A stretch of 64,000 bases of DNA from Prorocentrum cordatum (lineage: Eukaryota > Sar > Dinophyceae > Prorocentrales > Prorocentraceae). Made by a program: the position numbers and the translations under genes. The notes under the pieces are model-generated. The model worked only from the letters and a program-made list of their open reading frames with translations, ran no database searches and had not been told where the DNA came from. Shown here piece by piece: positions 1 through 64,000 of the stretch. The stretch's first letter is position 1, and the number at the start of each line of letters is the position of its first letter. The stretch is from NCBI GenBank assembly GCA_963575745.1, contig CAUYUJ010019881.1, forward strand, positions 43,501-107,500, read 5' to 3'.

Positions 1-3000
1 CTCCCACGGGCACCCAGCGCGCGCAGGGGAGTCCGAGGTGAACCCACCAAACTTCGCCACTCTCGAGCCAATGTAGCACCAGACGCTGGACTCTCCGAAG
101 TGTGAGGTCACAGTGGGGGCCCATCTTGATGTCCACCGGGGGCAGAACTCGAAGGCCTCTTTCATGCAGGGCTCCAGTGAGGTTAGCGGTGCCGGCAAAG
201 ATCTCCAATAACGCCTTACGACCACGGCCAGCCCGAGGAAGTTCACGAGGCCCAACCACAAGACGTCGAGCATCCCCAAGACGATCACCTCGTCGTTGGC
301 GAGCTCCCTCAGGGTCTTCTCGGGGCCCCACGGGTAGAACGGGTCGATCACCAGGCCCATCGCATGCAGCATCTTGAGCGTCATGAGTCCCGTGAGGGTC
401 CTCCTGAGGCATCTCGCAACACTCGCAATGTTGACCACGGGGGCCCTCATGCTGATGTGGAGCGGAGGTGTCAGAGCGTCTCGAATCTCGGCCCAGCTGG
501 TTGGCAACGCCACTTCCGTAGGTATGGAAAGAGAAAAAGTATGAGCGTACAGCGTCTGAGATGGCAAAACAGTCTGATCAATCTGACTCTCTCTATTTTC
601 AGGCCGCAGAGACACGGCCTCTCTCCCGTCGATCTGATGGACCTGCGCCCGAGCGGGCCGAACCACGGGCTCGCGGCGGCTGCGCCGCGCGGGGGCCGAG
701 AGGGCCCCCCGGCCCCGGTAGCGCCCAGCTCGTAGCTCTCCGCGATCTGCCGCTCTGCTGCCGTGGTCCGCGACGTTCTGGATGCCCGGGGCATGCCTTG
801 GGCGCCAGCGGATCTCGCAGCCCAGGCACACTGCAGCAGCGCGGCGACACTGCGCCAGCAGCTCAAAATTGGTGGCCCTGCCCTTCTCAAAGGCGAGGAC
901 CGACGACATGTTGTCACACAAGCTGAGGATCTCGGTGCCGTGGAACCGAACATCGCCTGCCGCCCGCCATAGGGGAGCGACTGCGGCCCGCGCCTCCAAG
1001 GCGTGAGTTCGCCCTGGACAGCGCCACGCACCACGGCGCCGCTCCGTCCAACGCGCGGGATCCAGCAGCGCCTCCGCCAAGGGCTCGGGCGGCACCCCGA
1101 TCTCAAGCTCGACTCGGCGCCGCCGAGCGACGGCGTGTCTGAGCCTTGGCGGGGCCTCCAGAGGCAGCGGCTCGGAGGCGTCGAGCAGCCCCGCCACGCG
1201 CCCTTCATGCGCATCCGTGTCGGGCGCGATCTCCACCTCCGAAGGTACGAAGCGCTGGCGTTCCCGCCATCGAGTGGTAGCCAGGATCCCCCACGGCCCC
1301 AGGCGAGCTTCACACGCGGCGTAGCCCTGCATTGAGCTGTCGGTGGTGAAGGCGACGTCCGACGGCACCCTGCACATGTCGACTTCGCCCAGGAAGACCA
1401 GGCCAGCAGTAGTCGCCAGCTCGCCCAGCACGTCGGGGGGCAAGCGCGCCACTTCGGCCAAGTCGCCGCTGGAGATGCACGCGTAGCTGGCGCCCAGGAC
1501 ACTGAGGCCAGGTCGCAGCACTGAGAAGTAGTGCACGATGTGGCCCACGATCCGCCGAAGCTGCCAGCGCGCCAGCCAGGGGCGTCGAAGTACGTGGTGC
1601 AGCGCCAAGTAAAGCCGCCAGGCCCGCTTCGGCGTGTGCCGGAGGCGCCCCTCGCGCCCATCCAGCACCATCCCGAGGACGACGAGCCCAGGCTGGGCTC
1701 TCTCCAGCTCGTGCCAGCGCAGGCCCCGCCTATCCAGCTCGGCCGTGAGCCTGTCCAGGCGGTCGTCGAGAGCCGGCGCGCTGAGCGAGACCAGGTTCCC
1801 GTTGTCGACGTATGGGGCCCTGACGACCAAGCGACCGACAAGCGTCGGGGCCTTGGCCTTGTCAAGACACCAGCCATCGCCGGGGAGCCCGGCCGCGTCC
1901 ATCGCGTCGACCAGCACCTCGTGGCAGATCCAGAGCGCCCAGCTCCAGCCCATCGGCAGCGCGGCATAGCACGGCCAGATGACCTCGTCGGGGGAGACGC
2001 CCACCCTGCGGCCCAGCCGGTCGTCGAAGACAGAGTCCACCCCCAGCTCGCCGGCAGTGACCTCGATATCGAAACACATCCAACTGCCCCAGGCGGGGTC
2101 GGCAAACTGGTAGAAGCCATCCATGAAGTCCACCGAACCCGCACAGAGCGACTCGAAGCAGCCGTCAAAGTCGGCCAAGTCCTCCGGCGAGGCGTCGATG
2201 GCGTCCAGCAAGTTGATCGAACCCAGTGCCTCGCCCGAAGCGAGCGCCGTCCGAGGCGGCAACTTGTGGAGCTGGTTCGGCTGGCGAGCGTCCACCACCA
2301 TGCGGATGTCGCCATTCTTCTTGGCCACGAAGAACGTACTGACGCAAGCCTTTCGTCTTCGGCGGCCGTCGACCAGTCCCCGCTCTGTCAGGCGCCGCAA
2401 GAAGTCCACGAGCCTCGGGCGGTTCCGAGGGTCACGAGGGTTGAGCAGCGGGTCCCAGTACGGCTCCACGATCTCCTCGTCGTCGGGGATGCTAGCTGCT
2501 GGCCGCACCACGTCCACGTTGAAGTTGTCGAGGACCTCGGAAACGTGGCGAGGCGCCACTCCGCGAAGCTGCCGCGGCTGGTCGCTGACGGGACGCCGCA
2601 GCACGTTGAGCTTACCGGCGTCATAATCACGGCGCGTAGAGCCCTCGCCCATGGCCGAGTACAGGTCCCTGCACTTGAGGAGCTCCTGAAGGGCTCCAGC
2701 TGAGTCCATGTCCTTCGGGCGGCCCCCGAAGCTGCGGACGCGACGTCGGACTCGCTTTATGACCGACTCCTGCGCGGTAGTCGGCCTCTGCTTGCCAGGC
2801 GCACGAGGCTCGAGGCGCCCTCCAGCCCGAGCGGCCGCCAACCCGTTGAGCGCCCCCATCGCCTCGAGAGAACGACGGTCGCGGCCATCAGCACGAGCAG
2901 CACGCTGGGCCAAGTACCGAGGCAGAGCGGCACGTTCTCCACGACGGGCGCGGCGATAAAAGTCATCACCCCGAGGCAGAGGAAACAAAACAGCGGGCGA

Positions 3001-3111
3001 AGTCCTGCCCTCGGAGGAGACCCCCTCGGAGGGATGCCACCCCCGGCGCACGTCGGCAGTCGCGCCGCCAGGGGTGGGCGGCGGAAGGCCAGGCGGCGAG
3101 CCCAGCCACAT
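1..3111 (-). CDS. Reverse transcriptase-RNase H polyprotein, partial at its 3' end
   Basis: The frame starts at an ATG (complement of 3109-3111) and stays open for 1037 codons to the window edge. It starts 20 bases downstream of the preceding segment's stop. RT motifs in order: KKNGDIRMVVDARQPN (D codon at 2290-2292), a DFMDGFYQF block matching motif A, LPMGWSWALW matching motif B, and YVDN at 1801-1812 where most RTs have YxDD. RNase H follows: TTDSSMQGYA, then LSLCDNMSSVLAF, then a C-terminal RHAPGIQNVADHGSR. The product would copy element RNA into DNA and degrade the RNA strand. About 200 residues after RNase H are unassigned. The uninterrupted length in GC-rich DNA, together with correctly ordered motifs, makes this the best-supported protein in the window. 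The true start could lie upstream if the frameshifts above are recent. Confidence 0.85.
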   Translation of the reverse strand, partial: MWLGSPPGLPPPTPGGATADVRRGWHPSEGVSSEGRTSPAVLFPLPRGDDFYRRARRGERAALPRYLAQRAARADGRDRRSLEAMGALNGLAAARAGGRLEPRAPGKQRPTTAQESVIKRVRRRVRSFGGRPKDMDSAGALQELLKCRDLYSAMGEGSTRRDYDAGKLNVLRRPVSDQPRQLRGVAPRHVSEVLDNFNVDVVRPAASIPDDEEIVEPYWDPLLNPRDPRNRPRLVDFLRRLTERGLVDGRRRRKACVSTFFVAKKNGDIRMVVDARQPNQLHKLPPRTALASGEALGSINLLDAIDASPEDLADFDGCFESLCAGSVDFMDGFYQFADPAWGSWMCFDIEVTAGELGVDSVFDDRLGRRVGVSPDEVIWPCYAALPMGWSWALWICHEVLVDAMDAAGLPGDGWCLDKAKAPTLVGRLVVRAPYVDNGNLVSLSAPALDDRLDRLTAELDRRGLRWHELERAQPGLVVLGMVLDGREGRLRHTPKRAWRLYLALHHVLRRPWLARWQLRRIVGHIVHYFSVLRPGLSVLGASYACISSGDLAEVARLPPDVLGELATTAGLVFLGEVDMCRVPSDVAFTTDSSMQGYAACEARLGPWGILATTRWRERQRFVPSEVEIAPDTDAHEGRVAGLLDASEPLPLEAPPRLRHAVARRRRVELEIGVPPEPLAEALLDPARWTERRRGAWRCPGRTHALEARAAVAPLWRAAGDVRFHGTEILSLCDNMSSVLAFEKGRATNFELLAQCRRAAAVCLGCEIRWRPRHAPGIQNVADHGSRAADRGELRAGRYRGRGALSAPARRSRREPVVRPARAQVHQIDGREAVSLRPENRESQIDQTVLPSQTLYAHTFSLSIPTEVALPTSWAEIRDALTPPLHISMRAPVVNIASVARCLRRTLTGLMTLKMLHAMGLVIDPFYPWGPEKTLRELANDEVIVLGMLDVLWLGLVNFLGLAVVVRRYWRSLPAPLTSLEPCMKEAFEFCPRWTSRWAPTVTSHFGESSVWCYIGSRVAKFGGFTSDSPARAGCPWE

Positions 3112-3130
3112 CGGCGCCTCCTCGGCGCCG

Positions 3131-4160
3131 TCAACCCTGATCCTTGGGACCCGCCTTCGCCTCCGCCTCCTCGTTGGGCGTCGGCTTCTTCGGCGGCCTG
3201 TCGTCGTCGGCCCTTTCGAACTTCCTCGGTTCCGACTGCTGCTCCTCCCCGAACAGCGTCTTCTGCTTCATGATCACGCCCTGTGCCTTCTGCTCCTCGG
3301 CGACGAACGCATCGATCACCAGGTGCAGCACGTCCATGGCCACCGCCGCGTTCTTCGAGACCCCGGACTCCGACACCCGGAAGCCCCCGTACGAGGCGAG
3401 GGTGAGCCCCGAGGCGAGCACGGCGCTGAGCAGCTTGGCCAAGGCGCGCGGCCCTCGGAAGGGCCAGTCGTCGATCACGATCGCGCTCATCACCGCCAGG
3501 GCCTTTGCGAGCATCACGGGCTGGCCAGGGGGGCGCCTCGACAGCGACGAGATCCTGGGATCTCGCCCCGGGCCACGGCGCTTCACGACGCGCCAGGCCT
3601 CCTCGTCGCGCTCCTGGACGTTCTCGACCGAGCCCCAGCCCTCCCCTACACTGCGCCGAGCAGCGCTGACTGCATCCCTGAAGATCAGCCTCTCCAGGTT
3701 TCCGGCGGCGTCGACGTCCAGCTTCATGCCGAAGGTCGGCGACCCAGGGTCCGGGCCGACCCAGCGCGCCAACAGAGCGCCAGGCGCCGCTGTCGGCATG
3801 GTCACGCCCGCCCCGACGCGGAGCGCCTCGAGGCCGTCCGGGTCCGTCCCCCCGAGCGCGTTCTCCTGCCCGCGCACCCTCTCCGGGAAGGCCGAGTCGC
3901 GGAGGAAGGCCACGACCGAGCGCCCGCTCGAGTCCAGGAAGAACACCTCCCCGTCTGGGCTGGCTGCGACCCAAGCACCTGGACTGAGCCCCACTGGCGG
4001 CAGCCGATGGTGCCGTCTGAATCCGCCGTCGTCGTCGAAGTTGACACCCTCCTGTGAGACTCCGGCCCGTCGAGAGCACGAAGACCCGCCATCCAGACTC
4101 GGTCGCTCAGGCGCGCACGGCGCGAAACCCGCGCCGCCCTGCCAGCGTGGCCGGCAGCCC
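3131..4160 (-). pseudogene. Middle segment of the RT retroelement protein, unknown function
   Basis: An open frame of about 340 codons with no in-frame ATG near its beginning, ending at a stop 20 bases before the RT frame's ATG. It contains LSPGAWVAASPDGEVFFLD, then a charged stretch WGSVENVQERDEEAWRVV, a helical block IVIDDWPFRGPRAL, and an alanine-rich helix ending in lysine/glutamate-rich sequence. I recognise no enzyme family. Position and orientation make it the part of the element's polyprotein or ORF1 that precedes RT. The frame is entered from the upstream Cys-rich segment only through a frameshift near 4110-4160, so it is annotated as broken. A structural (gag-like) role is possible but unproven. 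Confidence 0.55.
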
Positions 4161-4506
4161 GTCGTCGTTCACGAGGGAGTCCTCGCCCTGCCCAGAACGA
4201 GGCGTCGCCAGACCCACGAGGAGCTCCACGACCCAGGACACCGCGTCGAACACCGCGCGGCCGCCTCCGCCCAGCAGGAGGCCCGCGGCTAGGGCACCGC
4301 CCACGGCCCACCAGCCCGGCCCGCTGCCGCAGCTCAGGCTGCACGTCGGGCAGCTCGGGCACGTCCCGCAACTGACCGCCGGCGGCGGAGGACGTCGGGC
4401 AGCTGCCGCAGGTGACGTGCGCCTCCGGGCACGCCGGGCACTGCGTCAGCCAGGCGGTTGCCACCGAGGCAGCCCAGGGCCCGGCCGCGAGCCACGGGAG
4501 GCCCAT
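4107..4506 (-). pseudogene. Cys-rich, single-membrane-span N-terminal segment of the RT retroelement
   Basis: Starts with an ATG (complement of 4504-4506) and encodes CPACPEAHVTCGSCP, then shifts frame near 4385 into SCGTCPSCPTCSLSCGSG followed by a hydrophobic segment WWAVGGALAAGLLLG and a stop at 4107-4109. The CPxC-type repeats followed by a membrane span recall a pattern I associate with dinoflagellate retroelement proteins, but I cannot name a family. Two frameshifts separate it from the next segment. The role could be membrane anchoring or metal binding; neither is shown. Confidence 0.5.
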
Positions 4507-4660
4507 GCACTCCCGGGGCCCCACGATCAGAGCTTTAAGCCACAACGGTTTCGGCGAGACAGAGAGCGTAGGCGGAGCGGTCGTGCGCTCGGAAACTGTC
4601 GAAACCCTTCAATCACAGGAAAACCAGTCAGAGACAAATCAGAGAGAGAGGAGGCCCTTG

Positions 4661-4766
4661 CCCTCCTCCTCCTCCTCCTCCTCCCCCTCCTCCTCCTCCT
4701 CCTCCTCCTCCTCCTCCTCCTCCTCCTCCTCCTCCTCCTCCTCCTCCTCCTCCCTCTCCTTCCCCT
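4661..4766. repeat. (CTC)n microsatellite
   Basis: About 100 bp of nearly pure CTC triplets immediately 5' (minus strand) of the RT retroelement. Poly-Ser/Arg/Gly/Glu frames through it are artefacts of the repeat. Confidence 0.97.
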
Positions 4767-5423
4767 AAACCGAGCAAGCGCCGCATCCAACTGACCTCAG
4801 GCGCGAGCAACCGTTGGTAGGAACGCAGAACGAATGACGGGGAGGGCGAAGTCGCCCACTTTCAAGCGACCCGATAAGGGAAGGAGAGGCGGACTGCATT
4901 CCCTTAGCCTTGCAAGAAACACATACTGGACAGCCATGTTCGGCATCGAAGCCTCTGAAAACCCTCAGAAGGGGGCCCACCACCACCACTTAGCCCGTGC
5001 GTCCGCGAGGACGGGTGGGCAGACACGCCAAACGTGTGTAAAAAACCAGGAATGCGTCCTGGAAGCGATTAGAGACACACCAAATGCGTGCAGGGAAGGG
5101 GAGGATGGAGGCGGGACAGAGGACGAGGAAGGGACGAGGCAGGCGAGAACCACGAAGCAGTCCGCCAAACGCGTTGCAGCGATGATGAAGGCGACGAAGG
5201 TGAGGACGACGTCTCCAGAATAACGAGGGGCAACGATAGGGGGGGACTGGCATAAGGGGGGGATGCATCGACCTGAAGTCGGCGATACATCGCCGATAAG
5301 TCGGCGATAGATCCCGATAGTGAATCCGCACCCTCCTGTGCAGGTTGGGGCTATCGGGCCCACTACGGCGATCAATGGGCGATTGGGGGTCGATGCGTCC
5401 CTCCCTATGCCCATCCCCCCCTA
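4767..5423. other. Intergenic, no gene seen; short palindrome
   Basis: No coding signal. At 5279-5296 there is an 8-bp inverted repeat (TCGGCGAT, two bases, ATCGCCGA), followed by another TCGGCGATA at 5301. The last four bases before the LTR element (CCTA, 5420-5423) match the four after it. Confidence 0.6.
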
Positions 5424-5600
5424 TGTCTCACACTACTGATACATATGGGATCGTGGGTGTCGTAGTTGGGTGAGGAGGGGCTCCTTTCTCCTCGGGTGGA
5501 TGAACAGTTCAAGCTCACTCAGGCGCCTAAGCCAACACGGCTCGGGAGAAGGGACAAAGAGGGGGAAACGCTGAAGGGGCTTTGGGGGTATCCAGGAACA
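5424..5600 (-). repeat. 3' LTR of the copia element
   Basis: 177 bp. On the minus strand it begins TGTTCCTGGATACCC and ends TGAGACA, so it has the TG...CA ends of an LTR. It aligns end to end with 14648-14823. A purine-rich (minus strand) tract lies 60-140 bp upstream of it rather than directly adjacent, so the polypurine primer is uncertain. Confidence 0.93.
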
Positions 5601-5654
5601 GCGGGCCAAACTTTCGTGGACCTGAACCCGTCGCCGTCCAGGATTAAGTCGGCT

Positions 5655-5770
5655 GGGGCTTCCCCTGCCTCCTCCTCTTCTTCTCCTCGTCCTCCTCTCT
5701 GCTCCTCCTCCTCCTTCTCTTCTTCCTCCTCCTCGTCCTTCACCTCGGCGTGCCCAGGGTCGAACGCCTT

Positions 5771-5811
<41 letters not shown>

Positions 5812-5812
5812 A
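5655..5812. repeat. Pyrimidine-rich tract and (CT)n inside the copia 3' region
   Basis: 5660-5745 is CTC/TTC-rich on the plus strand, hence purine-rich on the element's sense strand. 5771-5810 is (CT)n. It lies between the RNase H stop and the 3' LTR and could be an expanded or displaced polypurine tract. Confidence 0.7.
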
Positions 5813-5893
5813 ACATTCTCCGCGAGGCCCCCCGGGAGCGTCTCTTGAGAGCCGCATTGCGTTATCTTTCATCGTATTGTCCAGACTCATCTA

Positions 5894-6755
5894 CTAACCC
5901 AGGGTACCGCGAGTGAGCACGTCATGCAAAGCGGCGTTTCCCCGAGCGGGATCGATCTTCGCGAGGGGATCTGCCGGCATCAACCCGCGTGGAAGCCAGC
6001 GCACTTGAGACCCCAAACAATTCAACGCGCCCCTGATCACAGCCAGTTCAATCGCGTTCCTCCTGTCGGCCCGGGACCCCGCACTATTTCTCGAGAGAGA
6101 GAGTGTCGAACGCGCTCTTGGCGTCGACGATGTTCAAGGCCGATGCATCGGCGAGCTCGCACTCGCGAGGGAGCACGACAGAAAAAAGGGCCCTGAGACT
6201 CCGTCCAATCGGGCGACTTCACGTCGCCATACAGCGCGTCTCGCCACATGATCTGGAGCCACTGGGCCTCAGCAGCCGCACTCGACAGAAACAGGGTCTG
6301 GCCGCGATCGTCCCGGCGCCCGCCCGCTTCAGACTCTGGGAGCGCCATGACAAAATACTCACTCTGGCTCGTCGATTCTCTCTGACCGAGCTGTCTGCAG
6401 CAAAAATGAGCCATCCGCTCTGGGCGCCTCCACGCCGAGCAGACCCTGGGCCCCCCGCGTCGGAGGCAGTCACAAAGGTAGTCGAGACCGGATCGAGAGG
6501 CCATATCGCGATATACTGAAAGGCCGACGCTCTGAGGAACTTCGCCGCCTTATATGCCATCTGCGCATCTTCCGCCTTTGGTCCGGGGGGAGCCGAAGCT
6601 AACAAGGACGCGCTGCCCGCCACCTGGTCTCGATTCCCTCCCAAGCCATTGTATCGCATCTGAGCGACCGTTGTCCGGTAGGGCGAGATCTCCGAGGGGG
6701 TGAGAGGGGGGGGGGGGTCTGAGCTCGGCGCTGCTTGTCCAGAGCTATTGGACAC
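5894..6755 (-). pseudogene. pol: Copia RNase H domain and polyprotein C-terminus, three frames
   Basis: LTPSEISPYRTTVAQMRY (entry to the RNase H region), TASDAGGPGSARRGGAQSGW (first catalytic region), LSWRSQSLKRAGAGT, then in a second frame LSSAAAEAQWLQIMWRDAL, and in a third DRRNAIELAVIRGALN, VRWLPRGLMPADPLAK ending at a TAG (5894-5896). These match the copia RNase H order through the final 'ADPLTK' block, which marks the polyprotein end about 290 bp upstream of the 3' LTR. At least two frameshifts. Confidence 0.8.
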
Positions 6756-7560
6756 AACTGCTCGCGAACGTTCTCTCTTGGTCGACCAAGATCTTCCCCC
6801 CCGCCACCTGACGCACCTGCCTGCCTGCGAAATCAGCCTTGCCTTCCCCCCACTTACCGAATTTGAATCTCTCCGTGAGACGCTTCTTCAAATCTGGAAG
6901 CACCTTAGGATCGCTGGCCACGATGAAGTCATCGACCTCGATCAAAATCAGAGACTGAAGTCGGCCGCTCTCGGAACGCTGCAGCCGCAGGCATGGCTCA
7001 ACGAGCGATCGCTTGAAATTCAATTATGTCAAGAAATCGGTGAGCGTTCTGCGCCACAGCAATGGGGCGTCGTTCAGTCCGTAAGCCGGCGCCACCAGCT
7101 CGATGAGCTGTTCCCCGGACAAACCCAGGCCCGCGCAGGCCTCCACGAAGATGGCGCCCCGGGGCCGTTGCAACCGATTGCTTTGGCAGAACGCATTCTT
7201 GGCACCCGCGACCCCCAGGGCCCACCCCATCGAAACCACCAGCTGGAGACTGAGCATATGCTCTCCGACTGTGGAGTCGGAGCATGCGCTTGCAACGTTT
7301 CGCCGTCCGGGTCCTGATGGCCATGGAAGCACCATCTTCTCTTGGCCACTCGGGCCGCCCCCAACCCCCTCGCTAGGCTTAAAACGTCTCACCATCCTCG
7401 AAGGGGGAATTCTGTCGGGGCGACGCCGCCGGACCAGACGCGACTCTTCAACTGTCAGGACTCGGGCCGCCCCCGAGGCCGTCACGGCGGCCCGTTCCTT
7501 CGCGTCAGAGGCCTCAAACAGCTTTTTCTGATCCGAGGAAAGGTTCTTCAGCTGCACCCC
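6745..7560 (-). pseudogene. pol: Copia reverse transcriptase (RVT_2 type), broken
   Basis: Starts at VQLKNLSSDQKKLFEASDAK, passes a two-way frameshift (about 7340 and 7265; WCFHGHQDPDGETLQA is in the shifted frame), then ALGVAGAKNAFCQSN, VAPAYGLNDAPLLWRRTL, an in-frame TAA at about 7024, and NFKRSLVEPCLR followed by LILIEVDDFIVASDP. AYGLNDAPLLW and VDD are diagnostic of copia RT. The motif A Asp that should begin the D-x-K-x-AF motif is Gly (GGT at 7204-7206). Catalysis would be lost even without the frame breaks. Confidence 0.8.
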
Positions 7561-9727
7561 CGCCCCTCGCCGAGGGACGCTCTGGGGGGCCACGCCAGCC
7601 ATCCCGCAAAAAACAATCCTCAAGATCGAGGAAAAAGTTAACCTGCTCGTCTCCGCGCTGGAGACTGAACAGGGTGTCGGGGCCCGCGCCCCGGGCCACA
7701 AGCTCCTCGCAGAGCGCCCTGTCCTGCTCGAGGCCCCCCGTCCCCCAGGAGCCCCCATGCTCAAATAATGCCCGCATTATTCTTCTGGACGCGGCGTCTC
7801 TGACCATCGCTGGCCCGGCACCTGCGGGAATGTTCCCGGGCGTCTGGGGCACGGGCGGAGCAGCCGGAGAGCGGCTCCTCGTCCGCGCTTCTCTGCTGCT
7901 CGAGGCTGCCCCGGCAGCAGACCCCCTATCTCGGTCGGCAACGGCCGAGCTGGACCCGGCCTCCGCGGCGACCGATTCCGACCGCCTCTCGCCCTCGCGC
8001 TCGGCAATCACACGGGCAACATCGACCCTGCTGAGATCCTCGGCCCTCGTCAGATGCCTGGTCGCAGGCTGGACCTCGCCCGGCCGGGGCCCCCCCCTCG
8101 CCGGCGGCTGCGAGGTCTCTCGCCGCCGCGACGTGGGAGGGGCCACCTCGGGTGGGATCTCGCCCCCGGGCCTCCGAAGATGGCGCCCAGAAGCTCCTTC
8201 CCTCTCACCTTCCGAGTCCTCAATAATCGCCGCTTCTGGCATCGATGGCCCCGGAGAGGAGCCCGTGGCCACCGCGGACGATTCAGCCACTCCCGGAATC
8301 TTTCGCCGGGCTACTGGGGCCACGGTGGACCCGAGCGAGCTGGCCGGAGGGCCCCCCCCTCCCTGCTCGAGCGAGCCCCGAGGTCCGCCCAGGGTCCTCG
8401 ACCGAACCTCCGGCATCTCCGCCGTAGGCCTTGGTCCTGGCCCCGGAGCTCCGGAGGTCTCTGGAACGTCCCACGCCTCGGGGGGAGGAGTACCCTCCGA
8501 CTCAACGTCCACCGCCCCCACTCGCCCCCCCGGTTGTCTCAGCTCCTGTCGAAGCTGGTCAAATCTAAGATTTTCCAGCAACACCGCCCACATTGTTTCT
8601 GGCCGGGTCGCCTGTCTGACTTGCACCACTGAACATTTGAGCAACCTATGGCACATCGCAACCCACGCCGTGCTGCGGGGCTGGAAGACCACCGCCCCGG
8701 GGCCCGTCCACCTGTCGCGTTGAAGCGCGTGGCTTCTGTTAGCTGCAGTTATCTTGCGCCAAACGTAGACCCATTCGCCCGGATGGGGAACTCGATCGAC
8801 ACGCTGGCGCGCCCGGGGGGCCTCTGCCAGTCTGTCACGGGCGTCGTGAGCGGCCAGAGCCCGTCGGGCTTCACACCTAAGCTTATGAGCGCGAGCGAAA
8901 GCAGCGGCAGCAGTATCTTGATCGATCGAGCTCTGCCTAAGGTCGTCGACTCCAATCTCGTCCACGGCATCGTCGGTCACCATGCACCTAGGTATTCTCG
9001 GGTTCTCTCCGGAAGCCAGCTGATTGGGACTAAACCCCCCGCGGTGATACGCGCGGTTCTTGCCCGAGACAACCTCGCGCAGGAGCAGGTCGACTTCGCC
9101 CAGGCTAGTCGGGACAGCTAAAAGAGAAGCTCTCGCCATCGCAAGCTTAACGATGCCCCCGTGTCGCTCGCACTTTCCATTGTAATGAAGGGAGCTGACG
9201 GGGTCGACTTGGAGATATATCCCGCTGCGCTCGCAACCTCTGGAGAAGCCCCCCTCAAACTCGGCGCCGCCGTCGGATAATATCATCTCGGGCAGGCCAA
9301 AAGGCCTAACCCAGTAGCGGCACAATGCTTTCCAGACGCTAGCCGACGTGTCATCTTCGAGAATGCAGCACTGCTGATAGCTGGTCCCGTGATCGACCAG
9401 ATTCAAGACGGGCAGACTCTTGTCCTGAAGCTCAAGATAGAAGAGGTCCACCGCTAGCAGGCGATCATATCGGTACGTTCTGGGCAAGTGAGCCCGCCTC
9501 CTCCAGCGGGGTCGCGCGTGAGACTCACAGTGAGGGCACTTGAAACTGCGACGCACCCAAGACACCACCTCGGGCCTTGCCCTGGCGACCCTCAGGGTCC
9601 AGGTAAAATCACCAAGAGAGGGGTGGCCAAGATTGATGTGGAGCTTGGCAACCTCTTTCTTCATGCCCTCGTCTATCTCAGCGCGGCCCCCGGGTCCTTG
9701 GGCTCTCGCGCGGCCTCCTCGTCCCAA
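7514..9727 (-). CDS. pol: Copia integrase with long Pro/Ser/Arg-rich tail
   Basis: The longest intact frame in the element (737 codons; first ATG at 9662-9664 after about 21 codons). An HHCC zinc finger (LHINLGHPS ... FKCPHCES; H30, H35, C64, C67) precedes the catalytic core: AVDLFYLEL (D94), MILSDGGAEFEGG (D152) and NGKCERHGG (E187), a D,D35E set that would join element cDNA to the chromosome. A GEWVYVWRKI ... WTGPGAVV block resembles the C-terminal DNA-binding fold. The last 350 residues are low-complexity Pro/Gly/Ser/Arg, typical of the copia integrase-RT linker. The stop at 7514 is caused by a shift; RT continues in the next frame from about 7550. Confidence 0.85.
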   Translation of the reverse strand: MGRGGRARAQGPGGRAEIDEGMKKEVAKLHINLGHPSLGDFTWTLRVARARPEVVSWVRRSFKCPHCESHARPRWRRRAHLPRTYRYDRLLAVDLFYLELQDKSLPVLNLVDHGTSYQQCCILEDDTSASVWKALCRYWVRPFGLPEMILSDGGAEFEGGFSRGCERSGIYLQVDPVSSLHYNGKCERHGGIVKLAMARASLLAVPTSLGEVDLLLREVVSGKNRAYHRGGFSPNQLASGENPRIPRCMVTDDAVDEIGVDDLRQSSIDQDTAAAAFARAHKLRCEARRALAAHDARDRLAEAPRARQRVDRVPHPGEWVYVWRKITAANRSHALQRDRWTGPGAVVFQPRSTAWVAMCHRLLKCSVVQVRQATRPETMWAVLLENLRFDQLRQELRQPGGRVGAVDVESEGTPPPEAWDVPETSGAPGPGPRPTAEMPEVRSRTLGGPRGSLEQGGGGPPASSLGSTVAPVARRKIPGVAESSAVATGSSPGPSMPEAAIIEDSEGEREGASGRHLRRPGGEIPPEVAPPTSRRRETSQPPARGGPRPGEVQPATRHLTRAEDLSRVDVARVIAEREGERRSESVAAEAGSSSAVADRDRGSAAGAASSSREARTRSRSPAAPPVPQTPGNIPAGAGPAMVRDAASRRIMRALFEHGGSWGTGGLEQDRALCEELVARGAGPDTLFSLQRGDEQVNFFLDLEDCFLRDGWRGPPERPSARGGGAAEEPFLGSEKAV

Positions 9728-9819
9728 ACCCGAGCGCCAGCGCCGTCCGGTTCAGGGCCCTCGTCGAGCTCCTCAGCTGCGCCCCGGACCGGGAAAGAGG
9801 GAGCGGACTCGCCTAGCTC

Positions 9820-10457
9820 TCGACGCCACATCGCGGCCTCAACTCCGCAGGCCAGCGCCGACACGAGCTTGGAAGGGTAGATATCCGACTTGTGCGTCCT
9901 GCCGCTCCCCTCTAGCGGTAAATGATCATGCCCCCCTTCTGCACCTCCTGCGACACTTCTCAAACATTTCTTCACAGCTCGCTAGAAGCCTGGTGGGTTT
10001 CTTGGACACGGTTCCCGGGGCCACCGAAAGACCGCACTCGCACTGGTCAAGCACACGCGACACGACACCTCTCGAGGCCGCCAGCACTCTGAGACACTCA
10101 AGACCCCAGGACCTGGCCGAGAGAGGGTGTTTCAGCACAAAATCCCGTCCGTGCTCGAGCTAATGCAGGGCAATGTCACAGCGCGGCTGCATGAACGCGA
10201 TTCCTTCTCGTTCTTGCTCGTCACGAACGGTCACGTCCATGCGGTTCAAATTGCTCTCTGCGGCAACGCTGAAGGCCTTGCACACGGGGGGCATTGCAAT
10301 GCGCTGAGGCTGATCCCGTCTGATGAGCTTCCAGAGTTCCCAAGCCCTCTTCCAGGTCGAGATCCCAGCCAGTCTCAATGTCGACCGCCGCCGAGGCCCT
10401 GCAACCTCGAGCTCTGAGAACCTCCGAGACACGGGCAGGGGAGAAGATTTCGAGGAG
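9820..10457 (-). pseudogene. Cytosine-C5-methyltransferase-like domain inside the copia polyprotein
   Basis: Pieces in order: LLEIFSPARVSEVLRARG then ASAAVDIETGWDLDLEEG (10457-10350), matching the motif I shape (FSG..., VDI) of C5-methyltransferases. After a frameshift, IAMPPVCKAFS (Cys codon 10280-10282) matches the motif IV PPCxxFS nucleophile loop. Past an in-frame TAG (about 10160), RDFVLKHPLSARSWGLECL is reminiscent of the motif VI (ENV) position, then VLDQCECGLSVAPG and SKKPTRLLASC. After another shift it ends in HDHLPLEG and SDIYPSKLVSALACG. I am not aware of a standard domain name. Methyltransferase identity is inferred from motif order; the copy is broken in at least three places. 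Confidence 0.6.
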
Positions 10458-11300
10458 GGCCGCCCCGTCTCTAGCCCCCCCTCGCCTCTGAAGCTGAGCT
10501 CTCCGCCACGCGTGCTTCCTGGCAACCCCGGAGCAGCTGAGAACCTGAAGCGCGGCATTCCGCACCCTGCGGGGCGCAGTTGGCTCTGAGGGGTCCTCCG
10601 GGGCCCCCATCGAGCCCTCGCGCCAGGAAGGCGTCGATCTCCACCGTGTAGCACCGCCCCAGGACGCCCGCGGCCTGAGTGCCCTCGCCGCTGCCAAGAC
10701 ATCCGGGGGAGACCGATCGGGGATCGTTGAGCTCGGCTAAGCCCGTGACTTCTGCGCCCCGAGCCCCAGACCCGCTAGGATCCTCTGAGGCCGCGGCCCC
10801 GCTCTCCGAGGGCCCCTGAGGGCCGCGCCCGCTGAGCCAATCTGAGGCCGCCACCTCCTTCCTGTCTTGGCCCCTCGCTTACCGGTCTTCCACGACTCTA
10901 CCTGCCACTCCTGCCTCTTGGACTCCGCAAGAAGTCTTTCTAGCTCGCTGAAAGATGCATGCTGCCAGGCTCTGTCGATTAGGACTTCCGGGCCGTTCGA
11001 AATGCGCGCCCGGCGAATGGCTCCAGGCATCGGACTACGAGGGGGCGGGGCCCCGCCCCGTCCCATAGCCAGTCCAGCGAAGAAAGCTGGCCTGTCCTAC
11101 CTCGTCAATGAAAACCGTCTTCCCTCGGACCCGGCCCCAGATGCCCCGAGCCTCCCTGGATTTCTGGGGGGGCCCCCGGATAGAGAGATCTCGGCGTGAA
11201 TGAATCGCCATGTCTTTCAAAATCATGCTCTCGCCTTCTGCTCCCTTGCCCAGACCTTGGATGGCCTCCTTCTGAGCTAGCTCGGGCCAACGCCCCAAGC
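10458..11300 (-). pseudogene. Degraded copia linker between the coiled-coil and methyltransferase-like segments
   Basis: Several short frames overlap here. Coding-like pieces are MILKDMAIHSRRDLSIRG, GKTVFIDEVGQASFLRW (about 11040-11230) and a SFSELERLLAESKRQEWQ helix (about 10960-10880). They are in different frames, so this stretch has been shifted more than once. No family recognised. Confidence 0.4.
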
Positions 11301-12626
11301 TCACCGCTGAAAGGGCCTGCCCTCCTCGCCGCCGGCCGCCGGCGCCTCGTCCTCCACCTTCACTTCCATCCTGTCGGCGGCCCGAATCACGCGAGCCAGC
11401 TTCATGATCTCCTGGTCGGACATCTGCGCTGCTCCCGCCTGGCGCGCTGCCTTCTCCTTCTCGCGATCCTCCCTCTGCTCGTGCACCTCGAGCTGGGTCA
11501 TCATCAGCTGCTCGCCGAGCTTGCGCATCTGGTCCAGGATCGGCTTCATCTGATTGCTGTGGACCTCGATCTGGCTGGGCGAGAGACGCTCCGCGGTCGC
11601 GGCCAGGCGCCTTGCGCCGGGCGGGCTCTTGACCGCCATCGGCGGCACCCCGCGAGGAAGCTCCGAGGGCTGTAGTACCCCCATACTCGGCTGGACTAGC
11701 TCCCAGGCCTGCTCGATCAGCTCTGGGTCGTATCCTGGAACTCCCTCCTCGATCTCCTGGTCGATCATGCTGCCGAAGGCCCGCGGCGGGTCCCGCGCCT
11801 GAGGCTGCGGCCCCCTCGCCCGCGGAGCTGCCCGCCCACGCGAGGAGCTCGCCGCTCCTCCGCGCGCCTTCGGGGTCGGAGGCACGCATGGCACCGCCCG
11901 CGCCATCCACGGGTCGCCCTCCGAATAGGTCTCCACCAGCCTCTGCACCTCGTCCTTCAGCTTGGCCTTCGTCTCGTTCTTCACCTGCTTGGTCTGCTTC
12001 TTGGCCTCCGCCGGTGCCCTCTCCTCTGGTGTCTTGTCCCTCAGGGAGATGCGCGTGTTGCACGTGCGACAGTGGCTGTAGACCGAAGTGCCGTTGGAGC
12101 CGCTCAGGATCGCCCGCGGCGGGCGGGCGCATCCTTCCACCGAGCCCTGCTGCAATTCCACCGCCTGCGGCCGCAGGGCCGCGACGCCTCGAATCTGCAC
12201 GCGCGCGTGAGCCATGCGCAGCATCCTCAGAGCCCAGCGGCGCCAGCGCAAGAGGACGCCCTTCCCGTCCGTCAACTGCAACGGCGTCAGCACGTCCACT
12301 CCGTTGAGAAAATTGCGTTTCACCGGCAACGACATCGTCTCCCTCGTCAGGTCTATCTCCGCCGGCGTGTCGTCCACCTCCTCCCAGCCACCGTCCAGCT
12401 CCTCGCCCTCGCCCTCGTGGATGGGCGCCAGGAGATTGCCCACCCGGCGTGGCCTCGACGTCCGCGCCGGCCTGGTGGAGATACTCTTCTTCACCATCGC
12501 GACAATTCTTCGCGCCCGCTGGAGAGGAACTGGCGATGCATTGAGCCGAGACGGCACGGCTACGGATCCCGCCCTGTAAAGTTGGCCCGCTGCCCCTCGA
12601 GACCCCCCCCCAGGAGCCCAAGACAC
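11301..12626 (-). pseudogene. Copia gag-pol linker region with a CxxC motif
   Basis: About 440 codons open in the same frame as the protease. Visible blocks: an acidic stretch after KKSISTRPARTSR, a YSHCRTCNTRIS segment (one CxxC pair, a possible half zinc ribbon), a lysine-rich helix KKQTKQVKNETKAKLKDEV, and a Gln/Glu/Arg-rich helix predicted to coil (MRKLGEQLMMTQLEVHEQRE). Dinoflagellate copia polyproteins have a long linker here; I know no enzymatic activity for it. It stops at 11301 and the next recognisable segment is in another frame. Confidence 0.6.
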
Positions 12627-12674
12627 TCCTGAGAAGGGGGGGGGGGAGGAGAGAGATATCTGAACTAGCTGGCT

Positions 12675-13664
12675 CTAGCGCCCACCCCCCCCGCACTCCC
12701 CGCGGCAGTCCTCAGGGATCCGGCTCAGGATATCCAGATCGACGTGGAAGTCCTCGGGCTCGCAGTGGATGAGGGAGAGCGACCTGCGGCCCGCCTCGCG
12801 CCTCACCAGGGGCCTCCGTGCCGCGCCCAGCCTGCCCAGCGTCGCCTCGTCACTCGCCAAGTCCACTACGGCGCGAAGGGACTCGAGGTAGCGAGCCAGC
12901 AGAAGTGGAGGACACCTGCCTGGCAGGATGAGAAACTCCACTATACTGCACTTCCAGATACTCACGGGCGCCCAGGCTCGACCCGCAGGCGCGACTCGTC
13001 CTCCGACGCCCCCCGCCGCCGCCCCCACCACCGGGCCCTCCTTCGCTATCATCTTGAAACCGCGCCAGCCGAAGGCGTCGACCATGTGATCGAGATCGAT
13101 CTACCCCACGAGGGCCTGAGCGGCGGCCGCGCCCACCAGCGCGCGGTCGCCCATCTGCATCAGGGGGGGATTCGGAGCGCCCGCAAACGTCTTCATCAGC
13201 GTGTTCCAGTCGGTCACCGAGATGGCCGTGAAGTCGCCCTCGCCCGGCTCGAAATCGTGGAAGAAGCTCTTGGAGACGTCCTTCTTGCCACCGTTCTTCT
13301 CGCCCGCTATCCGATCAGCCTTCGACCTGAACTCGTTCTTGCACGTCTCCGCCCAGTGTCCGCGCTCACCGCAATTCGCGCACCTCGTGCGCTTCTTTAC
13401 ATCACTCATCATCAACCGCTTGAATCCGGGCTTCGAGGCACGGCGCTGGTCGAAAAAGTCAAGATCCACCTTCTTGGCCGCCTTCGTGCGACGAGCCTCC
13501 TGCCGCGTTCTTCCGCGAGGCTTCCCAAGCCGGTCCTCCACGACGGCCGCGAAGACCTGCGGCACCTCGTGCTCCCCGAGGTCCTGCTCGTCGAGCGCCG
13601 CGAGAAAGGTGTCCACGTCGTATTCGGGAAGCCCCGCGGAGTCGTCGATGTCGGTCAGGTACAC
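12675..13664 (-). pseudogene. pol: Copia nucleocapsid zinc knuckle and retropepsin-like protease, catalytic Asp missing
   Basis: One frame, interrupted by an in-frame TAG at 13101-13103. Before the stop is a CCHC knuckle CANCGERGHWAETC (CX2CX4HX4C), the RNA-binding part of gag. Then comes the protease: GDRALVGAAAAQALVG sits where an aspartic protease would have (I/L)VDT(A/G)AQ, followed by GVGGRVAPAGRAWAPV and PPLLLARYLESLRAVVDL, which match the flap and C-terminal part of copia proteases. The catalytic Asp-Thr pair is replaced by Gly-Ala (codons GGC GCG; G codon at 13131-13133). The protease is therefore dead by both active site and nonsense mutation. Confidence 0.75.
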
Positions 13665-14632
13665 CCCCGAACTTCCTCGTCGGCGTTCTGGCCCAGCACG
13701 GGCTCCTGGACGTCCGCCGGGAAGCTCCTGGTCGCCGTCGTCGCGCTCGGGAGGCTCGGTTTGTCCTGAACATCCATTTTGAGCAACGCACTTCTCACCG
13801 CAGCGTATCCTTCCTGTCCTGCGGCCAACGTCTTCATGTTAATCCGATTCTGCATGCTCAGGCCTGCCCCGTCTTCCAGGTAGCGAGCCTTCACGCTGTC
13901 TGGCAGGACCAGGTTGTGCTTCTCGGCCTCGACCACCTGGGCGTCGCGCCGGATCACGTACTCCGCCAGTGATTCGGTCTTGCGAATCTGGTAGCCGAAC
14001 AGCGCCGCATTGTGCGCCGTTCGTTCTGCATCGCCGGGCCTTTCGCCGTTCAGGAGAGAAAAGTGCTGGATGAGCTTCTCCACTCCGTCGGGCCCCTCGA
14101 GCTCGGTCCTAATCGTGCGGAACTTCACTTGCATGTCCACTGGGAGTCCCTCGAGAACTCGGCCTGCCTGGGTGTGCTCCTTGAATCCCGCTCTCCGGGT
14201 CCAGGCTCTGAGATTGTCTTTGTACACCTGCAGGTGGTCGAACCCGAACCATGACGGAGGAGCACCGAAATCCCGATTCGTGGTCTCCCAGCCGGGGCTC
14301 CACTGAGGGGTTTGATGCCAGTCTCCTTCCTTCCATGCCGAGGTTGACCAGTCTTCACGCTTCCACGACATTGTCGTCTCATCCTCGGCTGGAGTCCACT
14401 GCCACACCTGCTTCCATGATCCACTCGATCCGTCTCGACTAGGCCCCCAATCTTGTCAGTCATCGAACCCAGGAGGTGCAGCTGATCCTGTTCCTCTCGC
14501 TTTCCTGTCGGGCGTGCCTACCTCCTCCCAGGTGTCCTTGGGTCGGTCCTCTGCTTTGCCGTCATCGCCGTCGTGCGCCGAGCCTCCACCCGCTCCGACG
14601 TTCATGGCCTGCCTCACCGTTTCCTCCGACAT
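13655..14632 (-). pseudogene. gag: Copia gag capsid protein, one internal TGA
   Basis: The frame starts at the ATG complementing 14630-14632 (MSEETVRQAMNVGAGG) and stays in one frame to a stop at 13655, broken by a single in-frame TGA at 14456-14458. After it come a Trp-rich segment and a helical capsid-type region: WFGFDHLQVYKDNLRAW, AGRVLEGLPVDMQVKF, then RKTESLAEYVIRRDAQVVEA and a LPDSVKARYLEDGAGLS block. This layout matches the UBN2/retrotrans_gag fold of copia elements, which forms the virus-like particle. The zinc-knuckle segment continues in a neighbouring frame with a 10-bp overlap, so a frameshift (mutation, or less likely programmed) lies near 13660. Confidence 0.8.
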
Positions 14633-14646
14633 TGCTCCGCTTACCA
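14633..14646 (-). other. Candidate tRNA primer-binding site
   Basis: One base after the 5' LTR the minus strand reads TGGTAAGCGGAGC. TGG complements the CCA end of tRNAs, and the sequence resembles the TGGTATCAGAGC initiator-Met site common in copia elements. The first gag ATG follows directly (14630-14632). Confidence 0.65.
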
Positions 14647-14647
14647 C

Positions 14648-14823
14648 TGTCTCAAACTACTGATACATATGGGATCGTGGGGGTCGTAGTTGGGTGAGGA
14701 GGGGTTCCTTTCTCCTCGGGCGGATGAGCAGTTCGAACTCACTCAGGCGCCTAAGCCAACACGGCTAGGGAGAAGGGACAAAGAGGGGGAAACACTGAAG
14801 GGGCTTGGGGGTATCCAGGAACA
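14648..14823 (-). repeat. 5' LTR of the copia element
   Basis: 176 bp, same ends as the 3' LTR. Because the element reads on the minus strand, this copy would carry the promoter. It is unusually short for a copia LTR. CCTA follows it at 14824-14827. Confidence 0.93.
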
Positions 14824-16039
14824 CCTATCGTTGTTCCCGAGAGCAGGGGCCCCCCCGGGCATAAGACGAAACGGTCCAGTGAGCTCCAGCGCCTCGCTGG
14901 GCAACCTGCCCAGCGAGCCTCTCCCTGCCCGGCGAGCCGGGGTGGGACTCCTGCTCGTCCTGGGGCCCTCCCCGGGAGCCGCGGGGATCCGCAGGGCTTC
15001 GGGGCGGGATTTCCTCAGAAAGCCCAAGGACTTCCCCAAGAGTCCTGTGGACGGCCTGGCGACTTCCTCCGGGCTCATAGGGAATTCCTCTGGAGTCGTT
15101 AGATTATCCACGCAGTTCCTCTGGAATTATGACAATTCCCCCAGAATCCTCAGGGTCTCCTGGAAACCGAAGAGAATCGCAACCATAATTCTCAAGATTT
15201 TCTCCAGAACCGGAAAGATGCCCAGGATGTCTAATGGAATCCTGAGCATTGGAATGGGAACCAGCAATTTTCTTAGCAATTCGTTCTTCTAGGACCCGGT
15301 CGGGAGCCATATGGGATCTCCTCAGGAGCCCTGAAGAAATCCGCTTGGGCCTATGGGATTTCCCATGGCATCCTGATGGTTAAAATGGAATTCGCCATGC
15401 ATCCCCGATCGGATTTTTCGTGCGTTTCTTCGCGGCGGATTTCGCCTTCCTGTGCCTCGACGCGCCACCTACCGATGAGCGAGACACCTGCGGATGCGAT
15501 GCAGCTTCCACGCGTGAGACTCCCAGCCGCGCGACCGAGTCCAGTCGCGCAGCGAAGCACCCCAACCGCAGACCGAGACCCCCACCAGCCGCGGAGGGAC
15601 AGACGCCGATCCCCTTCCCCCGCGCGAGACCCCCCTGCGCGCGCGGGGCCCAAACGCGCAGATAGGCGAAGCCCCCGCCGCGGAGCGAGACTGCACACCA
15701 ATCGCCGAAGGAGACCCCCGCCGATTCACAATCCCGCAGAGCGAAGGGGAACTAGGGGCGCGGAAGCTTCACATGGAGCGCAGGCGAGTCAGGCATTGGG
15801 GTGGCCGGGACCCACGCGGCGCGAGCGCGCATCGAGTATCCCAACCCCGCCCTTGCGATTGGGATGATGTGGGTGGGATGCGTGCGCGTTTCCTGGCAAG
15901 TCCCCTCCTCTGCTGCCCCCTCCTGCCCAACTCCCCAGGCCACCCTCCACCAAACATCCCTGGAGGCCCCCTGAGACCTCTGTAGCCCCAAAACACGGAA
16001 AACGCCCAAATGCCTCGATCCTCGAAGCACGAGGACCGA
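14824..16039. other. Intergenic, no gene seen
   Basis: No frame shows recognisable motifs on either strand. 15060-15380 is less GC-rich and repeats GGAATTCCTCTGGA-like words. 15480-15760 is C/G-rich. Apart from the hairpin listed separately, I see nothing. Confidence 0.5.
14893..14917. other. Perfect 11-bp inverted repeat (hairpin)
   Basis: CTCGCTGGGCA, three bases ACC, TGCCCAGCGAG. An 11-bp perfect stem 70 bp outside the copia 5' LTR. No function can be assigned. Confidence 0.8.
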
Positions 16040-16115
16040 CGACGTTGACGGCAACGGCGACGGCAGCGGCGACGGCGACGGCCGCGGCGACGACGGCGAC
16101 GACGGCGGTTTTTAC
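16040..16115. repeat. GCGACG/GAC trinucleotide tract
   Basis: Runs of GGCGACGGC/GCGACG. Related but less regular triplets continue to about 16380 (GACGACGACGGCC). Confidence 0.85.
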
Positions 16116-16662
16116 CACCGGCGATGGGGCAACGGCGAAGGCGCCAACGAGGCCAGCCCTTACTTGCCTCTGGGCAGCCCGCCCCGCACCGCTCGCTCGA
16201 CGGCGACGACGACGGCCGCAGCGGCGGCTCCGCCGTCGCCTGGGTGGCGCGGCGGGCGCCACTGCTGGCGGCAACGCGGGGAGCGCCTCGGGCAGGAATT
16301 TTTTGTGGCTGGCACCAGGCGGCGACAAGGACGACGGGCACGGCACGGCGCCCTCGAGAGCCAGGGCGGCGGTAAGGACGGGGCGGTGGCGAGGAAGACT
16401 TTTGACGTTCGCATCCAACGCCCCAGGACGGCCCAAGAGGTCCCCAAGAGCGCTGTGACGGCCGAAGAAACTCCAAGAAGGCCCTCGAACGGGTCAAGAG
16501 GGACAAGACCGCTCAAGAGGCACCGAAAACACCCCCCAAGATACGTAGCACCCCGCAGATGCGGATAAGAGTGAGGGGAGGGGGCGGTGGGGACGTCGCC
16601 AAAGTTTCACAAATTATACAACGAGCCCGCGGCAAGCGCCGATATTTTCGTTAAGCCAGTGT
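16116..16662. other. Intergenic, no gene seen
   Basis: GC-rich, many open frames on both strands with Arg/Ala/Pro composition and no motif. 16430-16550 carries the dispersed CCAAGA/GGCCC word family found elsewhere in the window. Confidence 0.45.
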
Positions 16663-17080
16663 GATTGGGTCGCGGGTGGGTCGCGGGTGGGTCGCGGGTG
16701 TAGGGGGCAGAAAATTCACCCCATGAGAATCACCCCGACAAGCGAAGCCGTTTAGTAAGCACACAAAGAATAAATCGAACAGGGCAAGGCTGTTTGCTTA
16801 GTAAACGCCCGAGGCCGTTTAGTATACGTAAATTGTCGGGTCCGGGTGGTTTTTCCTCCTTTGAGGTTGGGTCGCGGGGTGGGTCGCGGGTGGGTCGCGG
16901 GGTGGGTAACGGGCGGGTCGTGGATAGGTCGCGGGTGGGTCCCGGGTGGGGCGCGGGGTGGTTCGCGGGTGGGTCGCGGGTTGGGTCGCGGGTGGGTCGC
17001 GGGGCGGGTCGCGGGGTGGGTCGCGGGGTGGGTCGCGGGTGGGTCGCGGGGCGGGTCGCGGGTGGGTCGCAGGAGGGACG
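16663..17080. repeat. GGGTCGCGGGTG minisatellite
   Basis: Three units at 16672-16702, then about 20 units of 10-12 bp (GGGTCGCGGG(G)T(G)) from 16866 to 17075. The intervening 16705-16860 holds three AGTAAACG.../GCCGTTTAGTA words and no gene. Confidence 0.92.
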
Positions 17081-17084
17081 ACGA

Positions 17085-17089
17085 CAACG

Positions 17090-17130
<41 letters not shown>

Positions 17131-17134
17131 CCAT
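17085..17134. repeat. (CAA)n microsatellite
   Basis: About 14 CAA triplets, followed directly by copy 1 of a dispersed repeat, as at 18085-18216. Confidence 0.95.
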
Positions 17135-17390
17135 TTTAAGGCTGTACGCTCTTACTTGCCCGCGAGTCATTCAACACGTATACCCTACACCCTCGATGCC
17201 CGCCCTCTTCGTCTTCGATCACACCCCTTTCGGGGGGATTATTTCTCTTTGCTGGGGCCGGCGGGCTTAGACGTACGGGCAAACCGGAACGGGCGGACAA
17301 TCCTTCGGGGGCGTACATCTCTCTGCCCGCCATTGGAATTGGCGCGGGCCCTGCAAGAGGAGGAGGGGAAGAACGAGGGAGAGTGGGAGG
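17135..17390 (+). repeat. Dispersed repeat family R1, copy 1
   Basis: Shares a core (CCCTCGATGCCCGCCCTCTT, then CGTCTTCGATC) with copies at 18218-18365 and 24722-24870. The copy here and the third also share TTGGCGC...CCCTGCAA followed by a GGA/AGG-rich run. Orientation is arbitrary. It may be a small transposon or a piece of one; no ends identified. Confidence 0.7.
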
Positions 17391-17496
17391 AAGGGGAGGG
17401 GGAAGGACGAAGGAAGAGGGAAGATACCACGTTGTGAAGGCGTCCTTGGCGCGCGCGTGGTTCCTGAGCGCCGAAACGCAATTCCAGAATAATTTG

Positions 17497-17930
17497 TGAG
17501 GACGTCGCACGCGAGAGCGCAGTCCTGAGTACATTGTGAAGAAATCTCGGGCGGAAGCGGGGGCCCTGACTAAGTTGCGAGGAAGTCTCAAGCGGGAGCG
17601 CCGTTCCTGAGCAAATTGCACGGAAGTCTCAGGCGGGAGCGGGGGTCCTCACTAAATTGCGAGGAAGTCTCAGGCGGGAGCGCCGTTCCTGAGTCAATTG
17701 CGCGGAAATGTCAAGCAGGAGCGGGGGTCCTGAGTAAAATTCGAAGAAGTCTCAGGCGGGAGCGCCGTTCCCACGTAAATTGCACGGAAGTCTCAAGCGG
17801 GAGCGGGGGTCTTGATTACATTGCGAGGAAGTCTCAAACGGGAGCGCCTTTCCTGAGTAAATTGCGCGGAAGTCTGAGGCGGGAGCGGGGGTCCTGAGTA
17901 AAAATCGAGGAAGTCTCAGGCGGGAGCCGT
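17497..17930 (+). repeat. 41-bp satellite with 82-bp alternating higher-order structure
   Basis: About 10.5 units, consensus GGAAGTCTCAGGCGGGAGCG followed by a variable 10-mer and TCCTGAGTAAATTGCG-type sequence. Units alternate between a CCGTTCC type and a GGGGTCC type, so the true repeat is an 82-bp dimer. Open frames across it are by-products. Confidence 0.92.
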
Positions 17931-18084
17931 TGTTGTTGTAGCCCGGGGGGCAGGGGCACAGTTTGAGCAGGAAGACTTTCCTTGAGAAAAAACAAGGTGC
18001 GAGCCCCGGGGGTGGCACTTCAATCGAAAAAAATAAATGTGCACCGGTGGGGGGGGATCAACAATAATTATTCTTCAAGAATGA

Positions 18085-18090
18085 GAGTTC

Positions 18091-18187
<97 letters not shown>

Positions 18188-18216
18188 ACAACAGCAACAG
18201 CAACAACAACATCAAC
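18085..18216. repeat. (CAA)n/(CAG CAA)n microsatellite
   Basis: CAACAACAA then CAGCAACAG repeats, about 130 bp. The apparent poly-Gln reading has no flanking coding signal. Followed directly by R1 copy 2. Confidence 0.95.
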
Positions 18217-18217
18217 G

Positions 18218-18365
18218 ACAACAATCATTTGAAGACTGTTCGCCCTCATCTGCTCGAGTGTCCAACAACGCGTATTTCCCAAACCCTCGATACCCGCCCT
18301 CTTCGTTTTCGATCGAACCCAATTTGGGGGGTATACCTTTCTTCCCTGCAGGCCGGGCTCCGGCA
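18218..18365 (+). repeat. Dispersed repeat family R1, copy 2
   Basis: CCCTCGATACCCGCCCTCTT then CGTTTTCGATC, at the same distance from a CAA tract as copy 1. Next to it, GGCGGGGCGGCCGCGGACCG occurs twice (about 18370 and 18417). Confidence 0.75.
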
Positions 18366-18469
18366 AGCGGCGGGGCGGCCGCGGACCGTCGGCCTGGCCA
18401 GCGGCAGCGCTGATTGGCGGGGCGGCCGCGGACCGTCGACCCGACCCCAAGAGGGACGGACAGGGGACC

Positions 18470-18473
18470 GACC

Positions 18474-18513
<40 letters not shown>

Positions 18514-18556
18514 TGTCGACGACGGCGACGGCGACGACGACGGCGACGACGAGCGA
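18470..18556. repeat. (GAC)n microsatellite
   Basis: About 28 GAC/GGC triplets. Confidence 0.95.
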
Positions 18557-18647
18557 GAGCGAAAGCGAGAGAGGACGACAGCAGGGCCACGAAGGACACG
18601 AAGTAGGCGACGAAGGGCGACAGCGGGGACACGAAGAGCAGCCTCTT

Positions 18648-19255
18648 GGGGCCGTCTTTGGGGCCTGTTGTACCGTCGTGCACGACGTGAAGACCGAAAA
18701 GGCGCAGATGCTAAACATATACGTTTTCCTGTGCAAAATCAATGATTTTGGCCGCTCGGGGCTCCCTTGGAAAGCTTCTTGGGGCGTCGTAGCGGCCTCT
18801 GGGGCTCTATGGGAGCCATCTTGGGTGTCCAGGGGCGATCTTTGAAAGCCCTGGGGCCGTCTTGGACCGATTTGGGAGCCTTTTGGGGCTCCGTGGACAC
18901 GTCTTGGCCGCCTCTAGAGCACGCCTTGGCCGCCTCTGGGGCTGTCTTGGGCTCCTCTTGGGCCGTGTTGGGGGCCCCTTGGGCCGTCTTGGGGCCGTCG
19001 TGGGGGCCTCTTGTACCCTCGCGCACGCCGTGAAAACCGAAAAGACGTGGATGGTAAAAATGCACGTTTTCCTATGCAAAATCAATGATTCTGGCCGCTT
19101 GGGGAACTTGGGGCGTTGTAGCGGCTTCTTGGGCTCAATGGGAGCCATCTTGAGCATCCAGGGGCGATCTTTGGGTGCCCCAGGGCCGTCTAGGTCCGGT
19201 TTGGGGGCCACTTGCGCCTCCCTGGGCACGTCTTGGCCGCCTCTTGGCCCGGACA
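18648..19255 (+). repeat. 343-bp tandem duplication in a TTGGGGCC-periodic region
   Basis: 18661 onward and 19004 onward align (GGGCCTGTTGTACC and GGGCCTCTTGTACC, then AAAACCGAAAAG-type, GTTTTCCTATGCAAAATCAA and GGGAGCCATCTTG blocks). Between them the sequence is a short-period repeat of GGGCCGTCTTGG-like words, the family also seen at 20985, 31605, 42350, 43270, 47200 and 60500. Confidence 0.85.
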
Positions 19256-19332
19256 GGAGCGCTCCCGGAGCCACGGAGCGGCCATGGTGGGCGCAAGTAC
19301 CGGCCTGGCGGCCCCGATCCCCTTCCGCCGGC

Positions 19333-19334
<2 letters not shown>

Positions 19335-19372
<38 letters not shown>

Positions 19373-19393
19373 GCATATACATATACATCCACT

Positions 19394-19429
<36 letters not shown>

Positions 19430-19475
19430 TGTGTATGTATGTGTATACGTATGTATGTGTATGTGCACGTGCGAA
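19335..19475. repeat. (TA)n, (CATA)n and (TGTA)n tracts
   Basis: TATATA runs at 19338-19366 and 19399-19425 separated by CACGCATATACATATAC, then TGTATGTATGTG. 19476-19789 contains nothing recognisable beyond C-rich words. Confidence 0.93.
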
Positions 19476-19789
19476 CGCACCCCCCTGGGAAAGCGCATGT
19501 CCGTGATACATGGGTGCCATGGGCTACAAGTGCAGGGCGCGCAGCACATTCGGCTCAGGGGGCAAGCCGAGGGCGCAATATGCATCATGATCACTGAAAG
19601 AGCGTATTCTGTCGCTGCTGGCAGAAAACCCGGGTGGGTCATCATTGAGGGCTTCAAACCCGCCCCCCCTCCCCCCTCCTCGAAAACTGGTGGGGCTCAC
19701 CGGGGGTTCCAAATCCATCCCCCCCATTATGAAAAGAGGGGGGGGACTACCGGTTCGAACCCCCCCTCCACCCCCTCCTCGTCGCCGGT

Positions 19790-20080
19790 CAACGACTCCC
19801 CCTGCTCCTCCACTCCAGATGGGGGACTGTGGTGGGGACAGTGGTTGGGGCGGTGGTGGGGATGGTGGTGGGGAGTGGGGACCCAGTGAGACAGTGGTGG
19901 GGACAGTGGGGACCAGAGGGGAGAATGGGACCGTGGTGGAGACAGTGGTGGGGACAGTGGGAACAGTGCGACAGTGGTGGGGACAGTGGTGGGGACAGTG
20001 GGGACAGTGGGACAGTGGTGGGGACGGTGGTGGTGGGGACAGTGGTGAGGGGACAATGAGACATTGGTGGGGACAGTTGG
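19790..20080. repeat. GTGGGGACAGTGG minisatellite
   Basis: About 18 degenerate units of 12-15 bp (GTGGTGGGGACA). The Pro/His/Cys-rich frames on the minus strand arise from it. Confidence 0.9.
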
Positions 20081-20984
20081 GACAGTCACGGGCGAATGTC
20101 GACAAGCACATGCACCAGCGCTCCTCCACGGCCATCTCCTGAGGTGCGGCGTTCTGACCAAGATTTCGAGGCGAACCCAGCCGTGGCGACGAGGGAAGCG
20201 TAACGGTACCGGTACCTTTTCTCTCTCCGAGTCGCGCGAGAGGGACCCAGCCGTGGGAAGAGAGCGAGGATGACCGTTGTCCTGGGAGGAAGAGGAGCGG
20301 GAGACGGAGGCAGCGTCGAGGAGTGCGCCTGCGCGGGAAGCGCCTCGGCCCGAGCTGGCGTGGACGGCGGCTCTCCTGGGGTGCCGCCGCGGGCGGCCGC
20401 GCCGGCCACTCTTCTCCCCCCCACACCAGCTAATTCCTGGATTGCCCCTGGCCATCGGCTCAGACGTCCATTATCCGTGCATGTTTCGGCTTCGTGCGTT
20501 TGCTTTTTCGCAAGGTGATCCAAGATGCTACAGTCGGGCCGCTGAAAGAAGGAACGCTAAAGAAGGAACGAAGCCCCTTCTTGGCCCTGCAAGCGCCTCC
20601 GTGCCCCAGGAGGGCAAGAGGAGCAGCACTGGAGGAACCTAAGGAACATCGAGCCCCTTCCGAACCCAAACTGTTCCTTATTTCAGCATCTTCACTGTAC
20701 TCGATGGTCATCGTCGAAGACAACATGCACACGTCCGAGCGATGCCAGGGCCCTCCCGCGCGGCCCCTCCTCTCTAGGGGTAAGGCGAGGCCACGACTGT
20801 GACAAGATCGGATCGGGACGAATCGGAGATCTCTGAGAGCGTTCTGAAACTCTCTGGAACGGCAGCAACCTGAGATCAGAGAGCACTTCTTGGGGGCGTC
20901 GTTGAAGCCCGTTGGTATCCCTTGCAGGCGTCTTCGCTGTGGCCAGGACGTTCTTGCGGCCGCTGGGGGGGACTGGGGGGGATC
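20081..20984. other. Intergenic, no gene seen
   Basis: Many short frames on both strands, none with motifs. No repeats stand out. Confidence 0.45.
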
Positions 20985-21265
20985 TTTGGGGGGGGAGGGC
21001 GTCGTTGGGCCTCGTGGGGGCCTCTTAGGGTCTCTTCGGGCTCATTGGAGTCTCATGAAAGCCTCTTGGGGGCACCCGGGAGCTATTTGGGGCCTCTTGG
21101 AGCACTCTTGGAGTTGTCTTCGGACCTGGGGGAATCTTGGGGGTGGTTCGGGTCTCTGGGGAGCTTTATGGGGCTGTCTTGGGGCCTGTTGGGAGCGTGC
21201 TGGGGCCGTCTTGGGGCCTCTTGGAGGGCCTCTAGGGAGCGATCTTGAGGTCTCAGCTGCCCATT
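20985..21265. repeat. GGGGCCTCTTGGGG-periodic repeat block
   Basis: Degenerate short-period array (TTGGGGGCACC, TTGGGGCCTCTTGGAG and so on), same word family as 18648-19255. It ends in AAAATCACTGATTTC, resembling the AAAATCAATGATTTT box inside the 343-bp unit. Confidence 0.75.
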
Positions 21266-21404
21266 GGAGGCGAAAAGGCGAGGATGCAAAATCACTGATT
21301 TCACTCAGGCTCTGTATCAAGGTGCTTGGCCTATCGGAGGGGCCCTGGGGGGGAGGGCCCTCTGGGGCTGTCTTGAGCGTAAGGGGGTGAACACGAAACA
21401 AAAA

Positions 21405-21515
21405 CAAGGCGAAACCCGAAAATCCGGCGCCGAACCCGAAAATCCAGAAAGAACCAAACCCGAAAACCGGCGGAAACCCGAAGATCCGAAGGAACGAAAC
21501 CCGAAACCCCAGGAG
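21405..21515 (+). repeat. GAAACCCGAA minisatellite, left arm
   Basis: Five (A)AACCCGAAA words at 18-26-bp spacing. The reverse complement family is at 24455-24575. Confidence 0.75.
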
Positions 21516-21544
21516 CGGCGAACCGCGACACCCTTGATAGCCAG

Positions 21545-22190
21545 CCTCGCCTCCGCCTCGTCCTGTTCCTTCCCCCTCCTCCCCCGCCTCCTCGTCGTCC
21601 TCCTCCTCCTCCTCTCCTCCTCATCGCTCGTTCCCACCCTCCTCGTCCTCCTTCCGCTCCTCCCACCACCCCCTCCCCCTCCCCCTCCCCCCTCCCCCTC
21701 CCCCTCCCCCTCCTCCTCCTCCTCCTCCTCCTCCTCCTCCTCCTCCTCCTCCTCCTCCTCCTCACCGCCCTCCTCCTCGGCCAACCCCCTCTCGCTCGTC
21801 ATTCATGTCTCCTCCTCGCTCGTCCCCATCCTCCTCGTCTTCCTTCCGCTCCTCCCACCTCCCCCTCCTCCCTCCTCCTCCTCCTCCTCCTCCTCCCTCC
21901 TCCTTCCTCCTCCTCCTCCTCCTCCTCCTCCTCGCTGGTCCTCCCACGCCTACTACCCTCCTCTCCTCCCTCGTTCCTCCTCCCTCCTCCTCCAGCCTCT
22001 TGCCCTCCTCTCGCTTTTCCTCCCTCTTTCCTCCTGCCTCCTCCATCCTTTCTCCTCCTCCCTCCTCTCTCCTCCTCGTGCTCCCTCCACCCTCCTCCCT
22101 TCTGCCTCCTCCCTTCTCCCCCCCTCTCCATCCTCGTCCTCCCCTCCTCTTCCCTCCTCTGTCCTCCCTCGTTCCTCCAGTCCGCACGCG
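21545..22190. repeat. CTC/CCTCC pyrimidine block
   Basis: About 640 bp of almost pure C and T on the plus strand, including a pure (CTC)n stretch at 21711-21765. Ser/Pro or Glu/Gly/Arg frames are artefacts. Confidence 0.95.
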
Positions 22191-22204
22191 GCAGCGCCTG
22201 CGGG

Positions 22205-22900
22205 GCGGAAACTGAAACTATTCCACTTTACTCGCCACGTGGCGAACGCCTGGGGGCGAACAAATGTGCTACTCCACTCTCCTCGCAACGTGGCAACGCC
22301 TGCTGGACGGATCAAACATACTTTCCATCAAATTGCAAGGTGGCAGCGACTGGGGAGCGAAACACAAACTACTCCGCTCCACGACTCGCCACGTGGCAAC
22401 ACTGGCGAGGCGTAAGCATATTTGTTGACTCTACTCGCTATGTGGCAACACCAGGGGAGCGAAACAAGTACTGCCCCACTCTCCTTGCCACGTGGCAATG
22501 CTCGGAGGGGGGAACACATACTACTCCACTGTACTCACCACGTGGAAGCGCCTGCGGGACAGAATTACTCCATCCTTCTCGGCAAGTGGCAACAAAGCGG
22601 GGCGGCAACAGATGCTACTCCTGTTGACTCGCCAGATTGCAACGCCACGTGGCAAGGTATCAGAGCTAAACAAAATACTATCCCATTCCATTAGCCACGT
22701 GGCAACTACATGGGGAGCGAATCAGAAGTATAAGTCAACTCAACTCATCACGTGGCAATGTCGCGCGGGCCAAACATGTACAATCCCACTCGACTCGCCA
22801 CGTGGCAACGTCTAGGGGGCGAAAACATAGATTCCATTACATTCGCCCACGTGGCAGCGCCTTGGAGCAGGAACAAATACACCTCCACTCCAAAGGGAAA
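22205..22900 (+). repeat. CACGTGG satellite, about 57-bp unit, main array
   Basis: About 12 diverged units, each with GCCACGTGGCAACGCC followed by a GGGGAGCGAAACAAATACT and ACTCCACTCTACTC type sequence. The palindromic CACGTG is kept in most units while flanks drift. Confidence 0.88.
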
Positions 22901-23039
22901 CGACAGGCCGGCGAACAGCATACAACACAACTTTGCGCGCCGTGCAGCAGAACCGCACAGTGAAAAAGAACTACCCTATTGCATTCGACGTGGCAGCGCC
23001 GCGGAGAACACTGAAATCTACGCACGTGGCTCCAACGCG

Positions 23040-23163
23040 GACGAAGACGACGACGAGGGCGAGGGCGAGGGCGGGGACGATGACGACGTCGACGACGACG
23101 ACGACATCGACGACGACGACGACGACATCGACGACGACGACATCGACGACGACGACGACACGA

Positions 23164-23203
<40 letters not shown>

Positions 23204-23375
23204 TAACGACGACGACGGCGATCACGACGGAGGCGGCGGCGGCGAAGACGAATACGATGACGACGACCACAACGACGACGGACGACGTCGACAACGACGA
23301 TGACACCAACGACGACGACGAAAATGACGACGACAATGACGACGACGACCACGATGACGACGGACGACGCCGTCC
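23040..23375. repeat. (GAC)n microsatellite block
   Basis: About 330 bp of GAC with GGC/AAC interruptions. Confidence 0.95.
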
Positions 23376-23515
23376 GCCCGCCCGCCCGCCCAACCACCCG
23401 CCCGCGGGCCCGCCGGCACGCCCGCCTGCACGCCCGCCCGCCCGCCCGCGCGCCCGCCCGCCCGCCCGCCCGCCCGGTCGCCCACCCGCCCGCCCGCAGA
23501 CCCGCTCCCCCTCCG
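23376..23515. repeat. (CCCG)n tract
   Basis: CCGCCCGCCCG repeats. A similar tract is at 24355-24440. 23516-23719 holds no recognisable gene. Confidence 0.93.
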
Positions 23516-23719
23516 TCACCGACCTCCCTCACTCGCTCCTCCGAGGCGGCCGCCAAATCGAGCCAGAGCGATCAGGCACGCGGCAGGAAAACTCCTTCCC
23601 CATTACCCTCCCCCTCCTCCACTGGCCGTCGATGTCCTTCCTCCTCCCCTTCCGCATCCGCCCCCCTACCACCACTGTGCCGACGACTTCCTCATCCCAG
23701 GGAGTCCGGAGAACCGACA

Positions 23720-23816
23720 TCCTCCTCCCCTTCCTCCTCCTGCTCCTCCTCCTACTCCTCCTCCTCTTGCTGCTGCTGCTGCTGCTCCTCCTCCTCCTCT
23801 TCCTCCTCTGCCTCCT

Positions 23817-23852
<36 letters not shown>

Positions 23853-24155
23853 CCTCCTCCTCCTCCTCCTCCTCCTTCCTCCCTCCTTAGGATGTACACC
23901 CTGAAACCTTGCATACATTCTTTGTTTTTGCGCAGTCGCACAATACGTTGCAATGTATTGCACCGCGTTCCTCTTCCTCCTTGAGCCCCCCTACTCCCCT
24001 GCCTCCTGCCTCCTCCCTCCTCCCTCCTGCCTCCTGCCTCCTGCCCCACCTCCCTCCCTCCTCCTCCCTCCTACCTCCCTCTCCTGCTCCCTCCTCCCTC
24101 CTGCCTCCTGCCTCCTGCCCCACCTTCCTCCTCGCTCCTCCCTCCTCCTCCCTCG
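23720..24155. repeat. (CTC)n/(CTG CTC)n and CTCCTGC tracts
   Basis: 23720-23885 CTC with CTG interruptions. 23985-24155 CCTCCTGCC-type repeats. 23890-23985 between them is unique. Confidence 0.93.
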
Positions 24156-24184
24156 TCGGGAAACGCCTGGGGGGGTGAAATATG

Positions 24185-24350
24185 TGCTATACTCCACTCT
24201 CTTCGCGATGTGGCAACGCCTGCGGGACGGAAAACAACGCGGGGGGAGCGACACAAATACTGCTCCACTCTCCTCGCCACGTGAGGACGCTCGGAAGGGG
24301 GAAACAAATACTACTCCACTGTACTCGCCACGTGGCAGCGCCTGCGGAAC
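24185..24350 (+). repeat. CACGTGG satellite, second block
   Basis: Three more units of the satellite at 22205-22900 (CTCGCCACGTGAGGACGC, CTCGCCACGTGGCAGCGCC), so the array is split by about 1.2 kb of simple repeats. Confidence 0.85.
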
Positions 24351-24454
24351 GAACGCCCCCGCGCCCGCCCGCCCGCCATCGCGCGCGCGCCTGCCGCCTG
24401 CCCACCCGCCCGCCCGCGCGCCCGCCCGAACCTCCCACGCCTCCAAGCCGAACT

Positions 24455-24575
24455 ACCCCAAATTTCGGATCACACCTCCTTGCGGTTTCGGGTTTACCCC
24501 TTCTCGTGATTTCGGGTTTAACCCCACCGAGTCTTCGGGTTTCGCCCCTCCGCGGGTTTCGGGCTTACAGATTTT
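24455..24575 (-). repeat. TTTCGGG minisatellite, right arm
   Basis: GGTTTCGGGTTTACC, GATTTCGGGTTTAACC, CTTCGGGTTTCGCC, GGGTTTCGGGC at about 22-27-bp spacing: the inverse of 21405-21515. Confidence 0.75.
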
Positions 24576-24721
24576 CTCTCCCTGTTTTTGGAATCGGCGG
24601 CGACTTCTGGGTTCAAGCTTCTTCCCTGTCTTGAGCGTCTCTTGAGGGGCTCTCTTGGGCGGTCTGAGGTCCCTCCACATTTGTGGTAGGTGTCGTGGAC
24701 CCCGGGCACCCCTGGCCGGTT

Positions 24722-24870
24722 TCCCGTTAGATGTACAGAACCTCGACACCCGCCCCATTCGTCTACGATCATACCCCCCTTGAGGGTAGATCTTCCTTAC
24801 CTACCACGTGTACTTGGCGCAGCCCCTGCAACAAGGAAGGGAGGGAAGAGGGAAGGGACAAGAGGGAGGG
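24722..24870 (+). repeat. Dispersed repeat family R1, copy 3
   Basis: ACCTCGACACCCGCCCCATT then CGTCTACGATC, followed by TTGGCGCAGCCCCTGCAA and a GGA-rich run as in copy 1. No CAA tract precedes this copy. Confidence 0.65.
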
Positions 24871-24949
24871 AGAAGGATGGAGCACGAGAGATCAGGAGGA
24901 GGGTCAGGAGCAGGAAAAGCAAGCGGCAGAACCAGACGGGAAAATCAGG

Positions 24950-25530
24950 TCTGGGAGCCCACAACCCGTCCGCAGCGGGCTCCGATGATCGAAAACGACA
25001 GACCGAAAACGCTTCCATCGTGCTGGGAGACCACCTGCAGTGCATGTACCACGAATTGCGCTGCATCTGGCGCACGGCACTGTGGGATCAACACTGTCGC
25101 CGTACCACGCGCAAAGACAGTCCCATCGCCCGGGATTGTGCCGTCCAGCTATGCCCCCTGGCATTGCGCGCCGCACAGGGCATGATCAGACCTGGCGGCG
25201 GGATGTGCGCGCTTTTCATTGCGGTCCTGACTGGGAGTGTGTGGTCGAACGCCAAGCTAAATTGGATCGTGACTGGAGACGTGGGCACGTGCTCGCACTG
25301 TCCATCTGGCAGTGTGCCCAACCTCGACCATCAGTACTGGGCGTGCGACGCACACGGCGCCGACTTACAGCGCGCCGACGTCGCCGTCCCGCAACACCCG
25401 TTCACTCGGCGGATCGGCTGGCCCGGGCAGCCGCTCGTCAAGCGAGACGTGCCAGCCTGGAAGCGCACGGTGTCATGCATGGCAATGGTGCGACGAAAGG
25501 CGTTAGATCGGCGACGCCGCCCCTCCGACG
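24950..25530 (+). pseudogene. LINE (non-LTR retrotransposon) C-terminal fragment
   Basis: Within a longer open frame, residues resembling a LINE ORF2 C-terminus appear: TGDVGTCSHCPSGSVPNL DHQYWACD gives a C-x2-C-x9-H-x4-C knuckle, followed by QHPFTRRIGWPGQPLV and AWKRTVSCMAMVRRKALDRR. This knuckle is found after the RT of many non-LTR elements and helps target-primed reverse transcription. No RT precedes it, so it is 5'-truncated, as LINE insertions usually are. It is the only coding relic here on the plus strand. The flanking parts of the open frame (R1 repeat, AACGAC repeats) are unlikely to be protein. Confidence 0.55.
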
Positions 25531-25539
25531 AGGGGCGCG

Positions 25540-25840
25540 ACCACGACGAAGTCAACGACAACGACAACGACAACGCAACACCTGACCACCCGCCGAGAGT
25601 TCGGCAGCAGGCGTGGGGGACAGCGACAACGACAACGCAGCACCTGACAGCCACGCTGGCTCACGATCGCTCGCCGCGAGTCCAGCAGCAGGCGTGGGGG
25701 CATTGGCACCTACTTGCAGCGACGGTGCTTCAGGTGCTGGTAATGGTGTTAATGTTACTACTTATGTTACTAATGGGAACGACTCGGTCTATAATGGAAA
25801 CACATTTATGCCAATTATTACATACGATGATAGATAGCTG
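25540..25840. repeat. AACGAC tract and roughly 80-bp duplication
   Basis: (AACGAC)n at 25550-25585. A CAGCAGGCGTGGGG...CAACGCAGCACCTGA-type segment occurs twice. TAATGTTAC words lie at 25740-25785. Confidence 0.7.
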
Positions 25841-26164
25841 TTTTCATCATCAACAACGTCATTTCCAGCTCGATCTTCTTAACAATTGGTGAATAGCGTG
25901 GCACCGCTTATGTCCGACACAGGCCTTGTGGGACCGCACGACAACGGTCTCGCAGCTGCCTGGCTTCGTCTTGGCTATTCCCCATGACAACGCAAATAAA
26001 CAACTGTTCGTGGTTTTAATGTTTTCAATGTTTGTTGGGACCTGAATTGAAACGCTAAACTAATCCTTTCCAACACGCCAGGCCGAAAACGGACACCAGG
26101 CCCAGACGGCCTGGTCGAGCGGGCAGGTCACTGAAGCGTCAGTCCTGCAAAAATCGCGACGAAG
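25841..26164. other. Intergenic, no gene seen
   Basis: Lower GC than average, no motif or repeat recognised. Confidence 0.5.
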
Positions 26165-26345
26165 ACTAGAGCGGTAGCCCGATTCCCAAATAAATCGTGA
26201 GTCGAAAGCGTGATTGTTGAGTGTCGTGGGCGCGGCGTCTGTATAGGCTGCGAGAAAGTCCCACGCGTGAGCGCGATTCCTGGATACATTGTTGGGAAGT
26301 CCCGCGCGAGCACTCGATCTGGAATAAGTTTTAAGGAAAGATCGG
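26165..26345 (+). repeat. Diverged copies of the 41-bp satellite
   Basis: GAAAGTCCCACGCGTGAGCG, then ATTCCTGGATACATTG, then GGAAGTCCCGCGCGAGCA match the GGAAGTCTCAGGCGGGAGCG...TGAGTAAATTG layout of 17497-17930, with about 41-bp spacing. Confidence 0.65.
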
Positions 26346-26512
26346 GCGGGATCAGTTGTTGTGGTGCACCAAGGGCCATCAACACAATCTGAGGCGCAAG
26401 GCTGTGCCGTGAAAAGGAAGAAAAGACCCAACATGGTCACTTCAGTTGCAAAACGCGAGGTGCACTAGAAAAGAAAATCAACGAAAACTAGTATCTAGAA
26501 CTGAAGGTTCAA

Positions 26513-26835
26513 CCTTCATCATCAGCAGCATCATCATCAGCAGCACCATCACCCCTATCCTCACACTCATCAACATCCTCATTTTCATTTTCATCCTCAT
26601 CCTCATCACCATCCCCATCCCCGTCACCAGCACCATCATCATCAGCATCATCACCACTATGATCATCATCGAAATCGTCGACGCAATCATAAAATAAGCA
26701 TCATTGTCGTCGACGTCGCCATGTTCGTCGTCGTCATCCGCCTCATCATTAAAATCATTAACAGCATCGCCATCGCCATCACCATCAACTGAATCCCTCG
26801 CCTCATGTACTTTTTCCCTACCTAGGCTCTGCCTA
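26513..26835. repeat. (ATC)n and related CATCATC tracts
   Basis: CATCATCAGCAGCATCATC, then CATTTTCATCCTCATCC, GTCGTCGACGTC and CGCCATCGCCATCACC. No coding support. Confidence 0.9.
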
Positions 26836-26934
26836 GAAGGGTTCTTACTCGGTGAGCTTAAAAGGGGCCGGGCAGTGTAATGCGCCCCGGGCGGTTCCCC
26901 CGGCATCCTCCCCGCGGTTCCCAGTGACAATCCC

Positions 26935-27362
26935 TTAGCGCAGCGTTGCTTATCTCATCTTAGCTTAACGTATTTCATCTTACCTCAGCTTAGCTTCATC
27001 TTAGCTCAGGTTTATCTTAGCTTAGCTTACCTTCATCTTAGCTTCGCTGAGCTTTAGCATAGCAGAGCACAGCATAGCATAGCGTAGCACAACATAGCGC
27101 AGCAAGGCATATCATAGCATAGCCCAGCATAGCATAGCATAGCGCAGCATAGCATAGCATATCATATCAAAGCGCAGCACAGCACAGAACAGCACAGCAT
27201 AACATAGCAGAGCATAGCGCAGCATATCATATCATAGCATAGCTCAGCTCAGCATAGCATAGCATAACTTAACATAGCACAGCGCAACATGGCATATCAT
27301 AGCATAGCATAGCATAGCGCAGCATAGCAGGCATAGCATAGCATAGCATAACATAGCAACAA
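26935..27362. repeat. Pentanucleotide AGCAT/TTAGC array
   Basis: 26940-27055 is CTTAGCTTA/CATCTTAGC. 27056-27362 is AGCATAGCAT with GCGC, AGC and ATC interruptions, largely in 5-bp register for over 400 bp. Confidence 0.93.
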
Positions 27363-28989
27363 ATGCTGCTTTACTAGGGGCTCCAACTTCTAGGTAGGGT
27401 CGCACTGGGGTAATTTCTCATCCCCAAAGGATCCAAAATCGACGGGCTAGCACCCCCCAGATCTGCAGCCCGAGAGAAAGCTTGAAACCCAGGCCCGCCT
27501 GCGGGCGATTGCCCATGACTCAGGCGTCCGCGGGGACGGCGGAAACGCTCCCGCCGCCGAACTTAAAGGCGCTAAAACTGTTAAAGCAGCTTGCGCCCAC
27601 TTCTACTTCAAAATTACTGGTGCAATATATCCCCGTAGTGTCAGCACGCAAGAGACACCGCGAAACTGCATCGGCCACGCGGCCGGGACAGGCAAACGCT
27701 ACCCGTGACAATTATTGCCCGGGCATGTGTCCAAAACTGGCGCGACAACGTTGAACGTCGAATGGCAACCCATTCTGATGTTCGCACACATATGGCCAGG
27801 AGGAGGACGAAGAGGATGAGGGAGCGCAGGGAAGAGGAGCGCGGAGAGGAGGAGGAGCCAATACAATCAAATTGGGATACAAATGCATGGCACCGGGACT
27901 TGGCCATGGCCCCGGGCTCGACTGGGCAGGGACAGGCTTCAATATTGTACCGATGAATTCTGGAAAAACAAGCGCCCTGAATTACCGCGTGAATTTTAAT
28001 CCAGATAAATGTTGGACGGTGGAAAAACGGCAGCGACGGCAGTGGCACGGAGGAGGAAAGAGACGATACGAAGATAAAAAAGCAGACCGTCCAGCCACTG
28101 GACCGGCCCCCCCGCGAAGCGGGGGGAAAGTAGCCACTGGGGGGGAGAGGAGAAGGAGGCGAAGGACGAGGAGGTGGATCGCCGACGCCAAGCGTCGCAG
28201 AACAGACCTGGAGGAGGCCTGGGCCTGAACGCCCCGGGGGAGCGAGGACGAAACAGGCAGAGGAGGCGAAGACCCAGCCCACCCTGGCGGGGCTAGCCGG
28301 AGCTCCGCCTCCGAAAGGCCGGCGCGGGAGGAAAGAGAGGAGAGGGAACGCTTTGCGCAGCGTCTGCAGCATCACCTGACGCGCGTGCCATTGATTCTGC
28401 AGAAACCGCACGTCATCCCAAACACTGGCGGGAATTCGAACCAAAGTGCCAAGGAGTTAACTTGCACATGTTGCCACAAGACTTTAACTATGCGGCCACC
28501 TGTTTAACTGCTGCGCACGCGAGCTAACGGCCGCACGGCCGGGACAGACGAGACCAACCCTACGCACGCCGGAGCTCATGCCGCGGGCTCGGCGCGGCGC
28601 CACGTCGTGAGATCCCGCGGCGCTGCGTGGCCAGATACGCCGGACCACCGCCATAAGAATAGCGGAAGGGAGGGAACGAAGGAGGAGGGGAGACGGGAGG
28701 GGGGAGCAGAGGGAAGGGGGAAGGGAGACTGCCGCGCACGCCTATCGGCCACGCGGCCGGGACAGAGGCCACGGGGCCGTCGCACACCGTGACTCGTGTC
28801 ACGGACTCGGCGCGCAGGCCAACTCTAGGCAAACCGGGCCGCTAGCTAAGCGGTCGCGGCTGGACGCCAGCCACGGAGAAGGTGGAGGAGGAGCGGGAGG
28901 ACGGCGGCCGGGGCGCCCTATCGGCGGTACGGGTCGGCGAAAAATGCCCGTCGTTGCGGCGCGCGCGCGGGTGCGCGGCGTTCGCCAGC
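27363..28989. other. Intergenic, no gene seen
   Basis: Open frames exist on both strands but no motif. GGCC(A/G)C(G/A)CGGCCGGGACAG occurs at about 27671, 28530 and 28747. 28660-28720 is G/A-rich. Confidence 0.45.
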
Positions 28990-31185
28990 AAACGCCCGCG
29001 CTCGCGCGCTCGGCGCTCGCCGAAGGATGCCCGCGGACCAGCTCTGGAGTAGCCTGGTGGAGCGCGTCGGCCGTCATCGGGCCAGTCTGCTCAGAATGGC
29101 GCCACTTGCAGTGCACCCGGCGGCCCGCACCGCGGAAAGCAGGACGGTGTCCGCGGGCATGTTCGCCACCGGCCGGTCCATCAGCAGGAAGGCTGCCAGG
29201 CTGTCCGCCGCCGACGGGATCGCTCGCCGGCGCCACGCGAACGTGTGCACGACGGGGCTGCGCGCGTAGTGCTCGATGGAGTCCTCCAACATGCACCCGA
29301 AGATGCCTCTGCGCCGCTGTTGACACCGACGGCCGGTGCAGCATCCGTTGAACCACGTCCGCAGCAATGCGGCGCGGACGCAAGGAGGAGCCGCAGTCCG
29401 CAACCTCTCGAGGACCCCCTGCGCCCGCGAAGTGCGGCGACGCGGGAATAGGCTCAAAGACCACCGTTCCAGACGTCTCCGCCATAAGCGCCCCGGCACT
29501 GCCGCCGGGAGCTCTTGCAAAATATCCAGGCCAAGCCCGTGCGTTGCCAGCCGGCTTTGCAGCTCTCCTCCCGCTCCTCCGCGTCCACTGGTGCGTCCGC
29601 GGCGCCGAGGATCCTGGTCCGTGCGCGGGAGGCCCTCCATCCTAGTCGTTCAAGGTGGTCGGCGGCGGCCTCCAGGTGCAAGACGGCCACGTTCGCGAAC
29701 CACTGGTGCCAGACAGCCCTCCGGCACAGGAACTCTGGCGCGGCCATGGCCTCGCGCAGGGCGCGGGCACGAAGTGCCACCTGCAGGCCTCCATGGCGAC
29801 GCGCTTCGTGGACAACCACGCGGAAGCGGGCGGCAGGGGAGAGGTGGTCGACGTCCGTGAGACCGCCTGCAAATCCCATCGGCCTCGGGTCGCGGAGAAC
29901 CTCTGGGGACAACCATCCGCGTCCCAGGGAAGAAACGCGCGAGAGCTTGGCGCTCGGTCGCACGCCACGCCTCGGGAGGAGGGAGGAGCTGCGCCACGAA
30001 GCCGAGGACGGACACCATGTACACGCGCGCGGCGATGAGCGTCAGCCGCTCCAGTGGGTAGGTCCTGGTGGAGGCTCTGCGTGGCGAGGGCCAGGTCGTC
30101 CGCGCATGCCCGTGGAACTGCTGAAGGGAGTGGCCGTTGAAGGCGTCGAAGAAGGAGGTCAACAACGATGGCGAAGAGGAGCGGGGAGAGAGGGCAGCCT
30201 TGCCGCACTCCCGCCGACAGGCCGAGGCCCGCGAACCGCTGGCCCGCGACGACGATCTGGCAGACGCTGTCCCGGTAGAGGCCCGACACGAAGCGGAGGA
30301 TACGCGACCGGATGCCAATCCACGTCAGGAGCTCCAGTATGAAACTCTGGTCGATCGACGGGAACGCCGCGCGAAAGTCGAAGAAGACGCGTACTGCAAC
30401 CTCCGGACTGAGCGCGGCCATCCTCATCTCCGTGTCGATGTCGAGGACCTTGGCCAAGAAGGAGCGGCTGCCAATAAATCCACGGTGGACCTCCGACACC
30501 CACTCGGAGAAGATCTCCTCCAGCCGGAAGCGCGCGGCGTTCACCAGAATCCTGTTGTTGCGAAGTTCACGACGTTGATTGGCCTGACTTGGTCGGCGTC
30601 GACAAAATTGCCGACCTCCTCGTCGTAACCCGACGCCTTCTTCGGCAGAAGGTGCAGTAGGGAGTAATGAAGTCCGGGAGGTGGCGGCGCTGCAACTCCT
30701 CCCCCGCGGGGCCCGCCAGCCCGACGAAGGCCTCGCTGAGAATGTCGATGGCCAGGTCCCCCAACTGCTGATACGCCTCGGCAGGGATGCCGTCAGGGCC
30801 TGGGGAGGAGCCCCTCTGAGGAGATGATGGTCTTCCGGTTGTCCTCCCGGCGCACATGCCAGCGGGCCGAATCCGCGGGGGGCAGGGTCGCGGCGACGCT
30901 GGCGGGGAGGTCCTCCCCGAACCAGCGGCGCAAGGCTGCGTCAGTCGGCCCCGCCTGGAAAACCTGTTGCCAATGGGCACGGAAATCCGCGGTCGCGTGT
31001 GCAAGTTGCAGCGAGCAGCATCGCGAGTGGCCTGCACGAACTTGCCCCGTCCGGGAGACAACCGGGAAAGCAATCGGAAATTGGCCGCGCGCCTGCGCCG
31101 CCGCGCCAACTCGGTTATGACGGCCTGCTCGTCGCGCATGCGCGTGAGCTCGTCGACCGCGTGGGAGCGGGCTCATTCCCACCAG
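28990..31185 (-). pseudogene. LINE reverse transcriptase ORF, multiply frameshifted
   Basis: Ordered LINE motifs across several frames: DFRAHWQQVFQAGPTDAALR and SSPGPDGIPAEAYQQLG (RT entry, about 31060-30770). Then an intact 300-codon frame from 30544 with FFDFRAAFPSIDQSF (Asp of motif A), AGVRQGCPLSPLLFAIVVD (motif B) and ACADDLALAT (ADD, catalytic pair). Then EVLRDPRPMGFAGGLTDVDH, RTWFNGCCTGRRCQQ, GIFGCMLEDSIEHYARSP (remnant of the C-terminal zinc knuckle) and VHCKWRHSEQT near 29115. At least five frameshifts. No tail or target duplication identified. Confidence 0.82.
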
Positions 31186-31343
31186 CCCTTTAGGCGTCGG
31201 TGGTTTAACGAGTTTCCTCTTCCACCCCTCCTTCTTCCCCTTCGGGGAGGGGTTTACCCCTCCCCCTACCCCCTCCCCACTGACCTGGACAGGAGGGGCG
31301 GGGAGCGGTCAGAGCGTCCAAAACGGCCTCGCCGAGGAAGCCC

Positions 31344-31604
31344 AAATCATTGATTTTACTAAGGTTTTGGCCCCATTTTGGCCTTCTCAGGGGGCAACGC
31401 TAATTAAGGCTCCCCTCTTCTTTGAAGCCAAAATCATTGATTTTGCTAAGGTTTTGGCCCCATTTTGGCCTTCTGAGGGGGCAGTGCTAATTAAAGCTCC
31501 CCTCTTCTTTGAAGCCAAAATCATTGATGTTACTAAGGTTTTGGCACCATTTTGGCCTTCTGAGGGGGCAGCGCTAATTAAAGCTCCCCTCTTCTTTGAT
31601 CGAT
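31344..31604 (+). repeat. 87-bp tandem repeat, three copies
   Basis: AAATCATTGATTTTACTAAG, GTTTTGGCCCCATTTTGG, GGGGGCAACGCTAATTAA and GCTCCCCTCTTCTTTGAAG recur at 31344, 31431 and 31518. The period is divisible by 3, so frames stay open on both strands; coding is not supported. Confidence 0.92.
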
Positions 31605-31770
31605 TTCCTCCAAGATGGCCCCAAGAAGCGCCCAGGAGGCACCAAGAGGCCCCAAGATGGCCCCAAGATGGCCCCAAGAGGCCCCCAGGAGGCCCCCAAG
31701 AGGATCCCAAACGGCCCAAAGAGGCCCCCCCGAGGCACCCAAGACGCCGAAAAGCCCCTCAGGACGACCC
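31605..31770. repeat. CCCAAGAGGC/CCCAAGATGG periodic block
   Basis: About 12 degenerate 10-12-bp words (GGCCCCAAGATGGCCCCAAG), same family as 43270-44490 and 60500-61090. It directly adjoins the 87-bp repeats. Confidence 0.85.
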
Positions 31771-32989
31771 TCTACTCGCCTGGGCGTCGTTTCTGGACGG
31801 GCTGGTGGGGATACGCGAAGCGTCTAGAATTCCACTGCGTGGGCCCGGACCAGAAGCAGACCGCGACCTGCTGCCAGCGCGGGGTCGTAGAGGTTCGGGA
31901 CCAAGGAGCATAAATGCGGGTAGCCCTCGACATAATCCCTCCTCCGCCTCCTCCGCTACCTACTCAGACTTGCTAGCACTCCGAGCACTCCTGCTGCTCA
32001 ATTACCTCCAATTCCTCCTCCCTCTTCTCCCACTTATCTTCTTCCTTATCCTCCTTCCTCCTCCCTTCCCTCCTCCATGTCCGACTCCCTCCCCTGCTTC
32101 TGTTTCTCCTCCTCCTCCTTTTCTTCCTTCTCCTCCTCCTCCTTCTCTAGCCCGTGGCGCCCGCGGACTTGGCGAACCTGACGGCACTACGGGGGCCACC
32201 CTACCTGCAGCAAGGCATTCCTGGTCCTCCCCATCCGCCCTGGGATCCCCTTCCTGTGGAAGCCTGGCCCAAGTCCCGGTGGCGCCAGCGACGCACGACG
32301 CAAGGCATCTCCTCCATCTCAAACTCCGTCCCCATCCCTCCTTCCTCCTCGTGCTCCCCCTTCTCTCACCTTCGCCCACTCCTCCTCCTACTCTTCCCTC
32401 CCCGCCCCCAGTGACGTCACTGCACCAATCTTGCAGACGTGCTGCAGCGGATTTCTGCCTGGTTCTATTGCAAAAACCCGAAACGGCGAGCGGAAAACTA
32501 AGTGAATTTCACGTGGATCGTTTGTTAATCTTCATTCCTGGCAAAAAGAAATCCGCACGAAATTCACTTCGAAATCTGGAACGGACTCTCCGGGTCCATC
32601 CTATTGTTGAAATCCGAACGAAATCCGCTCTGCGATGTTGGCGCCATGACCAGTGCAAACCCATCCTTCCCACAACTTCTTGTTGTACGCCTGGTCGATG
32701 AACCACTTCTTTTCGTTTTGGTGGCTGTCCTGAGCCGGGGCGGGCGGGGAGACTCACCCACTCGTGGAACCCTCGGGCAGCCCTGAGGAATCCACCCCTC
32801 CCAACCCTCCCAATCCTAAAACCCTCTCAATCCTTCTCATGGACGTCTTTGGAACATTTGCCCCCTCTTGGGCCTCCAAAAGTCCCGGGAGAGAAACCTG
32901 ACCGGACAAGAATGGGAAGCGTCGCTTTTGTCGACGAGGTATGTGAAGCATGCTCTTTTGTTGGCCAGCCGCGCAGATGTGTTGTGGCG
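31771..32989. other. Intergenic, no gene seen
   Basis: 31940-32150 and 32330-32410 are CTC-rich. 32500-32640 repeats GAAATCCG(C/A)ACGAAAT words. No coding motif. Confidence 0.45.
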
Positions 32990-33240
32990 TGCGTGCGTTT
33001 GCGCGTGCGCGTGCGTGCGTGGAATATGAGCATGTGTGTCCGTGCGTGGTGGTCTGCGACACTGCTGTGTTATGCCGTGCTGCTCTGCCGTGCTCGTGCG
33101 GTCGGCGTGAACGTCTGTTGCCTCTCTGTGTGTGCGTGTCTCTGTGTGTGTGTGTCTGTGTGTGCGTGTGCATGTGCGTGTGCGTGTGTCTGTGTGCGTG
33201 TGCCTCCGTATGAGCGTATACCTGCGGGTGCGGCTGTGTG
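32990..33240. repeat. (GT)n and TGCGTGCG tract
   Basis: TGTGTGCGTGTC and GTGCGTGTGCATG repeats between the 3' cassette of unit A and the flank. Confidence 0.85.
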
Positions 33241-33294
33241 AATAGATGTTCTATGTGTTCTGCCGTGCTCCTATGTGGTCTGCCGTGCTCCTGT
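33241..33294 (-). repeat. GGAGCACGGCAGA monomers, 3' of unit A
   Basis: Minus strand: two to three copies of ACATAGGAGCACGGCAGA directly after the TTTAAC tail of unit A, the same place where monomers occur after other units. Confidence 0.8.
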
Positions 33295-33329
33295 GTTAAA
33301 GTTAAAGTTAAAGACGGGGCCTTCAAGGC
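33295..33329 (-). other. Common 3' cassette and (TTTAAC)3 tail, unit A
   Basis: Minus strand GCCTTGAAGGCCCCGTC then TTTAACTTTAACTTTAAC. The first 11 bases form a palindrome (GCCTT G AAGGC). One of six near-identical copies; this one has three tail repeats. Confidence 0.9.
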
Positions 33330-33525
33330 ACAAGGAAAAAACAACCAGAACGCGGACACGGCCAGACGGGACAGCCGTTCCCGAAAGAAGCCGAGTCCCA
33401 AGCAGAGCGTGCCACGCGTGCCTACTCACCACGAGGAGCAACACCCGCGAGCGAAACGATGCTTATTCTTCACTCACTCACGGACGGCGGGCCGCGGTGC
33501 GCCAGACGGCGGCTGACCCTGCGGC

Positions 33526-34699
33526 TCACCCCTGGCCGCCGCTCGCCGTGCTGCTCGCGGCGGCCAACCTCCCCTCGGTGTCTCCGCGCATGCCGAGACG
33601 CTCAGCTCCCTTCGAAGCTGGCTGCTGCAGGGGCACGCTGGCATCCGCCACCTCCGCCGCCAGCACTGCCGCGGGAGCAGCTGGGCCTCTGCCTGCGCTG
33701 CTGGCTGCAGTCGAGGCACCGCCTGCAGACTCCGCCTTCATGTCGAACCACTCAAGGTAGCGCTCCTGGGCGTGCCCTGGCACTGGCCCTTGCGAACGCA
33801 GGGCGGGGATGCCCTCTCCCTTCACTCTCTGCTTGTCCGCTCGTGGCCTGCCTCCAGGATGGAGCCCTCGCGCCCACAGGCTGCGCTGGTTCCTGCCCGC
33901 CGTGCTCGTCTTGTCCCCTGGGCACCGCTCCTTCAGGCGAGGCTTGGCTCCTGCGCGGCTGCCCAGCACCTTGTAGGCCCCGCACCTGGAGCAGGCCACG
34001 ACCTCCTGGGCGTCTTCGCCTGCGCGGGCGTAGCAGAGCGTGTGCCCCAGGATGCTGAAAGCGACAGCAGCGGCCGAGATGGTAGTCGAGCTGCTCCCCG
34101 TCGAGCGGCTGCTCTGCAGGCATGGCCGCTTGGCGGGGGCGCCGATGCCGAGGGCCGCTCCAGCCAACGGAAGCACCTCGGCCGTAGCGGCCTGCGCCTG
34201 GCGTTGCTCGCCCGCAGGAAGGGGGCCCTTAGCAATCCTTGGTCGAGCCATCGAGGTACAGCTTGCCGTTGAGCCTGCCGTCAGCTGGCTTGCGACTCCT
34301 GCAGTTGCGCATCGCCCGGTGCATGTTGGAGACGTGGGCACCACGCACGTGCTGCTCCCTCGCGCCCAGCTCGATGCCTGGCCGCCCGAGCCGCCGCCCG
34401 ATGGCGTTCTCGAGAAACGGCCGAAGCAGGAGGGGGTTGCTGCTGAGCCTCCGCCTCTCATGGCGGTTGGGGGCCTGCCGAGCACCATGCCCATCCTTTA
34501 TGCTCAGCGCCTGAGGCCCGAGGAACATGGGCTCGAGCTCGTCACCGGGGTCCGCGACCTTGCACAGCTCTGACTCGAGGTACCAGCCGAACTGCTCCAG
34601 GGGCCGCACCACTGCTACGGTGGGCGAGGCACAGCGCCCCCCTGCGGCGCCACAAGCGCGCCTGGCTGCTGCCGCCTCCACCCCCCCCCCCCCCAACAC
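33526..34699 (-). pseudogene. Unit A RNase H remnant and C-terminal zinc ribbon
   Basis: The upstream frame has FGWYLESELCKVADPGDELE, PMFLGPQALSIKDG and GKLYLDGS, matching the 40685-39606 paralogue, where an RNase H core is clearer. After a shift the C-terminal part reads SILGHTLCYARAGEDAQEVV then ACSRCGAYKVLGSR, a CxxC knuckle followed by basic sequence and GIPALRSQGPVPGHAQERYL. The 3' end lies just before a GTGAGTGAGTG run. Confidence 0.65.
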
Positions 34700-34741
34700 A
34701 CATCCTGCGCGGCAGCTCGGCTGACTGCAGCAGGTCCGCCA

Positions 34742-35757
34742 TCACTGCCGTTGCCTCGAGATGCTCAAGTACTCCAACTTGGCCAACGAGGTCGCTCCAC
34801 TCGCTAGTGCCGAACTCGAGGGCCCGAACTCGTCCTCCTCACAGGCTGATGTGGTGGCTGCCTCCACATCGTCTAGGCAAAGCACCACCTGCCACAAATC
34901 CCTAGCCCCGCGCGAGGGCTGCCAGCGCCGCCTCCTGCCATCTGTGAGCCTCTGCAGCGCTACGTCGAGGGCCTGGCGCATGGCGTGGGCGGGGGCCGAG
35001 TGTCGGTGGCGGCACTCGTGCTTGACCGCCGCGCTGAGGGGCATGAGGACCGCAATGGGCCCTTCGGCCCGTCCCAGGTACCTGCGTAGGTCGCCGTCGT
35101 CGACGCCATGGATCCCCACCAAGGTGCACTCGACTACTTGGATCCACTGGCGAGCAGCCTCATTGGGGGCGCTCGGGTGGGAGCCCACCTCCCAGGACCA
35201 ACGGCAGGGCTCCACCTGCCTGCGAGTGCACTCCACGCGGCTGGGCACCTGGACGGCTCTATCTTCGCGGGGTCGGCGAGCTGCGGCGTCGCCATCAGGG
35301 AAACGAGCTGGGCGGACCAGCACCTGCGCCAAGGCATCTGGTCCCGCATCCTGAAGCCGCAGCCTTGCACTGGCGGGCCTCCTGCGCCCCTGCCCCCAGC
35401 TGCGTGGCCAGCAGGGCGAGCAGCCAAAAAGGCCAGGTTCGCTGCCTCGGCTGCCAGCTCCCGCTTGCAGGCCTGCGCCACCTGCGGCCACTCGCCGAGC
35501 GCGTTGCCATACCGCTCGGCTTGGCCGCGCTCCGCTGCGGCCTGGGGCTGCCAGGGGCCGCTGCTGCCTGCGAGGTTGCCGTCGTTGCCGTCGTCGCTGC
35601 TGATCTCGTCCACGGGGCAGGACTCTGCCCGCGGCGCTTGCGTGGGGGCCAAGGGGGGCCCAGCGAGCTGCGCTCGCACCGCCTCCATCTGGGCGCGGAT
35701 GGCTGCCCACGCGACCTCGAAGTTGCTGGAGGCCCGGGCCTCTGGCAGCTTGCCCAG
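34742..35757 (-). pseudogene. Unit A middle segment, unassigned
   Basis: Continues ORF1 homology (NFEVAWAAIRAQMEAVRAQL, SSGPWQPQAAAERGQAERYG, ACKRELAAEAANLAFLAAR; 35730-35440) as in the copy at 51205-51510. A frame shift then enters a roughly 200-codon stretch with QWIQVVECTLVGIHGVDDGD and RQALDVALQRLTDGRRRRW, ending at 34742. I recognise no domain in the second half. Confidence 0.5.
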
Positions 35758-36523
35758 CTATGTGGGGAGCCCTGGGACCTGGCTGGCTCCTGCCCACTCA
35801 GCTGCCCGCCGGCGCTCCCGCGCCTCCGCTTCCTCACGGGCGGCTTCCTCGAGGACCTGGAGCGCCCTGCTGGCCTCCTCCAGCGCGCCGCCCCGCTCCG
35901 CGAGCTCCTCCCGGGCCTTCTGGAGCTGGGCCTCCGCGAGGTCGCGCGCCGCCTGCTTCTGCTCCAGGTCCTGGCGGGCTGCGCGTAGCCGCTTCTCCGA
36001 CTTGCTGATGGCGTTGGCCTCTTGTGCAGCAGCGTCGACCGCGGCATGGTGGCGGCCTTCTGCTCCGCTGCTGCCTGCTGGGCCTTGGCCAGCTCTGCCC
36101 GCTTCGACTCCAGCTGGCTGGCCACGACGCTGGTGAAGCTGCCGTCCACGCCCTCGGGCGGCCCAGCCTGCAGCGCCTCCGGCTGCTCGACCGTCGCCTG
36201 CAGCCTCTCGACAGCCGTGACTCCACCGCCACTCGGCGCCCCACTGGCCGCAGACGCCGAGGTCTGCGACTTGGCGGATGCCGCTCGCGAGGCAGCGCTG
36301 CGGGCCTGCAGCTGGGCTTTGCGCCCCCTCGGCTGGTCCACCCAGCCGTCCTTGTCGGCCTTGGGCTTCCCCGCGGCGGGGCTGACCCCAGAGCCCAGGG
36401 CGGCGCTGCATACCCGCAGCTGAAGCAAGAGGCTCGCCAGTCCCAGTACCAACCTCCGCAGCTGCACATCCAGTACGGCCTGCTGAGCTTGCCACTGCTG
36501 CCGCCACGCGAGGAGCGCGCCAT
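35758..36523 (-). pseudogene. Unit A ORF1: zinc ribbon plus coiled coil, two frameshifts
   Basis: The ATG at 36523 opens MARSSRGGSSGKLSRPYWMC, completing a C-x-C ... C-x2-C ribbon (WMCSCGGWYWDW, SCFSCGYAAPPWAL) that resembles RanBP2-type zinc fingers. The frame then shifts into KADKDGWVDQPRGRKAQLQ, a Ser/Ala-rich linker and GGVTAVERLQATVEQPEAL. It shifts again into an Ala/Glu/Arg coiled coil (ISKSEKRLRAARQDLEQKQ through EEASRALQVLEEAAREEAEA), with a stop at 35758. It is paralogous to the intact ORF at 51513-52304. A nucleic-acid-binding ORF1 role is inferred. Confidence 0.7.
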
Positions 36524-36666
36524 GGCCCCAGGCGCACGGGCTGAGCGGTCGCGCCTCCGCGCTGCGAAAGCCAGGAGCAGAACAACAGAGTGCACTGGCC
36601 CAAAGCGAGGAGCCCCTCGTGCTCGGAACGCCGCGGACGACCCGCGGTCGTCGGGTGCTCCATGGC

Positions 36667-36688
36667 CTTGAGCCAAAATGGCTACGGA
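36667..36688 (-). other. Dinoflagellate spliced-leader relic (22/22)
   Basis: Minus strand matches the 22-nt dinoflagellate SL exon (core GTAGCCATTTTGGCTCAAG). It is not followed by a GT donor, so it is not an SL RNA gene. It sits at the 5' end of unit A, 143 bp before the zinc-ribbon ATG, as expected for a reverse-transcribed, trans-spliced mRNA. Confidence 0.95.
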
Positions 36689-36793
36689 CCGTGCTCCTGT
36701 GTTCTGCCGTGCTCCTGTGTGTTATGCCATGGTCCTGCTCTGCCGTGCTCCTATGTGTTATGCCGTGCTCCTGCGTCTGCCATGCTTCTGCGT
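36689..36793 (-). repeat. GGAGCACGGCAGAACACA monomers between units C and A
   Basis: About five or six degenerate 18-21-bp monomers between the tail of unit C and the SL of unit A. Confidence 0.88.
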
Positions 36794-36828
36794 GTTAAAG
36801 TTAAAATTAAAGACGGGGCCTTCAAGGC
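36794..36828 (-). other. Common 3' cassette and tail, unit C
   Basis: Minus strand GCCTTGAAGGCCCCGTC then TTTAATTTTAACTTTAAC. It ends the unit encoding the 35-residue-repeat protein. Confidence 0.9.
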
Positions 36829-37018
36829 GTAGGGGGGGGGGGAAGGAAAAGGGACCGAGGGGCCTCCAGGGGCGCTGAGCGCCACCCGAGACACGCCCTC
36901 CCGAGAGGGGCCGCCTAGGGCCGCCTCTCCCCGCGGGGGCCGCACTGGGCCTCCACCGCGGCCGCGCCGCAAGGCGAGAACAGATCTACATGCAGAATGC
37001 AACTGCCTGCCTCACGCA

Positions 37019-38560
37019 CTACTCTTGGGCCGCGTCGTGCCACGCGCGCGGGCCAAGAGACCATCGAGGAGCCGCGCGCGCTCCTCGGCATCTGGACAAC
37101 CTGCACTGCCGAGGTGGGCGCCGAAGGCGCGGGCCTCGGCCCAGTCCAGGGGCGACTCCACTCCCGACTTCGGCCCCTGGGCCGCACGCGCCACCGCCAC
37201 CACCGAGAAGTCGTCCAGGAACGAAACGAACCCGCACTCCGAGCCCGAGTGGCCCCTGAGCCTCTGCTGCTTCGGGGTGGGCTGGTCCGTCTCCAGCGCG
37301 CCCGTCGCGCAGCGCCGCTCCCTGCTCCGAGACGGGGGCGGCGGCAGCGGTCGGCGGCGCCAGCACCTGCTCCTCGAACGTCTCGCCCTTCTGCGTGAAG
37401 AGCGGCTCGATGAACGCATTCTCGCCGAGCACCTGGTCGACGCCCCCGTCGTCGCTGATGGCGCCCAGCACCGTCTCGCCCTTCTGCGTGCAGAGCGGCT
37501 CGATGAACGCGTACTCGCCGAGCCTCTGGTCCACGCCCACGTCGTCGCTGATGACGTCCAGCGCCGTCTCGCCCTTCTGCGTAAAGAGCGCCTCGATAGA
37601 CGCGTTCTCGCCGAGCACCTGGTCGACGCCCGCGTCGTTGCTGATGACGTCCAGCACCTGCTCCTCGAACACCTCGCCCTTCTGCGCGAAGAGCGGCTCG
37701 ACGAGCGCATCCTCGCGGAGCACCTGGTCGACGCCAACCTCGACGCGGATGATGTCCAGCACCTGCTCCTCGGACGTCTCGCCCTTCTGCGTGAAGAGCG
37801 GCTCGATGAACGCGTCCTCGCCGAGCACCTGGTCGACGCCCGCGTCGTTGCGGATGACGTCCATCGACTGCTCCTCGAGCGCCCCGCCCTCCTGCGTGAA
37901 GAGCGGCTCGATGAACGCATTAACGCCGAGCACCTGGTCGACGCCCACGTCGTCGCCGGTGACGTCCAGCACCTGCTCCTCGAACGTCTCGCCCTTCTGC
38001 GTGCAGGGCGACTCGATGAACACCTTCTTGCCGAGCACCTGGTCGACGGCCTTCTTCACCTCATCGATGCCCCTCTCACCAGGCACCTGGGCCACCTCGA
38101 GCGCTGCCAACAGGGCGGACTCCCGCGCCCTGGCTGCCACCTCGCCTGCGCAGCTGGGGGCAAAGGCGGGCGCCTCGGCACGCAGCAACGTGCTGTGGCC
38201 CGCGATGACGCACTCGAAGGCCTGCGCTTGCAACGGCAAGCCGTCAGGCAACTGCGGGGCGCCTCCTGCAGCCTCCAGGGGGGGCGCGTGCCGGGCGCGG
38301 TCGCCGAAGTGCAGCGCGCCCTCGATCTCCAGAAGCTCGTCGCGTGGCAACTGGAGGAGCCTGGCCGCTGCCAACGCCTCTCCCATGCTGGGGCAATGCG
38401 CCCCCAGCCGATCACGTAATCGCCGGCGTGCACGGGGCGAGGCTCGGAGCGCCTTGCCGCGCGACGCCAGCGCGGCGGCGCGAGACGCTCCGAGCTCCTG
38501 TCGAACTTCTCGGTGATTCTTCTGCAATGCTCCTATGTGTGTTTTTGAATGTTCTGGCAT
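37019..38560 (-). CDS. Unit C: intact ORF with seven 31/35-residue repeats, unknown function
   Basis: Open from an ATG at 38560 (alternative, perhaps better, ATG at 38386: MGEALAAARLLQLPRDEL) to the stop at 37019. An Ala/Glu-rich N-terminal region is followed by seven tandem repeats (38047-37349), consensus GVDQVLGENAFIEPLFTQKG plus ETFEEQVLDVIS. Copies 5 and 6 lack four residues (31 instead of 35), so indels are all multiples of three. The C-terminal 130 residues are Gly/Ala/Arg-rich. Antisense frames are also open, a by-product of the in-phase repeats. The strand was chosen from the SL and cassette orientation of the unit. It shares its 3' UTR type with unit D, not with the LINE units. No family recognised. 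Confidence 0.6.
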   Translation of the reverse strand: MPEHSKTHIGALQKNHREVRQELGASRAAALASRGKALRASPRARRRLRDRLGAHCPSMGEALAAARLLQLPRDELLEIEGALHFGDRARHAPPLEAAGGAPQLPDGLPLQAQAFECVIAGHSTLLRAEAPAFAPSCAGEVAARARESALLAALEVAQVPGERGIDEVKKAVDQVLGKKVFIESPCTQKGETFEEQVLDVTGDDVGVDQVLGVNAFIEPLFTQEGGALEEQSMDVIRNDAGVDQVLGEDAFIEPLFTQKGETSEEQVLDIIRVEVGVDQVLREDALVEPLFAQKGEVFEEQVLDVISNDAGVDQVLGENASIEALFTQKGETALDVISDDVGVDQRLGEYAFIEPLCTQKGETVLGAISDDGGVDQVLGENAFIEPLFTQKGETFEEQVLAPPTAAAAPVSEQGAALRDGRAGDGPAHPEAAEAQGPLGLGVRVRFVPGRLLGGGGGACGPGAEVGSGVAPGLGRGPRLRRPPRQCRLSRCRGARAAPRWSLGPRAWHDAAQE

Positions 38561-38570
38561 GCTCCAATGT
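38524..38570 (-). repeat. GGAGCATTGCAGA monomers between units E and C
   Basis: Two degenerate monomers (ACACATTGGAGCATGCCAGA, ACACATAGGAGCATTGCAGA) directly after the tail of unit E. No SL relic at the start of unit C. Confidence 0.75.
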
Positions 38571-38605
38571 GTTAAAGTTAAACTTAAAGACGAGGCCTTC
38601 AAGGC
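38571..38605 (-). other. Common 3' cassette and tail, unit E
   Basis: Minus strand GCCTTGAAGGCCTCGTC then TTTAAGTTTAACTTTAAC; one substitution in the cassette relative to the others. Confidence 0.9.
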
Positions 38606-40735
38606 AAGGCGATGTCCAGAACAACACGCGGACAAGGCCAGTCGGGACCCACGTTCCCGAAAGACGCCGAGTCCCATCAAGCCCCGAAGGTCACGAAAGC
38701 CTACTCACCACAGAGCAACGAGCATGGGCCTCACGGATGCATATCTTCCTCTCACTCACGGACTGCGCCTCGGCGCGCCAGACGGCGGCGCCAGACGGCG
38801 GCGCCTCGGCGCAGCGGCCGCAGCCGCAGAGGCCTCGCTCAGGCTGCGCGAGGCGGCCACAAGCGTTGCGGCAGCCGCTGGAGCATTGCCTGCACAGCTC
38901 GCAGCGGACGGGCCGCGCACTGCAGGCTCCGCTGCGATGTCGCGCCACTCCAGGTATCGCTCCTGGGTATGACCTGGCACTGGCCCTTGCGAACGCGGCT
39001 CAGGGATGCCACCTCCCTTCACTCTCTGCCTGGCAGCTCGAGACCTGCCACCAGGATGGGGCCCCCGCCGCTGCAGGCTGCGCTGGTCCCCGCTTGACTT
39101 GTCCGTCTTGTCGCCTGGGCGCCGCTCTTTGAGGCGGGGCCTCACCCCCGAGCGGCCGCCTGACACTTCGTGGGCGTCGCACTTGGAGCAAGCGACGACC
39201 CCCTGGGTGTCCTCGCATTCCCAAGCACTGGCATAGGACAGGGCGTGCTCCAGGACGCTGAAGGCGACGGCGCTGGCCGAGGGGGCGGGCGAACTGCAGC
39301 TCCCCGGGCGGGCGCTCTCCAGGCGTGGCCGCTTGGCCAGAGCCCCCGCGCCAACGGGCTCCACTGCGGCCAGGGGCGCCTCGACGGCCACGGAACGCAT
39401 CTGGCGCCGCTCAGCAGCAGGAGGGAGCCCTTCGCCCTCCTTGGCCTCGATGCCTCGCTCGACGAAGGCGGCCTGACTGACCCGGCGTCCTAGTTCACAC
39501 ACCAACGCTGCCAGTGCGTGGTGCTCGCCTACTTTCTGCCTGTCCACTGCGTGCAGCTGGCGCCCCGACTTGGCTAGGCGGTCTGCGCGCTCGCTGCCGC
39601 GCTTCTCAGTCTCCGTCAGGAGCTCGTAAGGGAATACCTGCCTCAAGCAGCATGTTGGCCCCTTCTTCGTCACGAACACACCTGGCTCGAAGGCCGCCGC
39701 GATCCTGCTCCACAGGTGGGCGTTGGTCCTGCTGGGCGCAGGGGCGCCCGCTCGCCCTCCACAGGCAGGCCGTGGCGGTGCCGCAGTCGGTGTTGACCTT
39801 CTCCCCCGTAGGCCCCGCATAGTTGACGGGGGTCCCGCCAGTGGAGTCCTCGCAGTTCTTGGCCGTCTGCTGCGGGCGGAGGTCCCGCCTGTCGGCGCCG
39901 TCCACGAGGTCCAGCTTGCCGTAGAGCCCGCCGACAGCTGGCCTGCAAACGCTCCACCTACTCCCATTAGGGTGCGCGTTGGAGAAGTAGGCGCCTCCCG
40001 CGAGCCGCCCCCTCACACTCAGCTCGTTTCCTGGCCCGAGCAGCTGTCCGATGGCGCCCGCGAGCAGCGGTCGATGCAAGGGGGGGTCGCGGCTGAGCTT
40101 CGGCATCACATTGCGATCGAAAGCCTGCCGAGCTCCCAGGCCAACCTCAATGCCTAGCGCCCTGGGCCCGAGGAACATGGGATCGAACTCGCCGCCGAGG
40201 TCCGCGGCCAGGTACTGCTTCGACTTGAAGTGCCAGCCGAACCGTGCCAGGGTCTGCCGCTCCGCGTCGACGGCCGAAGCACAGCGCTTCCGCCTGGCGG
40301 CAATGGCGTGCCTGTCCTCTGCCTTCTCCAGCTCATGAGCCTCCATCCTGAGCGGCCGCTCGCCCGACTGCAGCAGGCCCGCCATCCACCGCCGCTCATG
40401 CAGCGTGCCTGGCTCCGTGCCGGGGTCGCCCTGCAGGTACAGCGCTCCCCTGGCTCCCTTGCGCCCATGCGGGGCAAGGCGGACCTCCTGGAGCAACGCC
40501 GCCAGGGCTGCCCCTGCGGCCTGGCCTGGCGCCGGTGGGGCCAGCGCTCTCCCGAGGTTGCGGGGCCGCTGGCTTCCGAGGCGGGCCGCCTCGGCGCGGC
40601 TGCACTCCTGCTGGCGCGGGTCCGCCGCACTGGCCTCGCTAGGCGCTCGTAGGCCCTGGCTGCGCGCCCCCGATGCGGCCCCCAATTGCGCGGCCAGCCG
40701 TGCGAGCCTTGCAAGGCAGCTACTAATGGACAGCC
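38606..40735 (-). pseudogene. Unit E: 5'-truncated LINE-like element, RNase H and C-terminal zinc ribbon
   Basis: Starts abruptly near 40735 inside coding sequence (5' truncation typical of LINEs). The first long frame (40685-39606) has LARFGWHFKSKQYLAADLGG and DPMFLGPRALGIEVGLGARQ. RNase H features follow across a shift: VNTDCGTATACL, NAHLWSRIAAAFEPGVFVTK and GSERADRLAKSGRQLHAVD, the last matching the 'GNxxADxLAKxG' end of dinoflagellate LINE RNase H domains. The C-terminal part has FSVLEHALSYASAWECEDTQ then VVACSKCDAHEVSGGR (CxxC) and GIPEPRSQGPVPGHTQERYL, ending before a GTGAGTGAG run. Paralogous to units A and D2. Confidence 0.7.
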
Positions 40736-40984
40736 CCTGAATCCAGGAAACAATTTAATTACATGAAAAATGTAATAAATAAGCGATGTGAAATAAGTCA
40801 AAATTAAGCCGCTGCCGTATGTTCTTACAGAAATAACAAAAATATACAAGGCCCCGAATGCAACGGCAGCGGCGGCGGCGACGCGACGGCAAAGCAGAGA
40901 GAAGGGAAATAAACTGCAACAGCGCAACTGTCAGGAGAAAGTGAGTTCCAGCCGGAGAGGTTGCGTGACATCGCATGGCGAATC
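40736..40984. other. AT-rich flank of unit E, no gene seen
   Basis: 40745-40860 is the most AT-rich stretch nearby (AATTTAATTACATG, TGTAATAAATAAGC, containing an ATTACATGAAAAATGTAAT inverted repeat). It may be the old target site for unit E. Confidence 0.5.
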
Positions 40985-41260
40985 ACATTGAAACAAAGGA
41001 AGCAGAAGGAGGAGGAGGAGGAGAAGGAGGGGAAGGATATGGACGAGGAGGAGGAGAAGGAGGAAGAAGTTGATAGAGGAGGGCGAGGAGGAACACGAGG
41101 AGTTGGACGAGGATGACCACGGCGACGAACACGAGAAGGGGTAAAGGGAGGAGGAGAAGGAGGAAGAGGAGGAGGAGAAGGAGGAGGGGGAAGAAAAGAG
41201 GAGGGGGATGAGGAGGAGGAGGAGCAGGACGAGGACGAGGAGGAGGAGGAGGAGGGGGGT
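40985..41260. repeat. GGA/GAGGAGGAG purine tract
   Basis: About 270 bp of G/A-rich triplets. Confidence 0.92.
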
Positions 41261-41402
41261 GGACATTTTTCGAGCATCCCCCACGAGTGGAAACCCTGCC
41301 GCAGCAGGCTTGCTGCATCCACGAGCACCAGCCCCCACCCCCGCTGATGCGGAAAGGAGTGAAGGCGCTGAGTTGGGCTTGGCGGGGATCGCTGTGGTCT
41401 TA

Positions 41403-41697
41403 TCGCAGGCCCGCCGCAGGCGCCGATTTTGAATCGCAGCAAAAATCTGCATTGATATCGCAAGCCCGCAAACGACGCTATTTCTTTAGAAGAAGAAAAC
41501 GGATACTGTTTGCAAGCCTGCCGCAAGCACCGATTCTGCATTGAAGCCAAAACCGGCGTGATGATGGCAAGCTTGCCGCAGGCGCCGATCTTATGATCAG
41601 GAAACGAATTATGATTGCAAGCCCGCCGCAGGCACCGATTAAAAACTGAAGCTGCAACAAGCGTGAAGATGGCAAGCCCGCCGCGGGCGCCGATTTT
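41403..41697 (-). repeat. GGCGCCTGCGGCGGGCTTGC interspersed array, locus 1
   Basis: Six copies of the GC-rich core (plus strand GCAAGCCCGCCGCAGGCGCC) at 48-56-bp spacing with AT-richer spacers. Same family as 49080-49200 and 50746-51085; the orientation here is opposite to 50746-51085. Confidence 0.85.
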
Positions 41698-42109
41698 TTT
41701 CACCGGAAAGTAAATTATAGGAAATCAGTGGCGACATTCTACTGGCGAAGCGTTCGGCGACAAAACGCCAATCCAATAATAAACGATTTCAACTAGAAAT
41801 GAATGGCGTAGCGTTGGTAGAGGCGCAACTATCTAATTGCGAAAGCATGCGAGCCCGCGCGATGCTTCATGCCCAAGTAGGCCACTCCGAGAAATGTGCG
41901 AGCAGCACGGTTGGCACGAACGAAATCGAAAACAAGTCGACCGCGAAGAACGACGACGCGAACACGACCAGGAAAAGCAATGCAATTCGCAAGGGCGAAA
42001 CATTAAAACAAAAGTCCGGGCAAATAGCAATGCGACGGCGGCAATCAAGGCAAGCGTACCTTCGCAGACCGCTGAAGATCGCGCAAACAAGCGCTAGGCC
42101 GAAACAAAC
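41698..42109. other. Intergenic, no gene seen
   Basis: AT-moderate unique sequence, several open frames without motifs. Confidence 0.45.
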
Positions 42110-42992
42110 ACCTGATATTACCACGAAGCCCGACCTTGGAGGACAAATGGGGGCTCCTGCGATGCGGGCTCAGCACGCGACCATGCGAGCCACTGTGGGG
42201 GGGCGCGTGGCTTGCGAGCAAGTGAACTGCAAAGAAAAGCGTGCATGCGGACCACTAGTTTTGAAAGGTCCGTGCGTTGCAGGTGAGATGCCAAGATGGC
42301 ACCTGACGTTGGCTCCCGCGTTGTCCGTTTGAGGTGGTGACGCTTTGTCGGGATGTCTCCAAACATCCTGGGGTCCTCTGGCGCAGTGTTGGGGCCCTCT
42401 TGAGGGAATCTGGGGGCCTCCTGGTCGTGGGCTGAACGCTGGTTCCCGTGTTGTCCGTTTGGCGGCGTCTCCAACCATCGGGGCCCTCTTGGGCAATCTT
42501 GGGGCCCTGTTGGGGACGGCTGGGGGCTTCCCGGAGGCCTGTTCCAGGCCGGCTCGCTGGGGTCTTTTGAAGGCCTCTCGGGGTTCTCATGGGGGCCGGT
42601 TGGGGCCTGAGGCCGTCTCGAGAGCGTGTTGGACTGGTCTGGGCGCTCTCTTGGGGGCCTCTCGGGACGTCTTGGGGCGGTCTTCGGGACCTCTTGCGCC
42701 GCCCCGGAACGTCGGGGGGCCGAGGGCGCCGAAACTCGAAAGACATTTAGAAAACCAGCGAAAATCAATACATTTTGACACGTGGGGCTCTCTGGGAGGG
42801 CCTCTCGGAGGCCTCCCGAGGCGTCCTGGGAGCGCCGAGGGCCGTCTGCGCGCGATGTTTGGGGCCTCCAGGGGGCCTGGCGGGGCCTCGGGGGGGGCCC
42901 TTGTGCGCGGTGAGCTTGAGATGTAGGTTCCTGCCCTTCTTCTAGAAGCTTTCTGGGGGACTTCCTGGAGCCCTCGAAGGCCGTCTCGGGGG
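42110..42992 (+). repeat. Left arm of a large inverted repeat
   Basis: From ACCTGATATTACCACGAAGC to the GGCCGTCTC near 42992 this is the reverse complement of 44734-43757, with high similarity at the outer end (the first 230 bp differ at only a few positions) and lower similarity inward. It contains TTGGGGCCCTCTTGGG-type periodic words. Confidence 0.9.
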
Positions 42993-43740
42993 GGGGGCCT
43001 GGTGCCCCCTCCCGGCCACAAGAGGGGCGCCGGCGGAAGCAGGCGGAAGACGGCCCCATTTCGGCAGACACGCTTCCGCGCGGCACGGGCGGCCCCAAGA
43101 TGGTCGGCAAAATGTTCCGAGAGGGCCGCGAGTCGCCATCAGGTCGATCCAGGCCGTCCAAGATCGCACCCGGGTGGCCCAGCGAGCTAACAGGACGCTT
43201 CGGGCTTCCTTTTGTTTTTTTTGAAGTTTTTCTGGTTTCCGCGTCTTCGGCTTGCCGACGCACCAAGACAGCCCAAGAGGGCACCAAAACCTCCCAAAGA
43301 CGGCCTCAGAGGCCCCCGAGAAGGCGGCCAGGCAGTCCAAGACGCCTTCATGACGGCCCAAGAGGCCCCCACGACGGCCTCCGAAGGCTCCAGGAATGGC
43401 CAAAAAAGACCTCCAGAGTAGATGCAGCAAACGGCATTTCAAGCTCACCGCCCAAAAAGCCCCCCGGAGGCCCCACGCGGCCTCCAGCAGGCACCGAACA
43501 TCGCGTCCAGACGGCCCAGGGAGCTCCCAGGACGCCTCGGGAGGCCTCCGAGAGGGCCTCCCGGAGAGCCCCAGTGTCAACGTGCATTGGTTGTCGCTGG
43601 GTTTTTGAGAGTTTCTCGGATTCCCGCGTCTTCGGCTTGCCGACGCTCCAAAAAAACCCAAAAAGACCCAAAGACCGCCCCAAGACGGCCTAAGAGGCCT
43701 CCAACAAAGCGCTCAGACAGTCCAACACTCAAAACGACCC
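42985..43740 (+). repeat. Segmental duplication S1, copy 1
   Basis: Aligns with 46868-47690: CGCGCGGCACGGGCGGCCCC, GTCGCCATCAGGTCGATCC, GCGTCTTCGGCTTGCCGACG, GCCTCCAGCAGGCACC and others, in the same order and orientation. Confidence 0.88.
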
Positions 43741-43756
43741 AAAACGCTTCCAAAAC

Positions 43757-44734
43757 GGCCTCCGAAGGCTCCAGGAACGCCCCCAGAAAACTTCCAGAAG
43801 AAGGGCAGGAACCTACATCTCAAGCTCACCGCGCAAAAAAAAAAAACATGGAGGCCCCGCAAGGCCCCCTGGAGGCCCTCAACATCGCGTCCAGACGGCC
43901 CTCGGCGCTCCCCGGGCGCCTCGGGGGGCCTCCGAGAAGCCCTCCCGGAAAGCCCCGCGTGTCAAAATGTATTGGCTTTCGCTGGTTTTACAAATGTGTT
44001 TCAGGTTTCGGCGCCCTCGGCTCCCCGACGCTCCGGGGCGGCGCAAGAAGCTCCGAAGACCGCCCCAAGACGGCCTGAGAGGGCCCCAAGAGAGCGCCCA
44101 GACCAATCCGACGCGCTCTCGAGACGGCCCCAGAGGCCTCCAAGACGGCCTCCGAAAGCTTCTGGAATGCTTAGGAACATTTCAGAGAGGCGGCAGGGAC
44201 CTAGATTTTGGGTTCTCCAGCCCAAAAAAGACGCAGGAGGCCCCAACCGGCCACCAGGAGACCCCCGATGGGCTTTCAAGAGACCCCAACGAGCCTGGAA
44301 CAAGCCTCCGGGGAACCCCCAGCCGTCTCCAACAGGGCCCCAAGACTGCCCAAGAGGGCCCCAAGATGGTTGGAGACGCCGCCAAACGGACAACACGGGC
44401 ACCAGCGTTCATCCCACGACCAGGAGGCCCCCAGATACTCTCAAGAGGGCCCCAACACTGCGCCAGAGGACCCCAGGATGTCTGGAGACATCCCGACAAA
44501 GCGTCACCACCTCAAACGGACAACGCGGGAACCAACGTCGGGTGCCGTCTTGGCATCTCACCTGCAACGCACGGACCTTTCAAAACTAGTGGTCCGCATG
44601 CACGCTTTTCTTTGCAATTCACTTGCTCGCAAGCCACGCGTCCCCCCACAGTGGCTCGCACGGTCGCGCGCTGAGCCCGCATCGCAGGAGCCCCCATTTG
44701 TCCCCCAAGGTCGGACTTCGTGGTAATATCAGGT
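43757..44734 (-). repeat. Right arm of the large inverted repeat
   Basis: Mirror of 42110-42992 with an extra segment of about 110 bp (about 44140-44250, including GGCAGGGACCTAGATTTTGG) absent from the left arm. The spacer of about 760 bp (42993-43756) carries another copy of the same repeat family in right-arm orientation. Confidence 0.9.
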
Positions 44735-44755
44735 TCGCGTGATGAATATGGTTGT

Positions 44756-45104
44756 TTTCCGCGTTTCCGTCGACCAACAACCCTGACCGCCACCCTCGTT
44801 GGCATCGAGATGCCTGGCCACATCGGCCTTTTGGGTTCTCTTTGGCCCCTGGGGCCCTCTGGGGCGCTCTTAGGCGCCTTTTTGGGCGGTGTTGGGGCCT
44901 TTTTCGGGCCTGCGAGATTTTGTCGGGTTCTCTTGGAATCTGTTTGCTCCTCCCGTTCCTCCGTTCCTCCTCCTGCTCCTCCTGCGCCGTGCGCATGCGC
45001 CCCCCCTGCCCCTCCTCGCCGTCCGCATTATTCCCCCCGCCTTGCGCCGGGGGCGTCGCCCGCAAGGAGCCGACGACAAAAAGAAAGCAGGCGGGCTGAC
45101 AAAA
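44756..45104. other. Intergenic with an inverted copy of 45893-45962
   Basis: 44756-44826 (CGACCAACAACCCTGACCGCC, trimmed) is the reverse complement of 45893-45962 (GGCGGTCAGGGTTGTTGG). The rest is unique; no gene seen. Confidence 0.6.
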
Positions 45105-45395
45105 AACAACGTGGACCGACAAAAAACTTGCCCGACCAAAAAAATTGGCCCCGACAAAATGGGCCGACCAAAAAAACAGAAGCCCCGACAAAATGGTCCG
45201 ACAAAAAAAAAAAAGCACTGGCCCGACAAAAAAACCGGTCGTCGTGACAAAATGTCCAAAAAAGTGCAGCGACGAAATTATGTTTGGCATCGGCGGCTGG
45301 GCGGATGTACGGTAAATTCACAGCTACGGCGCTTGCCCCTGTTTGTCGGGCATTTTGTCGGGCACTTTGTCGGGCAGTCTGGCCAGGCATTTTGT
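45105..45395. repeat. CCGACAAAA words with an inverted ATTTTGTCGGG block
   Basis: 45105-45255: about nine CCGACAAAA(A) words. 45336-45395: four TTTGTCGGGC words. The two sets are complementary around about 45295 and could pair as a large imperfect hairpin. Confidence 0.8.
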
Positions 45396-46014
45396 CGAGG
45401 CGGTCCAGTTCCGACCCGCGCTTGCGCCGCTTTCGCTTCGCGGTGAGCACCCCCGAGGGCCGCCCAGTTGCAGGGGGCAGGAAAGGGGGATGGGCGGGGA
45501 GGAGGACGAGGAGCAGCGGGGGCAGGATTTGATCATTCCCGCGGCATCTCCAAAGGGGAAGACGGCGCGACGATGCCGATGCCGATGCCCCTCCGTTGTC
45601 GTTATTCTGTCTGGCTCCATAGGGCGGTGCTCTTTGGCGCGGCTGAGCGCGGCTTGAAATTCGCCCCATAACCCGAGAGGGCCCAATGTGATCCCAGAGG
45701 CCTTTCATATCGTCGACAAACAACCCAACAGGCCCCCATGAGGTCCCTCGACACGACGCCCCAAACGGACCTCAAGACTGTCCAAGAGAGCCCCAGAGGC
45801 CCAACAGGACCCCATCACCGCCCGAGGAGGCGCTTAAGAGAGCCCCAGGAGGGCCACAGGGGCCCAGGTGAGTTCCAGATGCATGCCGATGTGAACAGGA
45901 CATCTCGAGGCCAACGAGGGCGGCGGTCAGGGTTGTTGGCCGACGGAAACATGGAAAGAAACCGCACTCGCGACGGTAAGAAGGGCCAAACTCACGACGA
46001 TTTCACGATGCGAA
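45396..46014. other. Intergenic, no gene seen
   Basis: 45670-45870 has GGCCCCAAGAG-family words; 45893-45962 is the inverted partner noted at 44756. No coding motif. Confidence 0.45.
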
Positions 46015-46400
46015 AGGTTCAACATTTGACCCTTCCAACGCTCATCGCCGGCTATATTCAAGGCTCCCAGAGACGGCCGACGTTGCTCAGCGCGATCATC
46101 TGCGAGGGTCGGAAGCTCGACGCGGTCGCCCAGTGGCTCCGACAGTGCCCCAAACTGCTTGAAAACAATACGAGCGCCCGCAAAGATGCTGCAATTGGTC
46201 AATGACGGCGCCCCCGGGGCGCCACCAGACTGCTAAGACTAAAGAGAAGATGGAATTGGCGTTCGCGCCCTCGCCTCAACAGGTTGCAGAACGCCCAGCA
46301 CGCCCCGAGGGGTAGCACAAATCGCCGCAGGATGGCCCGGAAGAGTCCGGAGGAGGTGGGCGCGGCCTACAACCTCCCCCTCGCGACCCCCCACCCCCCC
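46015..46400 (+). repeat. Segmental duplication S2, copy 1
   Basis: Aligns with 47787-48180 (ACATTTGACCCTT, AGACGGCCGAC, CACGCCCCGAGGGG, CAGGATGGCCCGG, GGCCTACAACCTCC). Confidence 0.8.
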
Positions 46401-46867
46401 CTCGTTCCCCCCCCCTTCCTGCCCCTCCTCCGTCTTCTCCTCTCACCCCCCACTTCCCCAGTAATCCCCCCTCTCTTCCCTTTCATCCCCCCGCCCCCCT
46501 CGTCGTCCTCGCTCTCTCCCACATCCCCCTGCCCCCCCTCGATGCCCCCCCCGTGCTCGGGCGGCTTATGTTCCCTGATCGCGTCGCGCTGCGGCGCCGA
46601 GCGCCCCGTGCCACGACGGCTGCGCGCCGCTTTTCCGATTGCTCCACGGAGCGCGTCTGGCGAGATTCGAATTCGCAGTGCAAACTTGCGCCCCGCTGCG
46701 ACTTCAGGATCTACCATCGCCCTCGCGCGCGCGCGTTCACCGCGATTCGCGCGCGTCTTGTTCGAGCGCGCACTTTGCGCTCGTGGTCGTGCTCTCACGC
46801 GGCTCTTTTGTGCGTCGTCTTTTTCCCCGACCTTGAGGGCGGGTCCCCGTTTAGTGCCCCCCTGGGG
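46401..46867. other. C-rich tract and unique DNA, no gene seen
   Basis: 46370-46560 is CCCCCCT-rich; 46600-46830 is unique GC-rich sequence without motifs. Confidence 0.5.
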
Positions 46868-47690
46868 GGTCTGGGGGGGGGGGGCCCGGGGCCCCCTCCC
46901 GCCCGCGGGGGGAACGCCGGCGGAAGCTGGCGGAAGATGGCAGAAGACGGCCTCATTTCGGCAGACACGATTCCGCGCGGCACGGGCGGCCCCAAGATGG
47001 TCGGCAAGATGTTCCGATAGGGGGCGAGTCGCCATCAGGTCGATCCAGGCCGTCCAAGATCGCGCCCGGGTGGCCCAGGGAGCTAACGGGGCGCTTCGGG
47101 AGGCTTCCGAGTGGCCCTCCCAGAGAGCCCCCAGTGTCAAAATGCATGGTTTCCCTTGGGTTGTTGCATGTTTATTGGCTTTCGCGCCTTCGGCTTGCCG
47201 ACGCGCCAAGACATCCCAAGGGGGCCCAAAAACCCCCCAAAGACAGCCTCAGAGGCCCCCAAGAGCGCGCCCAGACACTCCAAGACGCCCTCATGACGGC
47301 CCAAGAGGCCCCCGCGACAGCCTCCGAAGGCTCCAGGAACGGCCCAGAAATACCTCCAGAGCAAAAGCAGCAACCAGCATTTCAATGTCGCCGCCCAAAA
47401 AGACCCTCTGGAGGCCCCACGCGGCCTCCAGCAGGCACCAAACATCGCGCCCAGACGGCCCAGGGAGCTCCCAGGGCGTCTCGGGAGGCCTCCGAGAGGC
47501 CCCCCCAGAGAGCCCCAAGCGTCAACGTGCATGGGTTTTCGCTGAGTTTTTGAAAGTTTCTCGGATTCCCACGCATTCGGTTCGCCGGCTGTCCAAAACA
47601 GCACGCGAGGGCTCAAAGACCGCCCCAAGACGGCCTAAGAGGCCTCCAACAGAGCGCTCAGACAGTCCAACGTGCTCTCAAGACGGCCCA
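46868..47690 (+). repeat. Segmental duplication S1, copy 2
   Basis: Partner of 42985-43740 with small indels, for example an extra TGGCCCTCCCAGAGAGCC stretch near 47112. Includes CCAAGACGGCC-periodic words and the TGTCAACGTGCATGGGTTTT box that also occurs near 43574 and in the right arm near 43960. Confidence 0.88.
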
Positions 47691-47786
47691 AGACGCCCCC
47701 GGATCCCCCAGAGGGGCGCTAAACGGGAACCCCTCCTCAAGGTCGGGGAAAAAGGGTCAGAATTACAAAGGTTCCACGCTCGGAAA

Positions 47787-48180
47787 AAGTCAAACATTTG
47801 ACCCTTTTCCAATGTTATTCGCCTTGTTTTGCCTCGCAGCCCCCGCAGACGGCCGACGCGGTTAAAAATGACCACCTGAGAAAGTCGACGGCGCGATGCG
47901 ATCGCCCAAGGGCCCCAATAGCACCCCGAACTGTTTGAAACAGCACGGGCGCCCACAAACATTATAAACATGGTCGACGGAGGCGCCCCCAAGACCACGT
48001 CACTCTGCCAATACAAAAGACATGGAAATAGGTTCGCGCCCACGCTTTTGCAGGGCGCAGGGCGCCCGACACGCCCCGAGGGGCAGCAAGGGTCGCCACA
48101 GGATGGCCCGGATGAATCCAGAGGAGGTAGACGCGGCCTACAACCTCCACCTCCCCCTCGCGGCCCCCCGCCCCCCCTTC
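47787..48180 (+). repeat. Segmental duplication S2, copy 2
   Basis: Partner of 46015-46400. Followed, like copy 1, by a C-rich tract (48150-48300). Confidence 0.8.
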
Positions 48181-48435
48181 GCCCCCCCCCCCGTCCTGCT
48201 CCTCCCCCACCTCCTCCTCCTCTTACTCGCAACTCCCCCCCCATCCCCCCTCCCCCCTCTCATCCTTCCCCCCCCCCCGTCATCCTTGCGTTCCCCCACG
48301 CCCTCCTGCTCAATCCCCGCCGTTATCACCCACTCCTTTTTCCCCCATTCCCCCGGCTTGCCCCCCTGCGCCTCCTCCCCGCCCTGCCCCCGTCCCGATC
48401 CGCGCGCGGGCGCAGGGGCGTGAGGGTTGGGAGCA
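48181..48435. repeat. C-rich CCCCCCTCC tract
   Basis: Runs of C with T interruptions, parallel to 46370-46560. Confidence 0.85.
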
Positions 48436-48660
48436 AGTACAATGTTCAGATACGACGCGGGGCACGACCTGCGCGCGGGCACAGATATCGCGACGGCTAG
48501 GGGAAATATATAACGATGCTAACATGTTAAAATTCGCCGCATGGCACGATCCGCGGCCGGGCACAAGGATCGCAAAGGCCAGGGGTAAGATCGGGCGATG
48601 TTCCAATCCGTCGACGGCACGATTTGCGAGCATGCACAAATATCGCGAGGGTTGGGCATC
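48436..48660 (+). repeat. Three-copy 70-80-bp repeat
   Basis: GGCACGA(C/T)(C/T)(T/C)GCG...GGGCACA..ATCGCGA words at about 48462, 48543 and 48614. Confidence 0.7.
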
Positions 48661-49079
48661 CTCTAGGCGCCTGCGACACGGCCGCGGGGCCCACGCCGTC
48701 GGCGCCCACGCATCATAGCGGAAACGCGCCATGCAACGTTGCGCAATGCAGCGACTCACGTCACGGCGCACTGCGGAGCGCCGCTTCTTGCGCGCATGAT
48801 GTGTGGAATTTTGCGACACGCGCATTGAATCTGTGTGGTTGGGCCTTAGGGACGGTATCTGATGCATGCGTTATGACAACGTTGGAACAGCTTAAGTGAT
48901 GGCAATAAGGACACGCGCGCGATGCGTGGGTGGCGGTTGGCCCCGTAGTCCAAGTTGGGACGTGCGCACGATAGCGCCATCCTTCGGCGCCACCAAAACA
49001 AATTTCAAAAAATGCAAGAATATGTTGTCGGAGCTTCGGGTTTGTTTCCCGGTGGGCGCAAGACCTGAAGAACACGAAT
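48661..49079. other. Intergenic, no gene seen
   Basis: Unique sequence; no motif in either strand. Confidence 0.5.
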
Positions 49080-49265
49080 TCATTGCGCAAGCCCACCGCA
49101 AGCGCCGATTTGCCATTAAAAACGCGAATGACATGACGATCGACGCCGATTATTTCAAGAGCCATGAGGAAATCACACGCGCCGCAGGCGCCGGTTTTTG
49201 TCTTGCACAGAACAAGCCTTCCCCCCTCCCACGAGGCCGCGGAGGCCCCCCTATTGGGCGGCATG
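49080..49265 (-). repeat. GGCGCCTGCGGCGGGC family, locus 2 plus conserved flank
   Basis: Two to three diverged cores, then GCAGGCGCCGGTTTTTGTC and a 75-bp flank (CCACGAGGCCGCGGAGGCCC) that is the reverse complement of 50670-50750. Inverted relative to locus 3. Confidence 0.75.
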
Positions 49266-49440
49266 GCCGGGGGGGGGGGGGGAAGAGGTGGCGGCGGCGG
49301 AGGGTGGGGGGGGGGGGGGGGGGGGGGGGGGAGGGGGGAGGGGGAGAGGAGGGGGAGGAGGAGGAGGGGGGGGAGGGAGGATGGAGGCGGAGGGGGAGGG
49401 GGCGGAGGGAGAGGAGGAGGGGCGGGCAGAGAAACAGTGA
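49266..49440. repeat. Poly-G/GGGGA tract
   Basis: Long G runs (up to about 25 G) with GGA interruptions; strong G-quadruplex potential. Confidence 0.92.
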
Positions 49441-50669
49441 AAACATAACGAAAACATAGCAAAACAAATGCGGGAAAAAAGGTGCATCCCCGGGGACTTT
49501 TGCGGCGCCTATTTTTTATATTGTCTCGCTATTATTTCGGCGGCCGAAACAAACAATTCCGCGCGCATGTTTCTCGCTATTTATCGTCATTGTTTCGCTA
49601 TTTTTCGCTATTTATTATGCAAAAAAACGGAAATAGACAAACAAATGAGTTTCGCTGGGCGCGCCTATTTTTTCCATGGGAATTATGCAATAAATGTGAA
49701 AACCATAGGTCAGCCGAAGCGATTGACAATGTAGAAAAAATGAATGAAAAAACATTAGAATAAGAAAAAAACATAGAAGCGAAATGATGCGTTCCCCGGG
49801 GCCGCCGGCCGGAGCAAGGTGAAACAGCGCGACGCCGCCGGGAATCCTGCGGCGGATTGCTGCCGCCCCACCCCAAAAAGCCTTGCCCCACCCCCCTGCC
49901 GCAAACACCATTGGGTAGAGAGGCGGGCCGCCCCGGGCGGGGGGGCGGGCGGGGGCGCAACGCCAAACGAAGCGCGCAGCCGCGCGGGTCGCAAACGAGG
50001 CGGCGTGACTCTTGTAGCGGGGCCCAACAGTGCATCCCGTCGGCCCTGTCGGCGACCCCTGCTTTCTCAAACGAATTCCTCGTCGGGGATGGGCGCGACC
50101 CTTGTCCCGGACCCCCTTATAGCAGGTCCACCAAAGCGCCCGCGATGGCTCAAAAATTGCCCCCGCATGCGGCAGGGCTCAAGACGGCCCGCGATACGGC
50201 TCCAGATAGCCAGATCTTCCAAGACCCAAAGCGCCACCACGCCCTGAGGCACGGAGCGGGCGTGTTCCGACGTCATCTACCTCACTCTTGAGCCTCAGTC
50301 CTCTGTCTTCAAAATTATTTGAAGGACCTGGTGCCCAAACTCAGAAATCTTCTGGGCCCCCCCGCGCCTTTCCGCATGATTTGTGGGAAGCAATTTTGCG
50401 ACCCCTCCGGATGCGAAATTCCCCCCCCCCCCACCCCCCCACCCACCCAAAGAGGCCCCGAGAGGCAACGAGGGCCCCCAAGAGGGCCCGCAAGGGGCCC
50501 CAAAGAAGCCGCAAGAGCTCTCAAGAGTCCTCCGAAGAAGGCCCCGAGAGGCCAACATCGGAGTGAGGAGGGGGTTCCGCCCGCGCGAATTCGTTTCAAG
50601 TCGCGCGCGTGTCGGTTGCTCTGGGGTCGGCAAGTCGCCCCGTTATTTCTTTGTTCTTCCGGCCAATGG
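49441..50669. other. Intergenic, no gene seen
   Basis: 49455-49780 is AT-rich for this window (GCTATTTATCG, TTATGCAAAAAAACGG words). 50440-50560 has CCCCAAGAGGC-family words. No coding motif. Confidence 0.45.
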
Positions 50670-51085
50670 CGGGGGCGGCAGGCCCGCCAATGGGGGGGCC
50701 TCCGCGGCGTCGTGGGAGGGGATGGGCCCTTTCGGTGCAAGAAAAAATCGGCGCCTGCAGCGGGCTCGCGATCTTCATTCCACTTAAGGCTTCGCTGAAC
50801 AATTGGCGCCCGCGGTGGGCTTGCGACAAGAATTCGCGCTCTGGCGATGAAATCGGCGCCTGCGGCGGGCTTGCCGCCCACATGTTTTTTTATCGCTTCA
50901 ATGAAAAATCCGCGCCTGCGGTGGGCTTGCGACAAGAATTCGCGTTCTGGCGATAAAATCGGCGTCTGCGGCGGGCTCGCCATCCTCATGCTGGTTCAGG
51001 CTTCAATCCAAATCGGCGCCTGCGGCGGGCTTGCGATCGAAATTTGTTGTCTGGTGGTAGATTCGGCGCCTGCGGCGGGCCTACT
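50670..51085 (+). repeat. GGCGCCTGCGGCGGGCTTGC array, locus 3 (seven copies)
   Basis: Cores start at 50746, 50801, 50851, 50907, 50957, 51011 and 51061 (spacing 55, 50, 56, 50, 54, 50). Spacers alternate between an ACAAGAATTCGCG(T/C)TCTGG type and a ...GGCTTC(A/G)..GAA type, so the true unit is a dimer of about 105 bp. Confidence 0.9.
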
Positions 51086-51205
51086 CCTATGGTATATGTA
51101 TATATGTTGAAGATGTGTTAACGATCTATTTTCGCAACCTAATTTTCCCTACTTTGAAACTGTTCCACATGCCTGAACCTGTGCATATGACCTTCATTCC
51201 AATGC

Positions 51206-51512
51206 GAGCCGCCAGAAGGGCCAGGTCCGCTGCCTCCGCAGCAAACTCCCGCTTGCATGCCTGGGCGACCGTCGGCCACTCGCCATGCGCGTTGCCACCG
51301 CGCTCGGCTTGGCCTCGCTCCGCGGCTGGCCGTGGCTGCCAGGGCCCGCTGCTGCCTGCGAGGTCGCCATCGACACTACTGACCTCGTCCATGGGGCAGG
51401 ACTCCGCCGAGGGCGCTCGCCCGGGGGTCGCAGGGGGCCTCTCCAGCTGCGCGCGCACCGCCTCCATCTGGGCGCGGATGGCTGCCCAGGCTGCCTCGAA
51501 GTTGCTGGAGCT
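51206..51512 (-). pseudogene. Unit B ORF1 continuation after the TAA
   Basis: Same frame as ORF1: SSNFEAAWAAIRAQ, SSGPWQPRPAAERGQAERGG, ACKREFAAEAADLALLAAR. Homology to unit A ends at the LLAAR codons (about 51205). Confidence 0.65.
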
Positions 51513-52304
51513 TTAGGCCGCGGGCAGCTTATCCAGCTGCATGAGGGGCCCTGGCACCTGGCTGGCCCCTGCCCACACGGCTGCGCGCTGGCGATGCAGT
51601 GCCTCAGCCTCCTCACGGGCCGTCTTCTCGAGCACCTGGAGCGCGCGGCTGGCCTCCTCGACCTCCGCATCCAGCTTCGCGAGCTCCTCCTGGGCCTTCT
51701 GGAGCTGGGCCTCGACGAGGCCGCGCGCCGCCTGCTTCTGCTCGAGCTCCTGGCGGGCTGCACGGCGTCGCTTCTCCGCCTTGCTGATGGCGTTCGCTTC
51801 CCTGTGGGGCTGCGCCGACCGCGGCAGGGAGGAGGCCTTCTGCTCCGCTGCTACCTTCTGCGCCCTGACCAACTCGGCGCGCTTCGCCTCCAGTTGGCTG
51901 GCCACGACATCGGTGAAGCAGCCGTCCACGCCGTCAGGCGGCTCCGCCCGCAGCGCCTCGAGCTGCTCGACAGCCGCCTGCAGCCTCTCGATCGCCGTGG
52001 CCCCTCCACCGCTGGGCGTCCCACTCGCCGCCGACGCCGAGGCCTGCGACTTGGTGGAGGCTGTTCGCGAGGCTGCTCTGCGGGCCTGCCTCTGGGCACG
52101 GCGCCCTCGCGGCTGATCCACCCATCCGTCCTTGTCTGCCTTCGGCCTTGCCTTGGCGGAGGGCATTCCCAGCGCCCAAGGCGGCGCCGCATACCCACAG
52201 CAGAGGCACGTGGGCCGCCAACCCCAGTTCCAACCTCCGCAACTGCACATCCAGTAGGACCTGCTGCGCCTGCCGCCGCCGCCGCCACGCGGGGACCTCG
52301 CCAT
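51513..52304 (-). CDS. Unit B ORF1: zinc-ribbon, coiled-coil protein (about 263 aa)
   Basis: Starts at the ATG at 52304, 144 bp after the SL. MARSPRGGGGGRRSR, then the ribbon YWMCSCGGWNWGW / PTCLCCGYAAPPWAL, a basic KARPKADKDGWVDQPRGRRA segment, a Ser/Ala/Thr linker, GATAIERLQAAVEQLEALRA, DGCFTDVVASQLEAKRAELV, and a long heptad-like coiled coil (NAISKAEKRRRAARQELEQK to EEASRALQVLEKTAREEAEA). The TAA at 51513 may be premature: the same frame continues with NFEAAWAAIRAQMEAVRAQL as in unit A. It is the least broken of three paralogues (35758-36523, 55406-56167). Likely an RNA-binding ORF1 of a LINE; that role is inferred. Confidence 0.72.
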   Translation of the reverse strand: MARSPRGGGGGRRSRSYWMCSCGGWNWGWRPTCLCCGYAAPPWALGMPSAKARPKADKDGWVDQPRGRRAQRQARRAASRTASTKSQASASAASGTPSGGGATAIERLQAAVEQLEALRAEPPDGVDGCFTDVVASQLEAKRAELVRAQKVAAEQKASSLPRSAQPHREANAISKAEKRRRAARQELEQKQAARGLVEAQLQKAQEELAKLDAEVEEASRALQVLEKTAREEAEALHRQRAAVWAGASQVPGPLMQLDKLPAA

Positions 52305-52447
52305 GGTGCTCGCTGTGCCGCCCGCGGGGCTGCGCCCCCGCGCAGCGAAAGCAGGAAGCAAAACGCTGAAATGCACTGGCCCAAAGCGCGGAGACCCTCG
52401 CGCCCAGAACGCCGCGAACGACTCGCGGTCGTCGGGTTCTCCATGGC

Positions 52448-52469
52448 CTTGAGCCAACATGGCTACGGA
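52448..52469 (-). other. Spliced-leader relic (21/22)
   Basis: Matches the 22-nt SL with one substitution (ATGTTGG instead of ATTTTGG). The next bases AAGGCCATGGA equal those after the SL of unit A, so both copies come from the same 5' UTR. Confidence 0.93.
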
Positions 52470-52480
52470 TGCACCAATGT
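52470..52480 (-). repeat. Single monomer remnant between units D and B
   Basis: Minus strand ACATTGGTGCA separates the TTTAAC tail of unit D from the SL of unit B; one partial GGAGCA-type monomer. Confidence 0.6.
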
Positions 52481-52515
52481 GTTAAAGTTAAAATTAAAGA
52501 CGGGGCCTTCAAGGC
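52481..52515 (-). other. Common 3' cassette and tail, unit D
   Basis: Minus strand GCCTTGAAGGCCCCGTC then TTTAATTTTAACTTTAAC. Confidence 0.9.
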
Positions 52516-52655
52516 AAAGTGGGAAAACCCTACGAAACCAAAACGGGGCGGCCCCAGCGGGCCTGGGCAGGCGGAAGGGCCGCCCCCTCAGACGCCCACC
52601 CACCCCCCTCCGAGGCGAGACCAGATCTTCAAAAAGAATGCGACTGCACGCCTAA

Positions 52656-52686
52656 CTCACTCACTCACTCACTCACTCACTCACTC
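52656..52686. repeat. (TCAC)n at the end of the unit D ORF
   Basis: Seven TCAC units (GTGA on the coding strand) spanning the stop codon. Shorter GTGAGTGAG runs sit at the ORF ends of units A, E, D2 and F. Confidence 0.9.
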
Positions 52687-53757
52687 GGCCCCGAGAAGCC
52701 GCAGCCCCTCGGCCAGATCGCCGCTCAGGATTGCCGCCTGGGCCGCCACGGCCGCGGCCAGCCGCTCCTGCGCACTCCCTCCAGGGGCATCGGCCTCGAG
52801 ACGCCTGCCCTTGCCCTTGACGGGATCGGCAGAGAGGCCCACAACGCTGCACTCCGCGAACACGTCGTCGTAGCCGACCTTGGCCGCGACGCCATCATTA
52901 GCGTCATCGTCCATGTGGCTGCACTCCACCTTGCGGCAGTCCGTGACCAGCTGGGCCGTCACCTTGGGGACAATCGCGTCCTTGAGCTTCTCGGAGTCGA
53001 TCTTGGTCTCCCCGTTGTTGAGCCGAGTGTTCACCAGGGCCAACTCACCCATGGCCGATGCCACCACCTTCACCTCGTCGGTGGCCTTGTCAACTGGAAG
53101 ACCAGCTTCTTCATCTCCCCCCTTCTTCTTCTCCACCGGCTCCAACGGGACCTTCACCTCCCGACCCTCCTCGTAAAAGAATAAAGTAAGAAAAGAAAAA
53201 GAAGACAAAAGAAAACAAGAAACCTAACCTCGACGAAGAAAGAAAAAGAAAAAGGAAACAAGAAGAAAAAGAAAAAACCATAAAGAAAAAAGCAATAAAA
53301 AATAGAAAGAACGAACGAGAGGAGAAAAGGGAAAAAAAGCGCGCCGCTCCTTCACTGCCCCGCGCCCCTCGTCAGTGGTCGCGGTGTCCGCCGGCCGCCG
53401 CCGACTCAGCGTCGTCACACCGGCTACGGACGTCCACGACCGGCCCCTCCCCCGGCGAGACCTGGCATCGCGCGGTGGCGGCACTCATGGGGCCCTCCGC
53501 CGAACTCGCGCGCTGGGCCCAGCCGCGGGCGCGGCACGGCGCCGCAGCCCGCGTCCAGCAGCGGCGGCGGCACCGCCACCTGCTGCCGCCCGCCACCGCC
53601 TTCGGCCGCGCCCGCCGCAGCCGCCTTCACGAGCGGGGCGAGCAGCGCCACCGCTTCCCAATCGAGGGGGCGGACCGTCGCCATCGCCCGAGCCGCAGCG
53701 GGGGGGCGCGCCGCCCGCCCAGCGCCCGAAGCCAGTTTGAGCCAAAATGGCTACGGA
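52681..53757 (-). CDS. Unit D: SL-tagged small gene, perhaps two exons, unknown product
   Basis: The SL relic at 53736-53757 is followed by an ATG at 53684 opening MATVRPLDWEAVALLAPLVK (86 codons to 53424). After a 170-bp pyrimidine tract (about 53340-53175) a second frame runs from about 53175 to 52681: EGREVKVPLEPVEKKKGGDE, AMGELALVNTRLNNGETKID, DDDANDGVAAKVGYDDVFAE and AAVAAQAAILSGDLAEGLRL. The second part has no in-frame ATG before 53052, and the tract ends in AG, so an intron joining the two is plausible. If so, the SL copy is not from a fully cis-spliced mRNA. No family recognised. The 3' UTR resembles that of unit C. Confidence 0.5.
53172..53340 (-). other. Long polypyrimidine tract within unit D
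   Basis: Minus strand is T/C-rich (TTTTTCTTTTTCTTC words) for about 170 bp and ends TTTTACGAG. It resembles an intron 3' end but could be UTR. Confidence 0.55.
53736..53757 (-). other. Spliced-leader relic (21/22)
   Basis: Matches the SL except the last base (A instead of G at 53736). It follows the tail of unit D2 after about ten bases. Confidence 0.93.
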
Positions 53758-53767
53758 TGCTCCAAAT

Positions 53768-53797
53768 GTTTAAAGTTAAAGACGGGGCCTTCAAGGC
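53768..53797 (-). other. Common 3' cassette and short tail, unit D2
   Basis: Minus strand GCCTTGAAGGCCCCGTC then TTTAACTTTAAAC, the shortest tail of the set. Confidence 0.9.
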
Positions 53798-54880
53798 AAG
53801 CGGGAAAACACGGACAGGGCCAGACGGGGCCCACGTTCCCGAGAGGAGCCGAGTCCCTAGCGAGCACCGGGGGCGACGGAAGCCTACTCACACGGGGAGC
53901 AGCTGGCGCAAGCCTCACCGACGCACATATTTCCTTCACTCACGGTCGGCTCGCCACGGCGCGCCAGGCGGCGGCGTGCCCCGCGGTCCTCCAGGGTGCC
54001 GACTGCTGCATTGGCCGCGGCGGCGAGCTCCTCCTCGGCGATCTCGAGGGCCCCAAGGAGCCCAGCTCTCGCCGCGGCTGGGCGCCGCAGAGGCTGGCTG
54101 GCAGCGGCCGTCGCGATGGGCGCGACCGCGGGGCCTCGCCAAGTCCCCCTGCCACCTCAGCTCTGCGGCTGCCGCTGGGGCGCTGCCCGCACTGCTCGCA
54201 GTGGCCGAGGAGTCGACTGCTGGCTCCGCTGCGATGCCCTGCCACTCCAGGTGCCCCTCCTGCGCATGCTCGGGCAAAGGCCCCTGCGAACGCAGGGCAG
54301 GGATGCCACATCCTTTCACTCTGTGCCTGGCAGCTCGCGCCCCCTCTTGCATCCTGCCTCCTGGATGGAGTCCCCGTGGCCACAGGCTGCGCTGGTTCCT
54401 GCCCGCCTCGTCGGCCCCGCCGCCTGGGCAGCGATCCTTGAGGCGAGGCCTCTCCCTTGAGTGGCTGCCCAGCGTCGCGCAGGCGCCGCGCATGGAGCAC
54501 GCCTCGAGCGCCTGGGTGCCCTCCCCTTCTCCAGCGCAGGCGTAGGGCAGGGCGTGTCCCAGGATGCTGACGGCTACAGCCCTGGCCGAGAGGGCGGCCG
54601 AACTGCTGCCGGTCGAGCTAGCGCTCTCCAGGCGTGGCCACTTGGCTAACGGCCCAGCGCCAGCGGTATCCTCCGCCGCCCGGGGCTCCTCGACGGCGGC
54701 AAAGCGCACCTGGCGCCGCTCCGCAGCAGGAAGGAGCCCTTCGCCATCATTGGCCGCGATGCCGTGCCAGAAGTTGGCGGCCCGACAGCACCAGCGCCCG
54801 AGCTCCTGCATGATCTCCGCCTGCGCGTGGTGGTGCTTCAGCAAGGTCTGCCGTGTTCCCGAGCGCCCCGAGCGACTCCA
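53798..54880 (-). pseudogene. Unit D2: 5'-truncated LINE-like C-terminal zinc-ribbon segment
   Basis: An open frame from 54844 to 53936 paralogous to the ends of units A and E: GEGLLPAAERRQVRFAAVEE, GPLAKWPRLESASSTGSSS, VAVSILGHALPYACAGEGEG, then LEACSMRGACATLGSHS, where the second Cys of the CxxC is Arg, so zinc binding is weakened. It ends GIPALRSQGPLPEHAQEGHL before a GTGAGTGAAGG run. The 5' truncation near 54880 abuts monomers. Confidence 0.65.
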
Positions 54881-54894
54881 CGCCGCGCTGGCCG

Positions 54895-55120
54895 ATGCTC
54901 CTGCGTGGTCTGCCGTGCTCCTGTGTGTGTTGCCATGCTCCTGTGTGTTCGGCCGTCAATTATGCCGTGCTCCTATGTGCTCTGCCGTGTTCCTATGTGT
55001 ACTGCCGTGCTTCTGTGTGTTCTGCCGCGCTCGTGCTTGCTCTGCCGTGCTCCTATGTGCTTCGCGTGTTCTGGCAAGCTCCTGTGTGGCATCCCATGCT
55101 CCTGCGTGGTCTGCCGCGCT
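54895..55120 (-). repeat. GGAGCACGGCAGAACACA monomer array (about 11 copies)
   Basis: The longest monomer array. Minus strand units such as ACACAGGAGCATGGCA and ACATAGGAGCACGGCAGAGC of 18-22 bp, between the tail of unit F and unit D2. Confidence 0.9.
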
Positions 55121-55151
55121 AAGTTGAAGTTAAAGACGGGGCCTTCAAGGC
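55121..55151 (-). other. Common 3' cassette and tail, unit F
   Basis: Minus strand GCCTTGAAGGCCCCGTC then TTTAACTTCAACTT. Confidence 0.88.
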
Positions 55152-56648
55152 AAGTGGTGGCCAGAACGCAAACAGAGGAGGCCACCTTGGGCCCCCTCCC
55201 AGACACGTGCAACACAAACAGAAGGCGAAACCTCTGGTATATACTACACAAGACAACCATCAAGTGCAGCACTGACAAGAGCATATGCTACACAAGACCA
55301 CACCAAGTGCAGGACCGAAAGTAATATATACGACACAATATCCCATTCGACTCGCAACTGCACTAATCCACTCACTCGCTGCGTGTTCTGCGGGGCCTAT
55401 ACGAGCTACAGTCCTCCGCACAATCTGAGAAGGCGATCGATCTCTCTGGCGCGCTCAACAGACATCCCAGGCGGAAGGGCTTCAACCAGACGAGGCCCGA
55501 CCGCGAACCTCGCCCTATGATGCAGCGGCCCCCGTGTGGGAGGAATCCTGAGGCCGAAGGAGGCGCCCTCGATCACGCGCATGAGGTCAACGGCATTTGC
55601 GTGGCGCGTCCAGGCGGGGCCCAGGAACCCTGGCGCGCTCCCCCGCCGAAGAATACCACGCATGCCCGAGCAGCTCCCAATCTCGAAAGCGCGCGGGGCA
55701 TCAGCAAAGCGGACTCTCCGCACCCGCAGTACACCGCCCGCAGCCTCGGGGACGGCGTCCTCGTCCAGCGATGGCCCCAGCCAGACTCTGGCGACTGCCG
55801 CGCGCGCCAGCCACCAGCCAGGGGCACGACGAGATGCCGCACTGCCAAGCTGCGAAACTGGCACGGCGAGGCCTTCTGCTCCGCTGTCGCCTTTTGGGCC
55901 CTGGCCACCTCGGCGCGCTTCGCCTCCAGCTGCCTGGCTGGCCACGACGTCGGTGAAGCAGCCGTCCACTCCTTCAGGCGGCTCGGCTTGCAGCGCCTCG
56001 AACTGCTCGACTGCCGCCTGGAGCCCCTCGATCGCCGTGGCGCCTCCACCGCTGGGCGTCCCACTCGCTGCCGACGCCGAGGTCTGCGACTTGGTGGAGG
56101 CTGCCCGCGAGGCCGCGCCGCGGGCCTGCCTCTGGGCACGGCGCCCACGTGGCTGATCCAACCCCACCCCGCCCCCATCCCCACCACCCCCACAACACCC
56201 CGCCTTCCAATACCCCCACCTTCACCACCCCTCAACCACCCCCCACACCCACCCAACAATACCTCCAAACAACACTATCCACACCCCCAATTCACCACCC
56301 TGCTCCCCCCCCCACCCCATCCCCCACGCACACCAACAGCCGTCCTTCGTCTGCCTTGGGCCTCCCCTGGGCTGGGGACATTTCCCCGCCTCGGGCGGGG
56401 CGCCTCCCATTACCCCACAGCACAAAGGCCCGAGGCGCGCCAATCCACCGTTCCACCCTCCGTAGCCTTGCACATCAGTTAGGGATCTGCTGCGGCCTGC
56501 TGCTGCCACCGCTGCTCTGGCGGACCTCGCTCCATGGCGCGCGCGCGCTCCCTTCTGGCCGAGGTGGGCTGCGCCTCCGTGGGCGGGGTCTCCATGGCAA
56601 CTATGTAGGATACTTGGCCAAAAAGCGCGGAGACCCTCGCGCTCAGAG
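55152..56648 (-). pseudogene. Unit F: diverged ORF1 copy with a different C-terminus
   Basis: The start region has a degraded ribbon (GYGGWNGGLARLGPLCCG, MGGAPPEAGKCPQPRGG), then an insertion of GTGGGG-rich low-complexity DNA (56155-56340). From 56167 an open frame reads LDQPRGRRAQRQARGAASRA, GATAIEGLQAAVEQFEALQA and DGCFTDVVASQ, then after a shift relative to unit B a different sequence: VLRVRRVRFADAPRAFEIG, HANAVDLMRVIEGASFGLR and MSVERAREIDRLLRLCGGL, stop at 55406. The new C-terminus has no recognised family. The 3' UTR (55405-55152) is unlike those of the other units. Confidence 0.6.
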
Positions 56649-56740
56649 CGCCTGCCGTGCTCCTGTGTGTTCTGCCGTGCTCCTGTGTTTTCTGCCGTGC
56701 GTTCGCGCGTTCTGCCGTGCTTCTGCGTGTTGGGCTGCAG
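56649..56740 (-). repeat. GGAGCACGGCAGA monomers at the 5' side of unit F
   Basis: About four monomers (ACACAGGAGCACGGCAGA). No cassette or SL is visible upstream of them. Confidence 0.85.
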
Positions 56741-56754
56741 TGGCCCTGCCCATT

Positions 56755-57640
56755 TTCTGAAGATGTCTCAAGCGAAAAGCTCAGTTTAACACGCATGGTC
56801 TTAAATCAGCCTTTTCAGCATCTCATGTGTTCGAGGATGTCGCAGGCGATATCCCCATGTCCATACGTTTGTTAAATTCGCAATTTTCATATTCTGGTAG
56901 ATGTATCAGGCGAAATGCTTGCTTGTGTGAAAGACGGTGTTGCGAACGACTCGTTTCGGTGAGGATGTCTCAATCGAAATACTAACTTTGAGGAATCTCG
57001 AGGGCGCTATTGGGGTCATGTTGGGCCTCGTTCGGGGCTGCCTCGATGCCATCAAAAACATGTCAATGCGATGTCACACACATCTCGTGTTTGAGGATGT
57101 CCCTAGCGAAATCGTCATGTTTAGATGTCTAGTTTGGGTCGTCCGGAAACCTTTTCAAGAGCGATCCCAAGACGATGTTAGAACAGCAGTTTGATGCTGC
57201 TGTATTTTTTTCACGTTTCGAAGATGTCCCTAGCGAAATCGTCATTTTCGGCAGTCATCAAGGCGCTCTTGGAGCCATATTGAGGTTTTTGTTTCTCTTG
57301 AAGCACTTCAAGAACGATGTCAAAACGATGCTGAGAACATCTCATGTGTTTGAGGATGTCCCCAACGAAATGTAAATGTTCTGCCGTGTTTGTTTTTCTG
57401 GTCCGCCGTGCTGCCGTGCATTTTCTGAGGATGTCTCGAGTGAAAACGCGGTTTTCAACATAAGCGGCAGTTGAACACCTCCGTCGACACATCATTGTTG
57501 TGAAGTCCTCAGGCGAGACGCAAATTTTTACAGGTAATGAATTTCGCGGCGATCAGCTGTTCGAGGATGTCTCGAGGTAAACGCTTGTTTCTGTTAAACG
57601 TTAAACGCGATGTCGCGGATATGTCATTGTTTGAAGATAT
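56755..57640 (+). repeat. Interspersed GAGGATGTCTC(A)AGCGAAA motif, about ten copies
   Basis: GAAGATGTCTCAAGCGAAAA, GAGGATGTCGCAGGCGAT, GAGGATGTCTCAATCGAAAT, GAGGATGTCCCTAGCGAAAT and others at irregular 60-150-bp spacing in AT-richer DNA. Resembles the GGAAGTCTCAGGCGGGAG core of the 41-bp satellite. Confidence 0.8.
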
Positions 57641-58174
57641 CTCAAATTGGGAATGTCTGGAGGGTCAGGTCTGTTGGAGAGCCCGCAAGGGCGTCGGCAG
57701 GGCCGTCTTAGTCGCTCGTTGCGGTGGCTCTTGGTTCGCACATTTTCGCGTCAACGTGCTCTTGGTGCGCGAAATGTCTGGTCCAGATTTCCGTTGCACC
57801 GAGGGCCCAGCATGGCTTCCATCTCGAACTTCGAATTCTGAAGTCGTCTCCCAAGGTTTCATTGCGAACGGCAGCCTAACACGTCTGGGCAAGGGCCGAG
57901 ATCGATGTGTAAACTAGCTTAGAGGGCACACGAACAACAAAGACGCCGCATCTGATGATATGGTGCACTCAAACGGGCCTGCGCTAACACACTGGCACAT
58001 CATTGGGCAAACCAGCGCCCGTCGAGCACAGCCGCGTTTACGACCAGACAAGGCAGCCTACAACAGGCCCGCGTTTCCGCGAAACGCTGTCGGGCGCCAG
58101 CGGTGCAAACCCCGCGGCCGTAGCGCGCTAACTGAGAAGACAGCCTGACGTCGATATCTCTCTGCGCAAAGCGG
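57641..58174. other. Intergenic, no gene seen
   Basis: One 126-codon frame overlaps 57537-57917 but shows no motif. Nothing else. Confidence 0.45.
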
Positions 58175-58985
58175 CCCAATGCTGCCGCGCGCGCGGCGGC
58201 GCAGAGGCTGCCCGCGTTGCATTTCTCCACGCGCAACGGCCCAACGCCTGCGTTTCCCGCGGGGGGCGGCCCGGCGCCTCCGCGCGCGCGGCGGCGCAGG
58301 GGCCGCCCCCGTCGCAAACTTACGCAAGCGGCCCAACGCCGCCGCGCGCGCGGCGGCGCAAAGGTCGCCACCGTCAAAATTCTCCGCGCACGACGGCCAA
58401 GCGCCGCCGCGCGCACGGCGGCGCGGGAACGGCTCGCGCTGCGTTTTCTGCTCGCGACGGCCCCAGCCCGCCGCGCGCACAGAAGCGCCAAAGCTGGTCT
58501 CGTCGCGTTTTCTCTGAGCCCGGCGGCCCATCGCCGCCGCGCGCGCGGCGGAGCAGGGGCCGCCTCCACTGCGTTTCCTCGCGCACGCAGGCCCATCACC
58601 GCCGCGCGCGCGGCGGCCAATGGCGCGCTCGCGAATTACAACTCCGTCGCACGACGGCCCATCGTCGCCGCGCGACGGCCCAGCGTCGCCGCGCGAGCGA
58701 AAGCGCAGAAGCTGGCCATGTCGCAATTTGTCCACGCGCGACGGCCCAGCGCCGCCGCGCGCGCGGCGGCGCAAGGGCCGCCTCCATTGCGTTCCTCTGC
58801 GCACGACGGCACGGCGCCCCCTCGCGCGGCGTCGCAGAAACCGCGCGCGGCGCGCTTGCGCCGCCGCGCGAGCGGCGGCGCAGAGGTCGCTCCCGTTGCA
58901 TGCCTCCGCGCTCGGCTCAGCGCTTCCGCGCGCGCGGCGGCGCGGAGGCGCTGGCCGAGCGGTTGCCTCGGCGTCGGCCGAACGG
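58175..58985 (+). repeat. About 64-bp satellite with a GC palindrome core
   Basis: About 12 units, each with GCCGCCGCGCGCGCGGCGGC (a perfect 20-bp palindrome in the best copies) followed by GCAGAGGCCGCCTCC and TGCGTTTCCTCGCGCACGAC. Open Arg/Ala-rich frames on both strands follow from the repeat. Confidence 0.92.
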
Positions 58986-59519
58986 TTGTTGCGAACTTCG
59001 ATTGCCAGGGCTTTCCCTGTCTTTGCGTCAGCCATGCGACTTGGGCGACGCGCGCTGCGCTGTACTCCTATCTCGCGCAGTGCGCGAGCGTTTCTTTTTT
59101 TACGAAGGATTATCGAAGGGCGCAGTGTGTTTCGGCGCCAGCCGGGCGATTTGCGTAAACTCCAACCGCCAGAGGGTCCCAGTGCAGGGGTCTAGTAGGC
59201 TCTGGATCGCTCGAAGCGCAACGGTCTGGGATGCCCTGGGTCGACCGTGGCTTCGATCGCCCGGGCGATTCTGGATCGCCCGAAACCGAACGGGCCCAAA
59301 AAACTTTGGGCCACGCGAAGCTCATTGGCCTGGGAAGCTCTGAATGAAACCGTTCGGGCACCCACCGCGAGCGCGGGTGAGCGCACCCATGCGCTGGCGG
59401 CGTGCGTGGGCGGAAGCGCCCAGACACCCGCGGCGCGCGCGGGCACCCGCGCCCGAATTTACGACCCGAGTTGACCCCCCCCGAGATGGCCGCTCGAAAG
59501 TACCGACCAACAGGACCGG
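58986..59519. other. Intergenic, no gene seen
   Basis: Unique GC-rich sequence; GGATCGCCCGAAACCG-type words recur twice near 59210-59290. Confidence 0.45.
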
Positions 59520-60070
59520 GCGAGTTGACCGGCGGAAGTGATCGGCCGAGTCGAACGGCCGGGTTGATCGGCCGAGTTGATCGGCCAAATTGATCGGCCG
59601 AGTTGATGGGCCGAGTTGATCGGCCGAGTTGATCGGCCGAGTTGATGGGCCGAGTTGATCGGCCGAATTGATCGGCCCAGCTGATCGGTCAAATTGATCG
59701 GCCGAGTTGACCGCGCGCGCGCGTTGACGAGTTGATCGGCCCAGTTGGTCGGCCAAGTTGGTCGGCCGAGTTGATCGGCCGACGCGCGCTTTGATGAGTT
59801 GATCGGCCAGATTGACCGCCCAACCGCGCGTTGACCGCCCCGCCGCGCGTTGACCAACCGAGTTGACCGCCCGGGTTGACCGCCCAGCCGCGCGTTGACC
59901 GCCCCGCCGCGCCGTGACCGACCGAGTTGACTGCCCAGGTTGACCGCCCAGCCGCGCGTTGACCGCCCGGCCGCGCGTTGGACGCCCGAATTGATCGCCC
60001 GAGTTGACCGCCCAACCGCGCGCGGACCGACCTGGACCGGCCGCCCATAGGCCGGTTGACCGCCCCAGGT
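59520..60070 (+). repeat. 13-bp GATCGGCCGAGTT satellite
   Basis: 59525-59800 is nearly pure 13-bp units. 59800-60070 shifts to GACCGCC(C/G)(A/G)CCGCGCGTT variants. Every unit contains CGGCCG or a related palindrome. Confidence 0.93.
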
Positions 60071-60219
60071 TGACCGCGCAACCGCCTCCCTCGCACGGGG
60101 CCGCGAAGGCAAGTTGCGGGCGAGACTCGGCCACGACGCGCTGGGAGACGCCAGCGGCCCCAGAGGCACGTCCGACGGAAGGCCGCTCGCGCTGCGTTTT
60201 CCGCGCGCGGAGGTGCCCG

Positions 60220-60345
60220 GCCGTCGCGCGCGCGGGAAATCCAGCGCGAGCGCACTTCTAGCCGTCGCGCGCGCGGCGGCGCAGAGGCCGCCTCAATCTC
60301 GCCCGCGCGCGCCTGGCGGCGCCGCGCCGCCGCGATAGTGGAGCG
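60220..60345 (+). repeat. GC-palindrome satellite, distal copies
   Basis: Two to three further units (GTCGCGCGCGCGGCGGCGC, AGAGGCCGCCTCAATC) of the 58175-58985 family, on the other side of the 13-bp satellite. Confidence 0.8.
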
Positions 60346-61090
60346 TGCGAATGCCATGTGCTGTCTGGTAGGGTTTCTCCATTCGCTGAAAGGGGCTCGC
60401 CCGCCCCGCCGCGCGCTTTCCCGCGCGCCGCCCCTTCTCCCGAGGGTTCCCGGGCGACCGCGTTGACTCCCTGTGGCTCTGCAAATCTCCCAAAACGGCC
60501 CCGGGCGGCAGTCGGCCGCCGAGACGGCCTCAGATTCTTCCTTGGACGGACAAAGATGGCTCCGAGACGGATCGACGCGGCGCCGCGGAGGCCCAGCACG
60601 GAACCAAGATGGTACTGAGAAGCCCCCAATACATCCCAGGACGGCTCAGGAGGGCTCCAAAAGGACCCCGAAAGACCCTAGGGGCGACGCTCGCTGATTT
60701 TGATACGGCGCTTCAATGATTTGGGGACATAATCGCCCCCGGCTTCAATCAGCCCGAGACGGCCAACGAAGCCCCCAATGTTGCCCTGAGACGGCCCAAG
60801 ACGCCACGAGAATGAGCCGAGAAACCTCCAGATTGCGGCACAGGACGGCTCCAAGAGAGCCCCAAGACAGCCTACGAAGACAGCCGAAGGGATCCAAGAC
60901 GGCCCGGGAGGGCCCCTCGACCCCCGACGGACCCGGGCGACCCCGCGACGCCCCGACGAAGGCCGCAAGCGCAAGAGAGACCCAAGACGGCTCATGTGGA
61001 GCCCAGAGCAACCCAAGGAAGCCGCAAGGGGCCCGCGAGACGGCCCCACAGGAACCCAAGACTGCCCTGATACGGCCCAATTGAGCTCCA
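60346..61090. repeat. CCAAGACGGCCC-periodic region
   Basis: From about 60490 degenerate short words (GGCTCCAAGAGAGCCCCAAG, CCCAAGACGCCACGAG) of the dispersed family. 60690-60730 has a GATTTTGATACGGCGC box. No gene seen. Confidence 0.7.
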
Positions 61091-62539
61091 TGAGGGCTCT
61101 TCAAGAAATTGATTGGGAGTGCGCACGTGTGGCAGCCTAATTTTTGTCCCCTTCGCCTTATCATCGCCGCCCTCGTCGCCGCCATCGTCGTTATCATCGC
61201 TCGAACAGTCGCCGCCCATAGTGCTGGACTGGCGCGGTTGAGGGATTTGCTTCTGGCAGCTGGGCGCAATGCGAAACGCACTCGGCGACGCGCGCGCGGT
61301 GCTCTCTTCGCAAGACTCGCCCACTTCCCTTGGCTGTGCAACGCGAGTCCCCGCGCAAACAGCGCGTGACATCGAAACCTCGCTGTTAAAATGTGCGCTC
61401 GTGCGTTCGCGTGCTTCGCGCTGCGCGATGCGAAACAAAACTCGCGCAGACAAGCGCGTGCTCGCGTGCTCCGCAGCAGCGAGGCCGCTGGCGCCGCGGG
61501 CCATAGAACGAACCACGCGTCGCGGGACCCGAGGGGAACCGCGCTGTCGGCGAGCGATGGTGCACGCAGAACTCAGAAAAGCAAGACCGCCCCCCCGTCG
61601 CAAATCTGAAGTCGATCTTCTTTGTTCTACCATGTGGGCCGAGGTCGCACACGGACGGCATCGCAATACCGAGGCCGAAGGCTAATTCCGAGGCCGAAGA
61701 CCAACTTGCATCGCAAGACGCAGCTGCAAAACCAAGGCCGAGCACCGACGCCCCGGGGCACTAGTCGAAGCCGGCAACCGCGACTGACCCATCGGACAAC
61801 CCACCCCGAAGACCGACGTATCTGCAGTAGCGAAAAAACAAGCGACACTTTCCAGTGCACACCAACAGCCACGAGTCTGGAGCCACAGCTTAAACCAAAC
61901 AAAATTCAAAATAACAAAATGACCCCAAAAACCTTCACACCAAAACGAAAACGGATTTCCGTTTTAATCGCTTTCCTTGCTCCTTCTGGGGCCATTCCTA
62001 CAGACGACCCCGTCCTCTGACCCCCGGACAAACCCAAATCTCAAACGAAATCGCCATTTGTGGGGATCGGCTAACCCTGTCTCTCGCGCAGCCAGCCACA
62101 CACTAGTAGTACGAGATTATTAAATCTATGATGCAAATTCATCCACAACGTCCAGCTCGCTTCTCGTACCTCGAAGACGCTTCCCGGCATCCGCCACCCG
62201 CCCTGTACAGAGGCGGGGGTGTGCATGAAGTCCCCCTCGCTGTTTTAGCTCAGCCTCTTGCGACTCAGCGCAGCCTCTTGCCAAGCAGCAATAAGAACCC
62301 TTGCTTTTGCCTTCAGGTCGATCGGCTTCTCTGGCCTTACGCACAAAAAATGATGCCAACATAATCCCTGACACGGCGCACTCGACGGGGGCGCACTCGA
62401 CGTGGGCGGACTCGGACTTGCCGCAGGACTCGTCTTCGACACTGCGGAAACGCTGGACATTGCTGGCGACCGGCGACAGGCGATCGAGCCGATGCGGCCT
62501 GACGGAGGAGGAAGAGGAGGATGAGGACTAAGGGGCACG
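61091..62539. other. Intergenic, no gene seen
   Basis: Unique sequence with moderate GC. Several short frames on both strands, none with a recognisable motif. 61690-61790 has CGAGGCCGAAG words. Confidence 0.45.
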
Positions 62540-62705
62540 GCGAGCGATGATGATGCTGATGATGTTGGTGATGATACTGATGGTGGTGATGTTGTGACGA
62601 TGCTGATGATGATGATGGGCAAGATGGGTGGAATAATCTGATCAGCGCCCATCATCACTATCATCATCACCACCATCAACATCATCACCATCATCATATC
62701 CATCT
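62540..62705. repeat. (GAT)n/(ATC)n inverted repeat
   Basis: 62545-62622 is GAT-rich and ends GATGATGATGATGGGC. 62647-62702 starts GCCCATCATCACTATC and is ATC-rich. The arms can pair across about 25 bp of unique sequence. Confidence 0.88.
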
Positions 62706-62824
62706 TCAATCCACAAGGGGAAAACTCAATCGACTCACTAAAAACCCTCGCTGCCGACAGCTAGACCAGATCTGTCTTTTGACTGCACGTCGTCATGGTA
62801 TGCTTCAAGGGTCCTGTCTAAGAG

Positions 62825-63365
62825 AGTTCCTCCTCCTCCTCTGCCTTCTCCTCCTCCTCCTGCTGCCACCCCCGCTCTTCCTCCTGTCTCCCCGCCCTCC
62901 CTCTCCTCCTCACTCCTGGGACGCCCCCAACGGGCGCGACACCGAACCCCCCACACGGGGCCGACGAGACTGGGCGGCGGTCCGGGCCCGGGCGAGCGCC
63001 CATGGGCACTCCCGCCAGCCACCTCGCGGCACGAATCATCGCCTCGCCGCCGCCGCCTCCGCCTCCGCCTCCGCCTCCGCCTCCGCCTCCTCCTCCTCCT
63101 CCTCCTCCTCCTAGTCCTCCTCCTCCTCCCTCCTCCTCCTCCTCCTCCTCCTCCTCCTCCTCCTCATCCTCCTCCTCTCCTCCTCCTCCTCCTCCTCCCT
63201 GCCTCCCCTCCTCGTCCTCCTCCCTCGTTCCTCGTCCTCCTCCTCCTCGTCTCCTCCCTCCTCCTCCTCCTCGTCCTCCTCCTCCTCCTCCTCCTCCTCC
63301 TCCTCCTCCTCCTCCTCCTCCTCCTCCCCCTCCTCCTCCCCCTCCTCCTCCTCCTCCGCCTCCTC
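62825..63365. repeat. CTC/TCC block
   Basis: 62825-62910 and 63045-63365 are almost pure CCT/CTC; 62915-63040 is unique GC-rich sequence. Confidence 0.95.
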
Positions 63366-63490
63366 CATTCATTTTCCTTATAGATAACTTCTCCCTGCCG
63401 CGCCGAGGCCAGCTTTTAGGGCGGACCAGGAGTTTCGCCCGAGACTTCCTCACCATCAACGACCCTGCAGCTGAACATTGGCAACGGTTT

Positions 63491-63850
63491 CACAGATCGA
63501 GGGCGGGTCGTTTTCAAAATGTGTCTCTCGCCTTAGAGCCGCACGCATTCGTCTCAAATATTTGCAAGAGATTCACGGATTAAAGGCGCTTCTTTTTCAA
63601 AATATGGCTCTCGCCTCAGCGCCGCGCATATTCGTCTCTAACATTTGCAAGAGACTCACGGGAGCTTCACGGATTGAGGGCGGGTGGTTTTTAACATGTG
63701 AATCTGTCCTCAGCGACGCGTACATTCGTTTTGCAAGTTTGCAAGAGCGTCACGGTTTGAGGGCGGTTCCTTTTCAACATGTGGCTCTCGACTTAACGCC
63801 GCGCGCATTCGTTTATGCAAATTGCAAGAATTGCACGGATCCCCATGATC
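63491..63850 (+). repeat. 83-bp tandem repeat, four copies
   Basis: CACGGATTGAGGGCGGGT, TTTTCAAAATGTGTCTCTCG, GCCGCGCGCATTCGTCT and TTTGCAAGAG recur at 63491, 63574, 63668 (11-bp insertion before it) and 63751, with a fifth start at 63834. The sequence before it (63430-63450) contains TTTCGCCCGAGACTTCCTC, the reverse complement of the 41-bp satellite core. Confidence 0.9.
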
Positions 63851-64000
63851 AACGTACCAGAAATCGTGTTTTGGAAGGATTCAAGATTATGAAGGTGCAA
63901 CGATTACGTTGATTCGCGGTGTTGAAGTCCCATGGATAGCGTTCTGGTGCGATTCAGGACCGTCAAGACGCAACAGTTCGTGGCGTTGGAATCCCGAGAC
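63851..64000. other. No feature seen
   Basis: Unique sequence up to the window edge. Confidence 0.5.

Follow-up and report, generated by a model that had tools for sequence, protein, structure and literature searches.

LINE copies and spliced-leader-capped partner units with a common 3' tail in Prorocentrum cordatum

Tailed units and minisatellites in the window

The window, the whole stretch of 64,000 nucleotides analysed here, contains six minus-strand matches to the cassette GCCTTGAAGGCCCCGTC, five exact (33313, 36812, 52499, 53781 and 55135) and one with a single mismatch (38589). None of 100 shuffles of the window reached six (shuffle mean 0.47). Two or three TTTAAC-like repeats stand behind each cassette, and TTTAAC-type tails gave 10 overlapping matches in the window vs. 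0.48 expected. The six tailed copies described in an earlier note on this DNA are thus real, although the positions given there mark the low ends of the tails and the cassettes themselves sit higher. Spliced leader (SL) sequences were found at 36667-36687 (exact) and at 52448-52468 and 53736-53756 (one mismatch each; 0 expected), at all three unit starts where SL relics had been claimed. A 20-bp minisatellite, absent from the earlier description, separates the units.

33226..33294, no strand: 20-bp minisatellite of GGAGCACGGCAGAACACATA type on the 3' side of unit A, sharing its first 12 bases with the end of the 3' duplication copy
33283..33297, minus: 3' copy of the unit A duplication, identical to the 5' copy; overlaps the last AAC of the tail
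33295..36688, minus: unit A, LINE copy that starts with an SL (T+SL 36667-36688), ending in cassette and (TTTAAC)3
33313..33329, minus: cassette of unit A (tail 33295-33312)
36689..36703, minus: 5' copy of the 15-bp target-site duplication of unit A (AACACAGGAGCACGG)
36690..36793, no strand: 20-bp minisatellite between units C and A
36794..38530, minus: unit C, partner unit with a 35-residue-repeat ORF; without SL, start approximate
36812..36828, minus: cassette of unit C (tail 36794-36811)
38571..40394, minus: unit E, LINE 3' half with RNase H-like region, C-terminal zinc region and 3' UTR
38589..38605, minus: cassette of unit E, one mismatch (tail 38571-38588)
40395..51203, no strand: spacer of about 10.8 kb between the S/E LINE halves
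51204..52469, minus: 5' half of the S/E LINE copy, with SL (52448-52468), RanBP2-like zinc finger (by eye) and coiled coil
52481..53757, minus: unit D, SL-capped partner unit (SL 53736-53756)
52499..52515, minus: cassette of unit D (tail 52481-52498)
53769..54880, minus: unit D2, 5'-truncated LINE 3' end with RNase H-like and C-terminal regions; start approximate
53781..53797, minus: cassette of unit D2 (tail 53769-53780)
54876..55117, no strand: 20-bp minisatellite between units F and D2
55121..56651, minus: unit F, chimera; no SL found, start approximate
55135..55151, minus: cassette of unit F (tail 55123-55134)
56638..56738, no strand: 20-bp minisatellite on the 5' side of unit F, overlapping at its low end with where F approximately starts

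Unit A is flanked by a perfect 15-bp target-site duplication and retains an endonuclease (EN) remnant; its reverse transcriptase (RT) segment was not detected. Unit C is probably 5'-truncated; over 467 nt at its 3' end it shows 91-94% identity with partner units L009_8401, L013 and L017. Unit E, previously counted as a separate unit, is indeed LINE-like but represents the 3' half of an element whose SL-bearing 5' half (52469-51204) is 80.6% identical to unit A 35416-36688. The spacer between the two halves contains inverted copies (41402-41699 / 50742-51037) and may in part consist of diverged LINE sequence; unit A 34751-35415 found no match within it (40395..51203). Unit D aligned over 85% of its length with L028_6467 at 87% identity. 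A phosphoglycerate kinase (PGK) in unit D was considered and rejected, its identity to the PGK part of L019 being weak (33-38%, expect 0.02-0.09 in a 2.5-kb database) and Pfam, NCBIfam and PDB yielding no PGK match for this unit. The diverged ORF1 attributed to unit F is present as a segment that then changes to another 3' half: nt 500-800 are 90-97% identical to LINE L010, and nt 800-1500 88-93% identical to partner L044.

A Pfam scan covering 210 of the 286 stop-to-stop ORFs of at least 120 aa located one clear RT in the window (29642-30940, minus strand, E 1.5e-12). This gene was discarded as the source of the six tails because it belongs to another LINE, which has a (TAGCA)n array downstream (27055-27358) and lacks the cassette. 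An Rfam scan of the window returned no match at gathering thresholds.

A LINE family and its partners

The genome searched was the 4.13-Gb assembly of P. cordatum, a bloom-forming alga. The cassette end followed by two TTTAAC repeats occurs there in 166 exact copies vs. 0 for the reversed pattern; cassette places at up to 2 mismatches numbered 2416 (reversed control 824, an excess of about 1600), and viral contigs held no match to the cassette with tail. Since the longest A-run within 60 nt past the cassette is 5, there is no poly(A). A short hairpin is predicted to be possible in the cassette RNA, and a search leaving the stem bases free returned 187 exact places (control 0); covariation gave no support for it among the 100 places listed, whose leading bases were trimmed and whose 3' arm is nearly invariant.

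The search at up to 2 mismatches listed 100 exact places. The first 48 of these by contig order, with the exception of C4080:515903, were fetched, a non-random sample of 47, and the stretches contain 47 exact cassettes. Units were required to have two TTTAAC-like repeats, which removed four exact cassettes (L013 6530, L018 8401, L033 and L036, the last with a long T-run behind the cassette and also holding an SL); two stubs shorter than 100 nt were also left out. Neighbouring cassettes with 1-3 mismatches in the fetched stretches and the window were included (7/54 units, one in the window), giving 54 classified units, 48 from fetched loci and 6 from the window.

Pieces of one LINE family were recognised in 28 of these 54 units, 11 with an RT-segment match and three with both EN and RT. 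Its predicted protein regions are a zinc finger, a coiled coil, an endonuclease, an RT-like region, an RNase H-like region and a C-terminal zinc region. One 4.3-kb copy contains SL, endonuclease, RT-like and RNase H-like regions. L025 combines an SL, six of the seven LINE segments tested, EN and RT-like ones among them, and a cassette end; the earlier note had proposed to look for a LINE with such an end. Domain matches among the relatives all fell below Pfam cut-offs: EN in 3/25 (best E=0.0011), zf-RVT in 2/25 (best E=0.0043), RT at E=0.059 and 0.12 and RNase H at E=0.10-0.12. In P0005 such weak matches stand in LINE order; P0007, P0009 and P0013 had no EN, zf-RVT, RT or RNase H match at E<=1. 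No RT match was returned for the RT stretch of P0022 in Pfam or PDB, for the whole-family profile in PDB, or for the RT alignment against the other RT of the window; what we take to be the RT motifs were assigned by eye. A structure prediction of P0010 (mean pLDDT 43.5) was left out of the evidence.

The remaining 26 units had no LINE protein segment match at E<=1e-5, and 17 of them are SL-capped, mostly 1.2-1.8 kb long. Five are unassigned, either holding masked letters (L015, L024, L034) or without an assigned ORF (L022, L048_2701). Many code for mosaic proteins that form a set of their own, with types C, J, G, M, K, I and P0002 connected at E<=1e-3; no partner protein matched the LINE N- or C-terminal proteins (reversed control 0; 14-sequence database). 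Several partner ORFs stay open for roughly 370-490 codons (longest 494), and dN/dS of 0.53-0.71 in three pairs (1.2 in a fourth) suggests that the partner ORF was under some constraint in source copies. L019 carries a phosphoglycerate kinase fragment, the one recognisable host-domain match among eight partner proteins scanned. A tRNA search of 11 partner-unit loci and window 33-57 kb found no tRNA; with this, the empty Rfam scan and the ORF lengths, the partners do not qualify as SINEs.

LINE copies (L025, L023) and the 17 SL-capped units that have no LINE segment have this tail in common; the cassette is thus the terminal part of a LINE 3' tail that non-autonomous, SL-capped partners also carry. 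The earlier note held that only about the last 30 bp are common. This is true of some pairs of types, but across the genome LINE and non-LINE units often share a longer 3' UTR. L027 and L032 have 115 nt in common at 95%, L028_8401 and L024 share 126-128 nt with L018_1303 at 86-87% identity, and in the L027 partner, whose ORF stops at unit nt 1531, LINE 3' UTR lies downstream of the stop codon, with 88-94% identity to the LINE over the final 200 nt. In the tails of unit F and L044 the LINE match spans 27 nt only, and for eight partner tails (L048_2701 and seven that belong to a single type) the comparison at E<=1e-3 gave no LINE tail. This comparison placed unit F among the non-LINE units (27/27); segment matches give 28/26.

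Insertion signatures and fused units

A 5'-end SL was found in 26/54 units (9 LINE, 17 non-LINE), many fetched stretches stopping short of the 5' end of the unit, and so these copies carry the genomic SL by which dinoflagellate retrogenes are recognised. The 22-nt leader starts with T, and this base stands before 40 of the 42 SLs in fetched loci and window, suggesting that copying ran through to the 5' end of the RNA. Doubled SLs were not seen in any of the 42 cases.

Matching of each unit's own 5' and 3' flanks totalled 320 over the 26 SL-units vs. a shuffled mean of 217 (sd 9.8), with 113 vs. 78 for the nine LINE units and 207 vs. 141 for the 17 non-LINE units. Each total was equalled in 0/2000 shuffled pairings (0/300 in an earlier version). 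Most copies enter the 20-bp minisatellite; in 12/26 SL-units the 3' flank of another unit fits the 5' flank better than its own, and L018_6968, L030 and L047 show little duplication signal. L025 has, outside the minisatellite, a 16-bp flank match whose last base is possibly the leader's own T. Many duplications start with the AAC that also closes the tail. Truncation at the 5' end is seen in units D2 and F, which lack SL and 5' end, so that both target-site duplications and 5' truncation, as expected of a LINE, are present.

Break-points are sharp in L048, L028 and window unit F, and both LINE/partner and partner/partner switches occur. L048_2107 and L028_8401 combine an abrupt switch with matching flanks (scores 14 and 11; of 25 others, one reached or exceeded the former and none the latter), an apparent fusion of two transcripts inside one duplication pair as a template switch would leave.

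Origin of the array and comparison with known systems

We consider it highly probable, judging from these sequence features, that target-primed retrotransposition of one P. cordatum LINE family and its partners built the array in this region. The LINE would make an SL-capped RNA with a 3' UTR ending in GCCUUGAAGGCCCCGUC and (UUUAAC)n, and its enzyme would copy this RNA and other SL-capped RNAs with the same 3' end, presumably by recognising the tail, which may be required for mobilisation. Since the closing AAC of the tail also opens many duplications, priming may occur where this AAC pairs with a GTT end at the nick. Head-to-tail arrays could result from repeated one-orientation insertion into the asymmetric minisatellite. 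New partners might come from a template switch, the RT beginning on the tail and then moving to another SL mRNA; such a fusion would keep the tail and become mobile itself. More tentatively, and with rather less than even confidence, we propose that the RT welds the LINE 3' tail onto SL-capped messages, including host genes, and that the fusions can be fused again, an RNA-based gene shuffling with a minisatellite landing site.

Ordinary tandem genes spread by unequal crossing-over, the cassette serving as a signal for 3' processing or termination and the SL being left over from one old retroposition, would account for units that stand head-to-tail on one strand with short spacers, and some P. 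cordatum gene models (P0008, P0012) do resemble read-throughs of adjoining units. However, array neighbours differ in kind, nearly half of the units have their own 5' SL, and flank duplications fit single units of both LINE and non-LINE class better than shuffled pairings, in L025 even in non-minisatellite DNA, which makes this explanation very unlikely. We regard as scarcely credible that the cassette marks one LINE family alone and that the other ORFs derive from LINE sequence by decay or rearrangement. LINE and partner units do share 3' UTR, internally deleted LINEs retaining both ends with no RT segment detected exist (L041, unit A), and the five unassigned units could be LINE remnants (the tail of L015 is 95% like LINE L043). 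Nevertheless 17 of the 26 are SL-capped without LINE segments, several of their ORFs are long and open, and their proteins match each other and neither LINE terminus.

A stronger contender, which we rate as possible if somewhat short of an even chance, is that the partners are one old non-autonomous retroelement family sharing the LINE tail by chance, with mosaics formed by DNA recombination between arrays and host-mRNA capture absent or very rare. The links among partner types, the constraint suggested by dN/dS and the single host domain in eight proteins are in its favour; the PGK fragment in L019 and the occurrence of LINE/partner (window unit F) as well as partner/partner switch points speak against it. 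The retrotransposition reading largely retains the idea of a transferable tag mobilising unrelated mRNAs insofar as LINE and non-LINE units carry tail, SL and duplications, with the amendments that the tail is often longer than the cassette and that the ORFs carried are mostly linked by protein similarity and mosaic exchange and so are not independent mRNAs. Of the two outcomes by which the earlier note would have abandoned that idea, a cassette limited to one LINE family or a 3'-processing signal of ordinary tandem genes lacking any sign of retroposition, neither was seen.

Stringent-type LINEs such as UnaL2 and ZfL2 (PMC4176376) have a 3' tail that ends in short tandem repeats and is shared with SINEs. 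The P. cordatum system likewise has an autonomous-type element, non-autonomous partners, a common tail ending in repeats and flanking duplications, but its partners are SL-capped, mostly longer than a kilobase, with long ORFs and without a tRNA-like head, and tail recognition is putative. Chimeric retrogenes of Magnaporthe, attributed to LINE template jumps and including a tripartite one flanked by 14-bp repeats (PMC2104539), are similar fused copies of different transcripts including a LINE; those of P. cordatum differ in forming multi-copy groups with protein-coding ORFs that have recombined again, presumably by a comparable mechanism.

Dinoflagellate retrogenes carry a genomic SL at the 5' end of the copied mRNA (PMC6050394, PMC12014239), and thousands of such retrocopies are reported, with a 2018 review calling the type of mediating retroelement unknown and favouring Ty1/copia (LTR) (PMC6050394). 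The units described here have the same 5' SL; unlike the known retrogenes, for which the accessible text of these sources names no enzyme or 3' signal, they have a LINE tail and duplications, and none of their SLs is doubled. A LINE with its own SL, whose tail occurs on other SL-capped coding units with duplications, is a candidate for both enzyme and 3' signal of SL retrocopies; if so, it would offer an RNA-level route for the shuffling of coding modules in a lineage with huge, retrocopy-rich genomes.

Unit A and L041, which keep both LINE ends with no RT segment detected, resemble SIDEs (Persaeus/Zenon), short internally deleted elements (PMC6740152). Most SL-capped partners differ from SIDEs in carrying other ORFs and are not deleted LINEs. 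Zepp-type LINEs of green algae form clusters of nested copies. The P. cordatum LINE copies are likewise clustered; here, however, the target is a 20-bp minisatellite and the clusters mix LINE and partner units.

Distribution of the cassette and the window array

Cassette searches of the 4.13-Gb assembly (4.15 Gb as published; PMC10666404) found 2416 places at ≤2 mismatches versus 824 for the reversed control, and GCCCCGTCTTTAACTTTAAC, the cassette end with two tail repeats, occurred at 166 places versus none for the control. Among the places listed, many shared a contig and a strand with others in clusters like that of the window. The cassette pattern is real and well above chance, and probably represents a new variation on LINE-driven mobilisation; no report of a comparable LINE-tail system was found in the open-licence PMC papers searched.

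Six cassettes, TTTAAC-type tails and three spliced leaders (SLs) were recovered in the window where the earlier note had placed them, far above chance. The nearest proteins were from Prorocentrum cordatum. A 20-bp minisatellite lies between the units. In window self-comparison, units A, S/E and D2 were copies of one element, and unit F had ORF1 sequence in common with A and S, then switched to other sequence. S and E proved to be two halves of one copy, separated by ~10.8 kb. The window features are:

52469-51204, minus strand: S, one half of the S/E copy
40394-38571, minus strand: E, the other half
40395-51203: interval between the halves
41402-41699 / 50742-51037: inverted copies near the interval's ends
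42110-42608 / 44238-44734: inner inverted repeats, 93% identical, within the interval
27055-31200, minus strand: another LINE, without the cassette; it has a clear reverse transcriptase (RT; E 1.5e-12, 29642-30940) and, downstream, an array of (TAGCA)n
31337-31599: an 87-bp repeat in three tandem copies (93% identity), immediately upstream of that LINE's RT frame

LINE units and their partners

Twenty 10-kb stretches and twenty 3-kb stretches were sampled in contig order, and 54 units were kept, including the six of the window. Segments of the LINE protein P0005 were matched by 28 units (weakly by unit F, 66 bits), its RT segment by 11, and the endonuclease and RT segments together by 3. One 4.33-kb copy (L025) carries an SL, six of the seven segments and the cassette. 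The C-terminus of unit E has 25 P. cordatum relatives of up to 1733 aa, some of which show endonuclease, RT, zf-RVT and RNase H (Pfam) in LINE order, each under its cut-off. By eye, the motifs LDIAKFY and VVDDVALQ resemble RT motifs A and C. The element is likely a LINE; taken singly, its domain assignments are weak.

No LINE segment was present at E≤1e-5 in 26 of the 54 units (five with masked letters or no assigned ORF), and 17 of these partner units start with an SL. BLASTP within a set of 14 sequences linked ORF types C, J, G, K, M and I to one another (E≤1e-3) and gave no match between partner ORFs and LINE ends, nor any for reversed controls; types D and H were also linked to each other by BLASTP. 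Only one of eight partner proteins scanned, L019, had a recognisable host-domain match; another gave DUF6890 at 0.03. Residues ~185-280 of L019 match phosphoglycerate kinase (PGK) in three agreeing libraries (Pfam 2.9e-4, NCBIfam 3.3e-5, best PDB 2.5e-5), with scores under the whole-protein cut-offs of Pfam and NCBIfam, and all six PDB matches listed were PGK.

L019:7149-8093, plus strand: partner ORF with the PGK fragment, between SL and cassette

Three partner pairs gave dN/dS of 0.71, 0.53 and 0.70 and a fourth 1.2, from which constraint on these ORFs is weak at most. The deposited P. cordatum gene models P0006, P0008 and P0012 apparently join partner-type or repeated LINE N-termini to LINE sequence, and read-through between adjacent mobile units may therefore have given rise to some annotated proteins.

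Shared tails and mosaics

By alignment of the last 130 nt ahead of the cassette in LINE and partner units, the common tail is longer than the cassette. L027 and L032 shared 115 nt at 95%, and L024 and L028_8401 matched L018_1303 over 126-128 nt at 86-87%. Speaking against a long common tail, L012_6220 and L021 matched LINE tails over 54-58 nt at 87-88%, F and L044 did so over 27 nt only, and for eight partner tails (L048_2701 and seven of unit D type) the search gave no LINE match at E≤1e-3. The ORF of L027 stops at nt 1531, and identity to the LINE begins near nt 1600, which indicates a LINE 3' UTR attached to a foreign ORF. The proposal that the cassette is a tag mobilising unrelated mRNAs is probably right in the main, with narrower passengers and a longer tag than first described. 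In its mode of working the system would resemble a stringent LINE with tail-sharing partners (PMC4176376), although the partners here are not SINEs.

Some units are mosaics. L048_2107 switches abruptly from type G (to nt 700, 85-94%) to type C (from nt 1200, 86-95%), L028_8401 resembles type J over its first 700 nt (84-94%) and L024 in its last complete 100-nt bin (98%), and window F has a LINE part (90-97%) followed by a partner part (88-93%). Template switching by RT would account for fusions that retain SL and tail, and Magnaporthe offers a precedent for such chimeras (PMC2104539); DNA recombination between arrays is a possible alternative route to the mosaics.

Insertion signatures

The SL lies at the unit edge, and across the window and the fetched loci 40 of the 42 SLs follow a T, the leader's first base. 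Across 26 units, the 17 bases before T+SL scored 320 against their own 3' flank versus 217 (sd 9.8) when shuffled; none of 2000 shuffles reached the observed match, either for all 26 or separately for the 9 LINE and 17 non-LINE units. In 12 of the 26 another unit's flank outscored the unit's own, and flank comparison of L018_6968, L030 and L047 left little trace of duplication. Duplications include AACACAGGAGCACGG of unit A (15 bp, both copies identical), AACCCAAAGAACAC of L009_6499, AACAAGTAGGAGCAT of L019 and CGCCACCGACAGAGGT of L025, the last located outside the minisatellite. The minisatellite occurs ≤283 nt downstream in 40 of 54 units and ≤60 nt upstream of 21 of 26 SLs. AAC starts many duplications and also ends the tail, which would fit a priming step in which the RNA end pairs with a GTT terminus at the nick.

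With an SL at the 5' end, the units fit dinoflagellate SL retrogenes. Transcripts of other dinoflagellate retrogenes carry tandem SL relics (PMC12014239), but none of the 42 genomic SLs here had another SL in the 30 nt after it; single SLs occur despite many SL-bearing copies in several of these families. Either the sources had no genomic SL, or the old SL was exactly replaced by a new one.
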